Source: Tetracentron sinense
Taxonomy: Eukaryota; Streptophyta; Magnoliopsida; Trochodendrales; Trochodendraceae
Assembly (NCBI GenBank): GCA_015143295.1
Contig: CM026564.1
Span: 12,326,416-12,390,415 of the forward strand
Direction: 5' to 3'
Length of the DNA: 64,000 bases
The notes below the pieces were generated by a model, which was not told the origin of the DNA, searched no databases, and was given only the letters and a program-made list of their open reading frames with translations. The first letter of the stretch is position 1; every line of letters starts with the position of its first letter. The position numbers and the translations under genes are program-made. Shown in pieces: positions 1-64,000 of this stretch.

Positions 1-300
1 AACTTTGTTTTTGGGTATCACACCCTTCATAAAAGTTGTAGCTCTTTTCGACGTGGTCGTTTTGAAATATTATGAGGCAAAATCTGAGCTACGGTTTGGG
101 AGATATGCCTAAAACAAGCAACCTTGGTTTTTCTTTTGAAAAATTACAGAATTTTTAAGTTGTTTTACACTACTTATCTCATCACCTAGGGTCCGTATGA
201 TTAGTCTAGGTCACTCACCACCTAAGGTATGATATTAGGATTATTTTAAGACAATTTCCACCTATGGTAGTATGGTATCTTCAATGGTCTTCAACTTCAC
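1..300. other. Probable LTR-retroelement debris
   Basis: No gene seen. The first 120 bases (AAAGTTGTAGCTCTTTTCGA and neighbours) resemble a block common in plant LTRs, but no terminus, TSD or coding sequence is visible, so this is only a weak call. Confidence 0.3.
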
Positions 301-556
301 TTGTTGTGGATGATTAACAGCAATGATACAAGAACCACTCCTAGACACCTAGACTCACTTGGTTTTGACACCGGAATATGCCAATACAAAAACATAGACT
401 TTACACATTGCACTATTCACATGCACAGTGCACATGAATTCTGGGGTTCTATAATTTTTTTTTTTGAAACGAGGGTAGCCAGGCCTATTAGAGCACCCGA
501 CTAAGTCCCTTGGGTCATGCAGATCCCCTTGCATCCTCTTATAAACTCTTTATATC
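301..556. other. Intergenic, nothing recognisable
   Basis: A short open frame at 301-504 has no recognisable motif, runs through a T-tract at 449-464 and is not treated as a gene. No promoter, RNA gene or repeat terminus is visible. Confidence 0.5.
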
Positions 557-750
557 AAACTTAATTATTTACTTAATAGTAAATTAAGATCAGGAGAAAA
601 TGGATTACTAGACTCATTGTATGATTCATTAATATAAGAGACAAAAATTAAATAATGATTGCCATGTCAGTAGCCACATAGCGTCAACTTGAAGAAAGAA
701 TAGAGGATGTTGAGAGACGCCACATGAAACCAACCGACATATATATAATA
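557..750. repeat. Direct duplication, copy 1
   Basis: About 190 bp matching 5075-5300 in the same orientation. Shared stretches include ATTCATTAATATAAGAGACA and ACATGAAACCAAC. The copies flank solo LTR H; without H they would lie roughly 350 bp apart, so this is a local duplication that predates or brackets the H insertion. Confidence 0.75.
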
Positions 751-2611
751 CCTAGTATGACACATGGCAATAACATAGAGCTCAATCATAAGTCTTTGGA
801 AGAGCCACGTAGAGACCAACCAGATTATAGTACTAGTATATATTTCAACTTTAATATATTAGAAGGCATTTCAACATTTAGGAAACTTACTTAATGTTGC
901 GACCCAAAACCCACCCTAGGAGTTAGAGTGAATCTTGGACGACTTATCATGACCTATATGACGTGCTTGACAAACCATCCTGCAAAACACACGGGACATA
1001 TACAATAGAGGAAAAAATAGCGGAAGCATAAACTAACATAGCACAGCGGAAGTCTAAACAAAACCTCAATGTATATGCATGTTCCAAGTTTTTGTACAAA
1101 AGTGTAAGCAAAAGAAATGTGTGGGTATGCCCGTCAAAATACATGGGTATATAATCTCTCATTCTCACCCACACTCACTTAGAATCTACCACCTAATAGT
1201 AGCCATCTACATAAGGCTCCTCAGCAGGGACCTCCTCGAAGTACTCCTCTTCCTCCCATAGACCGGGAGCACATATGTCAAAAGGAGCGGTCGCTTCACT
1301 AACACCTACCGACATCAAACGTATGGCTGAGTATTGAAACACTCAGTAGGTACCAAATACTAACCAACAGTCATAGCAACATAATAATAAAAATAAAGCA
1401 GAAGCAGTTCATATCATAACAGGATGCTAAACAATTTATATTTCATGCTTGCATCACATCAAAGCCGGGAAAACTCTTGAAATCATTGTGTGCTTGACTT
1501 GACTTGAAATACTCTTTTCGTGCTTGAAAACTTGTCTTGTCATGTTCTAGCTTATTTGTCTTGTCATGTTTTGTCTTGCTTGTCTTATTGTGTTATGTGT
1601 GTCATGTCGTGTCATGCATGTCATGTTATGAAATTAAAATGTTCATGCTTGCTTGCTTAGAATTTAAACATGCTCATTCGCTTGGGATGTTAGTGCCCTT
1701 GAACAATTTGAAGGGAAGGTGGTGTAAACCCCCTCTTTTTGAGATATGAAAAATTCAACTTGAAAGGAGGGAAGTGTAAACCCCTCTTTTGCGAAAATGC
1801 AATAAAGTAAACATGCATGTTTGGAGGCGCACTAACATCTTGCTTGACGTGTTCTTGTTCTTGTCAAAAGTGAGGCAAAACATATCGTAGGATATGCCCT
1901 ACCTCTTATACCAACCCTTCCGTTTGGCCTTGTCATGGTATTCGTAAATCGAGACTAAAACCCTTGTCTAAATCGGTAAACCATGTCATGCATGTCGTGC
2001 TTGTGGTTTCGTGTACATGCTATCACTTAGAATTAAACATGATATATGGAGTTCAATAATACATGTAATAGCATTCATTTCAACACATTAATTATATTCA
2101 TACTACCGTTCTAGAAAACAATTAAACACACTAGCATGAAACCCTAGAATTTTCACATGTCTTAAATCATGCTTTTCTAGATCACTAAATCATCCAATCC
2201 ATCCATCATCCATGTGTGTTCATTATTGGTAAAATACCCTTCACGTTTGTTTTCATCACAACACAACATCTATGGCATCCATCGCCCAACATCCATCTCC
2301 ACTCATGCATCCCATCTCATAGTATGTTCATAATTTAGGAAAAATGAGGAAGAAGGAAAGAAAAAGGGGAAAACATGTAGAACCCCAAATCCTTGTTTCA
2401 CTAAGTGGTGAATAGTGTGTGAATAGTGCTCAAGTGTGGTCTTGTACACTAATGGGTCTTATGTTAATATACGTGTTTGGATTTATGGCATGCATGTTCT
2501 AATAAGTGTATATATCTTTAAGGAGTGTGTTTCAAGCACTAAAGGTGCTGGAAATGGGATTGGGAAGGTCTAAAGTAGTGAAAATAGGGTTTTGCCACAA
2601 AACAGGGGATC

Positions 2612-2797
2612 ACCAATCGCTCAGTGATAACCTCCGATCGACCGGTCTTATACCGATCGCTTGATAGCTATCGATCGGTTAACTTATTTGTATGGGGAAA
2701 AATTCCAGAGAGGGTGTTTTCAACCGATCTCTCTGTTGAAACCACCGATCGACCGGTCAGTCACCGATCGCTCGATCTGTACCACCAATCAATCGGT
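2612..2797 (+). promoter_or_regulatory. Palindrome array of LTR G
   Basis: Degenerate copies of ACCGATCGATCGGT start at 2612, 2633, 2652, 2723, 2744, 2763 and 2784, spaced 21, 19, 71, 21, 19, 21. This is the mirror image of the H, F and C arrays, because G lies in the opposite orientation. The 71-bp gap holds TTTGTATGGGGAAAAATTCC, the reverse complement of the shared spacer block. The TATA box lies 56 bp downstream. The role as an upstream promoter module is inferred from position. Confidence 0.75.
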
Positions 2798-3387
2798 CAT
2801 ACGTAGATTTTCTTTATTAAGGGTGTTTAAGACTTTAGCCACTACCCTTTGCCTATATAAGGATTGGGTTCGTGCCTTAGGGTTTCATAAACCCTTTGTG
2901 CCCTATTTTGAGAGATTTTGAAGAGGAGGAAGAAGGAGAAAGCTAGGTGTTGCTCAAGCTTGAAGGAAGATCAAGATCCTTCCATTCCTTTTGGTGTTTC
3001 TCAACAAAGAACTTAAGGTGTTCAAGTGTTTCAAGCTTTTGGAATCAAAATCATTGATTACACCAAGGTAGATACACTCTACTACCAATCTTGTGATACT
3101 ACTAGATGCCATAGGTTGTTCTTCTCATTCTATACTATATATATATGTTGATTTGTATGGTGTGAAAGGTTGTTGTTATACTTGGATGTAAGCTATCACT
3201 ATTATGCACTCTATGTGTTTGTGTAAATGCCTCTAAAGGTTTTTGGGTGTTTAAACATGTTATTACTCTCATATGCTCATATGCTCGCATGTCTCACATT
3301 AACCGAGGTTTTTCCATGTATTTCCCAAAGTACGAAAAGGGTTTTGAATAAGTGACTTAAATGAACGATTCTAAGCAACTCTATGAT

Positions 3388-3490
3388 ATCTCTAAGATCG
3401 GTTCACAAGCTCAAAAGGATCATACTAAACTCACAAGAACTCTATGATAAGCTCTAAGATCGGTTCACAAGCTCTAAGGATCATAAGTGA
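3388..3490 (+). repeat. Tandem repeat in LTR G
   Basis: Two imperfect units of about 70 bp, each with a CTCTATGAT / CTAAGATCGGTTCACAAGCTC core, followed by shorter CTCTATG-type repeats to about 3560. It lies downstream of the TATA box, in the probable transcribed part of the LTR. Confidence 0.6.
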
Positions 3491-4590
3491 AATTGCTCTA
3501 AGATCTCTATGTTTTGCTCTATGGATATGCTCTACGGTATTTGCTCTATGTCTCTATGGATCATAAATGACTCTAAGTAACTCCCTGAACTCTATGAACT
3601 CACAAGGCTATGATTATCGCATGACTCACACGGTTTTAGTTTCAAATTTCATCATATGTGTTATTTTACGGTTTCCACGCTTTGACATGTTTTTAAGGAT
3701 TTCATTGTCCATGATTCGTATGCTCTATGCTATTATTGCTTTATTGTTAGTAGTTTGTATACGCTGAGTATTCCACACTCAGTCGATATTTGTTATCATC
3801 GGCAGGTGCTTGGGCTCCTTTCGATTTGTGTGGCACGGAGCCTTGGGTAGAGGAGGATTACTTCGACTCGAAGCCTTCCATGGACCACTACCAGGACGAT
3901 GGTTCATTAGATAGGTGTCGTGACTTCAATTTCTGTTGATCGACAGTAGTTAGAAAAATACATGATATTTTGTTAAGTGAGTGTTAGGCTTGTCCACTCC
4001 AACTTTTGGATACATACATGTGTATTTTGTTGGTTCACACTTGGACTAAGTAATAGGAGTGTTTACTTTGCTTCTGCTATGTGTAGTATTTTTGGCTTCC
4101 GCTATGCATTATATATATTTTTTTCGCTGTGTATATCTGTGTACTCTGATAGGTCTCTATGTGTGCCTTATGTATCATATGGATGTATGATACGACGGTC
4201 ACGAGTCAAAGTATCCCTAACTCTTAGGGGATATTTTGGGTTGCGACAAAACATGACTAGGAGGGTAACATAAGGTACCGACCTTGAAAAATGGAAGAAA
4301 ACCCTTGAGAAATGTCGTGGAAGACGCTGCCGAGCTTGGAGAAGGAACTCCAAGTGTGCTTGAACCTTGGATTGAGAAATTCAAACTTTAGGGATGATCT
4401 TGGGTTTTCAAACCCTTGAATTCTCTCAAGTTGATGCCCTAGGTGAAAGCCCTTTTCTCCTCTCACTCTCTCTCAAATATATTGCTAAGGGTGTTTATAA
4501 ACACCCTGGCTCGAGCAAGCCTTTATGGGCAAGGGTGGAATGTCCAAAAAACAAAAAGGCCCTTAATGAAATTTCTGCAAAATGCGAAAG

Positions 4591-4775
4591 ACCGAGGGAT
4601 CGGTGCTTATGACCGATCGATCGATGGCCTACCGAGTGATCGGTGTTTTTGACTAAGCGATCAATTAAAAACACCCTCTCTAAATTTTTTCCCCATACAA
4701 ATTTTTGGACCAGTTGATAGATACCGATCGCTCGGTTTTGGACCGAGCGATCGCTACTTGGACCGAGCGATCGGT
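4591..4775 (-). promoter_or_regulatory. Palindrome array of LTR H
   Basis: Seven sites start at 4591, 4612, 4631, 4652, 4723, 4742 and 4762 (spacing 21, 19, 21, 71, 19, 20), matching ACCGATCGATCGGT or its one-base variant ACCGAGCGATCGGT. The 71-bp gap carries CCCCATACAAA. A TATA-like TTTATAAA lies at 4494-4501, 89 bp away on the downstream side in element sense. Confidence 0.8.
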
Positions 4776-5074
4776 CCTCTGCAAATTTAGACACTAAGTC
4801 CATTTTCCACTCAATTCCACTACTTGGACTTATCCCACTTCTATTCTAACCATTTTTCCTTCTGTTTTTCACCCTCATAGGCTTAAGGAGAAACCTTACG
4901 TCTTTTCCATCGTAAAATGAACACCTATTATCTTCTTAATACTTATATATCTTAAGAAATAACATTTACATGATTTCAATATTTTCTTTTATTAAATTTT
5001 GAACATTACAAAGGCTTCATGCCTTGACACGCATCCCGAGACACATACGAAAGTTCCGGGGTTCTACACTTAAA

Positions 5075-5300
5075 CTTTTACTTGCCTCTTCTTAATAGAC
5101 TCATTATAACACAACATATGTATTTAATAATCAATTAAGGGGAGAAAAGGGATTAATAGACTCTTTATACGATTCATTAATATAAGAGACAAAAAATTAA
5201 AGAATGATTGACATGTCAGCAACCACGTGGCGTCAACCTGAAGAGAGAATCGAGGATGTTGAGAGATGCTACATGAAACCAACGGACATATAGTATTCGT
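5075..5300. repeat. Direct duplication, copy 2
   Basis: Partner of 557-750, same orientation, starting just past the TSD of solo LTR H. It ends at the GATA microsatellite. Confidence 0.75.
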
Positions 5301-5327
5301 ATAGATAGATAGATAGATAGATAGATG
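5301..5327. repeat. (GATA)n microsatellite
   Basis: About six uninterrupted ATAG/GATA units. No other feature overlaps it. Confidence 0.9.
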
Positions 5328-5657
5328 GAAAGAGAGTTTAGGGAAGTAAATCAATCTATTGTAATCATATCTTATCAACTCTTAGACTAATGCTAATCTA
5401 AGATTGTGATGAGATAAACTGGGAATGATATAGTAGATCTCATTCACTTTATAATAATGAACACCAATTCCCTAATACCATATTTACCCATTCTCTTCAT
5501 ATACTAATGCAACCCCATTACATTGCCAAATATGGCATCCCACCAGATTTATTCAAACCAAATGAACATTAATTACAAGGCGATAATCACCATTCCGCCA
5601 GGGACCTGCAACATTCCATTCAAATACTATAGAGGAATTATTAATCATAGATTAATA
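5328..5657. other. Downstream flank of the patatin-like gene
   Basis: No gene seen. It follows the patatin-like stop codon on the minus strand and probably holds its 3' UTR. AATAAA overlaps the stop codon region, so I cannot place a poly(A) signal with confidence. Confidence 0.5.
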
Positions 5658-7860
5658 TCATTTATTACTTGCAGCAATGCCCTGCTGTGATCTTGCATAA
5701 CGATCCTTCTTCTCTTGCGAGAGTAGTTCCGCAAATCTGCAGATATATATTAGGGTAAAGCTATGATTAGTAAACTAAAAACAATATAATAAAGATTTTT
5801 TATGATTATTTTTCCACCTTTTGAGAGCCTCTTCATTAGTGCCTCTTCCACAAGGCTCGTGGACACCAGTGTCTAAGTTCACCCTCGAAACCGGTTTCTT
5901 CAACAATTTTTTACCAACTTCCTCAAGTTCCTTCATATTCTTCTTGGTTGTAGTATCAATTGAAGCCAATGTGCCGGTTAATCCATCGTCCTGGATTTGT
6001 CATTCAAGATCATTAGTACCGAAATTAAGCATAAATGTGGATAATACTTCTTGATATTTACCTGAATCCGGAGGTAATTTTTTTCTAACCTAAGGGCCTG
6101 AAAAATCTGAGACAAGTGTAAGTCGACCATGTCTGCACTCGCTTCAGTAAATGCGTCTATTAATGGACTGGAGGAGTCACCTAACAACCATCCAAAAATA
6201 CCCCACTTTGTTGCTTCTTGTGCACTGAATTTCTCTTCAACTTTTGCTGTACCAGTCCCTAATGATATAACCAAAAATCTACCATAGTCCAATGGTTTTA
6301 TATTGTAGAAATCAGGACTATCATTTATGATCGCCTTCGTTACTTCACCTGTAGCAACTAAAACCTGGTGCAATGGATCATAATTAAGAAAAGTGGATGC
6401 CACTAAATTAAGGTTTCTAAGATTCAGATAATGTTTTTTACCGGATTATTTGCAGCTACACCACCATTAATAAGGTTGAACTTTCTGTATGCTCCTTTAG
6501 AATCTTTGGTCTCAAAATAATGGGGAGGGAAGTAAACCGGTGTTGCGGAGGTGCCGATGCATATGTCTGAGAGTAAAGCATCCAAGTGTGGGTTCTTCTT
6601 CACCTAAACCATGAAAGAAAGACTCTCCTTATGGTTAATCATGAACCTACCATTTTTTTGGTTCAAATTTTTTTTTTTCATTATAAATTAATGTGAAGCT
6701 GCAACAATGACCTATAGATCTGAAGAGGAATTGATTAGGATGAACCTCATAACTCGAGAAGATGGTTGGCTGGAGTTTCTTGATATCAAACGTTGGGATT
6801 ACGACGTTCGTCAATGTCTCGTGTAATACCTTGCTTCCTAGTTCTTTCTGGATGATGCTATGAATATTTTTCCCATCATATATCGGTCCCCAGATCGCGT
6901 TCCATAACTTACTGCATGCATGAATTCCTTATATTTAGAATAGCTTCATGCTTAATGTGCAGGCAAAAGGATCAAATAACACAAAATTAATTCAAAAGAT
7001 CCATTATAATGATGATTATCATCATCTCATTACCAGTTGTCTTGTGAGAAAATTTTAGGGCCATTCTGAAAGTAAAAAAGATTGATCTCTTTGGCTGCGT
7101 ACAGAGGACGATTCTTTTCATTTGGTGCTGTTAGCATGGCAGTAATTAGACCACCTGTGCTTGACCCTGTAATCACATCAAAGTAGTCTGCAAGTCTAGC
7201 ATTTTCCCCGTCAAGTTTCTGCACCAATGCAAAACCATTTAGATTACGAACTTGTAACATACAAAAATAGTACTGAAATCTTACTTGGTGTGCCTTCATT
7301 GTTCCAATACATTAAATGGTTTCCACCATGTCTTTTAGTCTTTTTGCAAGAAATGTATGAAGTCTTACAATAATTCTAAATTTAGATATTGCAATGATGT
7401 GTGCCGGAGAGTTCGCTGGACTCCCTGCTGGGTTGGTTATTTAGGGTAGGCTATCCGATCAGGGAGTGGCCATGTCACGATCAGTTCGACTCAAGGTCTC
7501 GGGGCTAAAAGAAGTTGCTTACTCTCCTAATAGCGAAGGAAAATGCAATTTTTCCCCTCAAAGGAAAGTCAAAAGAGATAGTAAATGGCCATTTCTAGTA
7601 ACCAAATCCATCAAAACAAATTTTTTTTGATACTAGAAAGTTTTGGGTTGCTAAAGAAACGACTATACTTTGATAGTTTTGGCTTAGATGGAAAGGAAAT
7701 GTGGATGTGAGTGTGTAAGTTTGTAAACCTGAAGCTCTGATTCTAGAAAGGCAAGGATAGTTCCTGGGATGATCCCTCTAATCCCTCCTCCATCGATGCT
7801 GAGAATGGTGACTAGGTTTCCATATGTTGGGGGTTGTAGAGAGAATTTAGTTCCTTCCAT
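5658..7860 (-). CDS. Patatin-like phospholipase (acyl hydrolase), 7 exons
   Basis: Exons, in transcript order: 7729-7860, 7034-7218, 6746-6908, 6442-6603, 6062-6364, 5818-5990, 5658-5736. All introns are GT-AG and the frame closes to 398 aa, close to the usual length of plant patatin-like proteins. The start is the ATG at 7858-7860 (protein MEGTKFSLQ...). The patatin family are lipid acyl hydrolases using a Ser-Asp dyad. Visible motifs: oxyanion-hole DGGGIRG at residues 23-29; nucleophile elbow GSSTG at 62-66 (Ser64); [19 protein letters not shown] in exon 3; SDICIGTSA and YFPPHYF in exon 4; [14 protein letters not shown] and TNEEALKRF near the C-terminus. The catalytic Asp motif, usually DGG, reads NGG (Asn206), so activity is doubtful. 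No signal peptide is evident, suggesting a cytosolic protein. Exon 3 needs the second AG of a TAAG tandem acceptor; use of the first would shift the frame. Intron 1 (7219-7728) is the longest at 510 bp. No frame-breaking lesion is visible. Confidence 0.88.
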
Positions 7861-7954
7861 GAGGAAGGAGAAGAAACAAAGGGAGAGAAAAAAGGGAGAT
7901 TTGAAGTTTCTAAGCCTTGAGAAAGAAGAATGAAGTTTTGGAGTCTTAAATGAC

Positions 7955-7963
7955 AATTTATAG
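7955..7963 (-). promoter_or_regulatory. Putative TATA box of the patatin-like gene
   Basis: Minus strand CTATAAATT, about 95 nt upstream of the ATG at 7860. A start site 25-35 bp downstream would give a 5' UTR of about 65 nt. Prediction from position only. Confidence 0.45.
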
Positions 7964-8689
7964 ATTTTTTTATTCTTCTATGACTAAGTTTCAACAGAGT
8001 CATGGATATATCAGGTTGAGAAATTAGTGAATTCCATGCATAAATGACTACTTCAATAAATTATTAGTATAACATAGAATTAGAGAATCGCTCAAGTGAG
8101 CTAGAGGCAGAGTCATTTTTGAAGATAGTTGAAGCCTCTCACCTCTTACGTTCAAAAGGAATTTTCTGCACTTCCCCTAGGATTCAACTTAATTAGCTCG
8201 TATTATCTTCCGGTCAATCCCATGAGTTTACCCACTGACAGATGACAGGATACTGATCCTTTTTTTAGGATGCTTCATAAATTATTAACTTAATCAGGGT
8301 AATTTGGGTCTCTAATTTAGCCTACTTATCCTATAGTTAAAAATTGCCCTCCAAATATTTTTTCAAATGACAAAAATGCCCTTGATAATTTTGGCCCATT
8401 TGACAACAACCATAGAACTAATCAGTTTAAGTCTAACCATGTTCGGATTGGTTATAGTCGTTGATTTGCCTAGCTAGATATGAATGAATCCTATTTATAT
8501 TTGGTTACTAGTCTGAATCATTTACTTTCTATTTAGTTACTAAGAGGAGGTTAGTCCAGAGTTACTATCCAATTAGCACTATTTTGGACACAACCACACG
8601 TACCCACTAGAAACTAGTGGATACCCACCGTGTACCTACTTACACTATGAGCATTAATTATCTATTATATGGCCGATGTCAATTAAGAT
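7964..8689. other. Upstream flank of the patatin-like gene
   Basis: No gene or mobile-element terminus recognised. Presumably holds the upstream regulatory region of the patatin-like gene. Confidence 0.4.
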
Positions 8690-9102
8690 CTTAATTTGAT
8701 TCATTCGATGGAGTTACTCCTGTAAAATTTCGATTTATTTTCTCTCCAAAAAAATTGTTAATTATAATACCATAAACATTAATTAGGTTGCATGGGGAAC
8801 ATGGCTTTTTTACTACTAACTAATGTCTGATGTTGTGCATGTATAGGTCCTAGAAGAGTGTTAGCCCTACTCTCAATCAACTTCTACTCTCGCCCTCTAC
8901 TAACCACCTATCCATTCTGCATGAGGGAGTAAGCCCAAATTAGCACTTGATTTAGCCTCCGATTCCGATGTTGATTCTCATAAGTCCGAATGATTGGCCC
9001 AACTCCGATTTTGATGTCAAATTAGCTGTGGATTTCATAATACATAGAGAGTGAGAGGGGAAGAGATAGATTTGAATCAATTAAAACAAAAGGAGGACAT
9101 CC
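8690..9102. repeat. Segmental duplication block A, left part
   Basis: Patches match 29017-29260 in the same order: GATTTATTTTC, TTATAATACCATAAAC and AGATTTGAATCAATT. Together with 11930-12030 (matching 29520-29620) this shows that intergenic blocks near 8.7-12 kb and 28.2-29.6 kb derive from one ancestral segment, with different insertions since. Confidence 0.6.
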
Positions 9103-9375
9103 GAAGTGCACTTATAGGTCAACATTTGTCCCTTTTAACCCTTATTAACTATGGTTAAGATTCACTAGACCTTAGGGTTCAACAATATAACCTTAGTTTT
9201 TAGAAAAAAGATTATTAAAAGAAAATTAACCTAGAGTTAAGAATTATTAACCCTAAAGTTAATATTTTTTTTCTAAAAACCAAAGTTAGATGGTTGATTC
9301 CTAAGGGTTAGTGAGTTAATCACAATTAATATGGATTAAAAGGGACATGTGTTAACTTGTCAGTGCAATTGAACT
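9103..9375. mobile_element. Foldback MITE, family P
   Basis: About 270 bp with long imperfect terminal inverted repeats: GTCCCTTTTAA near 9130 faces TTAAAAGGGACA near 9340, and AACTATGGTTAAGATTCAC faces its complement on the right arm. Related copies lie at 26665-26915 (complete) and 9926-10060 (one arm). No coding capacity. The TSD is not clear. Confidence 0.7.
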
Positions 9376-9650
9376 CCCCAAGCTCAATCACCATATTGGC
9401 TGTGATCCGATCTCCAAATGGAGTAGATTATTGCTAGCCTTGTATTCGAGCCTCGTTTGTGTCCCAAAAAAATAAAAAAATTTATAATAGCGTATACTTA
9501 GGTTCCGTTATTCTTTACAAACGAAAGCCCTTAGTCCTTACACAAAATTATTTTCTTGGAGTTACTCAAAGTAACACTCCCCAATGAGCACCAAGTTACC
9601 AACCGTTTCAACAAAAAAGAAAAAAAAGAAAAAAAAAAAAGGATAACTGA

Positions 9651-9753
9651 CCTAAGGCTGGTCCTCATTGGTCTTTGCCCTACTTTAAAATTTTCGCCAC
9701 AGTTAATGAGTATTTAAGAGTGGGGGCATGGACCAATGAGAACCAACCTTAGG
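9651..9753. mobile_element. Short foldback MITE, family M
   Basis: About 103 bp. Left arm CCTAAGGCTGGTCCTCATTG, right arm CAATGAGAACCAACCTTAGG. The same family appears at 13081-13227. No TSD resolved. An A-rich tract lies just upstream (9616-9641). Confidence 0.65.
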
Positions 9754-9925
9754 CTTGCAAATGAAGATCCCAGTTATGCCTATCACTGCTCACTGACCGA
9801 CCTTTGAATTGGTAGGTCGAGACGCACCTTCTCGTAATAGTTAAAAGAGGCAGTGAAGTTCACCCAATTTCTAATGGAAAATAATCACCTCCTCAGTCAG
9901 TGACGCGAGGTGCGGCTCCTGTTTT

Positions 9926-10060
9926 CTTGCACGTGTCCCTCTTCTAACCGCATTGAACTGTGGTTAAGATTCGTCCAGTCTTAATTAAGGTTCACCCATC
10001 TACCCTTAGTTTTTGGAAAATAAAATAAAAATTAACAAAAGGGTTAAAAAAAAAAAAAAA
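9926..10060. mobile_element. Single arm of a family P MITE
   Basis: CTGTGGTTAAGATTCGTCC and TACCCTTAGTTTTTGGAAAA match the left arm of the element at 9103-9375. The opposite arm is missing; an A tract follows at 10047-10060. Confidence 0.5.
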
Positions 10061-10198
10061 GTTATCCGAATTAATTGAAGTTGAAGGGTCAACATTGTGA
10101 GGCAAGTCCCCTCCTCGACCGACGAGAGAACTATTGCTCTTTCTAACTGGCTTCCATCAACACCAGATTATCTCTGGCGGATGCTCGAGGTGGGGGCT

Positions 10199-10339
10199 CG
10201 GGCATCCACACAGCATCCGACATGTGGCGATAAAAAGAGAGAGATATCAAGTGGGGAGATGTCAAAAACATGCATGAGGAGAAAATGGAATGACTCTCTC
10301 TTTTTTATCATCACATGTCGGATGCTGTGTAGATGCTCG
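10199..10339. mobile_element. Foldback MITE with near-perfect arms
   Basis: About 141 bp. The arms (about 45 bp) pair ACAGCATCCGACATGTGG with its complement CACATGTCGGATGCTGT and AAAAAGAGAGAG with CTCTCTCTTTTT. No TSD resolved. Open frames on both strands here are by-products of the palindrome. Confidence 0.7.
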
Positions 10340-10374
10340 TGTTGTGCAAAAGCGTGCAAATAAAAGTGTAATGA

Positions 10375-10745
10375 TCTAGAAAATAGTGAACAAATAACCA
10401 AACGGAAGAGAGAAACAAACCAACAAAGAGACACGATTTACGTGGTTCAATAATATGCCTAGGTGCACGGGCAGAGGTGATCGATCATTATATTTAACAG
10501 AAGATTTTACAATCCTATCACTCAGAAAAACCATCTTCCCAAATCTCCCAAAAAGCGGCTCTTCTCTCTACCGAAATAAACCCTAAAAAAATATCTTGTA
10601 TCATTAGGATTACAACATGAAGACAATATGGGTAAAATACCCCCAAAAACGGGTTGGGCCAATATTCGGGTCATCTAGGTCGCCAAACGGGCCATCACGA
10701 ATCCGGCTTGAATTTATAACAACTTCCAACAGCCCGAACACCCAT
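10375..10745. mobile_element. Copia-type LTR fragment
   Basis: Contains ACACGATTTACGTGGTTCAA and a GTGCACGGGCAGAGG stretch typical of the R/U5 side of small plant Copia LTRs or TRIMs. Neither terminus, PBS nor PPT is seen, so this is a fragment. Confidence 0.45.
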
Positions 10746-10772
10746 CTCAGCGTCCACCAGAGATAATCCGAA

Positions 10773-10944
10773 GAGTTCAGATGGGCAACAGCACTTGCTC
10801 TTGCCCCCTTGTGCCTGAAAAATTGAAGGCCCCACTCACGGTTGATGTATGGGTTACCCTTTATTAAATGCGGACCAATTTTTCATAGACAAGGAGGCAA
10901 CAACGCAACAGCAAGCAAGCAAGCACTGTTGCCCATCCGAACTC
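10773..10944. mobile_element. MITE, family N (GTTCGGATGGGCAAC)
   Basis: Left arm AGTTCAGATGGGCAACAGC and right arm CTGTTGCCCATCCGAACT. Same termini as the element at 14417-14558. A further partial arm (GGATGGGCAACAGCAC) begins near 10957. Confidence 0.6.
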
Positions 10945-11069
10945 ATCATTAATGTGGATGGGCAACAGCACTTCTGGTTGTTGCCCTTGCCCAAAAGCGT
11001 AATGATAATAATGTGCTGCAGCAGAAAAAAGTATCTATCAAATTTAATATGACTTAAAATTCAATGGAT

Positions 11070-11607
11070 CTAATACCGCCATTGCAACGGACATCTTTGC
11101 TCCCATGCTTCCCGGTTGCATCCTTCACCGACAGTTCATCATCTTAGTGGATGGATCGGCCAATGCAGGCGTTTTCTGTTTCGCTGCAGGCTGCTATGTT
11201 CAAGGTTTTTGGGAGAACCATTAATGGGTACAACTCAGGTTGGTTGCTCAGGTAATTCTTCGGAATTGGCAGAAATTTTGGCTATTCGACTTGGCATTAT
11301 CAGGTTGCGATCAAGATGTGGCTTCGCCCAGTCAAAATTTTTGGTCCGATGCTAAGGCAGTGGTGCAATATATTTATGAGGAGAAAATGTGCCTTGGGGA
11401 GTATGTAACTTTGTCTCGGACGTTCAGGCCTCTCTTTGTGTCTATGCTACCACTCTCAACATGTGCCTAGATCTTATGTTCAGTCCGCACACTGAATTGC
11501 AAGTATGACAGCCGATGAAGGGCTTTAAGGGTTATGAAGTTGGTCCTGTACATGATCCTATAGTTTAATGCTAGTCTGTTTTTCTACCCAAAAATAAATA
11601 AAAAATG
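11070..11607 (+). pseudogene. LINE 3' fragment with RNase H-like domain
   Basis: Translation in two frames gives an RNase H-like pattern: an ILVDGSANAG strand near 11140, then GNSSELAEILAIRLGI near 11260-11310, then SDAKAVVQYI near 11350. This order (Asp, Glu, Asp) is typical of the RNase H-like domain at the C-terminus of plant L1-type LINEs. A frame change separates the first block from the second and stops follow. The 3' end TTTCTACCCAAAAATAAATA near 11580-11605 resembles a LINE tail. It is a dead 5'-truncated copy; domain loss rather than a host gene is favoured because no other exons are visible. Confidence 0.55.
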
Positions 11608-11626
11608 GAAAAAGAGCTTAGATAAG

Positions 11627-11873
11627 CGGACCCATGGGTCTATTTCATATCTTACCCCGTGGTCCTCATGTCTCTTTTAACACCCCTTTATAAGCTAGGT
11701 TAAGCTTAACTAAATAAAATTAAGATTTTTTCTTTTTGAAAAAGCATGATTGGATTACTTAACCCTATGGGTGAGTGAATCTCAACGACAATATATGAAA
11801 ATTTCAAAATGGGTCGTGGACCAATGAGGATCGACCATTCCGGTACAAAATGAGAACCATGGGTCCTTGGACA
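11627..11873. mobile_element. Foldback MITE with ACCCATGG arms
   Basis: Left arm CGGACCCATGGGTCTATTTC with GTGGTCCTCAT; right arm ATGAGGATCGACC with GAACCATGGGTCCTTGG. The interior resembles family P. TSD not resolved. Confidence 0.5.
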
Positions 11874-11929
11874 ATTTTCCAAAAAAAAAAAAACTAAGGC
11901 CTTGTCTGCGCCTTTTCATAATAGTTACG

Positions 11930-12030
11930 AACAATTACTGCAATTGGAGCGACCAGTTGACACGTTGAAGAGGAATGGTACACGTCTCTCTCCACCATAC
12001 AACTGCCACCATTACAGCTCTGCGTGATAA
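11930..12030. repeat. Segmental duplication block A, right part
   Basis: CAATTGGAGCGACCAGTTGA and following bases match 29525-29620 (CAATTGGAACGACCATTTGA). The 29.5-kb copy is cut by the 5' end of Copia 2 at 29625. Confidence 0.6.
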
Positions 12031-12313
12031 AGACTTGAGACGAGATGATATCTTCTGTGTTAAGCAGGTAGTTTCAGAGTCACGAAAGTTTTAAATCTTC
12101 CAACTACGATTGTTAAAATTAAAAAAAAAAAATCCTACTACTCTTAGCCTTAGAAACTTATAATATATTATGTATGCATTAATACATAATAATATATTAT
12201 ATAATCGGTCGAGTATTTATTGAATTTTTAATATATCAATATTATATATTCCATCATAAACGGAAACTATAAATATTATTAAAATTCACTTTGTTGGATA
12301 CTTATTCCTCTAA

Positions 12314-12617
12314 GGTGGCGTTTGGTAACACCAATTTAAATAGGTAAAGTTTATTTGAAATTTTGTTTTGTTGGACTTTGGATTGTTAATTCGAAAGGTT
12401 AATTGCATGTATACATCTTTTTCAAGTAAGGAATTTTACCTCTAAAGTAAAAAAGTAGATATGAACTAATTTTTAAAGTGAGGTTTTTACCTCTAAAATC
12501 TTTACGTCAAAAAGATTTAGACATGCAATTAACCTTCAATTTAACAATCTAAAGTCCAACTAAGCATAATTTTTAAATAAGCTCTACCGATTTAAATTAG
12601 TGTTACCAAATGCCACC
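12314..12617. mobile_element. Tourist-like (PIF/Harbinger) MITE
   Basis: 304 bp with arms GGTGGCGTTTGGTAACACC and GGTGTTTGGT-type complement (GTGTTACCAAATGCCACC), flanked by the 3-bp target duplication TAA at 12311-12313 and 12618-12620. TAA/TTA duplications are typical of PIF/Harbinger. A second inner inverted repeat (TTAATTGCATGT / ACATGCAATTAA) strengthens the foldback. Confidence 0.8.
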
Positions 12618-12913
12618 TAATTGTTAATGGTTCTCCTTAGGCGATGTGGTGGTGGCCCACTTACCGTAAAACTGATAATCCTAATAACCACTAACATAAA
12701 CAAAAAGGAAAGTGATTGAAAACTCTTGATAGTACTTATTATGAGAGTTGTGCTGTGCAATTTAAAATCCAACAGCTCAAAGTGCACCCTCATATGAAAG
12801 GATGGGCCCCACCTGATGCTTAGTTCCGTTGGATTGTTAATCAAGCGGCCTAGTTCTCAAACTATCGGGAGTTTCCTATCACTTTTCAACAAATAATGCC
12901 GCAGACCGAAAAA

Positions 12914-13256
12914 AAGAGCAGTGATAGACGTACCTGGATTTAGAAATCCCTTTCCCAGGTATGCTAACTATTTTCCAGAAACGAATAGTGGCATCATTTT
13001 CAGTAGGTTAGTGGAGTGTGTGGTACACCACGATTATTAGATAATTAGATTTTGGGAAATAGTTAACGTACCTGAGAAATGGATTGTAAAATCCAAGGTT
13101 GGACCTCAATGGTCCAATTCCCCCCCCCCCCCCCCCCCCCCCCTTTTCTTAAATACCCATCAATTGTGTTAGGTATTTAAGAGGGTGGGCATGGACCATT
13201 GAGGTCCAACCTTGAATTTTAAAATCCATTTCCCAGGTATGCTAATCACTGCTCTT
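12914..13256. mobile_element. Foldback element with a nested MITE
   Basis: Outer arms AAGAGCAGTGAT and ATCACTGCTCTT; inner inverted blocks CCCAGGTATGCTAACTA and TAGTTAACGTACCTG. The family M MITE at 13081-13227 sits inside, so two foldbacks are stacked. Confidence 0.6.
13081..13227. mobile_element. MITE family M copy with poly(C) tract
   Basis: Arms CAAGGTTGGACCTCAATGG and CCATTGAGGTCCAACCTTG. The interior has a run of about 24 C residues at 13120-13143. Confidence 0.65.
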
Positions 13257-13358
13257 ACATTTTCCCACCTTGGGTTGAACCCAAAATGTTCCTTCCGTCG
13301 AATGGCCCCCACTCCTAATCCTATATTAGGAAACTGTCTTCATCCAACTAATTGTCTT

Positions 13359-13565
13359 GTGTCTATTGAAAATAATTAATGCCGTGACAAAATCATTCAT
13401 TGGCATTCTCATTTGGTAAAAGAGGAATAGGTATAACTCTTTACTAGGACACTATGTCTGCAGTGTTGTTGACTCCATCGAAGAAATTATTTTGTGGTAA
13501 TTGAAAATAATTAATGCCATGACAAAATCATTTATTGGCATTCTTATTTGATAAATAGATATGAC
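13359..13565. repeat. Imperfect direct duplication
   Basis: GAAAATAATTAATGCC, then TGACAAAATCATT and TATTGGCATTC, occur near 13368 and again near 13503, about 135 bp apart. No coding potential seen. Confidence 0.6.
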
Positions 13566-13627
13566 ATTTAGTTTTAAATTTTCTATTCATGGGTATGTGA
13601 CCGTGATTATGAGAATATCGGTGTGAG

Positions 13628-13929
13628 CAGTGTTGTCAGAACCGGACCGGGCATCGAACCGGTAGAGTGGCCGATGTTGTCAGAACCGGACCGAGCATCG
13701 AATCGGTAGAGTGGCTGGTTCCTAGTTCAACCGGCTTGGTTCGACCATGTACTTTCTGTAAAAAAAATCATTTTTTTTCTTTTTTTTTCCTAAGGTCTGA
13801 CCGGTTCCGACCGATTTTGGCTGGTTTTGACCGATTCTGGCCGGTTCTTAATAGTTTTGAGGGTTTTGGGAACCGGTGAAGGGGCCGGTTCCCAGTTCCA
13901 CCAGACCCGGTCCAGTTCTGATAACAGTG
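13628..13929. mobile_element. hAT-type MITE
   Basis: 302 bp. The termini CAGTGTTGTCAGAACCGGAC and GTCCAGTTCTGATAACAGTG are inverted repeats. A perfect 8-bp TSD GGTGTGAG lies at 13620-13627 and 13930-13937, the hAT signature. The first 50 bp are partly duplicated inside (TGTTGTCAGAACCGGACCG again at 13675). The interior is a run of CCGGTT-like repeats. No transposase. Confidence 0.88.
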
Positions 13930-13937
13930 GGTGTGAG

Positions 13938-14405
13938 ATACCTCGTTCTTTTGGTGGAACTTCTAAAGTCTAAAACTTTCATTGGTTCATGCCTATTTTA
14001 CTTAATATCTAGAACTTTATTATTTCATAGAATGCAAAAGTTCTACAAGTATGGAACTTTCCAATTCCATAATAAAATTTGGAGTTTTGTAAGTTCTATA
14101 GATGTAGAACTCCTAATTAAATTGAACTCGATAAATCAGTGATACCATCACGTAAAATGGTTAGAAACCCTCTCACTTCTCTTCCCAAACTCTTGCCTTT
14201 TATTCCAAAATATTAATTCTTAGGTTATGTTATAGGATGGCTAAGTGATTGCCTATTGGCTAACATATGAAGAATTAGCTATCTAGTTCCTCCGGCGAGG
14301 TCCTTGGTACTTATACAACAATTTCGTAGTGTTAAAGATGTTTTCAAAGGTTGATAAGTAATTTTTTCTTGATTGTACATTGAGAGACAAGACATCTTGT
14401 ATAAG
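13938..14405. other. Intergenic, nothing recognisable
   Basis: AT-rich; no gene, RNA gene or element terminus seen. Confidence 0.5.
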
Positions 14406-14416
14406 CTTACTATAAA

Positions 14417-14558
14417 CGAGTTCGGATGGGCAACTAGTTGTTGCGCTGTTGCCCGATTGTCTCTGCAAAAACATGGGCTTACATTCAATAGGGTAGGCCC
14501 AAATCAATAGAGATGGGCCCCATATTTTTGTAGACGAAAGCGTTGTTGCCCATCCGAA
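14417..14558. mobile_element. Mutator-like MITE, family N, target of Copia 1
   Basis: Arms GTTCGGATGGGCAAC and GTTGCCCATCCGAA. The 11-bp duplication CTTACTATAAA is at 14406-14416 and, on the right, split by the Copia 1 insertion (CTTAC 14559-14563, then CTTACTATAAA at 25650-25660). A 9-11 bp TSD suggests the Mutator superfamily. Confidence 0.75.
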
Positions 14559-14563
14559 CTTAC

Positions 14564-15778
14564 TGAAATTACCCTGATCAATGATCTCTATGACCTAGAG
14601 GGGGGGTGAATAGGTCTATCTAAGAACTTCTAACCAATTTTTAATTTTTCAAATAATTAGTTTAGAAATCAATAAACAATTCACACAAACAATCCACACA
14701 AATCAAACACAACAGATTTTTACGTGGAAAACCCTTACGGGAAAAAACCACGGGACCTCGTCCAGCAACAAACTTCACTATAAGAAGAATTCAAGTACAA
14801 GACAAGACCTTGCCCAAATCGGACTTGACGTTCCTAGGTACAGAATCTTACTCTTGATTTCCACGAACCAGTAGGTTCGATCTCTACCGTAGCAGCTTCG
14901 GTTCCTGACCGACCAAATCTTCTCAAGCTACTTCAATACCACGATCACACATGATCGATCTCCTTCCACGAAGGCTGCGGATCATACACCGGACACACAC
15001 ACAGAGTGTAGGGTTGTGAATCAATTTAAAAAGCTTCAAACCCTAGAGGGATCGCATATAGATCTGAGATCAAACAATGCAAGATCAAAAGTATAGATCT
15101 ATACTTGCATTCTCTAGGATGATTGAAAAAGGAGGGATCACTAAAGATCTATGAGGAACAATGGAAAAAGCCCTAGAATAGTTTCTCAGACCTCTACTCT
15201 TTCAAAAATAAACAAAGATACGAATTAGGTCTCAAAAAAGTTGTTTATATAGGGTTTAGAAAAGAGTCCCGAAAAATAAAAATTATGTTTACGAGGACCG
15301 ATCGATCGGTGCTTATAACCGATCGCTCGGTCCAAAACCGATCGATCGCTATTTCCACGGAGAGATTGGTTAAAAATTGCCTCTCTGGAAAAATACCCCA
15401 TACAAATTTTTTGACCAGTCGATAACCACCGATCGCTCGGTAGGCCACCGATCGATCGGTCTCAACACCGAGCGATCGGTTGAGACAGAATTTTAGCCAA
15501 AACAATTTTCTTTTATTTTTTTTTTATTCAAATAAGACCAAAAGACTTTGTTAGGCTTAAAACTATCCTCCTAGGTATATTTAGAGTTATCTAAGTCAAA
15601 TCCAACCTAGGTAGGGGTCTCTAAGTCCATTACCTGTCTAGATCCGGAGTACAAGCTTTTTCTTCAATATCTTTAGTCTTCTCGAAACTTTAACTCTTCC
15701 GACAAGTTAAACAAGACACAACACACATGTCCTATCTAATGATCACAGAATTTGCCAACACCTATTTCTGGATTTACA
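14564..15778 (-). repeat. Copia 1 3' LTR
   Basis: Begins TGAAATTACCC and ends GGATTTACA on the plus strand. Contains the palindrome array at 15297-15480 and a TATA box (minus TATATAAACA, 15242-15251) 45 bp downstream of the array in element sense. Confidence 0.93.
15297..15480 (-). promoter_or_regulatory. Palindrome array, Copia 1 3' LTR
   Basis: Sites start at 15297, 15318, 15337, 15357 (degenerate), 15428, 15447 and 15467: spacing 21, 19, 20, 71, 19, 20. Three are the exact palindrome or its one-base variant. The 71-bp gap holds CTCTCTGGAAA and CCCCATACAAA, the same spacer as in the Gypsy-type LTRs. Confidence 0.85.
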
Positions 15779-15790
15779 ATCTCCCCCTTT
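15779..15790 (-). other. Polypurine tract of Copia 1
   Basis: Minus strand AAAGGGGGAGAT abuts the 3' LTR and would prime plus-strand DNA synthesis. Similar purine runs at 16191-16205 and 18024-18040 are extra copies. Confidence 0.85.
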
Positions 15791-15994
15791 GGTAATTCCG
15801 GGACAAAACAAGACTAACTCACATACTAGGTTCAAATTTTCCCAAATGATTCAAAAATGAAAAATTGAACCTTTACATGACTCAATAAAAAATTTCATGA
15901 CATTCAACTTGTCATGTTTCAACAATCTTAGAACTTGTTTGCCTGCACAAGCTCAACTAAAACCCTATGAAGCATGGGAAATAAAAGATTTCAT

Positions 15995-16110
15995 AATAGG
16001 TTACAAGTGCATCCATAACAAGTTCATGTTACAAGTGCATGCATAACAAGCATCCATAACAAGTTCATGTTACAAGCGCATGCATAACAAGCATCCATAA
16101 CAAGTTCATC
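15995..16110 (-). repeat. Tandem repeat upstream of the Copia 1 PPT
   Basis: About 2.5 units of 45-50 bp with GCATCCATAACAAGTTCATG and CAAGTGCATGCATAACAAG. It lies in the untranslated stretch between ORF3 and the PPT. Confidence 0.75.
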
Positions 16111-16496
16111 ATGTTCAACCATATATCATAGTTCCAAAATATGCAGTTCCAAAATATGCCATACTTGCGCCATACACTACTTTTACACTACTCTCCCCCT
16201 TTTTGGCTCGAAATGCCAAAGGTAGAATGGAAATAAATGAATTGAGGTAAAATGATCATATGAGATGAGATAACAAAAAATCAGAGTAAAAGTGCAAACA
16301 TCATCTCATAGAGAATAATCAACATCCAAGACAATACCATTCATAAACATCCAAGTCAATATCATCCATATGTGGTATGTACTGAGTACAACCAAGACAA
16401 AATACATCCAATGTCTCAAAATAAACTAGGACAAAGTAAACTCCTAAACATAAATACATGAAACATATGGAGTAGCCTAGTACATCAAACTAACTC

Positions 16497-17699
16497 TCAC
16501 TCCTCTTCATCAGAAGTGAGATGGGACTCATAATATGCTCTAAAATCACGAACATCCCGCTGGACACTCAGCACTACTGCATCAAGTGATCCAAGTCGAC
16601 CTCGGATCTCTGTAGTGAATTCCTGGTAAGATGAAACATGAGTCTGGAGATCCATCTGCATCTCCCTCATCATTCTGGCAAGATCATCAATCGAGGCAAG
16701 AGGTGGATGAGAGGACCCAGTACCAACTTCTGCTTCCTCCTCAGTATCTCAAACTGAAGCATTTGAGAAACTCTGAGCTAAGGTCTTTTTGTTGACCCCT
16801 TGAGAACTAAGGAGTTTAGTGATCAGGGAACCAAATGGAAGAGCTCCAACTACAGTTTGAGTTTGATGGGCTTGAATCATCAAATCAATAATGTGTGCGG
16901 CAAGATCAATATCATGTCCACGAAGGAGACTGAACAAAAATCGGGCTCTATCTTCCCTAAGGTCTGCAGTATGAACCTTTGGGTGGATATTGGCACTCAT
17001 TACTAGGTTTACAAGTCTTGCATCCCTAGTGAGTTTAGACACTTCAATAAAGGAACCAACCCAAAGTGTAGGAGCACCACAAAGAAAGGCGACTACATTG
17101 TTCATAGATTCTTTATCCTCATCATTCTTATATTTATAAGGATAATAAGCATTTGGAACTCGAGGACAACCAAGAAATTTAGCAATGACATTAGGATTTA
17201 TCAAAACAGATTTTTCTAAAGATCGAGATTTAAAAGACCAGGTTTTAGAGTTGATTTCAGAGAAATTTGAGTAAAATTCCTGGACTAACTGAATAGGAGC
17301 AGGACCAGATAATGTGAGAATACCTTCCCATTGACGATCGGTAATGAGCTTAGGAAGGTGATAATCACCAAAATCGGAAATTCTAATACCCCTTTCAACC
17401 ATAACAGCCTTCTTGCTAAAATACTCACTATAAAGCCGAGCAGCAGTAGGACTAATGAAGGGACCCAATAGAACATTCGAGGATGAACAAGCTTTTCCTT
17501 TTTGTTTCCAGGTTTTATCTGCCAAAGACTTTTGGCTATTTTCAGAAGTAGAATAAATCATTCTACGGATTGGTCTATCCCCTATTGAAATCCCATGACC
17601 TATTGGAGTGAAAGAGTAGGGCTCATTGAGATCCTCTTCCTCGAGAGGGTCCTCTTGGTTGTTGAGGACCAATCTCTGGCGTTTAGAGACACCGGACAT
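16497..17699 (-). pseudogene. Copia 1 ORF3 (Sirevirus 3' ORF, 'env-like')
   Basis: A frame of 401 codons from ATG 17697-17699 (MSGVSKRQRLVL...) to the stop at 16497-16499, broken once by TGA at 16749-16751 after 316 codons. An upstream in-frame ATG at 17795 would add a hydrophobic leader, but the basic MSGVSKRQ start is favoured. The central part (LLGPFISPTAARLY, FLGCPRVPNAYYP, ARFLFSLLRGHDIDLAAHIIDLM) has the look of the large third-ORF proteins found after pol in Sireviruses, often called env-like though the function is unproven. The tail after the stop is acidic with probable coiled coil (LARMMREMQMDLQ). No transmembrane segment is evident in the favoured frame. A putative internal promoter lies just upstream. 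The single stop is the type left by CpG decay. Confidence 0.7.
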
Positions 17700-17928
17700 G
17701 AGGAATGCAAGAATAACTAAGGAGTATGAGAAAACCATCACGAATTTTTGATGCCCTAGATGTGAAAAGTAAACCAAAATCAAGAAAATGAACAAAGTTT
17801 ACCTTTTTAGATGCTTGGAAACCCTTGGAGTAGAAAGAAATGACCGTAAGAGGGATTTGGAGGAGAAGGAACCGAGAGATTGCTCTAGAGTTCGGAGAAC
17901 AAAAGAATAGTAAAATGAGAAATGAGGG

Positions 17929-17986
17929 TTTTATAACCCTGTTCACGAAAGACCGATCAATCGGTCATTAACACCGAGCGATCAGT
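17929..17986 (-). promoter_or_regulatory. Putative internal promoter of Copia 1 ORF3
   Basis: Two LTR-type palindromes at 17952-17965 and 17973-17986 (21 bp apart, as in the LTR) lie 16 bp upstream, in element sense, of TATAAAA (17929-17935). ORF3 begins about 230 bp downstream. The leader has AAAAGGTAAAC near 17805, a possible 5' splice site. Promoter activity is inferred. Confidence 0.55.
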
Positions 17987-19127
17987 GGTCTAGAAAATTT
18001 TTTGAAAATTTTTACTTAAAACCATTTTTCTCCCCCTCAACCAAAGCAAGATTTAAACTCATTTTCACCTCAAAATCACCTAATAACTATGCACTTATGC
18101 AAACATTTATTTCATCAAAATCATAAAGAATATTCAACCAAGAATTTATATTACAGAATAGTTATGAACAAGGATTATGTAAATAACTTTTAGTTTCCAT
18201 AAGTGATTAATTATGATTTTTGCATCAAATTCACATTTAGAGTCAAGAAACGCTCAGAAGTAATGTGTGTGTAATATTAAAAATTCATAACATGACTCTG
18301 AGGATTGGTTTCATCCACAATACAAGATTTTGACATTATAGCATAAAAGGTATTCTAGAATGTTTAAAAACTAGAATTAAAACCAAGAGACATCCATAGA
18401 ATTATGATGAGCAATGTTTACCCCAAATTTGATCAATAAAGTCATTTTATTTTATAATCAAATTTTACACATTATCTGTTCTTTGGACAGTGGTGACTTT
18501 TACACAAGTAAGAAGGTAGCCCTCTCTAATGACAGTGGGGGCTTTCACACTAGCAACCCATATAGATACCTACTGTTTGTCTAGGTAGCCATTACTCATT
18601 GTTTGCATTCACTAGAAGCTATCACACAAACTCACAGGTAGTCCTTTCCATGTCAATAATTTTTAAAACAAGGGGGCTCACCTTATGGAATTTTAATCAC
18701 ATTGGTTATACTAGATTTGATTAAACTAGGGAACCATATGATATAATATTAGAATCTATAAATAGGAACTAATATCATCTCAAGAATCAGTTAGAGTGTA
18801 TGTGCAACACATAACATCTTTGTTTACTCAACTCTAACTGAGATTGGTGATCATGACCATTTTAAATCACCAGATAGAACCAATAGTTGAACTATCCTTA
18901 TTTACTCAATCCTATGAAATATTTAACCTTGGAATTAATATTCAATTATGATTTCAAGGAAATAAATTTATGCATAACAATAGGAAAGAAGGTCATATAA
19001 ACACTTGCAACATTTTTCAAATTTTTGAATGTTTTTGGATTTTTATTAGTTAAAGAAAACAAAATAAAATAGCTCTATGACTAAAATGAAACAAGAAGAA
19101 CACATAGGCTATGAAGAAAGCACACCA
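17987..19127 (-). other. Copia 1 untranslated spacer between pol and ORF3
   Basis: About 1.1 kb of AT-rich sequence with no coding motif, apart from a PPT-like TCTCCCCCTC at 18029-18038. Such a spacer is expected in Sireviruses. Confidence 0.7.
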
Positions 19128-20991
19128 TCACTCAACTCCGCACAAACCAATGGATTTCCTAAGGAACTCAAACCTAAGGGAATCTAAGGGTTTTGTGAGA
19201 ATGTCTGCAAATTGTTTCTCTGTTTGGACATACTCAATACACACAACATTTTGCTCAACTAAATCACGAATGAAGTGATGCCTAATGTCAATGTGTTTTG
19301 TGCAAGAATGTTGGACGGGATTTTTGAAAATATTGATAGCACTTGAATTATCACAATACACAGTCATAGTGCCTTGTTCAATCCCGTAATCATGTAACAT
19401 CTGCTTCATCCACAGAAGTTGAGTGCAACAACTGCCAGCTGCTATGTACTCAGCTTTGGCAGTAAACAATGAAATTGAATTATGTTTTTTGCTAAGCCAA
19501 GCAACTAAGCAGTTTCCAATATAGAAACACCCTCCGGAGGTGCTCTTCTTATCATCAGCATTTTCGGCCCAGTCGGCATCGGAATATCCAACTATTGTGG
19601 CATTGGTATCAAAAGAATACCAGAGGCCAAATGATGGAGTTCCACTTACATATCGAATGATACGCTTGACTGCAAGTAAGTGAGACTCTTTTAGGCTCGC
19701 TTGATAACGGGCACATGCTCCAACACTAAAGGCAATGTCTGGTCTAGTGGCAGTTAGGTAAAGCAAACTACCAATCATGCTTCTGTAAGAAGTTTGATCA
19801 ACATCCTTGCCTGAAGTATCTTTACTAAGTTTTGTTGTTGAACTCATAGGAGTCCTAGCATGCTTAGTAGAACTCATACCAAATTTCTTCACCAGATTTT
19901 TAGCATATTTGATTTGAGATACTGAGATCCCAGAATCTAATTGCTTGATCTGAAGACCAAGGAAGAAACTCAGCTCACCAACCATGCTCATTTCAAATTC
20001 ATTTTTCATTTGTTCAGCAAATGATAGAGCATGTAAGTCTAATATGGAACCAAACACAATGTCATCAACATATATCTGGGCGATGACAATATTTGTCTAC
20101 TCCCTCTCTCGAAAATCCCTTTTTCAAGAGATAAGTAGTCAACCTCTCATACCAAGCTCTAGGAGCTTGCTTTAAACCTTAGAGGGCCCTTTTCAATCGA
20201 TAGACTTGATCAAGGTGATGTGGATCTTCAAACCCTTTTGGTTGTTCCACATAGACTTCTTCCTGTAAAATGCCATTCAGAAAGGCACTCTTAACATCCA
20301 TTTGAAAAAGCTTGAATTTCATATGGCAAGCCACAGCTAGAAGAATTCTGATTGATTCTAGCCTGGCAACAGGAGCAAATGTCTCATCGAAGTCAATGCC
20401 TTCAATTTGGGTGTATCCTTGTGCAACTAACGTAGCCTTATTTCTTATGATAGTACCTTTTTCATCAGATTTGTTCTTGAAAAGCCATTTGGTACCTATC
20501 ACATTTGTATTGTTAGGCCTAGGTACTAAATACCAAACATCATTCCTAGTAAACTGAAGTAACTTTTCTTACATTGCATTGATCCAATTATCATCTGCAA
20601 GGGCTTCAACTACATTCTTGGGTTCAAAAGATGAAGTATAGCAAATGTAGCTAACTTCATTTTTAATTTGTTTCCTTGTTCTCACTCCACTTTCAAGATC
20701 ACCAATAATATCTGTGGAGGTGTGAGGACTTATGACCCTTGGATGTGTAGGTTTTAATGGAGATGATTGCTTAGTAATAAGTGGAGTTGAAGGAGTTTCA
20801 ACATTTTCATTTCCAGCACTATCATCATCCTCAAGTTGCACATTTTCAACACCAGAGTCATCAACAACTACATTGATGGACTCCATAATTGTAGAGGTTC
20901 TCAAGTTATACACTCGATAAACTCTACTGTTTGTGGAATACCCAAGAAATATCCCTTCATCACTCCGGGATTCAAATTTGCCCAGTTGCTC
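19128..20991 (-). pseudogene. Copia 1 reverse transcriptase and RNase H
   Basis: Copia RT-RNase H region continuing the integrase frame. Readable motifs: [10 protein letters not shown] near 20490, [23 protein letters not shown] near 20300, catalytic YVDDIVFG near 20070, GSLLYLTATRPDI near 19760, RNase H acidic motifs YSDADWA, AEYIAAG and YCDNSSAINI, then KHIDIRHHFIRD. These convert the RNA to DNA. Breaks: stops at about 20992, 20569 and 20179, and a frameshift with a small deletion between 20179 and 20057, just ahead of YVDD. From 20057 to 19128 the frame is open for 309 codons. Catalytic residues are present, but the chain cannot be made intact. Confidence 0.85.
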
Positions 20992-22290
20992 TCAATCTTT
21001 AAGGATATAGCATTTACTTCCGAATTCTCGAAAGTACTTAACACTGGGTTTCTTGTTATTCCACAACTCATATGGGGTTTTCTTTGTTCTAGAGCTTAGA
21101 AAAACTCGATTAACTATATAGCAAGCAGTGTTAACTGCTTCAGCCCAGAAATGAGAAGCTAGATTATTGCTATGAAGTATAACTCTAACCATCTCTTGGA
21201 GAACCCTGTTCTTCCTCTCCACAACACCATTTTGCTGAGGTGTAATGGGTGTAGAAAATTCATGTTTGATACCCGGCTCATCACAAAAGTCGTTGTACTT
21301 AGAGTTTTCAAAATCCTTTCCATGATCACTTCGAATTCGGGTAATTGGGCATCTTTTCTCATTTTGAATTTTCAAGCAAATACTTTTGACATTTTCAAAA
21401 GCATCGGATTTCTCTCTTATAAATGCCACCCATGACATTCTGGAGAAATCATCAACTATGACTAGGATGTATCGCTTTCCACCTAGACTTTCAGTTCTTG
21501 TAGGACCCATAAGATCTATATGAATTAATTCCAGTGGATATGAAATAGCAATACTTAAAGTCTTCTCATGTGGGGTTCTAATTTGTTTACCAATCTGACA
21601 TGGCCCACACACAGTAGTAGAATGCTTTCCTAGTTTGGGCATACCTCTCACTAGTTCTTGCTTTGAGATTTTGCATAGGTCTTTGAAGTTCATATGACCT
21701 AGCCTTCGGTGCCACAAATCAACTTCCTCAATTTTAGCCCTATTACAAATATTTGAGAAATTAGAACTAGGGATTAAGCCGTAGCAATTGTCAATGGTTC
21801 TCAACCCTTCTAGAACACACTTACCTTTACCATTAATGACTAAGCATTTATTTTGGATAAAGTGCACAGCATGGTTATCATCACATAGTTGACTTATGCT
21901 AATCAAATTAGCTTTCAGTCCTTCAACAAACAATGCATTTTTCAATTTTGGTATGCCTGGTGAATCGATGATACCCTTCCCTTTAACTAATGACTTGCTT
22001 CCATCATCAAAAGTAACAGTCCCATCTGGACAGTACTCAAATTGAGTAAATAGGGACTTGTTACCTGTCATATGCCGAGAACACCTACTATCGAAGTACC
22101 ACATTTCTGTGTTTTGGGCTTTAAAGGCAGTATGAATGACAAGACACTTAAGGTCATCCTTTCTCACATACACAGTTTTTAAACTTTGTTTAGTCATTTG
22201 AATATTGTTCTGTGTAGTAGAGACCTTTTTCTTTTTAGACCTTCTAGAACTCTTTCTGTTCTGTTCAGTTCTAGCATAATGATTTGTCAC
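20992..22290 (-). pseudogene. Copia 1 protease and integrase
   Basis: 432 open codons. Protease: the active-site motif at about 22080 reads DSRCS where Copia proteases have DSGCS, so the Gly is lost. Then EGLKANLISISQLCD and the zinc-binding HRRLGHMNF...CGPCQIGK. Integrase core: first Asp in HIDLMGP, second in IRSDHGKDF, Glu in GVVERKNR, all kept. Family role: polyprotein cleavage and insertion of the cDNA. It begins two frames away from the upstream gag segment and ends in TGA at 20992. RT follows in the same frame past that stop. Confidence 0.85.
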
Positions 22291-24369
22291 ATTCTTTCCT
22301 CTTGAGTAATTATAAGGAGTGAATATATGTCATTTTCATTTCTAGAAATTTGAGCAATCCTATTGACATCTTCGCTCAAAATTCTAGATTTTTCAGCCAG
22401 AACTTGAATCTGCATTTTAAGATTCCCTTGACTTTGATTTTGATTCCATGAACCATTTTGGGGAGCTCTTCTAAACGCATTACAGTTTGGTCGAATGTGA
22501 CCTCTTACACCACAAAAGTGCCATGTGGGTATGAATTTAGAAAGAGGATGAGGATTTCTTCTAAAAGGAATTTGATTCCTCAAAGCATTCACCCTAGGAG
22601 CTGCATTTCTAGGCTTTACAACATTTGTATAAGCCTTAGTACTTGATATAGAAGGTACATTCACTTTGGGATCAGAATGTATTGGTTCAAACACAGCACT
22701 AGCCATTGTACCAACAGCTAAAGGACCAGCTGGTGTGTCAGCATGTCCTATCCCAGATCTATTAGAATTTGATCTATATTTTCTAACTAATTCATCTAGG
22801 CAGCTAGTATTTCCAAACATTCTTACTTCTTTCTCAAGAGTATAGACCTTCTGAATCAAGTCAGTCTTGTCTTTAAGAGTTATATGATGTTCTTTTTCAA
22901 GAAATTTCACCTTATCAACAAGAGAATCTTTTAAAGATTCCAGCTCCACTAATAGAGTCCTTGACTCTTCAACTTCTTTCAAGGATTCTTTCAAGGAAGT
23001 GTCTCTTTCAACTTCTAATCTTCTGACCTTTTTCAAGCTGACTAACTAGAGTACTTTTCTCCTTTGCTTCTAGTTTACAAGTATCTCTTTCATTTTGAAT
23101 GATTTTAAGTTTTTTGCTCAAAGAGATTTTTGCTTTAGTCAATTCCAAACTTTCAGAATACAACTTATCATAAGTTGTTTTCAAATCTTCATCACTTTCA
23201 GAATCAGTATGACTCTTCTCAATGTCTCCACTAGACTCAGTGTGACTACTTTCATCACTTCTATCCTTCTCATTAACCACCGAGGCAGTCTCAAGAATCC
23301 CAGAAAGGGATACAGTGAAAGCAGTATGATTATCAGTTTCTTCACTTGAAGAGGAACTGTCCGATTCTTCATTCTCGGAATCACTGTCATCCCAACAGGC
23401 ATTCATCACCTTGCCCTTACTCTTCTTCTTGTTAGGACAGTTAGGTGAAATATGACCGAAGCCATGACATTCATAACATTGAACACCTTGGGATTTCTTG
23501 TCGCCACTCTTGGAATTTTTCTTGATTTCCCAGGGCTTAGACTTTGACTTCTCAAAAGATTTTCCTCCTTGTTTAGGATTGAACCTCTTTTTCGTTCTAA
23601 AACATTTTCAAAATTTTTTAACGAAGAGAGCCATTTCTTCCTCATCCATCTCTCCATCACTGTTAGTCTCATCCAAAGATTCCTTAATTGATTTCAAGGC
23701 TAAAGATTTGGTCTTCTTGGATGGTCGAAGATTGAGTTCATAAGTTTGGAGTGAACCAATTAATTCTTCAATCTTCAGAGAGTCAACATTTTTACTCTCT
23801 TCAATAGCAGTGACCTTGGGTTGAAATCTCTTAGGTAGAGATCTAAGGACTTTTCTAACTATCTTGGACTCAGTTAATCTTTCACCTAAGTTGAAACTAG
23901 CATTGACAATGTCACTAAGTTTTGCATAAAATTCATCAAATGTGTCATCGTTTTCCATTTTTAAATATTCAAATTTGGTGGTTAACATTTGGAGTTTTGA
24001 GATTTTAACAGTGGTGGTACCCTCATGGGTAATCTCAAGAATGTCTCATGCCTCCTTTGCTGTTTCACATGAAGAAATTCGTCTGAATTCCTCAACTGTG
24101 ACTGTAGTAAAGATAGCATTGAGTCCTTTAGTATTCCAACCAGTTGTCTCAAGCTCTTCTCTGGTCCATTCATTAGAATATTTGACGACAGTCAAATCAC
24201 CTAGAGTTTTCACAGGCGTAGTCCACCCATTTTGAATAGACATCCAAATTCTCTCGTCAATTGATTTGAGAAATGCTCTCATACGGGCTTTCCAATATGC
24301 GTAATTATTCCCATCGAACAGTGGGGGATGAGAGACTGAACCGCCCTCTCTTAGAGTACTCATGATCAC
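22287..24369 (-). pseudogene. Copia 1 gag
   Basis: Starts at ATG 24369 (or the in-frame ATG at 24363), 50-60 nt inside the PBS. The N-terminus (PPLFDGNNYAYWKARMRAFL) is the retrotransposon gag motif of Copia elements; VRKVLRSLPKRFQPKVTAIE follows near 23860. The zinc knuckle CYECHGFGHISPNC lies near 23460, a Ser/Glu-rich stretch follows, then a long coiled coil (about 23250-22800). A second knuckle near 22500 (WHFCGVRGHIRPNC) has Trp in place of the first Cys. Breaks: TGA at 24046, TGA at 23608, and a frame change near 23020 offset again near 22290. Gag would form the particle around the RNA. Confidence 0.8.
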
Positions 24370-24421
24370 AGAGTAAGATATACAGGATCACACTAAAGGG
24401 TTTAGTCTTAAAGGTGAACCT

Positions 24422-24433
24422 GCTCTGATACCA
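24422..24433 (-). other. Primer-binding site of Copia 1
   Basis: Minus strand TGGTATCAGAGC, complementary to the 3' end of initiator tRNA-Met, two bases inside the 5' LTR. It would prime minus-strand synthesis. Confidence 0.92.
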
Positions 24434-24435
24434 AT

Positions 24436-25649
24436 TGAAATTACCCTGATCAATGATCTCTATGACATAGAGGGGGGGTGAATAGGTCTATCTAAGAACT
24501 TCTAAATAATTTTTAATTTTTCAAATAATTAGTTTAGAAATCAATAAACAATTCACACAAACAATCCATATAAATCAAACACAGCAGATTTTTACGTGGA
24601 AAACCCTTACGGAAAAAAACCACGGGACCTCGTCCAGCAACAAACTTCACTACAAGAAGAATTCAAGTACAAGGCAAGACCTTACCCAAACCGGACTTGA
24701 CGTTCCTAGGTACAAAATCTTACTCTTGATTTCCACGAACCAGTAGGTTCGATCTCTGCCGTAGCAGCTTCGGTTCCTGACCGACCAAATCTTCTCAAAC
24801 TACTTCAATACCACGATCACACATGATCGATCTCCTTCCACGAAGGCTCCGGATCATATACCGGACACACACACAAAGTGTAGGGTTGTGAATCAATTTA
24901 GAAAGCTTCAAACCCTAGAGGGATCTCATACAAATCTGAGATCACATAATGCAAGATCAAAAGTATAGATCTATAATTGCATTCTCTAGGATGATTGAAA
25001 AAGGAGGGATCACTAAAGATCTATGAAGAACAATGGAAAAAGCCCTAGAATAGTTTCTCAGACCTCTACTCTTTAAAAAATAAACAAAGATACGAATTAG
25101 GTCTCCAAAAAGTTGTTTATATAGGGTTTAGAAAAGAGTCCCGAAAAATAAAAATTATGTTTATGAGGACCGATCGATTGGTGCTTATAACCGATCGCTC
25201 GGTCCAAAACCGATCGAAGCTATTTCTACCGAGAGATTGGTTAAAAATTGCCTCTCTGGAAAAATACCCCATACAAATTTTTTGACCAGTCGATAGCCAC
25301 CGATCGCTCGGTAAGCCACCGATCGATCGGTCTCAACACCGAGCGATCGGTTGAGACAGAATTTTAGCCAAAACAATTTTTTTTTATTTTTTTTTGATTC
25401 AAATAAGACCAAAAGACTTTGTTAGGCTTAAAACTATCCTCCTAGGTATGTTTAGAGTTATCTAAGTCAAATCCAACCTAGGTAGGGGTCTCTAAGTCCA
25501 TTACCTGTCTAGATCCGGAGTACAAGCTTTTTCTTCGATATCTTCAGTCTTCTCGAAACTTTAACTCTTCCGACAAGTTGAACAAGACACAACACACATG
25601 TCCTATCTAATGATCACGGAATTTGCCAACACCTATTTTTGGATTTACA
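24436..25649 (-). repeat. Copia 1 5' LTR
   Basis: Same termini as the 3' LTR. TATA box (minus TATATAAACA) at 25114-25123. Small indels and mostly transition differences separate the two LTRs, pointing to a fairly recent insertion. Confidence 0.93.
25169..25351 (-). promoter_or_regulatory. Palindrome array, Copia 1 5' LTR
   Basis: Sites start at 25169, 25190, 25209 (one base short), 25228 (ACCGAGAGATTGGT), 25299, 25318 and 25338; spacing 21, 19, 19, 71, 19, 20. The fourth site is better preserved here than in the other LTR, confirming the four-plus-three layout. Confidence 0.85.
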
Positions 25650-25660
25650 CTTACTATAAA

Positions 25661-26089
25661 GAATGATTGGATAATTAGTGATCTACTTGAGTACAAAGTA
25701 AATGTCAAACAAGAAATCTATGTCCATTGAGTTAGGAAATTATCCAAGATTAAGAAAAGACATTTGTTAAGCATTAAATCCTGCACATATGTTAAGGAAA
25801 GATTTAAATTTCTATTTTGATATAAAAAGAAAAATTATGTTATTAGGTTTAAAAAACATTTTATAAAATATATTCTCATGAGAAAGAATTTCTTATTGCT
25901 TAAATAATTGTCTTGGAGCCCCAAAACTTTTTATATGCTAGGGGTTAGATAGTAAGATTATTCTTTAAGCTGGCCTATGAGAGATGTTGTTGGTCGAATA
26001 ATTTGTCAGACGGTAATATGTTTGTGGAAGGACCCTTTGTTTGGTTGTGGATAAAATTTGTTAGACTATAATATGTTTGTGGATAGTGG
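25661..26089. other. Intergenic, nothing recognisable
   Basis: AT-rich DNA beyond the family N target duplication. No gene or repeat terminus seen. Confidence 0.5.
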
Positions 26090-26493
26090 ATTCTCGAAAT
26101 GGAACAAAAAACAAACATAAAAGCCTAAAATAAATGTAAAAGAAGAAATAAAATGAGAAAAAATCTGGAAAATATATAAACCCAATAAAGAGAAGCTCTT
26201 TTCTAAATAATAATAACAAGAAGAAGAAATAAAAAATAAAAATGAATGAATAACACCAATAGAACCAATCGAAGGCGAAGATAACTAACTCAATCTCCTT
26301 TCCTTCCTTTCTTTCATAGTTTTAATTTCTTTGTTTTTTTTTCAAATTCAATCTCAATTTCTTTTTGGTGTAATACATGTTATCTTACTTCTTCACGTAG
26401 TTTGCTTTAGCTTAATTAATAATATTATCATTAGTCACATTACTTTATTATTTTTATTTTGACCTTTCTTTCATTCTATGAAGTTCCTCCTAT
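26090..26493. repeat. Segmental duplication block B1
   Basis: Matches 28180-29040 in the same orientation: AACTAACTCAATCT, TTTCCTTCCTTTCTT, ACTTTATTATTTT and CATTCTATG occur in the same order. Each copy has since gained different insertions: a hAT element at the right edge here; MITE 28293-28472 and an unknown block at 28676-28835 in the other. Confidence 0.65.
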
Positions 26494-27075
26494 CAGGGGC
26501 GGAGCCAGGGCATGGCCCCCCCAAAAAATTTGTAAATCTCTACTGCACTAAGTATGAATAGTGGGCCCCTCAATTAAAAAAAAAAAATTAGTATACTTGC
26601 CCCCCCCCCCCCAAATTTTTTGTCCGATATGATATAGTGGGCCCCTTAATGGAGTCCCCTTATGCCCTTGAGGTTGCCACATGTCCCTATTGACACCCCT
26701 TAACTATGGTTAAAATTCACCCAATCTCAGGGTTCACCTACTTATCCTTGGTTTTTTGAAAAAAAATATTTAAATAATTTTAACCTTAGGAATTAGTGAA
26801 TTTTAAACTAGGGTTCAAAAAGAAATTTGATATATTTTTTTAAAACCAATGATAGGTGGGTGAATCTTAACCACAATGAAAGGGTATTAATAGGAACATG
26901 TGGCGACCTCAAAGGTATTACTGGGAAAAAAAATTCTCAAAATAAAAAAATTACCCAAAATTTTTTTCTCGGGGGCTATGCCCCTAAACCCCCAAATTCC
27001 ATACCTTCTAATCAAATTTTTTTTTTATACATGTATTTTGGCCCCCCTTATGAAGAATTCCTAGCTCCGCCCCTG
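26494..27075. mobile_element. Non-autonomous hAT-like element
   Basis: 582 bp. Termini CAGGGGCGGAGCCAG and CTAGCTCCGCCCCTG are inverted repeats of the common plant hAT type, with perfect 8-bp TSD CCTCCTAT at 26486-26493 and 27076-27083. It contains poly(C) (26601-26613) and the family P MITE at 26665-26915. No transposase. Confidence 0.88.
26665..26915. mobile_element. Family P MITE nested in the hAT element
   Basis: Arms CCCTTGAGGTTGCCACATG and CATGTGGCGACCTCAAAGG, then CTTAACTATGGTTAA and its complement. Same family as 9103-9375. The TSD is not clear. Confidence 0.7.
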
Positions 27076-27099
27076 CCTCCTATTAAATCTTTTGTCTGA

Positions 27100-27291
27100 A
27101 AAATCTGTAATGGTTGATGTGCTGACCAAGACCACGGCTAATGAGGTTCTGAGTTCAATTCTCTTCCCCACCCTCAGGGATTTATCCTTACCTATCCAGT
27201 GCATGTGGATAGAGGGGTCTACATATGCCCAGAATATAAATTAGTCAGGTGCTTTAAGATGCCTGGATACCCTAAAAAAAAAAAAAAAAAA
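27100..27291 (+). mobile_element. Possible tRNA-derived SINE
   Basis: A B-box-like GGTTCTGAGTTCAA at 27145-27158, a weak upstream A-box-like stretch near 27112 and a 3' run of about 18 A residues (27274-27291) fit a short SINE. I could not find a clear target duplication. Confidence 0.45.
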
Positions 27292-28180
27292 GGAATATAA
27301 CAACTCATTTTTATTATGAGCAACCATTGAATTATGACTCATGGGGATGATTATTAGTTCTTTTGAAAATATCTCCGGAGTGATGTGAAACTAAAGATAA
27401 TATGAGAATTTCAAGAGAGTGAGCTTTGACTCACAATTTAGTCTCCATTAGAACCCAAAATCCAGCTCCTAATAGTTCATTTTAAGACTTAAAAACATTT
27501 AAATCACACTAACATATCATTATCTGATTCCATTGGGGACCAACTTGTACTTTCCAAACGTGTTTCACATGGGATAGCAATTATGGTCCATGCTCACCAC
27601 TTGGTCCATGGTAACCAGAGCCTTTTAAATTAGCCTATACACTGAGAAAACGATTTGAGAATTTGTAGGTATGAATTAGGTGAAGCAATTTATGGTCCAT
27701 GGTCACCACATGGTCCACAGTCAGCTGAGTCTGTCTACACTTCGGATTAGATCGGAAGGATTAATCTTCTAACTAGTGGGGTTTGCATGAGACCAGGTTT
27801 ATTTTTAAGCCATACCTTATTTTTTCTTGGTGAGCGTGGATATCCTGAGCCTTAAAGGAATTTAATGTATATTTTGATGTGTAAATGAACTGCTTTTTTT
27901 TAATATTGGGGTGTACTCATGAAATGTTGCGGTGTATGTACAACCACCCTCAGAATATTATAATGAGATTTTGTAATAAGGTGGCACTCTGACTAACTTA
28001 AAAACCTCTATCCCTTGAAACCCTACATACCCTCTACTTCTAAGAGAAAAGAAAACACCAAAAAGGAGCAGGATTAGAGGATACTCGGAATAGAACCCAA
28101 AAACATACCAAAGAAAATTAAATAAATATAAAAGAATGGGAGTATAATTGGGAGTACCCATAGACCGTCTCATATAAAAA
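27292..28180. other. Intergenic, short internal repeats
   Basis: No gene. ATTATGGTCCATGCTCACCA near 27582 recurs as ATTTATGGTCCATGGTCACC near 27690. Short open frames near 27958-28173 show no motif. Confidence 0.45.
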
Positions 28181-28292
28181 GGGTAAATAAAACGAGAAAA
28201 CTCTAAAAAAATTCATATAAACACATTAAATAGATGCTCTTTGTTAAACAATAATAATAATAATGATGGTGATGATGATGATAATAATAGAG

Positions 28293-28472
28293 ATTAACTA
28301 TGAACAGGAGCTCCGGTTGACTGTTCAACAGGAGCCTTGAGAAGTGGTAGTTTGGTAATTATGAATACAAAGAATGGTATTTTAATAGATTTTTTTTCAT
28401 AAATACCCCTTCCAATGTCATTTTTGAATTGCTCCAATTAACTGTTCAATCAGAGCTCCTGTTGATAGTTAT
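28293..28472. mobile_element. Foldback MITE in block B2
   Basis: Left arm AACTATGAACAGGAGCTCC with TTGACTGTTCAA; right arm GAGCTCCTGTTGATAGTT with TTAACTGTTCAA. It is inserted into a TAA-rich microsatellite (28248-28290 and 28483-28493), which hides the TSD. Absent from block B1. Confidence 0.65.
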
Positions 28473-28675
28473 TATCGTAATAATAATAATAAATTTAAAA
28501 AAATAAAAAAGAATGAAAGAATTACACGAGTAGAAGCAACCAAAGGCCAAGGTAACTAACTCAATCTACTTTCCTTCCTTTCTTCTATAGTCTTGATTTC
28601 GTAATTATTTTCATTCAAATTCACTCAATTTTCTTTTGGTGTATTTTATGTTATATTTTTTTTCTTTTTTTTATT

Positions 28676-28835
28676 GGTTAACTCAACTACACCACAAGGT
28701 GAAGCTGAAGGCAAGACAAAGGAAATCACACACCACACGCACCCACTCACACACACTACAACACACTCTCAGCCCTTGTAACCATCACCCAAGCGCTCCT
28801 CAAAACGGGTACCAACCCTTTGAGGCGTGATGAAA
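28676..28835. other. Unexplained insertion in block B2
   Basis: About 160 bp, rich in CA/ACAC, present here but absent from the otherwise matching block B1. No termini or coding motif recognised. Confidence 0.4.
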
Positions 28836-29624
28836 CTTATGTTATCTTCTTTAGTTGATCACAAAGCTTACTTTAGCTTAATTAAAAATTTTATTATTAC
28901 TCACATTACTTTATTATTTTCATTCTGTGTTTTGCTTCCTAAAATGAGAAAAGGGGTACCTAACAATTTCTCATTTTGACAAAAAATCTCCTTGTGCATG
29001 TCTCTTGATACCTTTGTTTCATTCTATGGAATCACTCCTATTAAAAATTGATTTATTTTCAGCCCAAACAAATTGGTTATTATAATACCATAAACGTTTA
29101 ATCGGCAGCGTCTCATTTTTCTTTAGGGTCTCAATCTCTTGCTCACATATGGATGCGTTTGATCTCTTGCTCACATATGGATGCGTTTGATGGCCTCATG
29201 TTGCAGAGTAGTGAAATAGATAGGAAGAGTGACAGATTTGAATCAATTTCAGCAAAAGTAGGCTATTACGGCTTTAGTGTCTATTTGCCAATTGGCATAC
29301 CCTTTACACTGGTGCTGAGGTGCTTATTGGTGGGCTTTCAGGGGGTTATTGTCTACGTCACTTTTTTTTTAATTAGGAGTCTTAATCTGCTTCACCACAT
29401 TGAAGCGGAGCTCTCCCTTTTCTCATAATTACATAACTACCACTAAACATTGCATTGAAATGGGGAGCTCCGCTTCACGCGTAGCAGAGCTCTGCTTCAT
29501 ATTTAAACATTTTTATTATATGTTCCACAATTGGAACGACCATTTGACACGTTTTAACAAGAATGGTAAGCATATTTCTCGACCCTACAACTACAACTAC
29601 TATTACGGCTTGCATGATAAATTA

Positions 29625-31079
29625 TGTTAGCCTAAAGGTTACAACTCTATGTATTTGATGATAACACATTAATGGAATGATCATGTTGGTACTAATGATT
29701 TTATGAAGTTTATGCAAAATTCAGATTAAGAGAACATTAGCACATCAAATCAAGGCATGAAGAAAAAAAGTGACTTAAAGAAAATCCAAGCTGAACTCAA
29801 AATTGCAAGTCATATGCAATGCCATCAAAAGTCAAGATCAAGTCTTTGGGTCATGTGAATCAAATTGAAGATCTCAAATTATATCCAAAGTTCAATGTTG
29901 ATCCACAATTAAGAAAGGAAGATCATAAGTTAAAGAAAAATTTGAAGGTCATGATCAAGTTGAAGAGGAACTCTCAAGGAAGATATTATTGATTTTTTGA
30001 GTCTAGGACTTATGTAAGAATTCCTCAAAATTATGAAAAGTTGAAATGTTCAAGTACCTAGATTGACTTTAGGAATCCTAGAATTTATTGAAAAATATTC
30101 CATGACCCTAGGACATCTTAAAATATGATTAAAATCATGATTAAAGGAAGTCAAAGGACCTAAAAAATCATTCTCATCTTATTGGTCTTTAAAAACAGAG
30201 GTTAATGAGAATTTAAGTTTGAACCGTCGACGGATGGGCCAAGGGATTGGTCAACCGTCAACGGTTGAGGTTACAGAAAGTTTAAAAATTTTCTGTCTTA
30301 TGAACCGTCAATGGTTTCAGGGTGGAAATCTCATCCATCAACGATTACCTACGGGAATCAGCAAAATGCTCGTAACGGCTAGTTTTTTAACAGCTTGTTT
30401 CGTATCTATGAATTCCTCAACGGCACTATTCATTCATCAACTATAAATATAGTTCATAAATGAACTTTAAACAACTATGGAATTATTCTTGAACTACCAT
30501 TGATCAAATCATTCAATAGCATTCAATTCTCATCAAGAACATCATTGAAACCTAGAATCTCATCTCTCTTTATTTGACCTTTCAGTTTTCATTCTTTTGA
30601 GAGATTTCTATAGTGTGCATTCCAATCTTATTCAGCTTATTAAAGAGCTTTATTATTTGATTCAAATACAACAACTCTTTTATAAAGAAAATGAAATCAG
30701 AATCATGGATTCTTGTCCGAGAAGTGGGAGAGCTTTGTGAAGTCAAGAGATGGTGTTCTCTTGCATTGAAGGTGGTAATCCTCACCTAGGAAAAGAATTG
30801 TAAGGGTATGGGCTTCACCCGAGAAGAATCTCGTGCCATAGTGAAATCGTGTTGAATCCTTTGAGTTAGAGAGCTTGAGGCGGGGACGAAGGCAGGAGTG
30901 TCGAACTTCGATAACAATTCTACTGTGTTTATACTCTTTATCTCTTATCATTTCCTTTATATTTGCATTGATTATTTCTATCATTGTTAATTTAGCTCAA
31001 TCTTAAATTCCGCAAAAATAAGCTAACCATTGACCCTAATCACCCCCCCCCCCCTCTAGGGTCCAATAACTGAGCAACA
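29625..31079 (+). repeat. Copia 2 5' LTR
   Basis: Begins TGTTAGCCTAAAGG, ends GAGCAACA; 1455 bp. Palindrome-like sites at 30222-30346, TATA box TATAAATA at 30442-30449, poly(C) plus CTCTAGG at 31043-31060 near the 3' end. Confidence 0.88.
30222..30346 (+). promoter_or_regulatory. CG-palindrome cluster of the Copia 2 5' LTR
   Basis: Four sites related to AACCGTCGACGGTT start at 30222, 30253, 30303 and 30333 (spacing 31, 50, 30), 95 bp upstream of the TATA box. The 3' LTR keeps four sites at 46190, 46221, 46271 and 46301 with the same 31/50/30 spacing. Confidence 0.7.
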
Positions 31080-31081
31080 AT

Positions 31082-31093
31082 TGGTATCAGAGC
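31082..31093 (+). other. Primer-binding site of Copia 2
   Basis: TGGTATCAGAGC, initiator tRNA-Met type, two bases inside the 5' LTR. Confidence 0.9.
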
Positions 31094-31140
31094 TTGGACT
31101 CTATAGAATTTGGTCTTATAACCTTAGAGTAAAGATTTTT

Positions 31141-34100
31141 ATGGCAAACATTTTTGCAACTCGCTTAGGAGAGGGTCAATCGACTGCTGGGCCTCCATTG
31201 TTCAATAGAGAGAATTACAACTATTGGAAAACCCGAATGATGTATTACATTCAAGCCCTTGACTATGAATATTGGAAAGTCATAGTCAAAGGTCCACATC
31301 TTCCTACAAAACTTGTGGATGATGTTAGTGTTAGACATGAAGCCCAGAAAAATCATTTAGATTGTTAGATTCTTATTAATTTGATTAATAAAGACTTCTT
31401 TATCTATTGTGTATTCATTATGGGTAATTAACCATGATCATGAGATGATCTATACGATATGAGATATCGATAAAGGTCCTTAGGATATATTGTAGGAAAG
31501 TTATGTGATTGAATTATCACAGGAAGATATAACTTTCCAGTTCCTTATACCTTATATAGTCATAGCTATGGGTGAAGTTGGGCACTTCACTTATATGGCT
31601 ACCACTATGCTAAGATGTTCTCAATAGTTGAGATGTAATTCTATCTCGAACTATTGTAGTGGAGACTACACATCAGCATATGGGTGCTTAAATGTACACT
31701 GACTGATTGCATTCAATGAGAGACCTCTTGCATAAACATACTATCAGATAGTTGGTCTCTCATTCACATTGAACAGTTTTAATGATCCTTAGATCTGATG
31801 AGTTCATTTATAACTGATTTGTAATCTGACTGTTTTGATTCCACCAAAATATTCTCTACCTTAGGGAATACGATACAGTGACAGTTGGATAATCAGAAAG
31901 TTGTTCGACTCATAATGAATTTCAAACAAAAAATCCATCCTCATTAATTTGAGAGATTATCAAAGTTTCGGGTAACACAATCGATTAAGCTTAAATCCTG
32001 CGCAGGTGATTTTGAAACAAAAGAAGTTTGAAATATATTTTATTTAAAATATATTACAATTATAAAAATATTTTTCTCAAAATGTTTTCACATGAGAAAA
32101 TGTTTCTCATGGCTTAATCAGAAGTCTTGGAAACCCGGATTATATGGAATGGGATATGAGTTAGATAGTATAAATAATCTTGAAGGCCCATTAGGGATAA
32201 TGTAATTGGAATGATCAATTGAATTAAAAAGTTCATGTGGCAGGATCCGTATTGGTTAATGTTCATACACTGGGATTCAATTGCAACATGGATATCTCAC
32301 GTCACTTGCAATTCCGATGTAATTCCTGTTTAAGACAATGAGATAACATTGGGTAAGTCAGGGTAAAAATGTCCCAGAGCAATCTGTGGAGATGCTCACA
32401 TAAGAAATACAAGCTCATAAATTGATTAAATGTTAATCAATTATTTAAGAAATGATTAAATGTTAATCATTAATTAAATAGATTAAATGTTAATCTATGG
32501 TTTCAATTACTTCTTAATTTAAATTAAGTGATTATATTAGTAATTATTTAATTAACCTAATTAAAGGGGAAATGGGTTTGACCCATATCCATAAACCCAT
32601 AAAGTATGGACCTTTAATATGGGCCCAAACCCATGGATTAAGGCCCATGAATGGGGCGGCCACTTTAGTAATCCTAATTGGATTAGGACTTGGTTACTTA
32701 AATAATTATTGAATAATAAAACTATTTATTATGGAATTAAATTCCAATGGTTGGAATGCAAGTAGGATTTAGAAGTTGTAATTGGATTACAACTAGGAAT
32801 CGAAGAACCCCCTAAAGCTCACGCCCCTCTATGGTTCACGCTCCCCTTGGAGGTTTCCTAATTGGATTAGGACTTCTTTTATTGGTTGGTTGTTGGTTAA
32901 TCCATTTTAATTAAGGAATCTTCTTTTGAGAAGGACTCCTAAATTAGTAGGATTTCTATAATTAGAGTAGTTATAGTTGTATTAGGATTTTATTTAAATT
33001 AATAATAAGAGTTATTATTAATAAATAAATCCTAGGGGATATGTTGTAATTGGATTAGGATTGGGAAACCATCCAAATCCTTTAAATACACCACACCCCT
33101 CCTTGACCATACACAACTCTCCTCACTCTCTCAATTCTCTCTCTCATCTCTCCACTCCAAAACCATGAGCCCCAAGGGGAGACCCCCTTGGATTTTCGTG
33201 AGCTACATAGGGTTCTTCTAGTTGGGATTTTCAACTTTAAGGTTTTGAACCTTAAGGTTTTGGGTGATAGAAAGTTTACACCAATACTCCATCTTCTTCC
33301 TCTTGCTTCTTCAATTCCAAAAAGAGATTTTAAAGCTTTGTGGGGATAACGAAGAACAAGGATCGAGCTTCGAGTATTTCTTCGAGAAATCTTTACAAAA
33401 AGTTCTGATGGTTCGAGTGAATTTAGCTTCATCGAGGTAATATGACTAAAACTCGTAGATAATTTTAGTTGTTTTCTATGGTGTTAAGATCATCGGGATC
33501 CAGTTTCCGCATAAATTTTTATCCGGATCCCCCTACAGTTAGAATACCCAAAGTTGAAGAGAAATGGAATGAGAAAGATATTAAACTTATCTAAATAAAT
33601 GATAAGGTTATTAGCAATTTATATTGTGCCTTAAATCCTCAAGAATTTAATAGAGTGTCGGGTTGTGACTCGGCCAAAGAAATTTGGGATAAACTAAAAA
33701 GTCACTTATGAGGGGACTAATCAAGTAAAGGAAGAAAAGATAGCAATGCTAGTTCATAAACATGAACTATTTAAAATGGAAAAAGATGAGTTCATAGGAG
33801 AAATGTTTACTAGATTTACTAATATTTTAAATGGACTAAGGTTTCTTGGTAAGATTTATACAAATGCAGAAAATGTGAGGAAGGTACTTCGCTCACTACC
33901 AAATGAATGGTCTCCCAAAGTGGCGGTCATCCAAGAAGCCAATGACCTAACCAAGCTTCACATGTATGAACTTCTTGACTCGCTAATGACTCATGAGGTC
34001 ATTATGAAAGGTCAACAAGAAGAAGAGCCAAAGGTCAAGAAAAGCCTAGCCTTGAAGTCCTCTCAAATAAATGAGAGTGGAGAAGAAGAAAGTGAAAAAG

Positions 34101-34805
34101 ATGAGGATATAGCCCTTATGGCTAAAAGATTCAAAAAGTTCCTCAAACATACAAGAAAAGACCTTTTAAGAAGGAATTCAACAAAGAAATATCAAATGGA
34201 AAATCAAGCAAAAAGGATCCCATCATTTGCTTTGAGTGCAAGAAACCCAGACACATCAAGACTGAGTATCCCCAACTAAAAAGGAGTCAAAGGTTCAAGA
34301 AAAATGCAATGAAGGCCACTTTGGATGACTCTGATGAAAGTGAGTCGGATTGAAGCTCAAGCGATGAAGAAGTTGCCAACCTTTGCCTTATGGCTCTTGA
34401 GAATGATGAGGTAAATTTTTCCCCAATGATACTCTTTCTTATAAAGAAATTAGGGAAGCTTTTGATGATTTATATGTTAAATTTAGAAAACTTGCCTCAA
34501 AGAATAAACCTCTTCAAAAGGAAAATCTCTCTCTTTTAAACATAAATGAAAACTTACAAAAAGAGAAGGAAAATTTTCTAAAAGAGAATGAGCTGTTGAA
34601 TATAAAAATAAATGAAATTCAATCCATATCTCATGTCTCATCTAGTGAATGTGATGAGTTCAAAGCCAAAGTCAAGGACTTGACAAGTACAATTCACACA
34701 TTCACTAATGGCCAAAAAAATCTAGAAAGACTATTAGGCCAACAAAGATGTGTTTTTGGTAAAGCCGGACTAGGCTACAATCCCTTGGTAAAACAAAAGA
34801 ATTAC
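31141..34805 (+). pseudogene. Copia 2 gag, interrupted by solo LTR E1
   Basis: Starts MANIFATRLGEG near the PBS; PPLFNRENYNYWKTRMMYYI is the Copia gag motif. It is cut at 31328 by LTR E1 and resumes at 33543, where frames are broken by stops near 33590, 33706 and 33720. The open stretch 33746-34279 has VRKVLRSLPNEWSPKVAVIQ. A zinc knuckle near 34235-34275 (CFECKKPRHIKTEY) has lost its last Cys. A coiled-coil tail follows to 34805. Confidence 0.8.
31329..33537 (+). mobile_element. Solo LTR E1
   Basis: 2209 bp. Begins TGTTAGACATGAAGCCC, ends CCGGATCCCCCTACA; perfect TSD GTTAG at 31324-31328 and 33538-33542. TATA-like TTTAAATACA at 33081-33090. No coding region, PBS or PPT inside. The same LTR family is seen at 51413-63375 (E2). 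The open minus frame at 33082-33432 has no motif and is not called. The superfamily cannot be told from the LTR alone. Confidence 0.88.
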
Positions 34806-36380
34806 TAAAACTTCTTTGTTAAATCAACTAATTCATTAACTAAACCATTTAGTGATTTTTATTCTTTTAATGGAAAGAATATGGTTAAGAAGGTTTGGGT
34901 TCTTAAGGGAACTTCCCCTCCCAAGACTAACTATAAAGGATCCAAAATGGTTTTGGTACCAAAGGGTGTTACTTGAATTCATCTTGTAGGTGTGCCTCAA
35001 GTCAAGTTCTTATAAGTCTAAATGGTTCTTGGATAGTGGATGCTCAAAGCACATGACCGGATACAAAAAGCTATTTATTTCTCTTACTCCTAAGGATGGA
35101 GGGTATGGGACCTTTGGGGACAACACGAAAGGGAAAGTCATTGGTATAGTTAATGTTGGTAAGAACAATTCTACTTTTATTGAAAGTATTTTATTAGTTG
35201 AAGGATTAAAGCATAATCTTATTAGCATAAGCCAATTGTGTGATAAAGGATTAAATATATCTTTTAAAGCTAATATGTGTCTAAATAAAGATAAAGATAA
35301 TATTAATACCTTATTATTTTCATATCAAAAAGAAAATTTGTATGTAATTGAATTTGATGATAAATCTTCTCAAAAATATGATATGCTTTTCAGCTATGAA
35401 TGAAGCTAGTTGGCTATGACATCAGAGATTAGGTCATACTAGTATGAATATTTTATCTAAATTATCTAGATATGAACTAGTTAAAGGATTGCCTAACATA
35501 AAGTTTTCCAAAGATAAAATTTGTGATGCATGCCAACTAGGTCAACAATTTAAATCATCATTTAAAAAGTAACAAGAAATCTCAACATCTAGACCTTGAA
35601 CTATTGCATATGGATTTATTTAGACCTAATAAGGTTGCTACTTTTGGTGAAAAATTATATGCATTTGTTATTGTTGATGATTTCTCTAGATATATTTGGG
35701 TGTTATTCTTAGCTCATAAAAATGAAACTCTTACATTATTTGCTAAATTTTGTAAATGAGCTTAAAATGAAAAATGATATTCAATTAATAACATAAGAAG
35801 TGAAATGGGTGGAGAATTTAAAAACAAGGAACTTGAATCATTGTGTGATGAAAATGGATTTATTCATAACTTCTCTGCACCAAGAACACCTCAACAAAAT
35901 GGAGTAGTTGAATGCAAAAATGGATCCTTATAAGAAATGGGTAGAACAATGCTAAATGAACATAAGATACCTAATTATTTTTGGGCCGAAACTATTAACA
36001 CCTCTTACTATGTAATTAATAGGGTTGTAATAAGGGACAAACTTAATAAAACATCCTAGGATATTTGAAAAGGAAGATCATCAAATATTGGATATTTTAA
36101 AGTGTTGGGATATAAATGTTTTATACTTAATGACAAATGCCATTTAAAGAATTTTGAAGCAAAATTCAATGAAGGAATCTTTCTTGGATATTCAACAAAT
36201 AGTAAAGCTTATATAGTGTTTAACAAGAAAATACTAGTTGTTGAAGAATCCATTCATGTAGTATTTGATGAATCAAATTCATTTGAAAAAGCTAAAAATA
36301 ATAAAGATGAGATAAGTGATAAGGTTCAAAATCTATCCAAAAAAATGTCAAACATAGAAATTGATAAAGAAAAAAATAAT
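34806..36380 (+). pseudogene. Copia 2 protease and integrase
   Basis: Protease motif WFLDSGCSKHMTG near 35020 is intact, followed by VEGLKHNLISISQLCDKG. The zinc-binding HQRLGHTSMN...CDACQLGQQ lies near 35420-35550, then the integrase core HMDLF near 35610, FVIVDDFSRY near 35665, MGGEFKN near 35808 and QQNGVVEC near 35895 in shifting frames. LGYKCFILNDKCHL and GIFLGYSTNSKAY close the region. At least five stops or frameshifts. Function known from the family; this copy is dead. Confidence 0.75.
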
Positions 36381-36619
36381 TAACAAAATAAAGAAGACTC
36401 CAATAATGATAAATCAATTGATATTGAAAACAAGGAAGAAAATGAATATCAATTCCCTAAAGTCTGGAGATTAGTAAAAGATCACCCTAAAGAACTCATA
36501 CTCAGAAATATGGAACAAAGTATCAAAACAAGAATAAACATTTGTAATAACCTTGCTTTCCTTTCTCAAATTGAACCTAAAATTACCAATGAAGCTATTG
36601 AAGATTAATCTTGGACAAT

Positions 36620-39600
36620 TACAATGCAAGAAGAGCTTAATCAATTTAAAAGAAATCAAGTGTGGGATTTAATGTCTAGACCAAAAGATAAATCAATTAT
36701 TGGTACTAAATGGGTGTTTAGAAATAAAAAAAGATAAAAATGGAAACATAATTAAAAATAAAGCATGATTTGTAGCTTAAAGTTTCAATCAAGAAGAATG
36801 GATTGATTATGAGGAAATTTTTACCCCGGTTGCTAGACTAGAAGCTCTTGCCCTAGCCACAAAAATTTTAAACTATTCCAAATTAATGTTAAAAGTGTAT
36901 TTTTAAATAAATATATTCCGGAGGAAGTATATGTTAAACAACTTCCATGTTTTAAAATTTTAAATATCGAAATCATGTGTTTAAGTTAACTAAGGTTTTG
37001 AATGGTTTAAAATAATGAAAGTATGCCTCTTTTTAATTTTAGAAAAACAGTTCTTGGGGGGCATACATCGAATCCCAAGATCTGACTAAGATTCGAATTG
37101 ATTTTATTCAATGAGAGTAAGAAATCACAATCACCTTTGCGACTTTGAAATTGTTAAGTCAAATCCACGATAAAAGCTATACCGGCAAAACTTCACAAGT
37201 GCCAAGTCTCCTTCGCAATCCACACGAACCTTCTTTTTCTTTAAAGCTTTCTCTAATGGAATGTAATGGTCCTTCCAAATATCCAGCTCTAGGAATCTTG
37301 AATAAAAGATCCAATCTTTTATTATAAATATCCTTTCTTGATCCTCTTCTTGATCTTCAAAACTAAGAACACAAGAGAGAAGAAGATGGGGGAATAGGGG
37401 ATGATCGTACACCTTGGGAGAGGGACGCTTGGGCATGAGATAATGAGGGAGGAGAGGGATTTTCTAAAATCTAGAAATTTTTAGAAGTCTACAAGATGTG
37501 GACATCCAACCCCTTAAATTGATCCTTTTTGGATTTTATCCTTATCCTAATCTTATTAGGATATCCTCAATTAGTTTCCCATTGGTTTCTCCATAATTAA
37601 TTAAGATTAATCAAAATAGAAACTAATCATATCCATTAGTAACCAACTAACTATATCCTTATGCTAATCCAATTAGGATTCCTTGATTAGCAAGAAACTA
37701 ATAGAATCCTTGTCCAACAAGGAATCTTTAATTAGTAACTAACTCTAACTAACTAACTAACCTTATCTAATACGGATATTAGTTATTAGAAACTAATTAA
37801 AGACTAACATAATATAATCCTCCATGAAGTGGGTGTCCCACCCTAAGTGGGCCCCACTCCACACACCCCCAAGGGTTCTTTTTTAATCATTTGAATTATT
37901 CTTTTAAAATAATCCCCAATGGGTCCTACCCATTTGGTTTTTCACATCTAATGTGATTCCACCTTTTAGAGCTTTACTATACCATATAGTGATTACTTAG
38001 AGAAATTAATTAATTTAATTAATTTAAATACTTTAAGAAAGTCATTGTGTGTGGGATATAAAGGGATCTCCTATTTCCGGTTGTGAGACCAAGTACTCAA
38101 CCTTTTGGTTAAAGCATTGTTACTAGGAAACACCTTTCCTACACTCCATTAGGATTATAGAATTTTATCTATATCCCTGGACTTTCACCAATCACAATTA
38201 ATGTCCATTAACACAATATGATTAACCTCCAGAAAATAGAGAATTACTTGCAGGTATTTCTATCTCAAGATTTGTTTACAGAAGTATCCCTCCACTTCCA
38301 ATATTGTTATAAGCTTATGGGACAATATCTAATACTATCTTTAATCCCTGGCTTATATTGAGAACCCATTCTCTTTGATACTTTAAGTCAAACTTGGACT
38401 TTTGAAACATTTTAGAAATTCTTTAAAAGAAATAATAATAATAATTATATTTCTTTTATACAGAAAATAAATTCCTCGATAAAACCATTTCATCGAAAAA
38501 TACTAGCGCTGAGTTTTTCAAGTCCGGTTTTGACAAGTATCAACTCAATATTATTTACTCTGTTAAGAGTAGTGGAATCCTTGTTGAGCATACACACACT
38601 TCTTCTAATACAGTGTACATAACCCAACGAGCCCGTATTTAGTCCGGTGTGTTGGACATTGACAATTAGCTACATCAAAGCTATATAGGCAAATACTAGA
38701 GAAAATGTCGACCTCTCAGGTTAAGGACAATCTGTCAAATGGACTACCCTAAATATAAAGACAGTATATTTCTAAGGGTATCCACTGAGCGATCCAGGTG
38801 CAATATAAATACTACTTACTTATATCCACATCTTAGTCAAAAGACCCTTCTCTCAGTGATTGACATTCATCACTCCATCATATGGAGCTAACAATGTGTA
38901 AGTTATTAAGAATATATTGTCCAGATATATCCTGATTAACTTAGAATGATTTTAGGTCTACAAGGAACTGAAAAACCATATCACCTTAGCAATAAGTTAT
39001 CAACTAATTGGATGGCTTTCCTACAATGTTACCTAAGAGACAAAGTAGTCTCATCCAATGAGATACTTTTGATATGTTACCCAATGTAGAAGACAATGTC
39101 TGAATGTAAAATATGCATTTATTGATTAAATAGATAAATACAATTCCAAAATGGCTTTCGTGGGCATATATGTCTAACAACAAAATCCTAGAGCTTGGTA
39201 TGATAGATTTAGTGGATTCTTGATTGAAAATGATTTCATTAGAAGATTGATACAACTCTATTTGTAAAATGTAAAAATGATGACATGCTTATTGTGTAAA
39301 TATATGTTGATGATATTATCTTTGGATCTACTAATAAATCATTGTATCAAGAATTTTCTAAGATTATGCAGGATGAGTTTGAGATGAGTTTGATGGGAGA
39401 ATTAACTTTTTTTCTCAGACTTAAAATCAAGCAAATCAAGGAAGGAACCTTCATCAATCCAGCCAAGTATATAAGAGAACTTATCAAAAAGTTTAGAATG
39501 AAGAATATAAAGGAAATTGACACTCCTATGAGTCCCTCAACAAAGCTTGACAAAGATGAAATTGATAAAAAATATTGATGAAAAGAAGTACAGAGGTATG

Positions 39601-40230
39601 ATAGGTAGTCTACTATATCTAACTGCTAGTAGGCCAGATATCATGTTTAGTGTTTGCATATGTGCTACATTTTAATCTAAACCTAAAGAATCACATATGT
39701 CTATTGTAAAGAGAATTTTTAGATATTTGCTTGGTATAATTGATGTAGGACTATTGTATCTTAAAAACACTACACTTGAACTAATTAGTTATTCTGATGT
39801 TGACTTTGCTGATGCAAAGTTGATTGGAAAAATACTAGTGGCACTTGTCACTTCTTAGGTCACTCTTTAGTTTCATGGTTTAGTAAGAAACAAAACTCTG
39901 TAGCTCTATTTACAGCTGAGGCTGATTATATAACAACTGGAAGTTGTTGTGGTCAAACTCTATACATGAAACAACAATTAGAAGACTTTAAATTGTTTTA
40001 TAATAAAATTCCTATCAAATGTGATAATACTTGTGTCATTTGCATGACTAAAAATCTTATTCAACACTCAAGAACTAAACAAACTGAAATAAAATATCAT
40101 TTCATAAGAAACCATGTTAAAAATGGGGATGTTGTGTTGGAATTTGTTGACACAAATAACTAACTTTCTGATATTTCACAAAACCCCTACAATATGAAAG
40201 GTTTGATACCTTGAGGAGAGAACTAGGAAT
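36620..40230 (+). pseudogene. Copia 2 reverse transcriptase and RNase H, interrupted by D1
   Basis: The first half (SIIGTKWVFRNK near 36695 to the VLNGLK region near 37005) is heavily mutated. The second half resumes at 39180 with NPRAWYDRFSGFLIENDF. Catalytic YVDDIIFGS is near 39305, MSLMGELTFFLRLKI near 39395, and RNase H motifs near 39780-40050 (LVSWFSKKQNSVALFTAEAD, CDNTCVICM). Stops and frameshifts throughout. Confidence 0.75.
37016..39179 (-). mobile_element. Solo LTR D1
   Basis: About 2.16 kb, minus orientation. The right end on the plus strand is ATGTCTAACA, the complement of TGTTAGACAT, which also opens D2 at 46509. The left end is less sure: TGAAAGTATGCC at 37016 best restores the interrupted RT reading, but the flanks AATAA (37011-37015) and ACAAA (39180-39184) match only partly. 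The start motif is shared with E1. The minus open frame at 37131-37436 has no known motif. Confidence 0.7.
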
Positions 40231-40443
40231 GTCAGAGCTAAGTGAAATAAAATGATCATATCAAAATATCCAAATGCTAAAATCATACTATATGAGTTGA
40301 ATGTTTGATTATCATGTTATTTTGAATATTAAAGATGATGATTTGGATGCTTGAAATATGTATTTGGATGTTGAATGAATATTTTATTCTAGAACAAAAT
40401 AGATTTATATTGAGAAATAAACTTTTTTGAGTTTTTGTTCTTC

Positions 40444-40590
40444 AATCATCGACATACATAGTTCAGGAAATCTTAGTCGTTGACGGCTCAAGGCAAAATT
40501 GCAATTCCAGTTTCTGTTTAAGGTCAACCGTCGATGGATGATATTTGCATCACTCCAACCGTCGATGGATAGGTTTTGTAAGTATAAATA
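40444..40590 (+). promoter_or_regulatory. Putative internal promoter of Copia 2 ORF3
   Basis: Sites related to AACCGTCGACGGTT start at about 40444, 40475, 40526 and 40557 (spacing 31, 51, 31), nearly the geometry of the element's own LTR. The last two read AACCGTCGATGGAT. TATAAATA follows at 40583-40590, and ORF3 starts at 40775. Promoter activity is inferred. Confidence 0.6.
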
Positions 40591-40774
40591 AACCCCTGGA
40601 ATCCGATTTTTTTAAACCCTTAAGCTTCTCCCTCTTTCAAAAATCTACTATTCCTTCCAAACCCTTTTTCTCTATCCAAATCCCTTCCAAAATCATTTTA
40701 TTTTATTCTTAAACCCTTCAATCCTTCAAAATCATCAAGCCCTAGATTCCATTTTGTTCTAAAATCTTTGAAGA

Positions 40775-42567
40775 TGCCTTCTCGAGTAAAGAATCCAGCT
40801 AAGGCTCCATCAAAGAAGAAAGCTCTGCAATCCAAGGGAAAGGAAGCTACAAGCTCTTCTTTCTCTGTTCAGTTCGAAGAAAGCCACGGAGAACTACCAA
40901 GACATTTTTCTCAAGTGTACTCCTGTTTTTGGTAAATTCCTTCAATCTTCTTTCTACAAAGATAATGGCTTAGAATTCATTGTTGATCGTTTCAAATCCC
41001 TAAATTGGATTTTATATTTAGAATCTAAAGAGCCAATGTATCCCGATCTGTATGTAAATTTTATGCAAATTTTATGATCAAGCCTCTTCTACCATTTCTA
41101 CTCGTCTTCATGGAAGGGTATCGTCTTTCCTAGAAATCAATTAGAGCACATCTTTCATCTTCCCCATGGTGAATTCCAACTCTTCACCATGAACCAATGG
41201 GCTATCCACCCAGGTTTTAATGAGATAGATGCTTTAAAACTTATTTGTGCAAAATCGGACATCTCTAAAGTTTTTCAACCCACTCTCAAGGACCTAACTT
41301 TAGAAGCTAGGTTAATTCATCATATTATCTCTCATAATCTTATTCCTTGAGACCGAGGTAGAGATCATGTATCTTTTTTTTTTAATGTTTTCTTGATGTG
41401 GTGCATCCTCACCACTAAGCGTATTGACCTCCCTTTCATGTTCACTCATATCATGTGGGATGCCTCCAAGAAAAAATCTGGAGGATTACCTTTTGGGGGA
41501 ACTCTCACCTGACTCTTCAAATATTTTAAAGTGTCTATATTTCTCTATGTTGATAGAGTCGATGCATCAAAAACCGACTATTACTCCAGGGCTACCATTA
41601 TGAGGATGGGATATGTATGGGTGGAAGATCATCATGTCTGGGTACCCAAGCCCATTGATCTAGCTATTCTTCCTACAGCTCCCACTCATGCTCCAGCTTC
41701 TACTTCTACTCTTATCCCTACTCCAGTTCCAATGTCAGACTCTACTCCTCTTACTCCTACACTTTCTGCACCTGGACCATCTACTTTAGCTCCAGGACCA
41801 TCTTCAAAGACAGAGATGCCCGAGATAGAGACTGAGCCAGAGAGGCCTGAGTCATCATATCTGAGAGAGGACGCACCTCAGTTTGAGGATCTTGGTTCAT
41901 TCATTTATGAGCCCCTGAGGAAGCCTACTTTGGTAGATGATCAGATGAGCCTTCTGATGGGCCAGATAACATCTATTGGGTCGAGTATGGAGAGTATGAT
42001 GGGATTCAGATCTGCGGTGATAGAGAGCATGTTGAGTTTCTAGTTTGAGATCCGATATAGCCTGATATTTTGCAGATAGAGGTTGGGTGCTCTTGAGGCC
42101 AGAGTTTCCAGTATTCAGGATACCTTGAGTGATCTTCTTGATACTATCAATAGAACTATGGGGCAAGTGAGTTTTGATATGGATATTTTGAAAAATAGAG
42201 TGGATGCCACCACTGAGATGGTTCAAAAGAAAAGTAAGGAGGCATATGAGGAGTTCATTAGGATGGGTGATGAGTTATCCCTTGTCAAGGGCCAGTCTTC
42301 CTCCATAGAGCATCATTGGTGGCTGCTTAGGCTCCTATCATTCACTAGATTGCTTCTCAGCTGGCTAATATGGCCATTGAGATGATGGCTATCCGGAGTA
42401 GCATTTCCCACATTCCAGTACCTTTGGATGTGCGGGTTCCCGTGAGACCTCGGGAGACATCCCAGGTGCCACCCCAGCAGAGACCTCAAGAGCAGGTCAT
42501 TTCGAGTGATAATTCTCTCAGTGATCCTAAAGGAGAAAGGAAAGCGTCTTCTTCCAAGATTTATTAG
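40775..42567 (+). pseudogene. Copia 2 ORF3 (Sirevirus 3' ORF)
   Basis: Starts MPSRVKNPAKAPSKKKALQS. With frame changes it reads FHLPHGEFQLFTMNQWAIHP near 41155, LIHHIISHNLIP near 41310, RIDLPFMFTHIMWDASKKK near 41420 and SGGLPFGGTLT near 41480. These resemble the conserved core of the plant retroelement third-ORF protein. A Pro/Thr/Ser-rich stretch follows (41640-41830), then a helical C-terminal part to 42567. Function in the family is unproven. At least six breaks. Confidence 0.65.
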
Positions 42568-42569
42568 AA

Positions 42570-43041
42570 AAGGAAGAGAGAAGGAAATTGAAGGTTTTTT
42601 TTTTTGCTTTATTGTTTTTTTTATAATGACAAGGGGGAGAAAGTGAAATGAAATGGTTGTAGTTTTCTTTTTGTGAAATGAAATGGTTGTATTTCTTTTT
42701 GTCTTGGAAATACAAATTCAAAAGCTTATATGAATATTTTTCCATTAGAATACTTGTTAAATAAAAATAACTCCTAAATTATATGACTTGATATTTGATT
42801 GGATAATTTGAGTAATCATATACCTTTGAATGCTTAACAAATTTGAAAAATGATATATTCGACATCATGAACTTGAAATGAAATTGGCTAAAAATATGCA
42901 AAATGAATTAAACATGTCTTATCTATTCTTATGCATATGTTTAGGGGGAGCTTACCTCAATTTTTTATTGAAAACATATATTGAGGGGGAGCTTATTCCT
43001 ATTTCATTGTATTACTATGTCATCATCAAAAAAGGGAAGAT
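42570..43041 (+). other. Copia 2 3' untranslated region and PPT
   Basis: AT-rich, with AAGGGGGAGAAAG at 42629-42641, AGGGGGAGCTTACC at 42938 and AGGGGGAGCTTATT at 42983. The tract abutting the 3' LTR is AAAAAAGGGAAGA at 43029-43041. Repeated PPT-like motifs are typical of Sireviruses. Confidence 0.7.
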
Positions 43042-43103
43042 TGTTAGCCTAAAGGTTATAACCCTATGTACCCCTAATAATTTTGATGATAACAGATTAA
43101 TGG

Positions 43104-43156
43104 AATGATCATGTTAAAAAAAAAGGAAAAAAAAAAAAAAAAAAAGAATGATCATA
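43104..43156. mobile_element. Poly(A) insertion with a short duplication
   Basis: GAATGATCATGTT, then about 30 bases of nearly pure A, then GAATGATCATATT. The 5' LTR has this GAATGATCAT only once (29665-29690). It looks like a minimal LINE-machinery insertion keeping only a tail. Confidence 0.5.
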
Positions 43157-44033
43157 TTGATACTAAGGTTCTATGAAGTTTATGTAAAACTCAGATTAAG
43201 AGAGCATTAGCACATCAAATCAAGGCATAAAGAAAGAAAGTGACTTAAAGAAAATCCAAGATGAACTCAAAATTGCAAGTCATATGCAATGCCAACAAAA
43301 GTCAAGATCAAGTCTTTGGGCCGTGTGAATCAAATTAAAGATCTCAAATTATGTAACGACCCCAAAATCCAACAAGGCTAAAATAGGACTTTGGGATCGC
43401 CACATTACTTAACCTGCTTAAAAATCCATGCATACAAGGCTTACTACACGAGTCTCCAAAAATGAGGATAATAAAATTCTGGTATATAAACTATAATCAA
43501 ATAGCAAAAGTCTACGGTAAACATATACAACTCACTCTAAAACCAAAGAGTCTGATACACAACTAAAAAAGTCTACTAAGCAACATCTACTCAAGTTTAA
43601 TCCAACTCTCTCAATCAAATGAAATAAAAACTAAGAGGTGTAGCCACCCAAGTCTCTGGCTCCCTCCTCAGAAGGCTCACCTTCACCTCCTTCCTTTGCG
43701 TATGTTTCCTCAACCCACGGCTCCGCCGTGTACTCCTGCTCTAAACCTGCCAAGATAAAGTCCGGCTGAGTACAAAGGTACTCAGTGTATATAAAATCCA
43801 ACCAACAATAATAATATACCTGCACTTAGTTAGAAACATATCCAATAACATAATAACATAATCAGAGTGCGGAAGAACGTGTGCACATATACATCATATC
43901 ATCACCTTGACTCGTGTACTTGTGAGAATCTTAGACTTGGAAGACAATACACTTATGAGTTGCTTATGCTTATGAGACCACGTGCTTGTGAGATGTTTAT
44001 GCTTATGCACTTATTCAGATCACACAGTAATGA

Positions 44034-44207
44034 GACATGCCGTTCTTGGCGGATACGGACCATGCCTTAGAAATCATATGGTTGACATGCCGTTCTTGGC
44101 GGATACGGACCACGTCTAAGAATCAAGTTGACATGCCGTTCTTGGCGGATACCGACCATGTCTAAGAATCAGGTTGACATGCCGTTCTTGGCGGATACGG
44201 ACCATGT
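44034..44207 (-). repeat. Tandem repeat in LTR F
   Basis: Four units of 46-49 bp starting at 44035, 44084, 44130 and 44176, each with ACATGCCGTTCTTGGCGGAT. It lies in the probable transcribed part of the LTR. Confidence 0.9.
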
Positions 44208-45171
44208 CATGCTTATGCTTATTCAGAATGTCATACATATGTCATGCTCATGCTTGTGGTCCACATGTGTGACTTGAGAGACTCTTATCTTAACATACAC
44301 GTGCTTGTGTACTTAAGTGTCGAAATTAACATTCGAGTCGGTAATTGCTTAGATTCCGATCTCCCACCATGGAAACTCCACTATATGTCCCATACCAAAT
44401 AGTTAGAGAATTCCCGGTTTGAGAGATGTTCCTCTAAGTTCTTACCTTCCCAACTATCAATTTCCATGCAAATAATTAGACATACTTAACATACAATTCA
44501 CATATACATATCTTATCATAATTCATATCGCAATTCATAATCAATTTACCACCATTTCATAAGAGTACAATAGCATTTATCCTTTCAAGCATTTTCACAA
44601 ACACCTTGTGTAAGGTTAATATGAATCCATTTCCCTTCTATATTTTCAAGCATTCATCAAACCATAATTCATCCATACAATCAATTCACTATTCACATCC
44701 ACATATTAATCCCATCCTCCATACATTTCCCATCCTCCATATATTCTATCCACATCCAACCCACATTTCCATCAATAATTAGCTTAATTCATAGAAAATT
44801 TGGGAAAAATGCATTTAATCTCTATTCTATCATTTCTATCAAATTAATATTCACAAAACATTAAAATAGAGTTGATTAGGATAGTATATCGACCTTAGGA
44901 ATCCTTCCCTTGGATTCAAAATGCTCCCGAGGAGATTTGGAGAAGCTTTGAGGTCGATCTCCAAGCTTTCCTCTCAATCTTCTAGCAACCTCCTTCTTCT
45001 CCAAGCAACCCTCTCCCTCAAACCCTAGGTTTTTCTCCCCCTTTTTACCAAATTAGGTTAGAAATTGGTAGAGTATTTTAATATTTCGAGTAGGACCCCC
45101 TATTTATAGCCCCAAGGTCTGAGAACAAAAGACCAAAAAGCCCTTACTAAAATTCTGCAAAAACACGAAGG

Positions 45172-45357
45172 ACCGAGCGATCGGTGGTTATGACCGATCG
45201 ATCGGTTCTCAACCGAGCGATCGGTGCTCTTGACCGGTCGATCGGTCAAAAAAGCACTCTCTGGAAATTTTCCCCATACAAAATTCTAGACCAGTCGATA
45301 GATACCGATCGATCGGTTTTGGACCGATCGATCGCTACTTCTGACCGAGCGATCGGT
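45172..45357 (-). promoter_or_regulatory. Palindrome array of LTR F
   Basis: Seven sites start at 45172, 45193, 45212, 45233, 45304, 45323 and 45344 (spacing 21, 19, 21, 71, 19, 21). Two are exact ACCGATCGATCGGT. The gap holds CTCTCTGGAAATTTTCCCC and CATACAAA. The TATA box lies 63 bp further in element sense. Confidence 0.88.
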
Positions 45358-46508
45358 TGCCTATAGATTTTTGACCCGCTTTACTGTTTCGGCCATAACT
45401 TTTGACTCGTTCGTCGGATTTCGACGATTCAACTTGCGTTGGATTCCTCTTTTGAAAATGAACATTTCTGGCATTTTAGAATTTCTAAATTCCACTTAAT
45501 TAATAGACTAAATTGTCCCCAAAGTTGACTGATCTGTAATTTCATCAGATAAAACCCACCATTGACTTGGCTGAAACTCAAAATAAGGAAAAACATTAAA
45601 TATGAACTTCGAAAAGGGTTCCAACACCTTTCTAATGGTTCAAGAATCACTCAATTCCAGTAAACGGTACCAAAACTAGAGCTTCCAAAAGTTTAGGGTG
45701 TGATATGACATCCCTCCGTTACAAGTTTGATTAAGCCTAGTTTACACCACACCAAATAAATATATAATACAATAAACATCATAAGGACTATAATACCCCT
45801 AATACAATGAAGTAAAAACGTGAAAAAGATTCGGGGTCTCTACAAATTATATCCAAAGTACAAGGTGGATCCACAATCAAGAAAGGAAGATCATAAGTCA
45901 AAGAAACAATCGAAGGCCATGATCAAGTTGAAGAGGAACTCTCGAGGAAGATATTATTGATTTTTTGAGTCTAGGACTTATGTAAGAAGTCCTCAAACTT
46001 ATGAAAAGTTGAAATGCTCAAGTACCTAGATTGACCTTAGGAATCCTAGAATTTATTGAAAAATATTCCAAGGTCATAGGACATCTTAAAATACGATTAA
46101 AATCATGATTAAGGGAAGTCAAAAGACCTAGGAAATCATTCTCGTCTTATTGGTCTTTAAAAACAGAGGTTCATGAGAATTTAAGCTTGAACCGCCGACG
46201 GATGGGCAAGGAGATTGGCCAACCATCAACGATTGAGGTTACAGAAAGTTTAAAAACTTTCTGTCTTATGAACCATCGACGGTTTCAGGATGGAAATCCC
46301 ATCAGTCGATGGTTACCTGCGGGAATTAGCAAAATGCTCATAACAGTAGTTTTTTAACTGCTAGTTTCGCATTTATGAATTCTTCAATGGCACTATTCAT
46401 TCCTCAACTATAAATATAGTTCATAAATTAACTTTAAACAACTCTGCAATTATTCTTGAACTACCATTGATCAAATCATTCAATAGCATTCAATTCTCAT
46501 CAAGAACA

Positions 46509-47986
46509 TGTTAGACATATATGGCCACGAAAGCCATTCCAGAATTGTATTTATATATTTAATCAATAAATGCATATTTTACATTCACACATTGTCTTTT
46601 ACATTGGGTAATATATCAAAAGTATCTCATTGGATGAGACTACTTTGTCCCTTAGGTAACATTGTAAGAAAACCATCCAATTAGTTGATAACTGATTACT
46701 AAGGAGATATGGTTTTTCCGGTTCCTTGTAGACCTAAAATTGTTCTAAGTTCATCAGGATACATCTGGACAATGTATTCCTAATAACTTACACATTGTTA
46801 GTTCCATATGATGGAGTGATGAATCTCAATCACTAAGAGAAGGGTCTCTTGACTAAGATGTGGATATAAGTATGAAGTACTTATATTGCAACTGGATCGC
46901 TCAGTGGATACCCTTAGAAATATATTGTCTTTATATTTAGAGTAGTCCATTTGACAGATTGTCCTTAACCTAAGAGGTTGACATCTTCTCTAATATTTGC
47001 CTATATAACTTTGATGTAGCCAATCGTTAATGTCCAACACACCGGACTAAATACGGGCTCATTTGGGTTATGTACACTGTATTGGAAGAAGTTTATGTAC
47101 GCTCAATAAGGATTCCACTACTCTTACAAAGTAAATACTATTGAGTTGATACTTGTCAAAATCGAACTTGAAAAACCCAGCGCTGGTATTTATCGATGAA
47201 ATGGTTTTATCGAGGAGTTTATTTTCTATATAAAAGAAATGTAATTAATATTATTATTTCTTTATGTTTTGAAAGTCCAAGTTTGACTAAAAGTATCAAA
47301 GAGAATGGGTTCTCAATATAAGCCATGGATTAAAGACAGTATTAGATATTGTCCCGTAAGCTTATAACAATATTGGAAGTGGAGGGACACATCTGTAAAC
47401 AAATCTTGAGATAGAAATACCTGCAAGTAATTCTCTATTTTCTGGAGGTTAATCACATTGTGTTAATGGACATTAATTATAATTGGTGGAAGTCCAGAGA
47501 TATAGATGACATTTTATAATCCTAATGGAGTGACAAGAAAGGTGTTTCCTAGTAACAATGCTTTAACCAAAAAGGTTGAGTACTTGGTCCCACAACCGGA
47601 AATACGAGATCCCTTTAGATCCCACACACAATGACTTTCTTAAAGTATTTAATTTAATTAAATAATTAAATTAATTAATTTCTCTAAGTAATCACTATGT
47701 GGTATAGTGAAGCTCTAAAAGGTGAAATCACATTAGATGTGAAAAACCAAATGGGTAGGACCCATTAAGGATTATTTTAAAAGAATAATTGAAGTGACCA
47801 AATAGGGTTTAATACCCTAGGGGGTGTGTGGGGTGGGACCCACCTAGGGTGGGAGGCCCACTCCATGAGGGATAATAATTGTTATTATTATTTTAATTAG
47901 TTTCTAATAACTAATATCCTTATTGGATAAGGTTAGTTAGTTAGTTAGAGTTAGTTTACTAATTAAAGATTCCTTGTTGGACAAGG
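46509..47986 (+). mobile_element. LTR D2, left part, cut by Gypsy A
   Basis: Opens TGTTAGACATATATGGCC inside the Copia 2 3' LTR (flank GAACA 46504-46508). It matches the reverse complement of D1 for about 1.48 kb and stops where Gypsy A begins, within a stretch (TTGTTGGACAAGG) present uninterrupted in D1 near 37705. The remainder should lie past the window end. Confidence 0.82.
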
Positions 47987-48178
47987 TGTAGCATCCTGGA
48001 ACTTTTCGTTGCTAATGAATAACACTCTCATAGCCAATTGAACTTTCACTAGAAATGTTCCTTTTCGAATGACGAATCCAACACAAGTTGAATCGTCAAA
48101 ATCTGACAAATGAGTCAAAAGTTATGGCCGAAATACCAAAGTGGGGAAAAATAAGAGAAAACAACAAAATCTGGGGAG

Positions 48179-48416
48179 TGCGATCGATCGCATGCAGGCG
48201 AAATGGGTCCCAAAGCTTCTTGACCATATGTGATAGATGGGATGCCAGGTGTGATAGATCGCAGGGATTTGCGATCGATTGCAAGAGTGTGCGATCGATC
48301 GCATGCAGGTGAAAATCATACCAAAACTCTCGGGTTCATGTGTGACAGATCGCATCAATGTGCAATCGATCGCACCGACCTACGATCGATCACAGTCAAG
48401 TGTGCGATCGATTGCA
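48179..48416 (+). promoter_or_regulatory. Variant palindrome array of Gypsy A
   Basis: Sites of the type TGCGATCGATCGCA start at 48179, 48229, 48250, 48270, 48290, 48341, 48361, 48381 and 48403 (spacing 50, 21, 20, 20, 51, 20, 20, 22). The core CGATCGATCG is that of the other arrays, but the outer bases ACC/GGT are replaced symmetrically by TGC/GCA. Confidence 0.82.
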
Positions 48417-49267
48417 CACGGTAACTGATGCCGAAATTGAGGGTTTTAAACCCTTGATCTATTGAGGGTCCTCATTTTGGGGATTTTTAAACCTAGAAGA
48501 GAGAAAGAGGGGAGAAAGAGGAGAAGAGAAATTGGGGAAAACTCCAAGAGAGGTTTTGGGGATAGAGATCAAGAGCTCAAGCTTGAAGAATTTCAAGCTA
48601 GAATCATCCTCCATCAATCTTAAGGATTCCCAATCAAGGTTCTTCTTGCAAGATCAAGCTTTGGATATCAAGATTAGTACACCCTACTAACTCCCTTAGT
48701 AATAACCTAGATTTCTCCCTCAAATAAAATGAATTGATATTGTGTTTTCCATTTTTCTTGAGTTATGATGAAATCACTAGAATAAACAAGATAAATGGAC
48801 AAATGTGTGGAGATGTGTGAATGGATGGTGGATGTGGCAATTGGATGCCGTGTGGTGTGATGTATGTGGTGTGATGGATAAACGGTGGAAGGGCATTTCA
48901 TACATAATAAATACACCCCATGTGTTGACGAAATATATGCACTAAGAACTTGAATAAATGACTATGAATGTGATGCTCACCAAATGTTTGATAAAAAGCC
49001 TAAATGAAGATTAAAGGATTCAATGAAAGATATGTAGGTAGGATGTGTGTAGGTTTCCCCTAAAATGATAAATTGAACAAATACCCTCTATGTTTGCCTA
49101 AATTCCTTACTCATGATCGTATTAAGAATTGAAATGCTTTGCAATATCCTTGAGTGTACATGTCATCATAATTACTACGAATTGCCACACACCCACGTAT
49201 GCATGCATAAACCGATGTTTTCAAAGTACAAGTGTTTGAAATACCACAACAAAAGTGATTCACGAAA

Positions 49268-49460
49268 CGAATGATAAAGCCGGACATCGGGCCAGTCAAG
49301 GGTAGGGCGTATCTCCGGATATGTCATACCTGGCTCACAAGTAAGCAAGCAGGTGGATAAAGCCGGACATCAGGCTGGTCAAGGGTAGGGCATATCACAA
49401 GATATGTCGTACCTAGCTCATAAGAAAACAAGTTGATCAAGCCGGACGTTGGGCTGGTCA
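49268..49460 (+). repeat. Tandem repeat in the Gypsy A LTR
   Basis: About 2.3 units of 85-100 bp, each with AAGCCGGACATC and GGTCAAGGGTAGGGC, followed by GATATGTC and CACAAG. Confidence 0.8.
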
Positions 49461-50345
49461 AGGATGTTAGTATACCCCTTTGATATCTATATATATGTAT
49501 TCTTATTTCTAGGGCATTAACTTTTGGCTCACAAGAAAACAAGGCAAGTTAAGTAAAGTGATGGCAAGTCAAGTAAGAACACAAGACACGTGATTCCATG
49601 CAAGACACGATACATGCGTGATTCTTACGAACGAGACCCAAGGCCACACATTGTTTTTAAAGTCTGACAAGCAGGTTTTGAAACACATGAACACACCCAA
49701 ACAACTATTTTCAAGACAAGGCAAGACATGATTTTAAAGTGTGAGTTTTATTGGGTTTTCACATTCATGCATGCATATGATGACTTTTATGTTGCTTCAC
49801 TGATTGTGCTATAAATGTTCTATTGTACATGTTATTACTATTACTTAGCTAGTAGCTTGTACTCGTTGAGTATTCCATACTCAGTCGTACTTTTATGTCA
49901 GCAAGTACTGAGGATGCCCTCAACCCCGAGCCTTGGCTGGAGGAAGAGTATGTAGAAGAGAGAGAGCCTCCTATCCCGATGCAGTCGCAAGAGGATAGAG
50001 ACTTAGACATGTGGCTGTATTTGGATTACTACTGAGAGGAGAAATAGTGAGATTTTGTCTTTTGTATTTTGGTATTTTGATAGATGGGCATGCCCACCTT
50101 TACCTTTATGATTTTGTCTTGTACATGTAAACTTGGAATACTGATTTGGTTTATAAATAAAAAAGAAAAAGTTGGTTTACGCTTCTGCACTCATGTCTTA
50201 GCTTCCACACTTTGATAATGTAGTTATAGTATTATGTATACCTTGTTCATTACAGGATGGTTTGGCAGGTATGAATAGTCACCTCTAAAGTATCCCTTAA
50301 CTCTTAGGGGGTATTTTGGGGTGCGACAGTGGGGTGCGACAGAAG

Positions 50346-50357
50346 TGGTATCAGAGC
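50346..50357 (+). other. Primer-binding site of Gypsy A
   Basis: TGGTATCAGAGC, initiator tRNA-Met type, four bases inside the LTR. Confidence 0.88.
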
Positions 50358-53300
50358 TCTAAGCATTAGAGTCCCTAGGGTCACTTAGTACTCGATACCA
50401 TGATTGAACAAGGCAACAGGTGTTATAAAAGAGTTCCAAGTATAGACTAACATGTTAATCTTAGTCAAAACCGGTTGAGGCTCAACCAAACTTAGTGACC
50501 TACGCTAGGAACACGAATTGTATGTTATGCCATTGTTATGTGTACCTTGTGTGCGTTGTTCTATGCTTGGTGAATATGTATTGAGTGAAATTTTGAAATC
50601 GTTACTAAATGTGTATTCAAGTTAGACTCATGTTGTATTGTCGTCCTCAAGAGTAATCATGAGGCGTAGTGCACAGGGTCATGGATACAATACGAGAGGT
50701 AATGGAGGTGATGCTCCATCGGGTGATGATCAACTTGACTTTGCCCAAGCTTTTGCTTCGATAGCCGAGACTTTGGCTATGTTAGCGGCGAGGCAACCTA
50801 CACCTCCTCCTACCGACACGCTTATAGCTGCTCCTCCGAATAGAGCACAAGCCAGAATAGAGGCTTTTTGGAGGATGAGGCCTCCAACTTTTTGTGGGAG
50901 TATTGATCCGCTAGTAGTAGAAGGATGGATCAGACAACTTGAGAAGATATTCTTTGAATTGATGCCTACTAAAGCGGAAAGGGTCACTTAGGCCGCCTTT
51001 ATGCTTGAAGGCTAGACCAATCATTGGTGGAGGTCCACACTTAGGACCTGAGAGTTGACCCGGCAAGGCCAAGAATGGACATGGGGAGAACTTTTGGATG
51101 TGTTTTACAAGAATTACTTCCTTATAGGAGCAAGGGAAAAGAAGGAAGTAGAATTCATTACCTTGGAGCAAGGTAATATGTCCGTGGCCGCTTATGAAGC
51201 CAAGTTTTTGGAGCTATCCAGGTTTGCTCCGCATATGACAGCGACAGAGGCTATGAAGGCTTGGAAAATTTGAAAGGGGATTGAAGATATATCTAAAGGA
51301 CCGAGTCTCAATGAGACATACTCAAAAGTTGTGGACAAAGCATTACCAGCAGAGTCGAATTCTGAAGAATTCTTCAAGAGAAGAGGAATTGAGAAGGGCT
51401 AGTGGCTCATTATGAAGGGGGATCCGGATAAAAATTTATGCAGAAACTGGATCTCCTAGATCTTAACACCAAAGAAAGTATCAAAATTATCTAAGAGTTT
51501 TAGTCATATCACCTCGGTGAATGCTTTTCACCGGTGAAGCTTAATCCACTCGAACCGTCAGAACTCTTTGTAGAGATTTCTCCGAAAAAATACTAGAATC
51601 CCGATCCTTGTTCTTCGCTATCCCCACGAAGCTTTAGAATCTCTTTTAGAATTATAGAAGCAAGAGGAAGAAGATGGATCAGTGGTGTAGACCTTTTATC
51701 ACCAATAATACTAATGTTCAAAACCCTAGATTTGCAAAACTCAACTTGGACTACCAATATAGCTCACGAAAATCCCTAGGGGTCTCCCCTAGGGCTCACG
51801 GTTTTGAGAAAGAGAGGAGAGGAGAGAAAAAATTCTGGAGAATTCTACTTAATGGGATTTATTAACTAGGGTGTTGCGGTATTTATAGACTAGGATCATA
51901 TCCTAATCCTACTCCAACTTGATCTTATCTAGTAGGATTTATTAATTAGCAATAACTCTTATTATTAATTAAATAAACTCCTACTTAATCTATAACTACT
52001 TTAGTTATAGTAATCCTATTAATTAAAAAGTCCCTATTATAAGAGGATTCATTAATTAAAAGGGATAAGTCAACATCCTACACCAAAGTAGGAAACCTAG
52101 TCAAACTAGGAGTCCACAAGGGAGGCGTGAGCACTAAAGCGGCGTGGGATTTGAGGAGTTAAAACTCCTTATTGTAATCTAATTACAATAACATCTTAAT
52201 CCTGATTGCAATCCAAAACTTGGATTTTAATTCGATAATAAAAGGAATTATATTTCAATAATTATTCAATTAAACAAATCCTAATCCAATTAGGATTCCT
52301 CAAGTGGGCGCCCCACCCTAGGGTTTAAACCCATGGGGTTCGGCCCATATTAAAGGTCAATTTTAATGAGTTTATGGATATGGGTCAAACCCATTTCCCC
52401 TTGAATTATGTTAATCAAATAATTACTAAAATAATCCCTTAGTTTAAATTAACAATTAAGTTAAACAATAGATTAACTATTAATTAATTTAATTAAATGA
52501 TTAACTTTTAACCACTTAAAATAATTGATTAACTTTTAATCAATTATTGAGCTTGTATTTCTTATGTGAGCACCTCCACATATTGCTCTGGGACATTCTT
52601 ACCCTGGCTTATCCAATGTTATCCCATTGACCCTAAACGGGAATTACATCGGAATTGCAAATAACATGAGATATCCATGTTGCAATTGAATCCCAATGTA
52701 TGAACATTAACTCATACATTAACCATTACGGATCCCGCCTGTCGCGACCTAAAACCCACCCTAGGAGTTAGAGTGAATCGTGGACGACTAAATCATGACT
52801 TACATGACTTGCTTGACAAACCACCTGCAAAACACCCACAGAGCATATACAATAGAGGATATCAGCGGAAGCATAACTATAAGACACAGCGGAAGTCTAA
52901 CAAACCTCTAAGTATATACACATGGTCCAAGTTTTAATACAAAGAAATCAAAACAAAGAAAGTGCGGACATGCCCGCCAAAATACATGGATATAATCACT
53001 CATGCTCACCCACAGCTAATCCACTCAGAATCTAACACCACCTACTGATAACCCTCTACGGGAGGTTCCTCCAAAGGCTCCTCAACGTACTCCTCCTCCA
53101 CCCATGGACTAGGAGCACAAACATCAAATGGAGCAGCAGCTCCCTCAGAACCTGCCCACATAAGAAGTACGGCTGAGCATGGAATACTCAGCGGGTACTA
53201 AGCACTAACCAACAGTCATAGCTTACGGATAGCATAAATAAAGCAGGAAACAATTCACGCATATAAAGCAGGAATGATTTATATCACGACAATAAAGTAA

Positions 53301-53465
53301 AGCAATATAATTCATCATGTTGCATTCATAAAAGCCGGTAAAACCCTTGAAATCTTGTGCACTTGACTTGACTGAAATTACCCTTTTTATGCTTGAAACC
53401 TTGTCTACCGTATCATGCGTGTCATGCTTGTATCATGCGTGTATCATGCTTGCTTGTTCTCAAAA

Positions 53466-53722
53466 GTAATCTACTTGTGAGGGAAGGGAGACCCTTCTTC
53501 CTAGAATGCTCATGCTTGTCATGCTATGTCATGTCATGCCTACTCGGAAGAGTAAACTACTTGTGAGAGAAGGGAGACCCTTCTTCCTAGAATGCTCATG
53601 CTTGTCCTTCCACTTGTGAGATTCACTTGTGAGATGTCCTTGTGAGATGCACTTGCGAGGGAAGGGAGACCCTTCTTATGATATGTATTCACTTGCGAGG
53701 GAAGGGAGACCCTTCTTATGAA
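53466..53722 (-). repeat. Tandem repeats in the Gypsy C LTR
   Basis: GAGGGAAGGGAGACCCTTCT-type units occur four times, in two forms (one ending in a CCTAGAATGCTCATGCTTGT stretch, one in ATGATATG). The same set recurs in the 5' LTR at about 60910-61150. Confidence 0.85.
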
Positions 53723-54618
53723 AATGCATGATTGTCTTGTCCTTACCAAAAGCGAGGTAAAACATATCGTAGGATATGCCCCACCACTAAATCCCATTCT
53801 CGAAAACCTCGGTAAATCTATCATGCATGCGTGCTCGTGAGGTCGTGTGCATACTTGCATTTGGAATTACATATGGCATTTGAGTAATTCATAACACATA
53901 CATCAATGATTTGAGCAATTTAGTATTCATATAATTTAGGGAAAGCGAACAATCACACTATCATGACCCTAGCAATTTCCATAAACCTTAAACATGCATT
54001 TTCTTAATTTATTATTCATTTTATTCACCTTGGCATTTCATCAAACATGGTGCATTCATTATTTATTAACCCTACAACATGCTTTTCTAGGTGGGTTTTA
54101 CTCACATCACATATGTATGTTCATTATGGGTACAATGCCCTCCCCGTTCATCCATCACATCAATACACACGGCATCCAATCGTCCACATCCATCTCCATT
54201 CACCATTCACAACCCATCTCATAATACATGGATATATAAAGGAACACAAAGAAAATAAAGGAAAAGAAGAACTATAACTAGGAGGGTAGCAAGAAGTACC
54301 GACCTTGATCAAGTGAGGAAGAAATTCCCTTCCAAAAACGACCGTGAGTTGCTGCCTAGCTTGCGGAGATGCTCCTCACGAGCTTGTGCCTTGATCTTGA
54401 AGAAAAATGGGCTTGAGTTGAGTGTGGGTTCACAAACCCCTTGATTTCTCCAAAATGGAAATCCTAGGTATAGGAATCACCCTCTCCTCTCTTCTTATCT
54501 CCCAATCTCTCTAAGTGTCGAAATGAAGCCCTAAAGGCTCGGGTTAAACTCTTAAGGTAAGAGTGAACCGACCAAAAGACCATAATACCCTTACTGAAAT
54601 TTCTGCAAAAACACGAGT

Positions 54619-54784
54619 ACCGAGCGATCGGTGTTAGCCTACCGATCGATCGGTTTCATAACCGAGCGATCGGTTAAAATTTCACTCTCTGGAAAATTTC
54701 CCCATACAAAAATCTTGACCAGTCGATAGCTACCGATCGATCGGTTTTGGACCGATCGATCGCTCTATGGACCAAGCGATCGGT
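54619..54784 (-). promoter_or_regulatory. Palindrome array, Gypsy C 3' LTR
   Basis: Six sites start at 54619, 54641, 54661, 54732, 54751 and 54771 (22, 20, 71, 19, 20). Compared with the 5' LTR, one roughly 20-bp unit is missing from the four-site half. Confidence 0.85.
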
Positions 54785-54996
54785 TGCCTGCAGGTCCAGA
54801 CTGTTTTGGCCATATCTTTTGACTCGCTCGTCGGATTTTGACGATTCAACTTGCGTTGGGTTCGTACTTCGAAAAGGAAAATTTCTGACATTTTGGAATT
54901 TTCAATTTCTTCCTTATTTATTAATTATACCTCTTTAAAGGCAAAATGGCAACGAAAGTGTCATGCATTAAATGTGAAAAAGTCCGGGGCTCTTCA

Positions 54997-55010
54997 TCCT
55001 CCCCCCCTTA
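54997..55010 (-). other. Polypurine tract of Gypsy C
   Basis: Minus strand TAAGGGGGGGAGGA directly abuts the 3' LTR. Confidence 0.85.
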
Positions 55011-55097
55011 CAAAAATTTCATCCTCGAAATTTAGACGCTACTTGCATTACAAACAAAATAGAAAATTATAAGTCATATACAAACTTATGCAAAAAC

Positions 55098-58000
55098 TCA
55101 TTCAAATAATTCTGGGTACTTCGCTTTGACTTCGGCTTCACGCTCCCATGTAGCTTCTTCCCGAGCATGGTGTTGCCATTGCACAAGAACCAAAGGGATT
55201 GTCTTGTTGCGAAGCACTTGATCTGTTCGATCCAAAATCTGAACCAGCTTTTCAATCAAGGTGAGGTCCTCTTGAATCTCCAACGGTTCCAAGTCTATGA
55301 CATGCGAAGGATCCGCAATGTACTTTCGAAGCATAGACACATGGAAGACGTTGTGAACTGCGGCAATGTGAGGTGGGAGAGCTACCCTGTAAGCAACCTC
55401 ACCAACTCGCGATAATCTCAAAAGGCCCAACATACCGAGGACTGAGCTTGCCTCGCTTGCCAAATCTCATGATCCCTTTGCTAGGAGATACTTTCACAAA
55501 AACTTGATCCTCTACTTGAAATTCCAAGTCCCTACGGCGCGTTTCCGTATAACTTTTCTGGCGATCTTGAGCGGCTTTCAATCGATCCCGAATGATCTTA
55601 ACTGTGTTTTCAGTTTGCTCAATCAATTCCGGACCAAGTACTTTCCTTTCTCCTACCTCATCCCAATAGAGAGGAGACCTACAACTTCGCCCATACAAGG
55701 CCTCAAATGGTGCCATTTAGATACTTTCCTGATAGCTGTTATTATAGGCGAATGCAACCAAAGGCAAGTGCTCTTCCCAACTGCCTCTGAAATCCAACAT
55801 ACAAGCCCGAAGCATGTCTTCAATAACTTGGTTCACTCTCTCAGTTTGTCCATCCGTCTGTGGATGAAAAGCGGCACTGAAATCAAGTCGGGAACCCATA
55901 GCCTCTTGGAAACTTTTCCAAAATCTTAACGTGAATCTTGGATCCCGATCCGACACAATACTGACGGGCACTCCGTGCAACCTCACTACTTCCTTGATGT
56001 ACAAAGCGCCTAACTGACTAGAGTTGAAAGTAGTTCGATAGGGTAAGAAATGTGTGGACTTTGTCAGACGATCCACTACAACCCAAATCGCATCTGAGCC
56101 CCTTACCATTTTTGGCAAGCCAACTATGAAATCCATGGATATGTTCTCCCATTTCCACTCGGGAATAGGAAGAGACTGCAATAGACCGGCGGGTCGCATG
56201 TGTTCTGCTTTCACCTGTTGGCACACTAAGCACCGTGCCACATATTCAGCAACATCCCTCTTCATATTCCACCACCAAAAGTGACTCTTGAGGTTCCGGT
56301 ACATCTTCGTACCCCCTGGATGCACAGTGTACTTTGCCCGGTGGGCTTCATCCATAATCTCCCTCCGAAGATCTGCATTGGCTGGGACACACAGCCTTCC
56401 CTTGAATGTGATAGCACCTTGGCTAGTGAGAGAGAAGTCCTCACTACCCTTAGCAACTTCCTTGTCCCGATAAGCCAACAATTCAGCATCCGTGGCTTGG
56501 TATTCTTGGATCAAATCTATAATGTATGGCCGAACCGTGACATTTGCCAAGATAGGACTACGGACAGAGTCATTCACACTAATGTCCAGATTTGCCAAGT
56601 CTTCAAGTAGCTTCCATTCCTGCACTAACATGCATGCTAATAACCCCGGAGGTCTTCTACTCAAAGCATCAGCCACTATATTTGCTTTACCCGGGTGGTA
56701 TTGAATGGTACAATCATAGTCTTTCAAAAATTTCATCCAACGCCGTTGCCTTAGATTCAGCTCCTTTTGGGAAAAGAGATACTTGAGACTCTTGTGATCG
56801 GTAAACACATAGAACTCCACCCCATAAAGGTAATGACTCCAAATCTTAAGTGCAAACACGACCGCCGCAAGCTCCAAGTCGTGCGTGGGATAATTCTTGT
56901 CATGCTCCTTCAATTGCCTTGATGCATAGGCAATGACTTTCTTGTGCTGCATGAGTATACACCCAAGTCCAACGTGTGAGGCATCACTATACACCTCATA
57001 CCCATAAGGTCCAGATGGCACAGTAAGGACAGGGGCTGTAGTAAGCCTCTTCTTCAGTTTCGTGAACCTGATCTCGCAGTTATCACTCTATACAAACTTG
57101 GCGTTCTTCCTTGTCAGGTAAGTGAGCGGTGCTGCAAGGCTGGAGAAACCTTCTACGAATCTCTTGTAGTAGCTTGCCAACCCAAGAAAGCTGCGTATCT
57201 CGGTAACACTCTTGGGCCTCGCCCAACTCATAACTGCTTCGATCTTCTTTGGATCTACCGAGATACCTTCTGCAGAAACAACGTGGCCTAGGAATGCCAC
57301 CTCTTCCAACCAAAACTCACACTTGCTAAGTTTGGCGTATAGCTTGTGCTCTCTTAGCATTTCCAAAGCAAGGCGTAGGTCGCGTGTGTGATCTTCCCGT
57401 GTCTGGGAATAGACCAAAATGTCATCAACAAATACAATCACGCACCTATCAAGATATGGCCGGAACACCCGGTTCATCAAATCCATAAAGGCTACCGGCG
57501 CGTTCGTGAGTCCAAAAGGCATCACCAAGAACTCGTAGTGTCCATACCGAGTCCTGAAAGCAGTTTTGGGAACATCTTCCACCTTAATCTTCAACTAGTG
57601 ATAACCCGATCGAAGGTCTATCTTTGAGAAAAATCTCGCTCCCTTCAACTGATCGAACAAATCATCAATTCTAGGCAATGGATACCTATTCTTTATAGTG
57701 ACCTTGTTCAATTGCCGGTAATCGACGCACATCCGCATCGAACCATCTTTCTTCTTAACAAACAACACCGGGGCACCCCACGGTGAGACACTTGGTCGAA
57801 TGAAACCAAGGCCTTGTAATTCCTCCAACCGAGTCTTCAACTCCTTGAGTTCTACCGAGGCCATTCTATACGGAGCCCGAGAGATGGGAGCTGTGCCTGG
57901 TGCAAGCTCAATCACAAACTCAATCTCCATGTCTGGAGGTAATCCTGGCAACTCCTCTGGAAATACATCCAGGAATTTACTCACGACCGGAATAGTCGAA

Positions 58001-58433
58001 GAGTCCTTTGCCTCGAGGTTCGCTAAGCTCAATGCCGCAAAACGAGCGATATCTCTACTTTTTAACCCCCGAAAGTGAAATGGTTTTCCTTCTACCGGCT
58101 TGAAGAGTACCATCTTCTCAAAGCAAGCTACATGCCCATGATGTGTTGCTAACCAATCCATTCCCAATATAACATCAAAGTCTTGGAATCCCAGGACAAT
58201 GAGATCAACCGCCAACTCGTGGCTTCCAACTTGGACCACACTATTTCTATACACTTTATCTACCAATACTGTTTTGCCGAGAGGAGTCGAAATAGCTAAC
58301 TCCGGTTCTAGCTGACTTGGCTCTACAGAAAAGCCTTCTGAAAAACTTGACGAGACGAATGAATGAGTAGACCCGGTATCCATCAACACTCGAGCCAAAT
58401 ACTCATTGACTAGTAGGGTTCTTGAAATTTTGA
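55098..58433 (-). pseudogene. Gypsy C pol: protease, RT, RNase H, integrase, chromodomain
   Basis: One frame, broken by a few lesions. Protease [12 protein letters not shown] near 58370; [35 protein letters not shown] near 57690 and catalytic FVDDILVYS near 57430; RNase [11 protein letters not shown] near 56980 and [11 protein letters not shown] near 56800; integrase zinc finger near 56300-56200 ([11 protein letters not shown]); integrase core [17 protein letters not shown] and [10 protein letters not shown]; chromodomain VLVQWQHHAREEATWE near 55160. The chromodomain would direct insertion into heterochromatin. Breaks: TAG at 57595, TAG at 57085, TAA at 55717, and a frame change near 55400-55440 ahead of the chromodomain. 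All catalytic residues I checked are present. Confidence 0.9.
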
Positions 58434-58569
58434 CTAGCGGAGTTAATCCATGCATCAACAGTGTATACATGTAGGTATATATACATATATAACATGCCAA
58501 GTACGTACACAATCAATTAATACTTAACAGTTTAATTTATGGATAATTAAATAAGCTACAACTGCGTAC
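58434..58569 (-). other. Probable intron between gag and protease, Gypsy C
   Basis: 136 bp, minus strand, GTACGC...CGCTAG, with a branch-like TTAAC 13 bp before the end. It sits exactly between the SDDVA gag tail and the KISRTLLVN protease leader and is AT-rich and non-coding. Gypsy A has a 135-bp interval of the same type at the same place. The phase does not close in this copy because about 2 nt are missing just upstream of the donor. Confidence 0.6.
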
Positions 58570-59814
58570 CTTGCTACATCGTCAGATGCAAGTGCATCAC
58601 CCTCTGTTAAGGTAAAAACTCGCCCCTGGTTTGCCTGGCGAGACTGAGGTGTAGACCGGGTAGTCTGAGATGACGCCTGATATGATCCTGCTGGGCGTGC
58701 TGGTGGCCTAATCCCCTGAGACTGGCCTGGTAAATGCCGACTGGGGCAATCCCTGATCATATGGCCTTGGCGACCACAATGAAAGTATCCACCCGATGCC
58801 CTTCGGAAATCTCCTGCCGGGTGCCTTCGGCCTCACGAAGTGTAGACCTCGTGTGTATAGGTCGGAGGGCCGGAGGTGGAGCATACCTCATCGTCTGAGG
58901 TGCAACAGGCCGTGGGGCCGGAAGAGCCTGAGGTCGCAGTGCCTGCGGCACATACTGCCGGGGAGCTAGAGGCGCATAAGTTGGCCTCATCGGTGGTGTT
59001 GGCCATGTATACTGATAAGGGCCGCTACGAGCCCGCCTCTCTGAAGGTGCTGAACTACTAGCTTGGCCTCTCGCCAACTCCCTCTTCTTGGACACTGTCT
59101 CTGAATTGGCCTCGACCAATAAGGCTTTGTCTACTACCTCAGGGTAGGTAGCATGTCTGAAAACCGAAACCTTCTCCATGATAACATCTTTGAGCCCTTG
59201 CTGAAACCTTCTTGCCTTCATTGCCTCGGTAGTAACCATGTGAGTCGCGAAGCGTGATAGCTCCGAGAACTTGGCCTCGTATTGTGCCACCGACATCAAA
59301 CCTTGCTCGAGGTTGATGAATTCTCTCTCTTTCTTTTCCCGTGCTCCAATCGGAAAATACTTCTTGTAAAAAGCATCCTTGAACTCATCCCAAGTCCAAG
59401 GTTGACCTTGCATGGTCAAGTCCCGTGTCCTCAAAGCGGACAACCACCAATGGTGGGCTTCACCTTCTAGCATGAAAACTGCCCATGCTACTTTCTCTTC
59501 CTCTGTAGGAGAGAGCACCGCAAACATCTTATCAACCTGGAGGATCCAAGCCTCCGCAGCAAGAGGGTCCACACTCGCATGGAAGGATGGAGGCCTCAAT
59601 CTCTGGAATGCCTTAACTCCAGCTGTACGATGTACTGGAGCTCCAGGCGGTGGAGTAGGTGCCGCTGATGCCAGTATAGTTTGCCGAGCCACCAGGATGG
59701 CAAGTGTCTCAGCAATAGAGCCTAAGACCTGAGAGAGGTCCGGTGCTCATCCTCATCCCGTGAAGAAGAGGAAGCTCTGGTATGTGGTCCACGACCCCGT
59801 GTGTTCCGTCTCAT
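58570..59814 (-). pseudogene. Gypsy C gag
   Basis: Start at ATG 59812-59814 (MRRNTRGRG), shared with Gypsy A. A frameshift near 59735 moves to the frame holding AFQRLRPPSFHASVDPLAAE and REKKEREFINLEQGLMSVAQ, open from 59692 to 58757. A second frame change near 58840 precedes the zinc knuckle (about 58785-58740), where YFHCGRQGHMIRDC has Tyr in place of the first Cys. A Pro/Gln/Ala-rich linker separates the two. Role: particle formation. Confidence 0.85.
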
Positions 59815-60159
59815 GACTAAAGTCCTGAGAATAATAACACCACATTAGTCTAACTTGAAACCACAATTTATTTCAATGCCATTTCCCAATAATTCAATTT
59901 GTATTAGTTGTATAATACTAATACACATCACATCAAGTCATCAAAGTATTCATCACATTATACTTATACTTTAGTGTTCTAGCGTACCTAGGACCCGTAC
60001 TTGGTTAAAGCAACCATTTTAGACTAAGACTAAAGTTTAGTCTTACACTTGGAACCAGACTCGCTCCCGACTTACTTCCTTCCTAACTTTTTTCCTAACA
60101 TATGCTCTTGTCAAGCCGTGGTATAAGATTCTAAATCACCCTAAAGACCTAAAGCCTAA

Positions 60160-60171
60160 GCTTTGATACCA
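60160..60171 (-). other. Primer-binding site of Gypsy C
   Basis: Minus strand TGGTATCAAAGC, initiator tRNA-Met type with one mismatch against the sites in Copia 1, Copia 2 and Gypsy A; four bases inside the LTR. Confidence 0.88.
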
Positions 60172-60175
60172 CTTC

Positions 60176-62457
60176 TGTCGCGACCCAAAACCCACCCTAG
60201 GAGTTAGAGTGAATCGCGGACGACTAAATCATGACTTACATGACTTGCTTGACAAACCACCTGCAAAACACCCACAGAGCATATACAATAGAGGATAACA
60301 GCGGAAGCATAACTATAAGACACAGCGGAAGTCTAACAAACCTCTAAGTATATACACATGGTCCAAGTTTTAATACAAAGAAATCAAAACAAAGAAAGTG
60401 CGGACATGCCCACCAAAATACATGGATATAATCACTCATGCTCACCCACAGCTAATCCACTCAGAATCTAACACCACCTACTGATAACCCTCTACGGGAG
60501 GTTCCTCCAAAGGCTCCTCGATGTACTCCTCCTCCACCCATGGACCAGGAGCACAAACATCAAATGGAGCAGCAGCTCCCTTAGAACCTGCCCACATAAG
60601 AAGTACGGCTGAGCATGGAATACTCAGTGGGTACTAAGCACTAACCAACAGTCATAGGTTACGGATAGCATACATAAAGCAGGAAACAATTCACGCATAT
60701 AAAGCAGGAATGATTTATATCACGACAATAAAGTAAAGCAATATAATTCATCATGTTGCATTCATAAAAGCCGGTGAAACCCTTGAAATCTTGTGCACTT
60801 GACTTGACTGAAATTACCCTTTTTATGCTTGAAACCTTGTCTACCGTATCATGTGTGTCATGCTTGTATCATGCGTGTATCATGCTTGTTTGTTCTGAAA
60901 AGTAATCTACTTGTGAGGGAAGGGAGACCCTTCTTCCTAGAATGCTCATGCTTGTCATGTCATGCCTACTCGGAAGAGTAAACTACTTGTGAGGGAAGGG
61001 AGACCCTTCTTCCTAGAATGCTCATGCTTGTCCTTCCACTTGTGAGATTCACTTGTGAGATGTCCTTGTGAGATGCACTTGCGAGGGAAGGGAGACCCTT
61101 CTTATGATATGTATGCACTTCCGAGGGAAGGGAGACCCTTCTTATGAAAATGCATGATTGTCTTGTCCTTACCAAAAGCGAGGTAAAACATATCGTAGGA
61201 TATGCCCCACCTCTAAATCCCATTCTCGAAAACCTCGGTAAATCTCTCATGCATGCGTGCTCGTGAGGTCGTGTGCATACTTGCATTTGAAATTACATAT
61301 GGCATTTGAGTAATTCATAACACATACATCAATGATTTGAGCAATTTAGTATTCATATCATTTAGGGAAAGCGAACAATCACACTATCATGACCCTAGCA
61401 ATTTCCATAAACCTTAAACATGCATTTTCTTAATTTATTATTCATTTTATTCACCTTAGCATTTCATCAAACATGGTGCATTCATTATTTATTAACCCTA
61501 CAACATGCTTTTCTAGGTGGGTTTTACTCACATCACATATGTATGTTCATTATGGGTACAATGCCCTCCCCGTTCATCCATCACATCAATACACACGGCA
61601 TCCAATCGCCCACATCCATCTCCATTCACCATTCATCATTCACCATTCACAACCCATCTCATAATACATGGATATATAAAGGAACACAAAGAAAATAAAG
61701 GAAAAGAAGCACTATAACTAGGAGGGTAGCAAGAAGTACCGACCTTGATCAAGTGAGGAAGAAATCCCCTTCCAAAAATGACCGTGAGTTGCTGCCCTAG
61801 CTTGAGGAGATGCTCCTCACGAGCTTGTGCCTTGATCTTGAAGAAAAATGAGCTTGAGTTGAGTGTGGGTTCACAAACCCCTTGTTTTGTCTCCAAAATG
61901 GAAACCCTAGGTTTAGGAATCACCCTCTCCTCTCTTCTTATCTCCCAATCTCTCTAAGTGTCGAAATGAAGCCCTAAAGGCTCGGGTTAAACTCTTAAGG
62001 TAAGAGTGAACCGACCAAAAGACCATAATACCCTTACTGAAATTTTTGCAAAAACACGAGTACCAAGCGATCGGTGTTAATGACCGATCGATCGGTTGCC
62101 TACCGATCGATCGGTTTCATAACCGAGCGATCGGTTAAAATTTCACTCTCTGGAAAATTTTCCCATACAAAAATCTTGACCAGTCGATAGCTACCGATCG
62201 ATAGGTTTTGGACCGATCGATCGCTCTATGGACCAAGCGATCGGTTGCCTGCAGGTCAAGACTGTTTTGGCCATATCTTTTGACTCGCTCGTCGGATTTT
62301 GACGATTCAACTTGCGTTGGGTTCGTACTTCGAAAAGGAAAATTTTTGACTTTTCAAAATTTTCAATTTCTTCCTTATTTATTAATTATACCTCTTTAAA
62401 GGCAAAATGGTAACGAAAGTGTCATGCATTAAATGTGAAAAAGTCCGGGGCTCTACA
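60176..62457 (-). repeat. Gypsy C 5' LTR
   Basis: TGTCGCGACCC...GGGGCTCTACA, 2282 bp. Hairpin 60609-60627; array 62062-62245; block GACTCGCTCGTCGGATTTTG near 62282 shared with LTR F and the Gypsy A LTR. Confidence 0.92.
62062..62245 (-). promoter_or_regulatory. Palindrome array, Gypsy C 5' LTR
   Basis: Seven sites start at 62062, 62083, 62102, 62122, 62193, 62212 and 62232 (21, 19, 20, 71, 19, 20). Sites 62083 and 62102 are exact ACCGATCGATCGGT. The gap carries CTCTCTGGAAAATTTTCCC and CATACAAA. Confidence 0.88.
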
Positions 62458-63857
62458 CCGCCACATGAACTTTTAAATTCAATTTATCCTTCCAAATACA
62501 TTATCCCTAATGGGCCTTCGAGATTGACATACTATCTAACCCATAACCCATTGCAAATCATCCGGGTTTCCAAGACTTATGATTAAGCCATGAGAAACAA
62601 TTACTCATGAAATTGTTTTTTGAAAAAATCCTTTAATAAGTATAATACCTTTTAATAAAAGTATATTTCAAAACTTATTTTGTTTTCAAAATCACTTGCG
62701 TAGGATTTGAACTTAATCAACTGTCTTACCCGGAACTTAGATAATCTCTCACATTAATGAGCATGAATTTCTTGTTTGAAATTCATTATGACTCAAACAA
62801 CTTTCTGACTATCCAACTGTCACTGTATTGTATTCCCTAAGTTAGAAAATACGTTTGTGGAATCAAAACAGTCAGATCACTGCCCAGTCATAGATGAACT
62901 CATCAGATCTAAGGATCATCGAAACCGTTCAATGTGAATGAGAGACCAACTATATGATAGTATGTTTATGCAAGAGGTCTCTCATTGAATGCAATCAGTC
63001 AGTGTACATTTAAGCACCCATTTGCTGATGTGTAGTCTCCACTATAATAGTTCAAGATAGAACTACACCTCAACTATTGAGAACATCTTAGCATTCTGGT
63101 AGCCATATAAGTGAAGTGCCAAGCTTCACCCACAGCTGTGACTATATAAGGTATAAGGAACCAGAAATTTATATCAACCTGTGATAATCTAATCACATAA
63201 CTTTCCTACAATATATCCTATGGACCTTTATCGATATCTCATATCGTATAGATCATCTCATGATCATGGTCAATTACTCATAATGTATACATAATTGATT
63301 AAGAAGAAGCATTTATTAATCAAATTAATAAGGTTCTAACAATCTAAATGACTTTTCTGGGCATCATGTCCAACACATCAAAGAAGAGAGCTAGGACTAT
63401 GTCATACCAGTCCGCAGGGTCAGCTCAGTCACAGAGGACGTATTCTGCATCGCTGCATCGCAGGCTCCTCGCCCTTTTGCTCCATCGGCTCCATGCCCGG
63501 TTACTACTCAGGCTCCTCACCCTGTATTACCTTATGCCACTGGAAATACTCCCTTCACATACTCATATGAGCCATGTACTTATTGCGGAAGGAGGCATTT
63601 GGCCGACAACTGTAGAAAGGTGACAGGAAGTTGTTTCCACTGTGGTGACCAAGGCCACATGATTTGAGATTGCCCTTGACGTCATCTACTAGCTCAATCT
63701 TAAGGGAGCAGGCCTCCTGTTAGGCAGTCAGATCAGCAGAGTTCTTCGCATGCCTCGAGGCCCTCACAGTCTACACGGCCACCTCGTCAAACAACTCAGG
63801 GCCGATTCTTTGCCCTATCAGAGCGGGATGCACGTGCATCGGATGATGTCGTGCAAG

Positions 63858-63992
63858 GTACGCAAAAATATTGAGATTTAAGTTATGAATATGTGCTATT
63901 GTATGATGTGGTTGCTTGTGTACTATATGATACTTATACATTATGGATGTCCTTGCTTGAAATACCTTAATATTAGTTATTTAATTTTTTAG
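63858..63992 (+). other. Probable intron between gag and protease, Gypsy A
   Basis: 135 bp, GTACGCAAAAAT...TTTAATTTTTTAG, AT-rich, with stops in all plausible continuations. Joining its edges keeps the gag frame open (CAA G/GC GCT TTG) into the last eight bases of the window. Confidence 0.65.
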
Positions 63993-64000
63993 GCGCTTTG

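What the first reader, a model, noticed from the sequence alone, without database searches (positions are those of the whole stretch)
15297..62245. One palindromic promoter cassette shared by Copia and Gypsy LTRs
A roughly 190-bp block built from ACCGATCGATCGGT-type sites around a common spacer (CTCTCTGGAAA, CCCCATACAAA, GACCAGTCGATA) occurs in both LTRs of Sirevirus Copia 1 (15297-15480, 25169-25351) and in LTRs C (54619, 62062), F (45172), H (4591) and, in mirror orientation, G (2612). These LTRs otherwise have unrelated ends and lengths, and the coding regions belong to different superfamilies. Sharing of one regulatory cassette suggests transfer by recombination or template switching, or strong selection by one host factor. 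Palindromic CpG repeats in Sirevirus LTRs are, from memory, already known; the sharing with chromoviruses is the unusual part.
Basis: partly seen in the sequence, partly recalled or inferred. Interest (0 to 1): 0.88.

Follow-up and report, generated by a model that had tools for sequence, protein, structure and literature searches.

The report
Promoter module shared by unrelated retrotransposons
Two unrelated superfamilies of plant jumping genes in one genome carry the same roughly 190-base switch upstream of their promoters, apparently passed between them as a module and kept by selection, which matters because it would let one host factor turn both on.

Summary
The cassette is real. Seven to eight ACCGATCGATCGGT-type sites flank a unique 57-base spacer in the U3 of Copia1 (an intact Sirevirus-type element) and of four related Tekay/Del-type chromovirus LTRs (C, F, G, H). 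Copia and Gypsy copies are 70-77% identical inside and at shuffle level outside. Site spacing agrees to 1-2 bases; linkers between sites are at background. The 1.16 Gb genome holds 30,033 exact sites against 3 for the reversed control and 9,724 spacer cores against 0. Of 30 spacer loci examined, 6 lie in Copia1-type and 24 in Tekay-type LTRs; reverse transcriptase confirmed two of each. Two additions: sites with a TATA box precede the Copia env-like gene, and a second module (TGCGATCGATCGCA) replaces the first in an F-type LTR between conserved flanks. Best reading: a helically phased activator platform, moved between superfamilies at least once and kept by selection. Route and direction of transfer, activation, and the host factor are not shown.

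The parts
14564..25649 (-). Copia1, Sirevirus-type Copia element with both LTRs (14564-15778 and 24436-25649), TSD CTTAC
15297..15480 (-). ACC-type cassette in Copia1 3' LTR; TATATAA 46 bases downstream
25169..25351 (-). ACC-type cassette in Copia1 5' LTR; TATATAA 46 bases downstream
17952..17986 (-). two ACC-type sites with TTATAAAA 16 bases downstream: probable internal promoter of the env-like gene
   Evidence: unit also in L035 and L036
16749..17798 (-). env-like ORF of Copia1 (PF20167)
52740..62457 (-). C, Tekay/Del-type chromovirus with TSD CCGCC; LTRs 52740-54996 and 60176-62457
54619..54784 (-). ACC-type cassette in C 3' LTR, one site deleted
62062..62245 (-). ACC-type cassette in C 5' LTR
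55101..55406 (-). C-terminal chromodomain of C (PF00385, E 3.8e-05, 23.9 bits, just below the curated cut-off of 25.1; EEATWERE)
43352..45844 (-). F, Tekay-type solo LTR nested in Copia2's 3' LTR, TSD AATTA
45172..45357 (-). ACC-type cassette in F; TATAAA 64 bases downstream
895..5068 (-). H, Tekay-type solo LTR, TSD CTTAA, interrupted by G
4591..4775 (-). ACC-type cassette in H; TTATAA 91 bases downstream
2376..4248 (+). G, Tekay-type solo LTR nested in H, TSD AAACA
2612..2797 (+). ACC-type cassette in G; TATATAA 57 bases downstream
47987..50341 (+). E, Tekay-type 5' LTR (PBS at 50346, gag fragment downstream)
48179..48416 (+). TGC-type array (TGCGATCGATCGCA), a second cassette type at the corresponding U3 position; TTTTAAA 28 bases downstream

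Best explanation
The cassette is an upstream activating module of the LTR promoter. Seven to eight near-palindromic sites lie about two helical turns apart on one face of the DNA, around a fixed 57-base spacer with three further conserved motifs, directly upstream of the TATA box. It is most likely bound by one host (or element-induced) dimeric DNA-binding factor plus partners. Copia1-type Sireviruses and Tekay/Del-type chromoviruses have homologous copies, because the module passed between the lineages (one event explains the sample) and was then kept by selection. Shown: sharing, sharp limits, fixed geometry, lower divergence of sites than of linkers, TATA context, genome-wide abundance, and replacement of the module inside Tekay-type LTRs. 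Inferred: the binding factor, activation as the output, and the direction and route of transfer.
For: Copia1 5' LTR against C, F, H and G: identity 0.70-0.77 inside (z 19.1-21.8), 0.51-0.59 in 150-base flanks (z -1.3 to 2.6). Spacer-only alignments of Copia1 with F, H and G beat all 2000 shuffles each. The spacer is 57 bases in all six copies measured; sites are 80-89% and linkers 24-39% identical between Copia1 and the Gypsy LTRs, and site order and spacing agree. Within groups of loci, sites differ less than linkers in all four sets (Copia 0.069/0.248, F 0.071/0.187, Cx 0.021/0.070, G 0.128/0.261); label permutation 0 of 20000, using 30 of 37 rows. Site starts fit a period of 10.0-10.15 bases (R 0.95-0.96). 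TATA-like boxes lie 16-91 bases downstream in the nine contexts examined. The env-like gene has its own site-TATA unit in 3 of 3 elements examined. 30,033 sites against 3 control and 9,724 spacer cores against 0. 30 of 30 spacer loci are in Copia1-type or Tekay-type LTRs; RT confirms 2 and 2 of the four regions fetched for this. Eight Copia cassettes form one clade, UFBoot 100. L041 has F-type flanks on both sides (79% and 81.5%) but a TGC module between them, with homology resuming at the TATA box.
Against: Matching site i of Copia with site i of Gypsy is no better than permuted pairings (fraction of permutations at least as good 0.08-0.74 for the eight Copia-Gypsy comparisons), so homology rests on spacer and geometry, not on site-specific variants. 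In the Copia and F groups the linkers differ more (0.248, 0.187) than the flanks (0.121/0.097, 0.132/0.097), so linkers are not a simple neutral yardstick; and within the Copia group the spacer differs more (0.141) than either flank. The phase test leaves out the half-decayed site at the spacer head, which is out of phase, and the ACC cassettes are homologous, so they count once. C has only a weak TATA-like box, TATTAT. The cassette RNA also folds strongly (z -6.8 in the two tested). No expression, methylation or binding data exist here. The tree is unrooted, so the direction is unknown. The 30 loci come from the first 32 Mb of one 64.6 Mb contig, and some overlap or probably belong to one element.
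Confidence: 0.65

Rival explanations
1. Convergence: both superfamilies independently evolved the same array because the same host factors read it.
For: Sirevirus families elsewhere carry their own palindromic repeats (PMC2829016 section 9); linkers are at background between Copia and Gypsy; the pairing test gives no site-specific signal.
Against: A 57-base spacer of identical length with shared non-palindromic motifs, scoring above all 2000 shuffles for F, H and G, and identical site geometry are hard to reach twice. A second array type (TGC) has a different spacer, so the architecture does not force this spacer.
Confidence: 0.13
2. Silencing or hairpin element: the palindromes are kept because their RNA or DNA forms hairpins (small-RNA source, or an aid to reverse transcription), as proposed for maize Sireviruses.
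For: Strong predicted RNA folds, z -6.80 (C) and -6.84 (Copia1); small-RNA hotspots at Sirevirus palindromes are reported (passages of PMC10760457, and PMC5311732). The two double changes at pair 6/9 are both still complementary.
Against: Across 265 sites, 175 single-arm changes and 12 double changes at pairs 1-5 include no complementary double change; at pair 6/9 there are 136 single and only 2 double changes against 11.5 expected (sites are related, and 11 of the 12 doubles fall at pair 4/11, where 2.4 were expected). Fixed helical spacing and a conserved non-palindromic spacer are not needed for hairpins.
Confidence: 0.13
3. The cassette is a free-standing small transposon inserted into each LTR.
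For: Sharp limits at the outer sites.
Against: No direct repeat of 5 or more bases within 12 bases of both ends in six copies tested, only two 4-base matches; same orientation relative to transcription in all seven copies.
Confidence: 0.03
4. Vertical descent: the cassette was in the common ancestor of Copia and Gypsy LTRs.
For: Both have it in U3 just upstream of TATA.
Against: The flanks are at background, and the Copia-Gypsy cassette distance is like that between Tekay cassettes (F-G 0.72, H-G 0.70 identity against Copia-Gypsy 0.70-0.77; tree), too small for so old a split.
Confidence: 0.02

Closest known systems
Sirevirus repeated motifs (RM boxes), Bousios et al. 2010, PMC2829016
   Same: Clustered CpG palindromes in the first half of the LTR, CpG-rich, shortly upstream of TATA, with extra copies upstream of the env-like gene (section 9; passages; compare).
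   Different: Reported there in 13 Sirevirus elements and absent from other Copia; here the same array and spacer are also in Tekay Gypsy LTRs. The site reads CCG..CGG and lacks the reported CGG-CCG core order; a unique fixed spacer is not described in the sections and passages I saw.
Plastic 5' CpG islands of Del (Tekay) LTRs, Cruz et al. 2014, PMC4029996
   Same: A CpG-rich, variable 5' part of Del LTRs (abstract, passages and section 14).
   Different: The held text does not contain the word palindrome and reports no CpG islands in eudicot Del; here the island is a defined array with conserved geometry shared with Copia.
Palindromic cis-region of maize Sireviruses (Bousios et al. 2016; not read, seen only through passages of PMC10760457 and PMC5311732)
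   Same: Palindrome-rich regulatory part of the LTR; small-RNA hotspot.
   Different: In maize the palindrome was also the commonest motif in annotated Helitron structured regions, while Ty3 elements had no obvious structure peak (PMC10760457 section 10).
LTR swapping and template-switch mosaics (Du et al., soybean; Sabot and Schulman 2007; seen only as reference titles in PMC5668417)
   Same: LTR parts move between elements.
   Different: By title and from my recall these concern elements within a superfamily or complex insertions, not a shared enhancer across Copia and Gypsy.

Membership tests
Sirevirus (Copia1) | PPT AGGGGGAG 10 bases before the 3' LTR, several copies, AT/TG attachment site | tested here: met
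   three octamers in the internal region, the last 10 bases before the LTR, then AT/TG (definition, attachment site)
Sirevirus (Copia1) | 5' LTR/PBS junction CA/ATTGG TATCAGAGC | tested here: met
   TTTCA|ATTGGTATCAGAGC (definition)
Sirevirus (Copia1) | C-rich integrase signal, on average 21 bases from the LTR end | tested here: inconclusive
   a run of seven C is present but ends about 36 bases from the LTR end (definition)
Sirevirus (Copia1) | Copia pol (RVT_2, Copia integrase region) | tested here: met
Sirevirus (Copia1) | placement in a reverse transcriptase tree with named Sireviruses | not tested
Sirevirus RM box (ACC sites) | palindromic repeats clustered upstream of TATA in the LTR and before env | tested here: met
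Sirevirus RM box (ACC sites) | CGG-CCG core signature | tested here: not met
   site is ACCGATCGATCGGT; the order CGG..CCG occurs only across linkers. One of the 13 published RMs, Tnd-1, also lacks it
Tekay/Del chromovirus (C) | Gypsy pol with RVT_1 and a C-terminal chromodomain | tested here: met
   RVT_1, RNase H, Integrase_H2C2; PF00385 E 3.8e-05, 23.9 bits against cut-off 25.1
Tekay/Del chromovirus (C) | Tekay motifs EEXTWEXE and (K/R)X(L/T)RX(k/r) | tested here: inconclusive
   EEATWERE present; the second motif reads QVLRNK, first residue differs (motifs)
Tekay/Del chromovirus (F, G, H, E) | coding region of the clade | tested here: inconclusive
   F, G, H are solo LTRs; E has only a gag fragment 56% identical to C. 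RT next to an F-type LTR (L037, by L034) and to a C-like LTR (L038, by L025) is 81% and 88% identical to C
free-standing transposon | target duplications around the cassette | tested here: not met
   six copies, 12 bases on each side

The most novel reading that the evidence does not exclude
Plant LTR retrotransposons of both superfamilies share a pool of interchangeable, helically phased enhancer modules built on CGATCGATCG. At least two types exist (ACC and TGC), each with its own spacer. [quoted passage not shown]
Probability: 0.4. Interest if true: 0.86.

Novelty: new variant of a known kind. Interest (0 to 1): 0.74.

Why it matters
Palindromic LTR arrays were described as a Sirevirus feature of unknown function. 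One array with the same spacer in Copia and Gypsy elements gives a natural comparison: whatever is conserved between them is the likely functional part. It makes testable whether one host factor coordinates thousands of unrelated elements, and whether retrotransposon promoters evolve by exchanging modules across superfamilies.

Tried and rejected
Free-standing transposon (no target duplications) and vertical descent (flanks at background) were rejected. A pairing test meant to show site-by-site homology gave no signal and is reported as negative. Repeated Copia-Gypsy exchange was suspected because L011 and L019 have Gypsy-like spacer letters, but the eight Copia cassettes examined form one clade, so one event suffices for the sample. 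In one search the spacer score for C_5 used a misparsed 68-base segment and is not used. TGC-type arrays in Copia1-type LTRs were looked for among 15 loci (10 distinct places) and not found: 11 loci had Tekay-type LTR matches, though three of these, L051-L053 at one place, also hold Copia-like gag. The other four (L039, L040, L049, L050) had none, and wider stretches around them (L054-L057) gave no hit to my retroelement proteins. Of 10 places chosen by the ACC site alone (of 21 listed and not yet held), 9 were Tekay-type LTRs and one, L066, unassigned. Two Tekay-type loci, L015 and L029, also showed weak Copia RT matches (33-36%) in their 3 kb, which I take for neighbouring elements but did not examine. 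Scans of viral contigs (21, 22, 45, 46) and genome contigs (47) found no relatives.
Full report
What is there. The window lies in an unnamed 1.16 Gb assembly (G000:C14:12326416-12390415). It holds nested LTR retrotransposons, which I take to be those of a plant because the element types are plant ones. Copia1 (14564-25649, minus strand, TSD CTTAC) has Copia pol domains, an env-like ORF (PF20167), the Sirevirus PPT octamer with AT/TG attachment site, and the Sirevirus primer-binding junction (definitions from passages and sections of PMC2829016). C (52740-62457, minus strand, TSD CCGCC) has Gypsy domains and a C-terminal chromodomain match just below Pfam's cut-off, with the Tekay motif EEATWERE (motif from passages of PMC3350952). 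F is a solo LTR nested in a Copia2 LTR (TSD AATTA); G (TSD AAACA) is a solo LTR nested in solo LTR H (TSD CTTAA).

The cassette. The window has 44 sites within two mismatches of ACCGATCGATCGGT; shuffles give 0.05 on average. In transcription orientation each cassette has three sites, a half-decayed site at the head of a 57-base spacer, then four sites (C's 3' copy lacks one). Start-to-start spacings of the main sites are 20/21, 19, 71, 19-21, 19, 21 in the six complete copies. The spacer holds CTATCGACTGGTC-like, TTTGTATGGGG and CCAGAGAG motifs. A TATA-like box follows 32-91 bases downstream of the LTR cassettes; in C it is only TATTAT. The arrays have CpG observed/expected of 1.53-1.89 against 0.52-0.69 in the rest of the LTR in the six cassettes measured (H was not measured).

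Sharing. Between the Copia1 5' LTR and C, F, H or G the identity is 0.70-0.77 inside the cassette (z 19.1 to 21.8) and 0.51-0.59 in the 150 bases on either side (z -1.3 to 2.6). Blast of C's LTR against Copia1's LTR finds nothing outside the cassette and its few adjoining bases. The spacer alone, with its first ten bases removed, scores above all of 2000 shuffles for F, H and G. Linkers between sites are 24-39% identical between Copia1 and the Gypsy LTRs while sites are 80-89% and the spacer 72-82%. So sites, spacer and spacing have been kept while linkers and flanks have lost all resemblance. A result against simple array descent: pairing each Copia site with its counterpart is no better than permuted pairings, so the homology claim rests on spacer and geometry.

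Genome-wide. The exact site occurs 30,033 times against 3 for the reversed control. The spacer core with five free bases occurs 4,832 + 4,892 = 9,724 times against 0. Of 30 spacer loci, 6 lie in Copia1-type LTRs and 24 in Tekay-type LTRs, none elsewhere; they come from the first 32 Mb of contig C1, and some overlap (L013/L014, L022/L023) or are probably two LTRs of one element (L020/L021). Of four neighbouring regions fetched, two encode RT 90-93% identical to Copia1 and two encode RT 81-88% identical to C. Of ten further places chosen by the site alone, nine are Tekay-type and one unassigned. In a tree of 37 cassettes (7 rows with truncated or rearranged arrays included) the 8 Copia cassettes form one clade with UFBoot 100; the tree is unrooted. 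In the seven-cassette tree the branch to Copia (0.17) is shorter than that to G (0.28), so the Copia cassette is no more distant than Tekay cassettes are from each other.

How it works. Starts of the main sites keep a phase of 10.0-10.15 bases (R 0.95-0.96; jitter control p 0.0008-0.0028 in the five ACC cassettes tested, which are homologous and so count once, and 0 of 5000 in E). The half-decayed site at the spacer head was left out and is out of phase. This puts the main sites on one face of the helix. In 265 sites from the 37 cassettes, changes in one arm are not compensated in the other at pairs 1-5 (175 single, 12 double, none complementary; 11 of the doubles are at pair 4/11). At the central pair 6/9 one arm is changed in 136 sites but both in 2, both complementary, against 11.5 expected (related sites, so no formal probability). 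This fits a dimeric DNA-binding protein that needs at least one good half-site better than selection for hairpins, although the RNA of the two cassettes tested folds strongly (z -6.80 and -6.84). Within each of four groups of loci, sites differ less than linkers, and sites less than either flank. Caveats: in the Copia and F groups linkers differ more than flanks, and in the Copia group the spacer (0.141) differs more than the flanks (0.121, 0.097), even though part of the spacer chose the loci. Activation rather than repression is inferred from position: directly upstream of TATA in LTRs and again upstream of the env-like gene, where two sites in Copia1, two in L035 and one in L036 precede the same unit, CTTTCGTGAACAG followed by TTATAAAA. 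Bousios et al. reported extra repeats before env in Sireviruses (section 9 of PMC2829016).

A second module. LTR E and other Tekay-type LTRs carry arrays of TGCGATCGATCGCA with similar 20-22 base spacing and another spacer. This site occurs 6,889 times against 1 control. L041 matches the F LTR at F 1-476 (79%) and 730-2026 (81.5%), and between these carries a TGC array instead of the ACC cassette; L044 does the same at lower identity (75% and 71%), while L043 and L046 match only downstream of it. The aligned sequences of F and L041 resume homology at GGGGCTATAAATAGGGG, the TATA box. Hence the upstream module is exchanged as a unit within Tekay LTRs, which makes transfer to a Copia LTR less strange. 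TGC arrays were not seen in Copia1-type LTRs among 15 loci; the search with the TGC spacer did not complete.

Route of transfer. Not shown. Template switching between co-packaged RNAs, gene conversion, and nested insertion followed by deletion all fit. F inside a Copia2 LTR shows that Tekay U3 sequence does land inside Copia LTRs. No direct repeat of 5 or more bases within 12 bases of both ends surrounds the cassette in six copies, against a free-standing transposon.

Comparison with print. Known: palindromic, CpG-rich repeats upstream of TATA in Sirevirus LTRs and before env, described as Sirevirus-specific among the Copia elements compared (sections and passages of PMC2829016); plastic 5' CpG islands in Del LTRs, absent from eudicot Del (passages and section 14 of PMC4029996); a maize palindrome shared by Copia and annotated Helitrons while Ty3 elements lacked a structure peak (section 10 of PMC10760457). 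I found no report of one array shared by Copia and Gypsy LTRs in the listings of searches of an open-licence library; most listed papers were seen only as listings, and subscription papers and Bousios et al. 2016 itself were not read. Sirevirus and Tekay placement by a named RT tree could not be done because the protein database was off.

Noticed in passing
47987-50341; L039-L053: A second palindromic array type, TGCGATCGATCGCA, 6,889 exact copies genome-wide, in Tekay-type LTRs and in loci I could not assign.
   Followed up: partly
L055:152-1273 and 3222-4366: Direct repeats of about 1.15 kb, 85% alike and about 3 kb apart, each with TGC-type sites and no hit to my retroelement proteins: perhaps a non-autonomous LTR element.
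   Followed up: no
L066, around the two sites near 800: Variant palindromes (GCCGATCGATCGGT type) in a context matching no LTR held; could be another host of the module.
   Followed up: no
43146-46509: Tekay solo LTR F nested in a Copia2 LTR; Copia2's other LTR shows the empty site.
   Followed up: yes
895-5068: Solo LTR G nested in solo LTR H in opposite orientation, each with its own target duplication.
   Followed up: yes
7033-7311: Patatin-like phospholipase fragment (PF01734, E 4.2e-06, just below the curated cut-off), probably an exon of a host gene on the minus strand.
   Followed up: partly
13796-13848: Short tandem repeat TCTGGCCGGTTTTGACCGAT, rich in CCGGT/ACCGAT half-site-like words; relation to the cassette not examined.
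   Followed up: no
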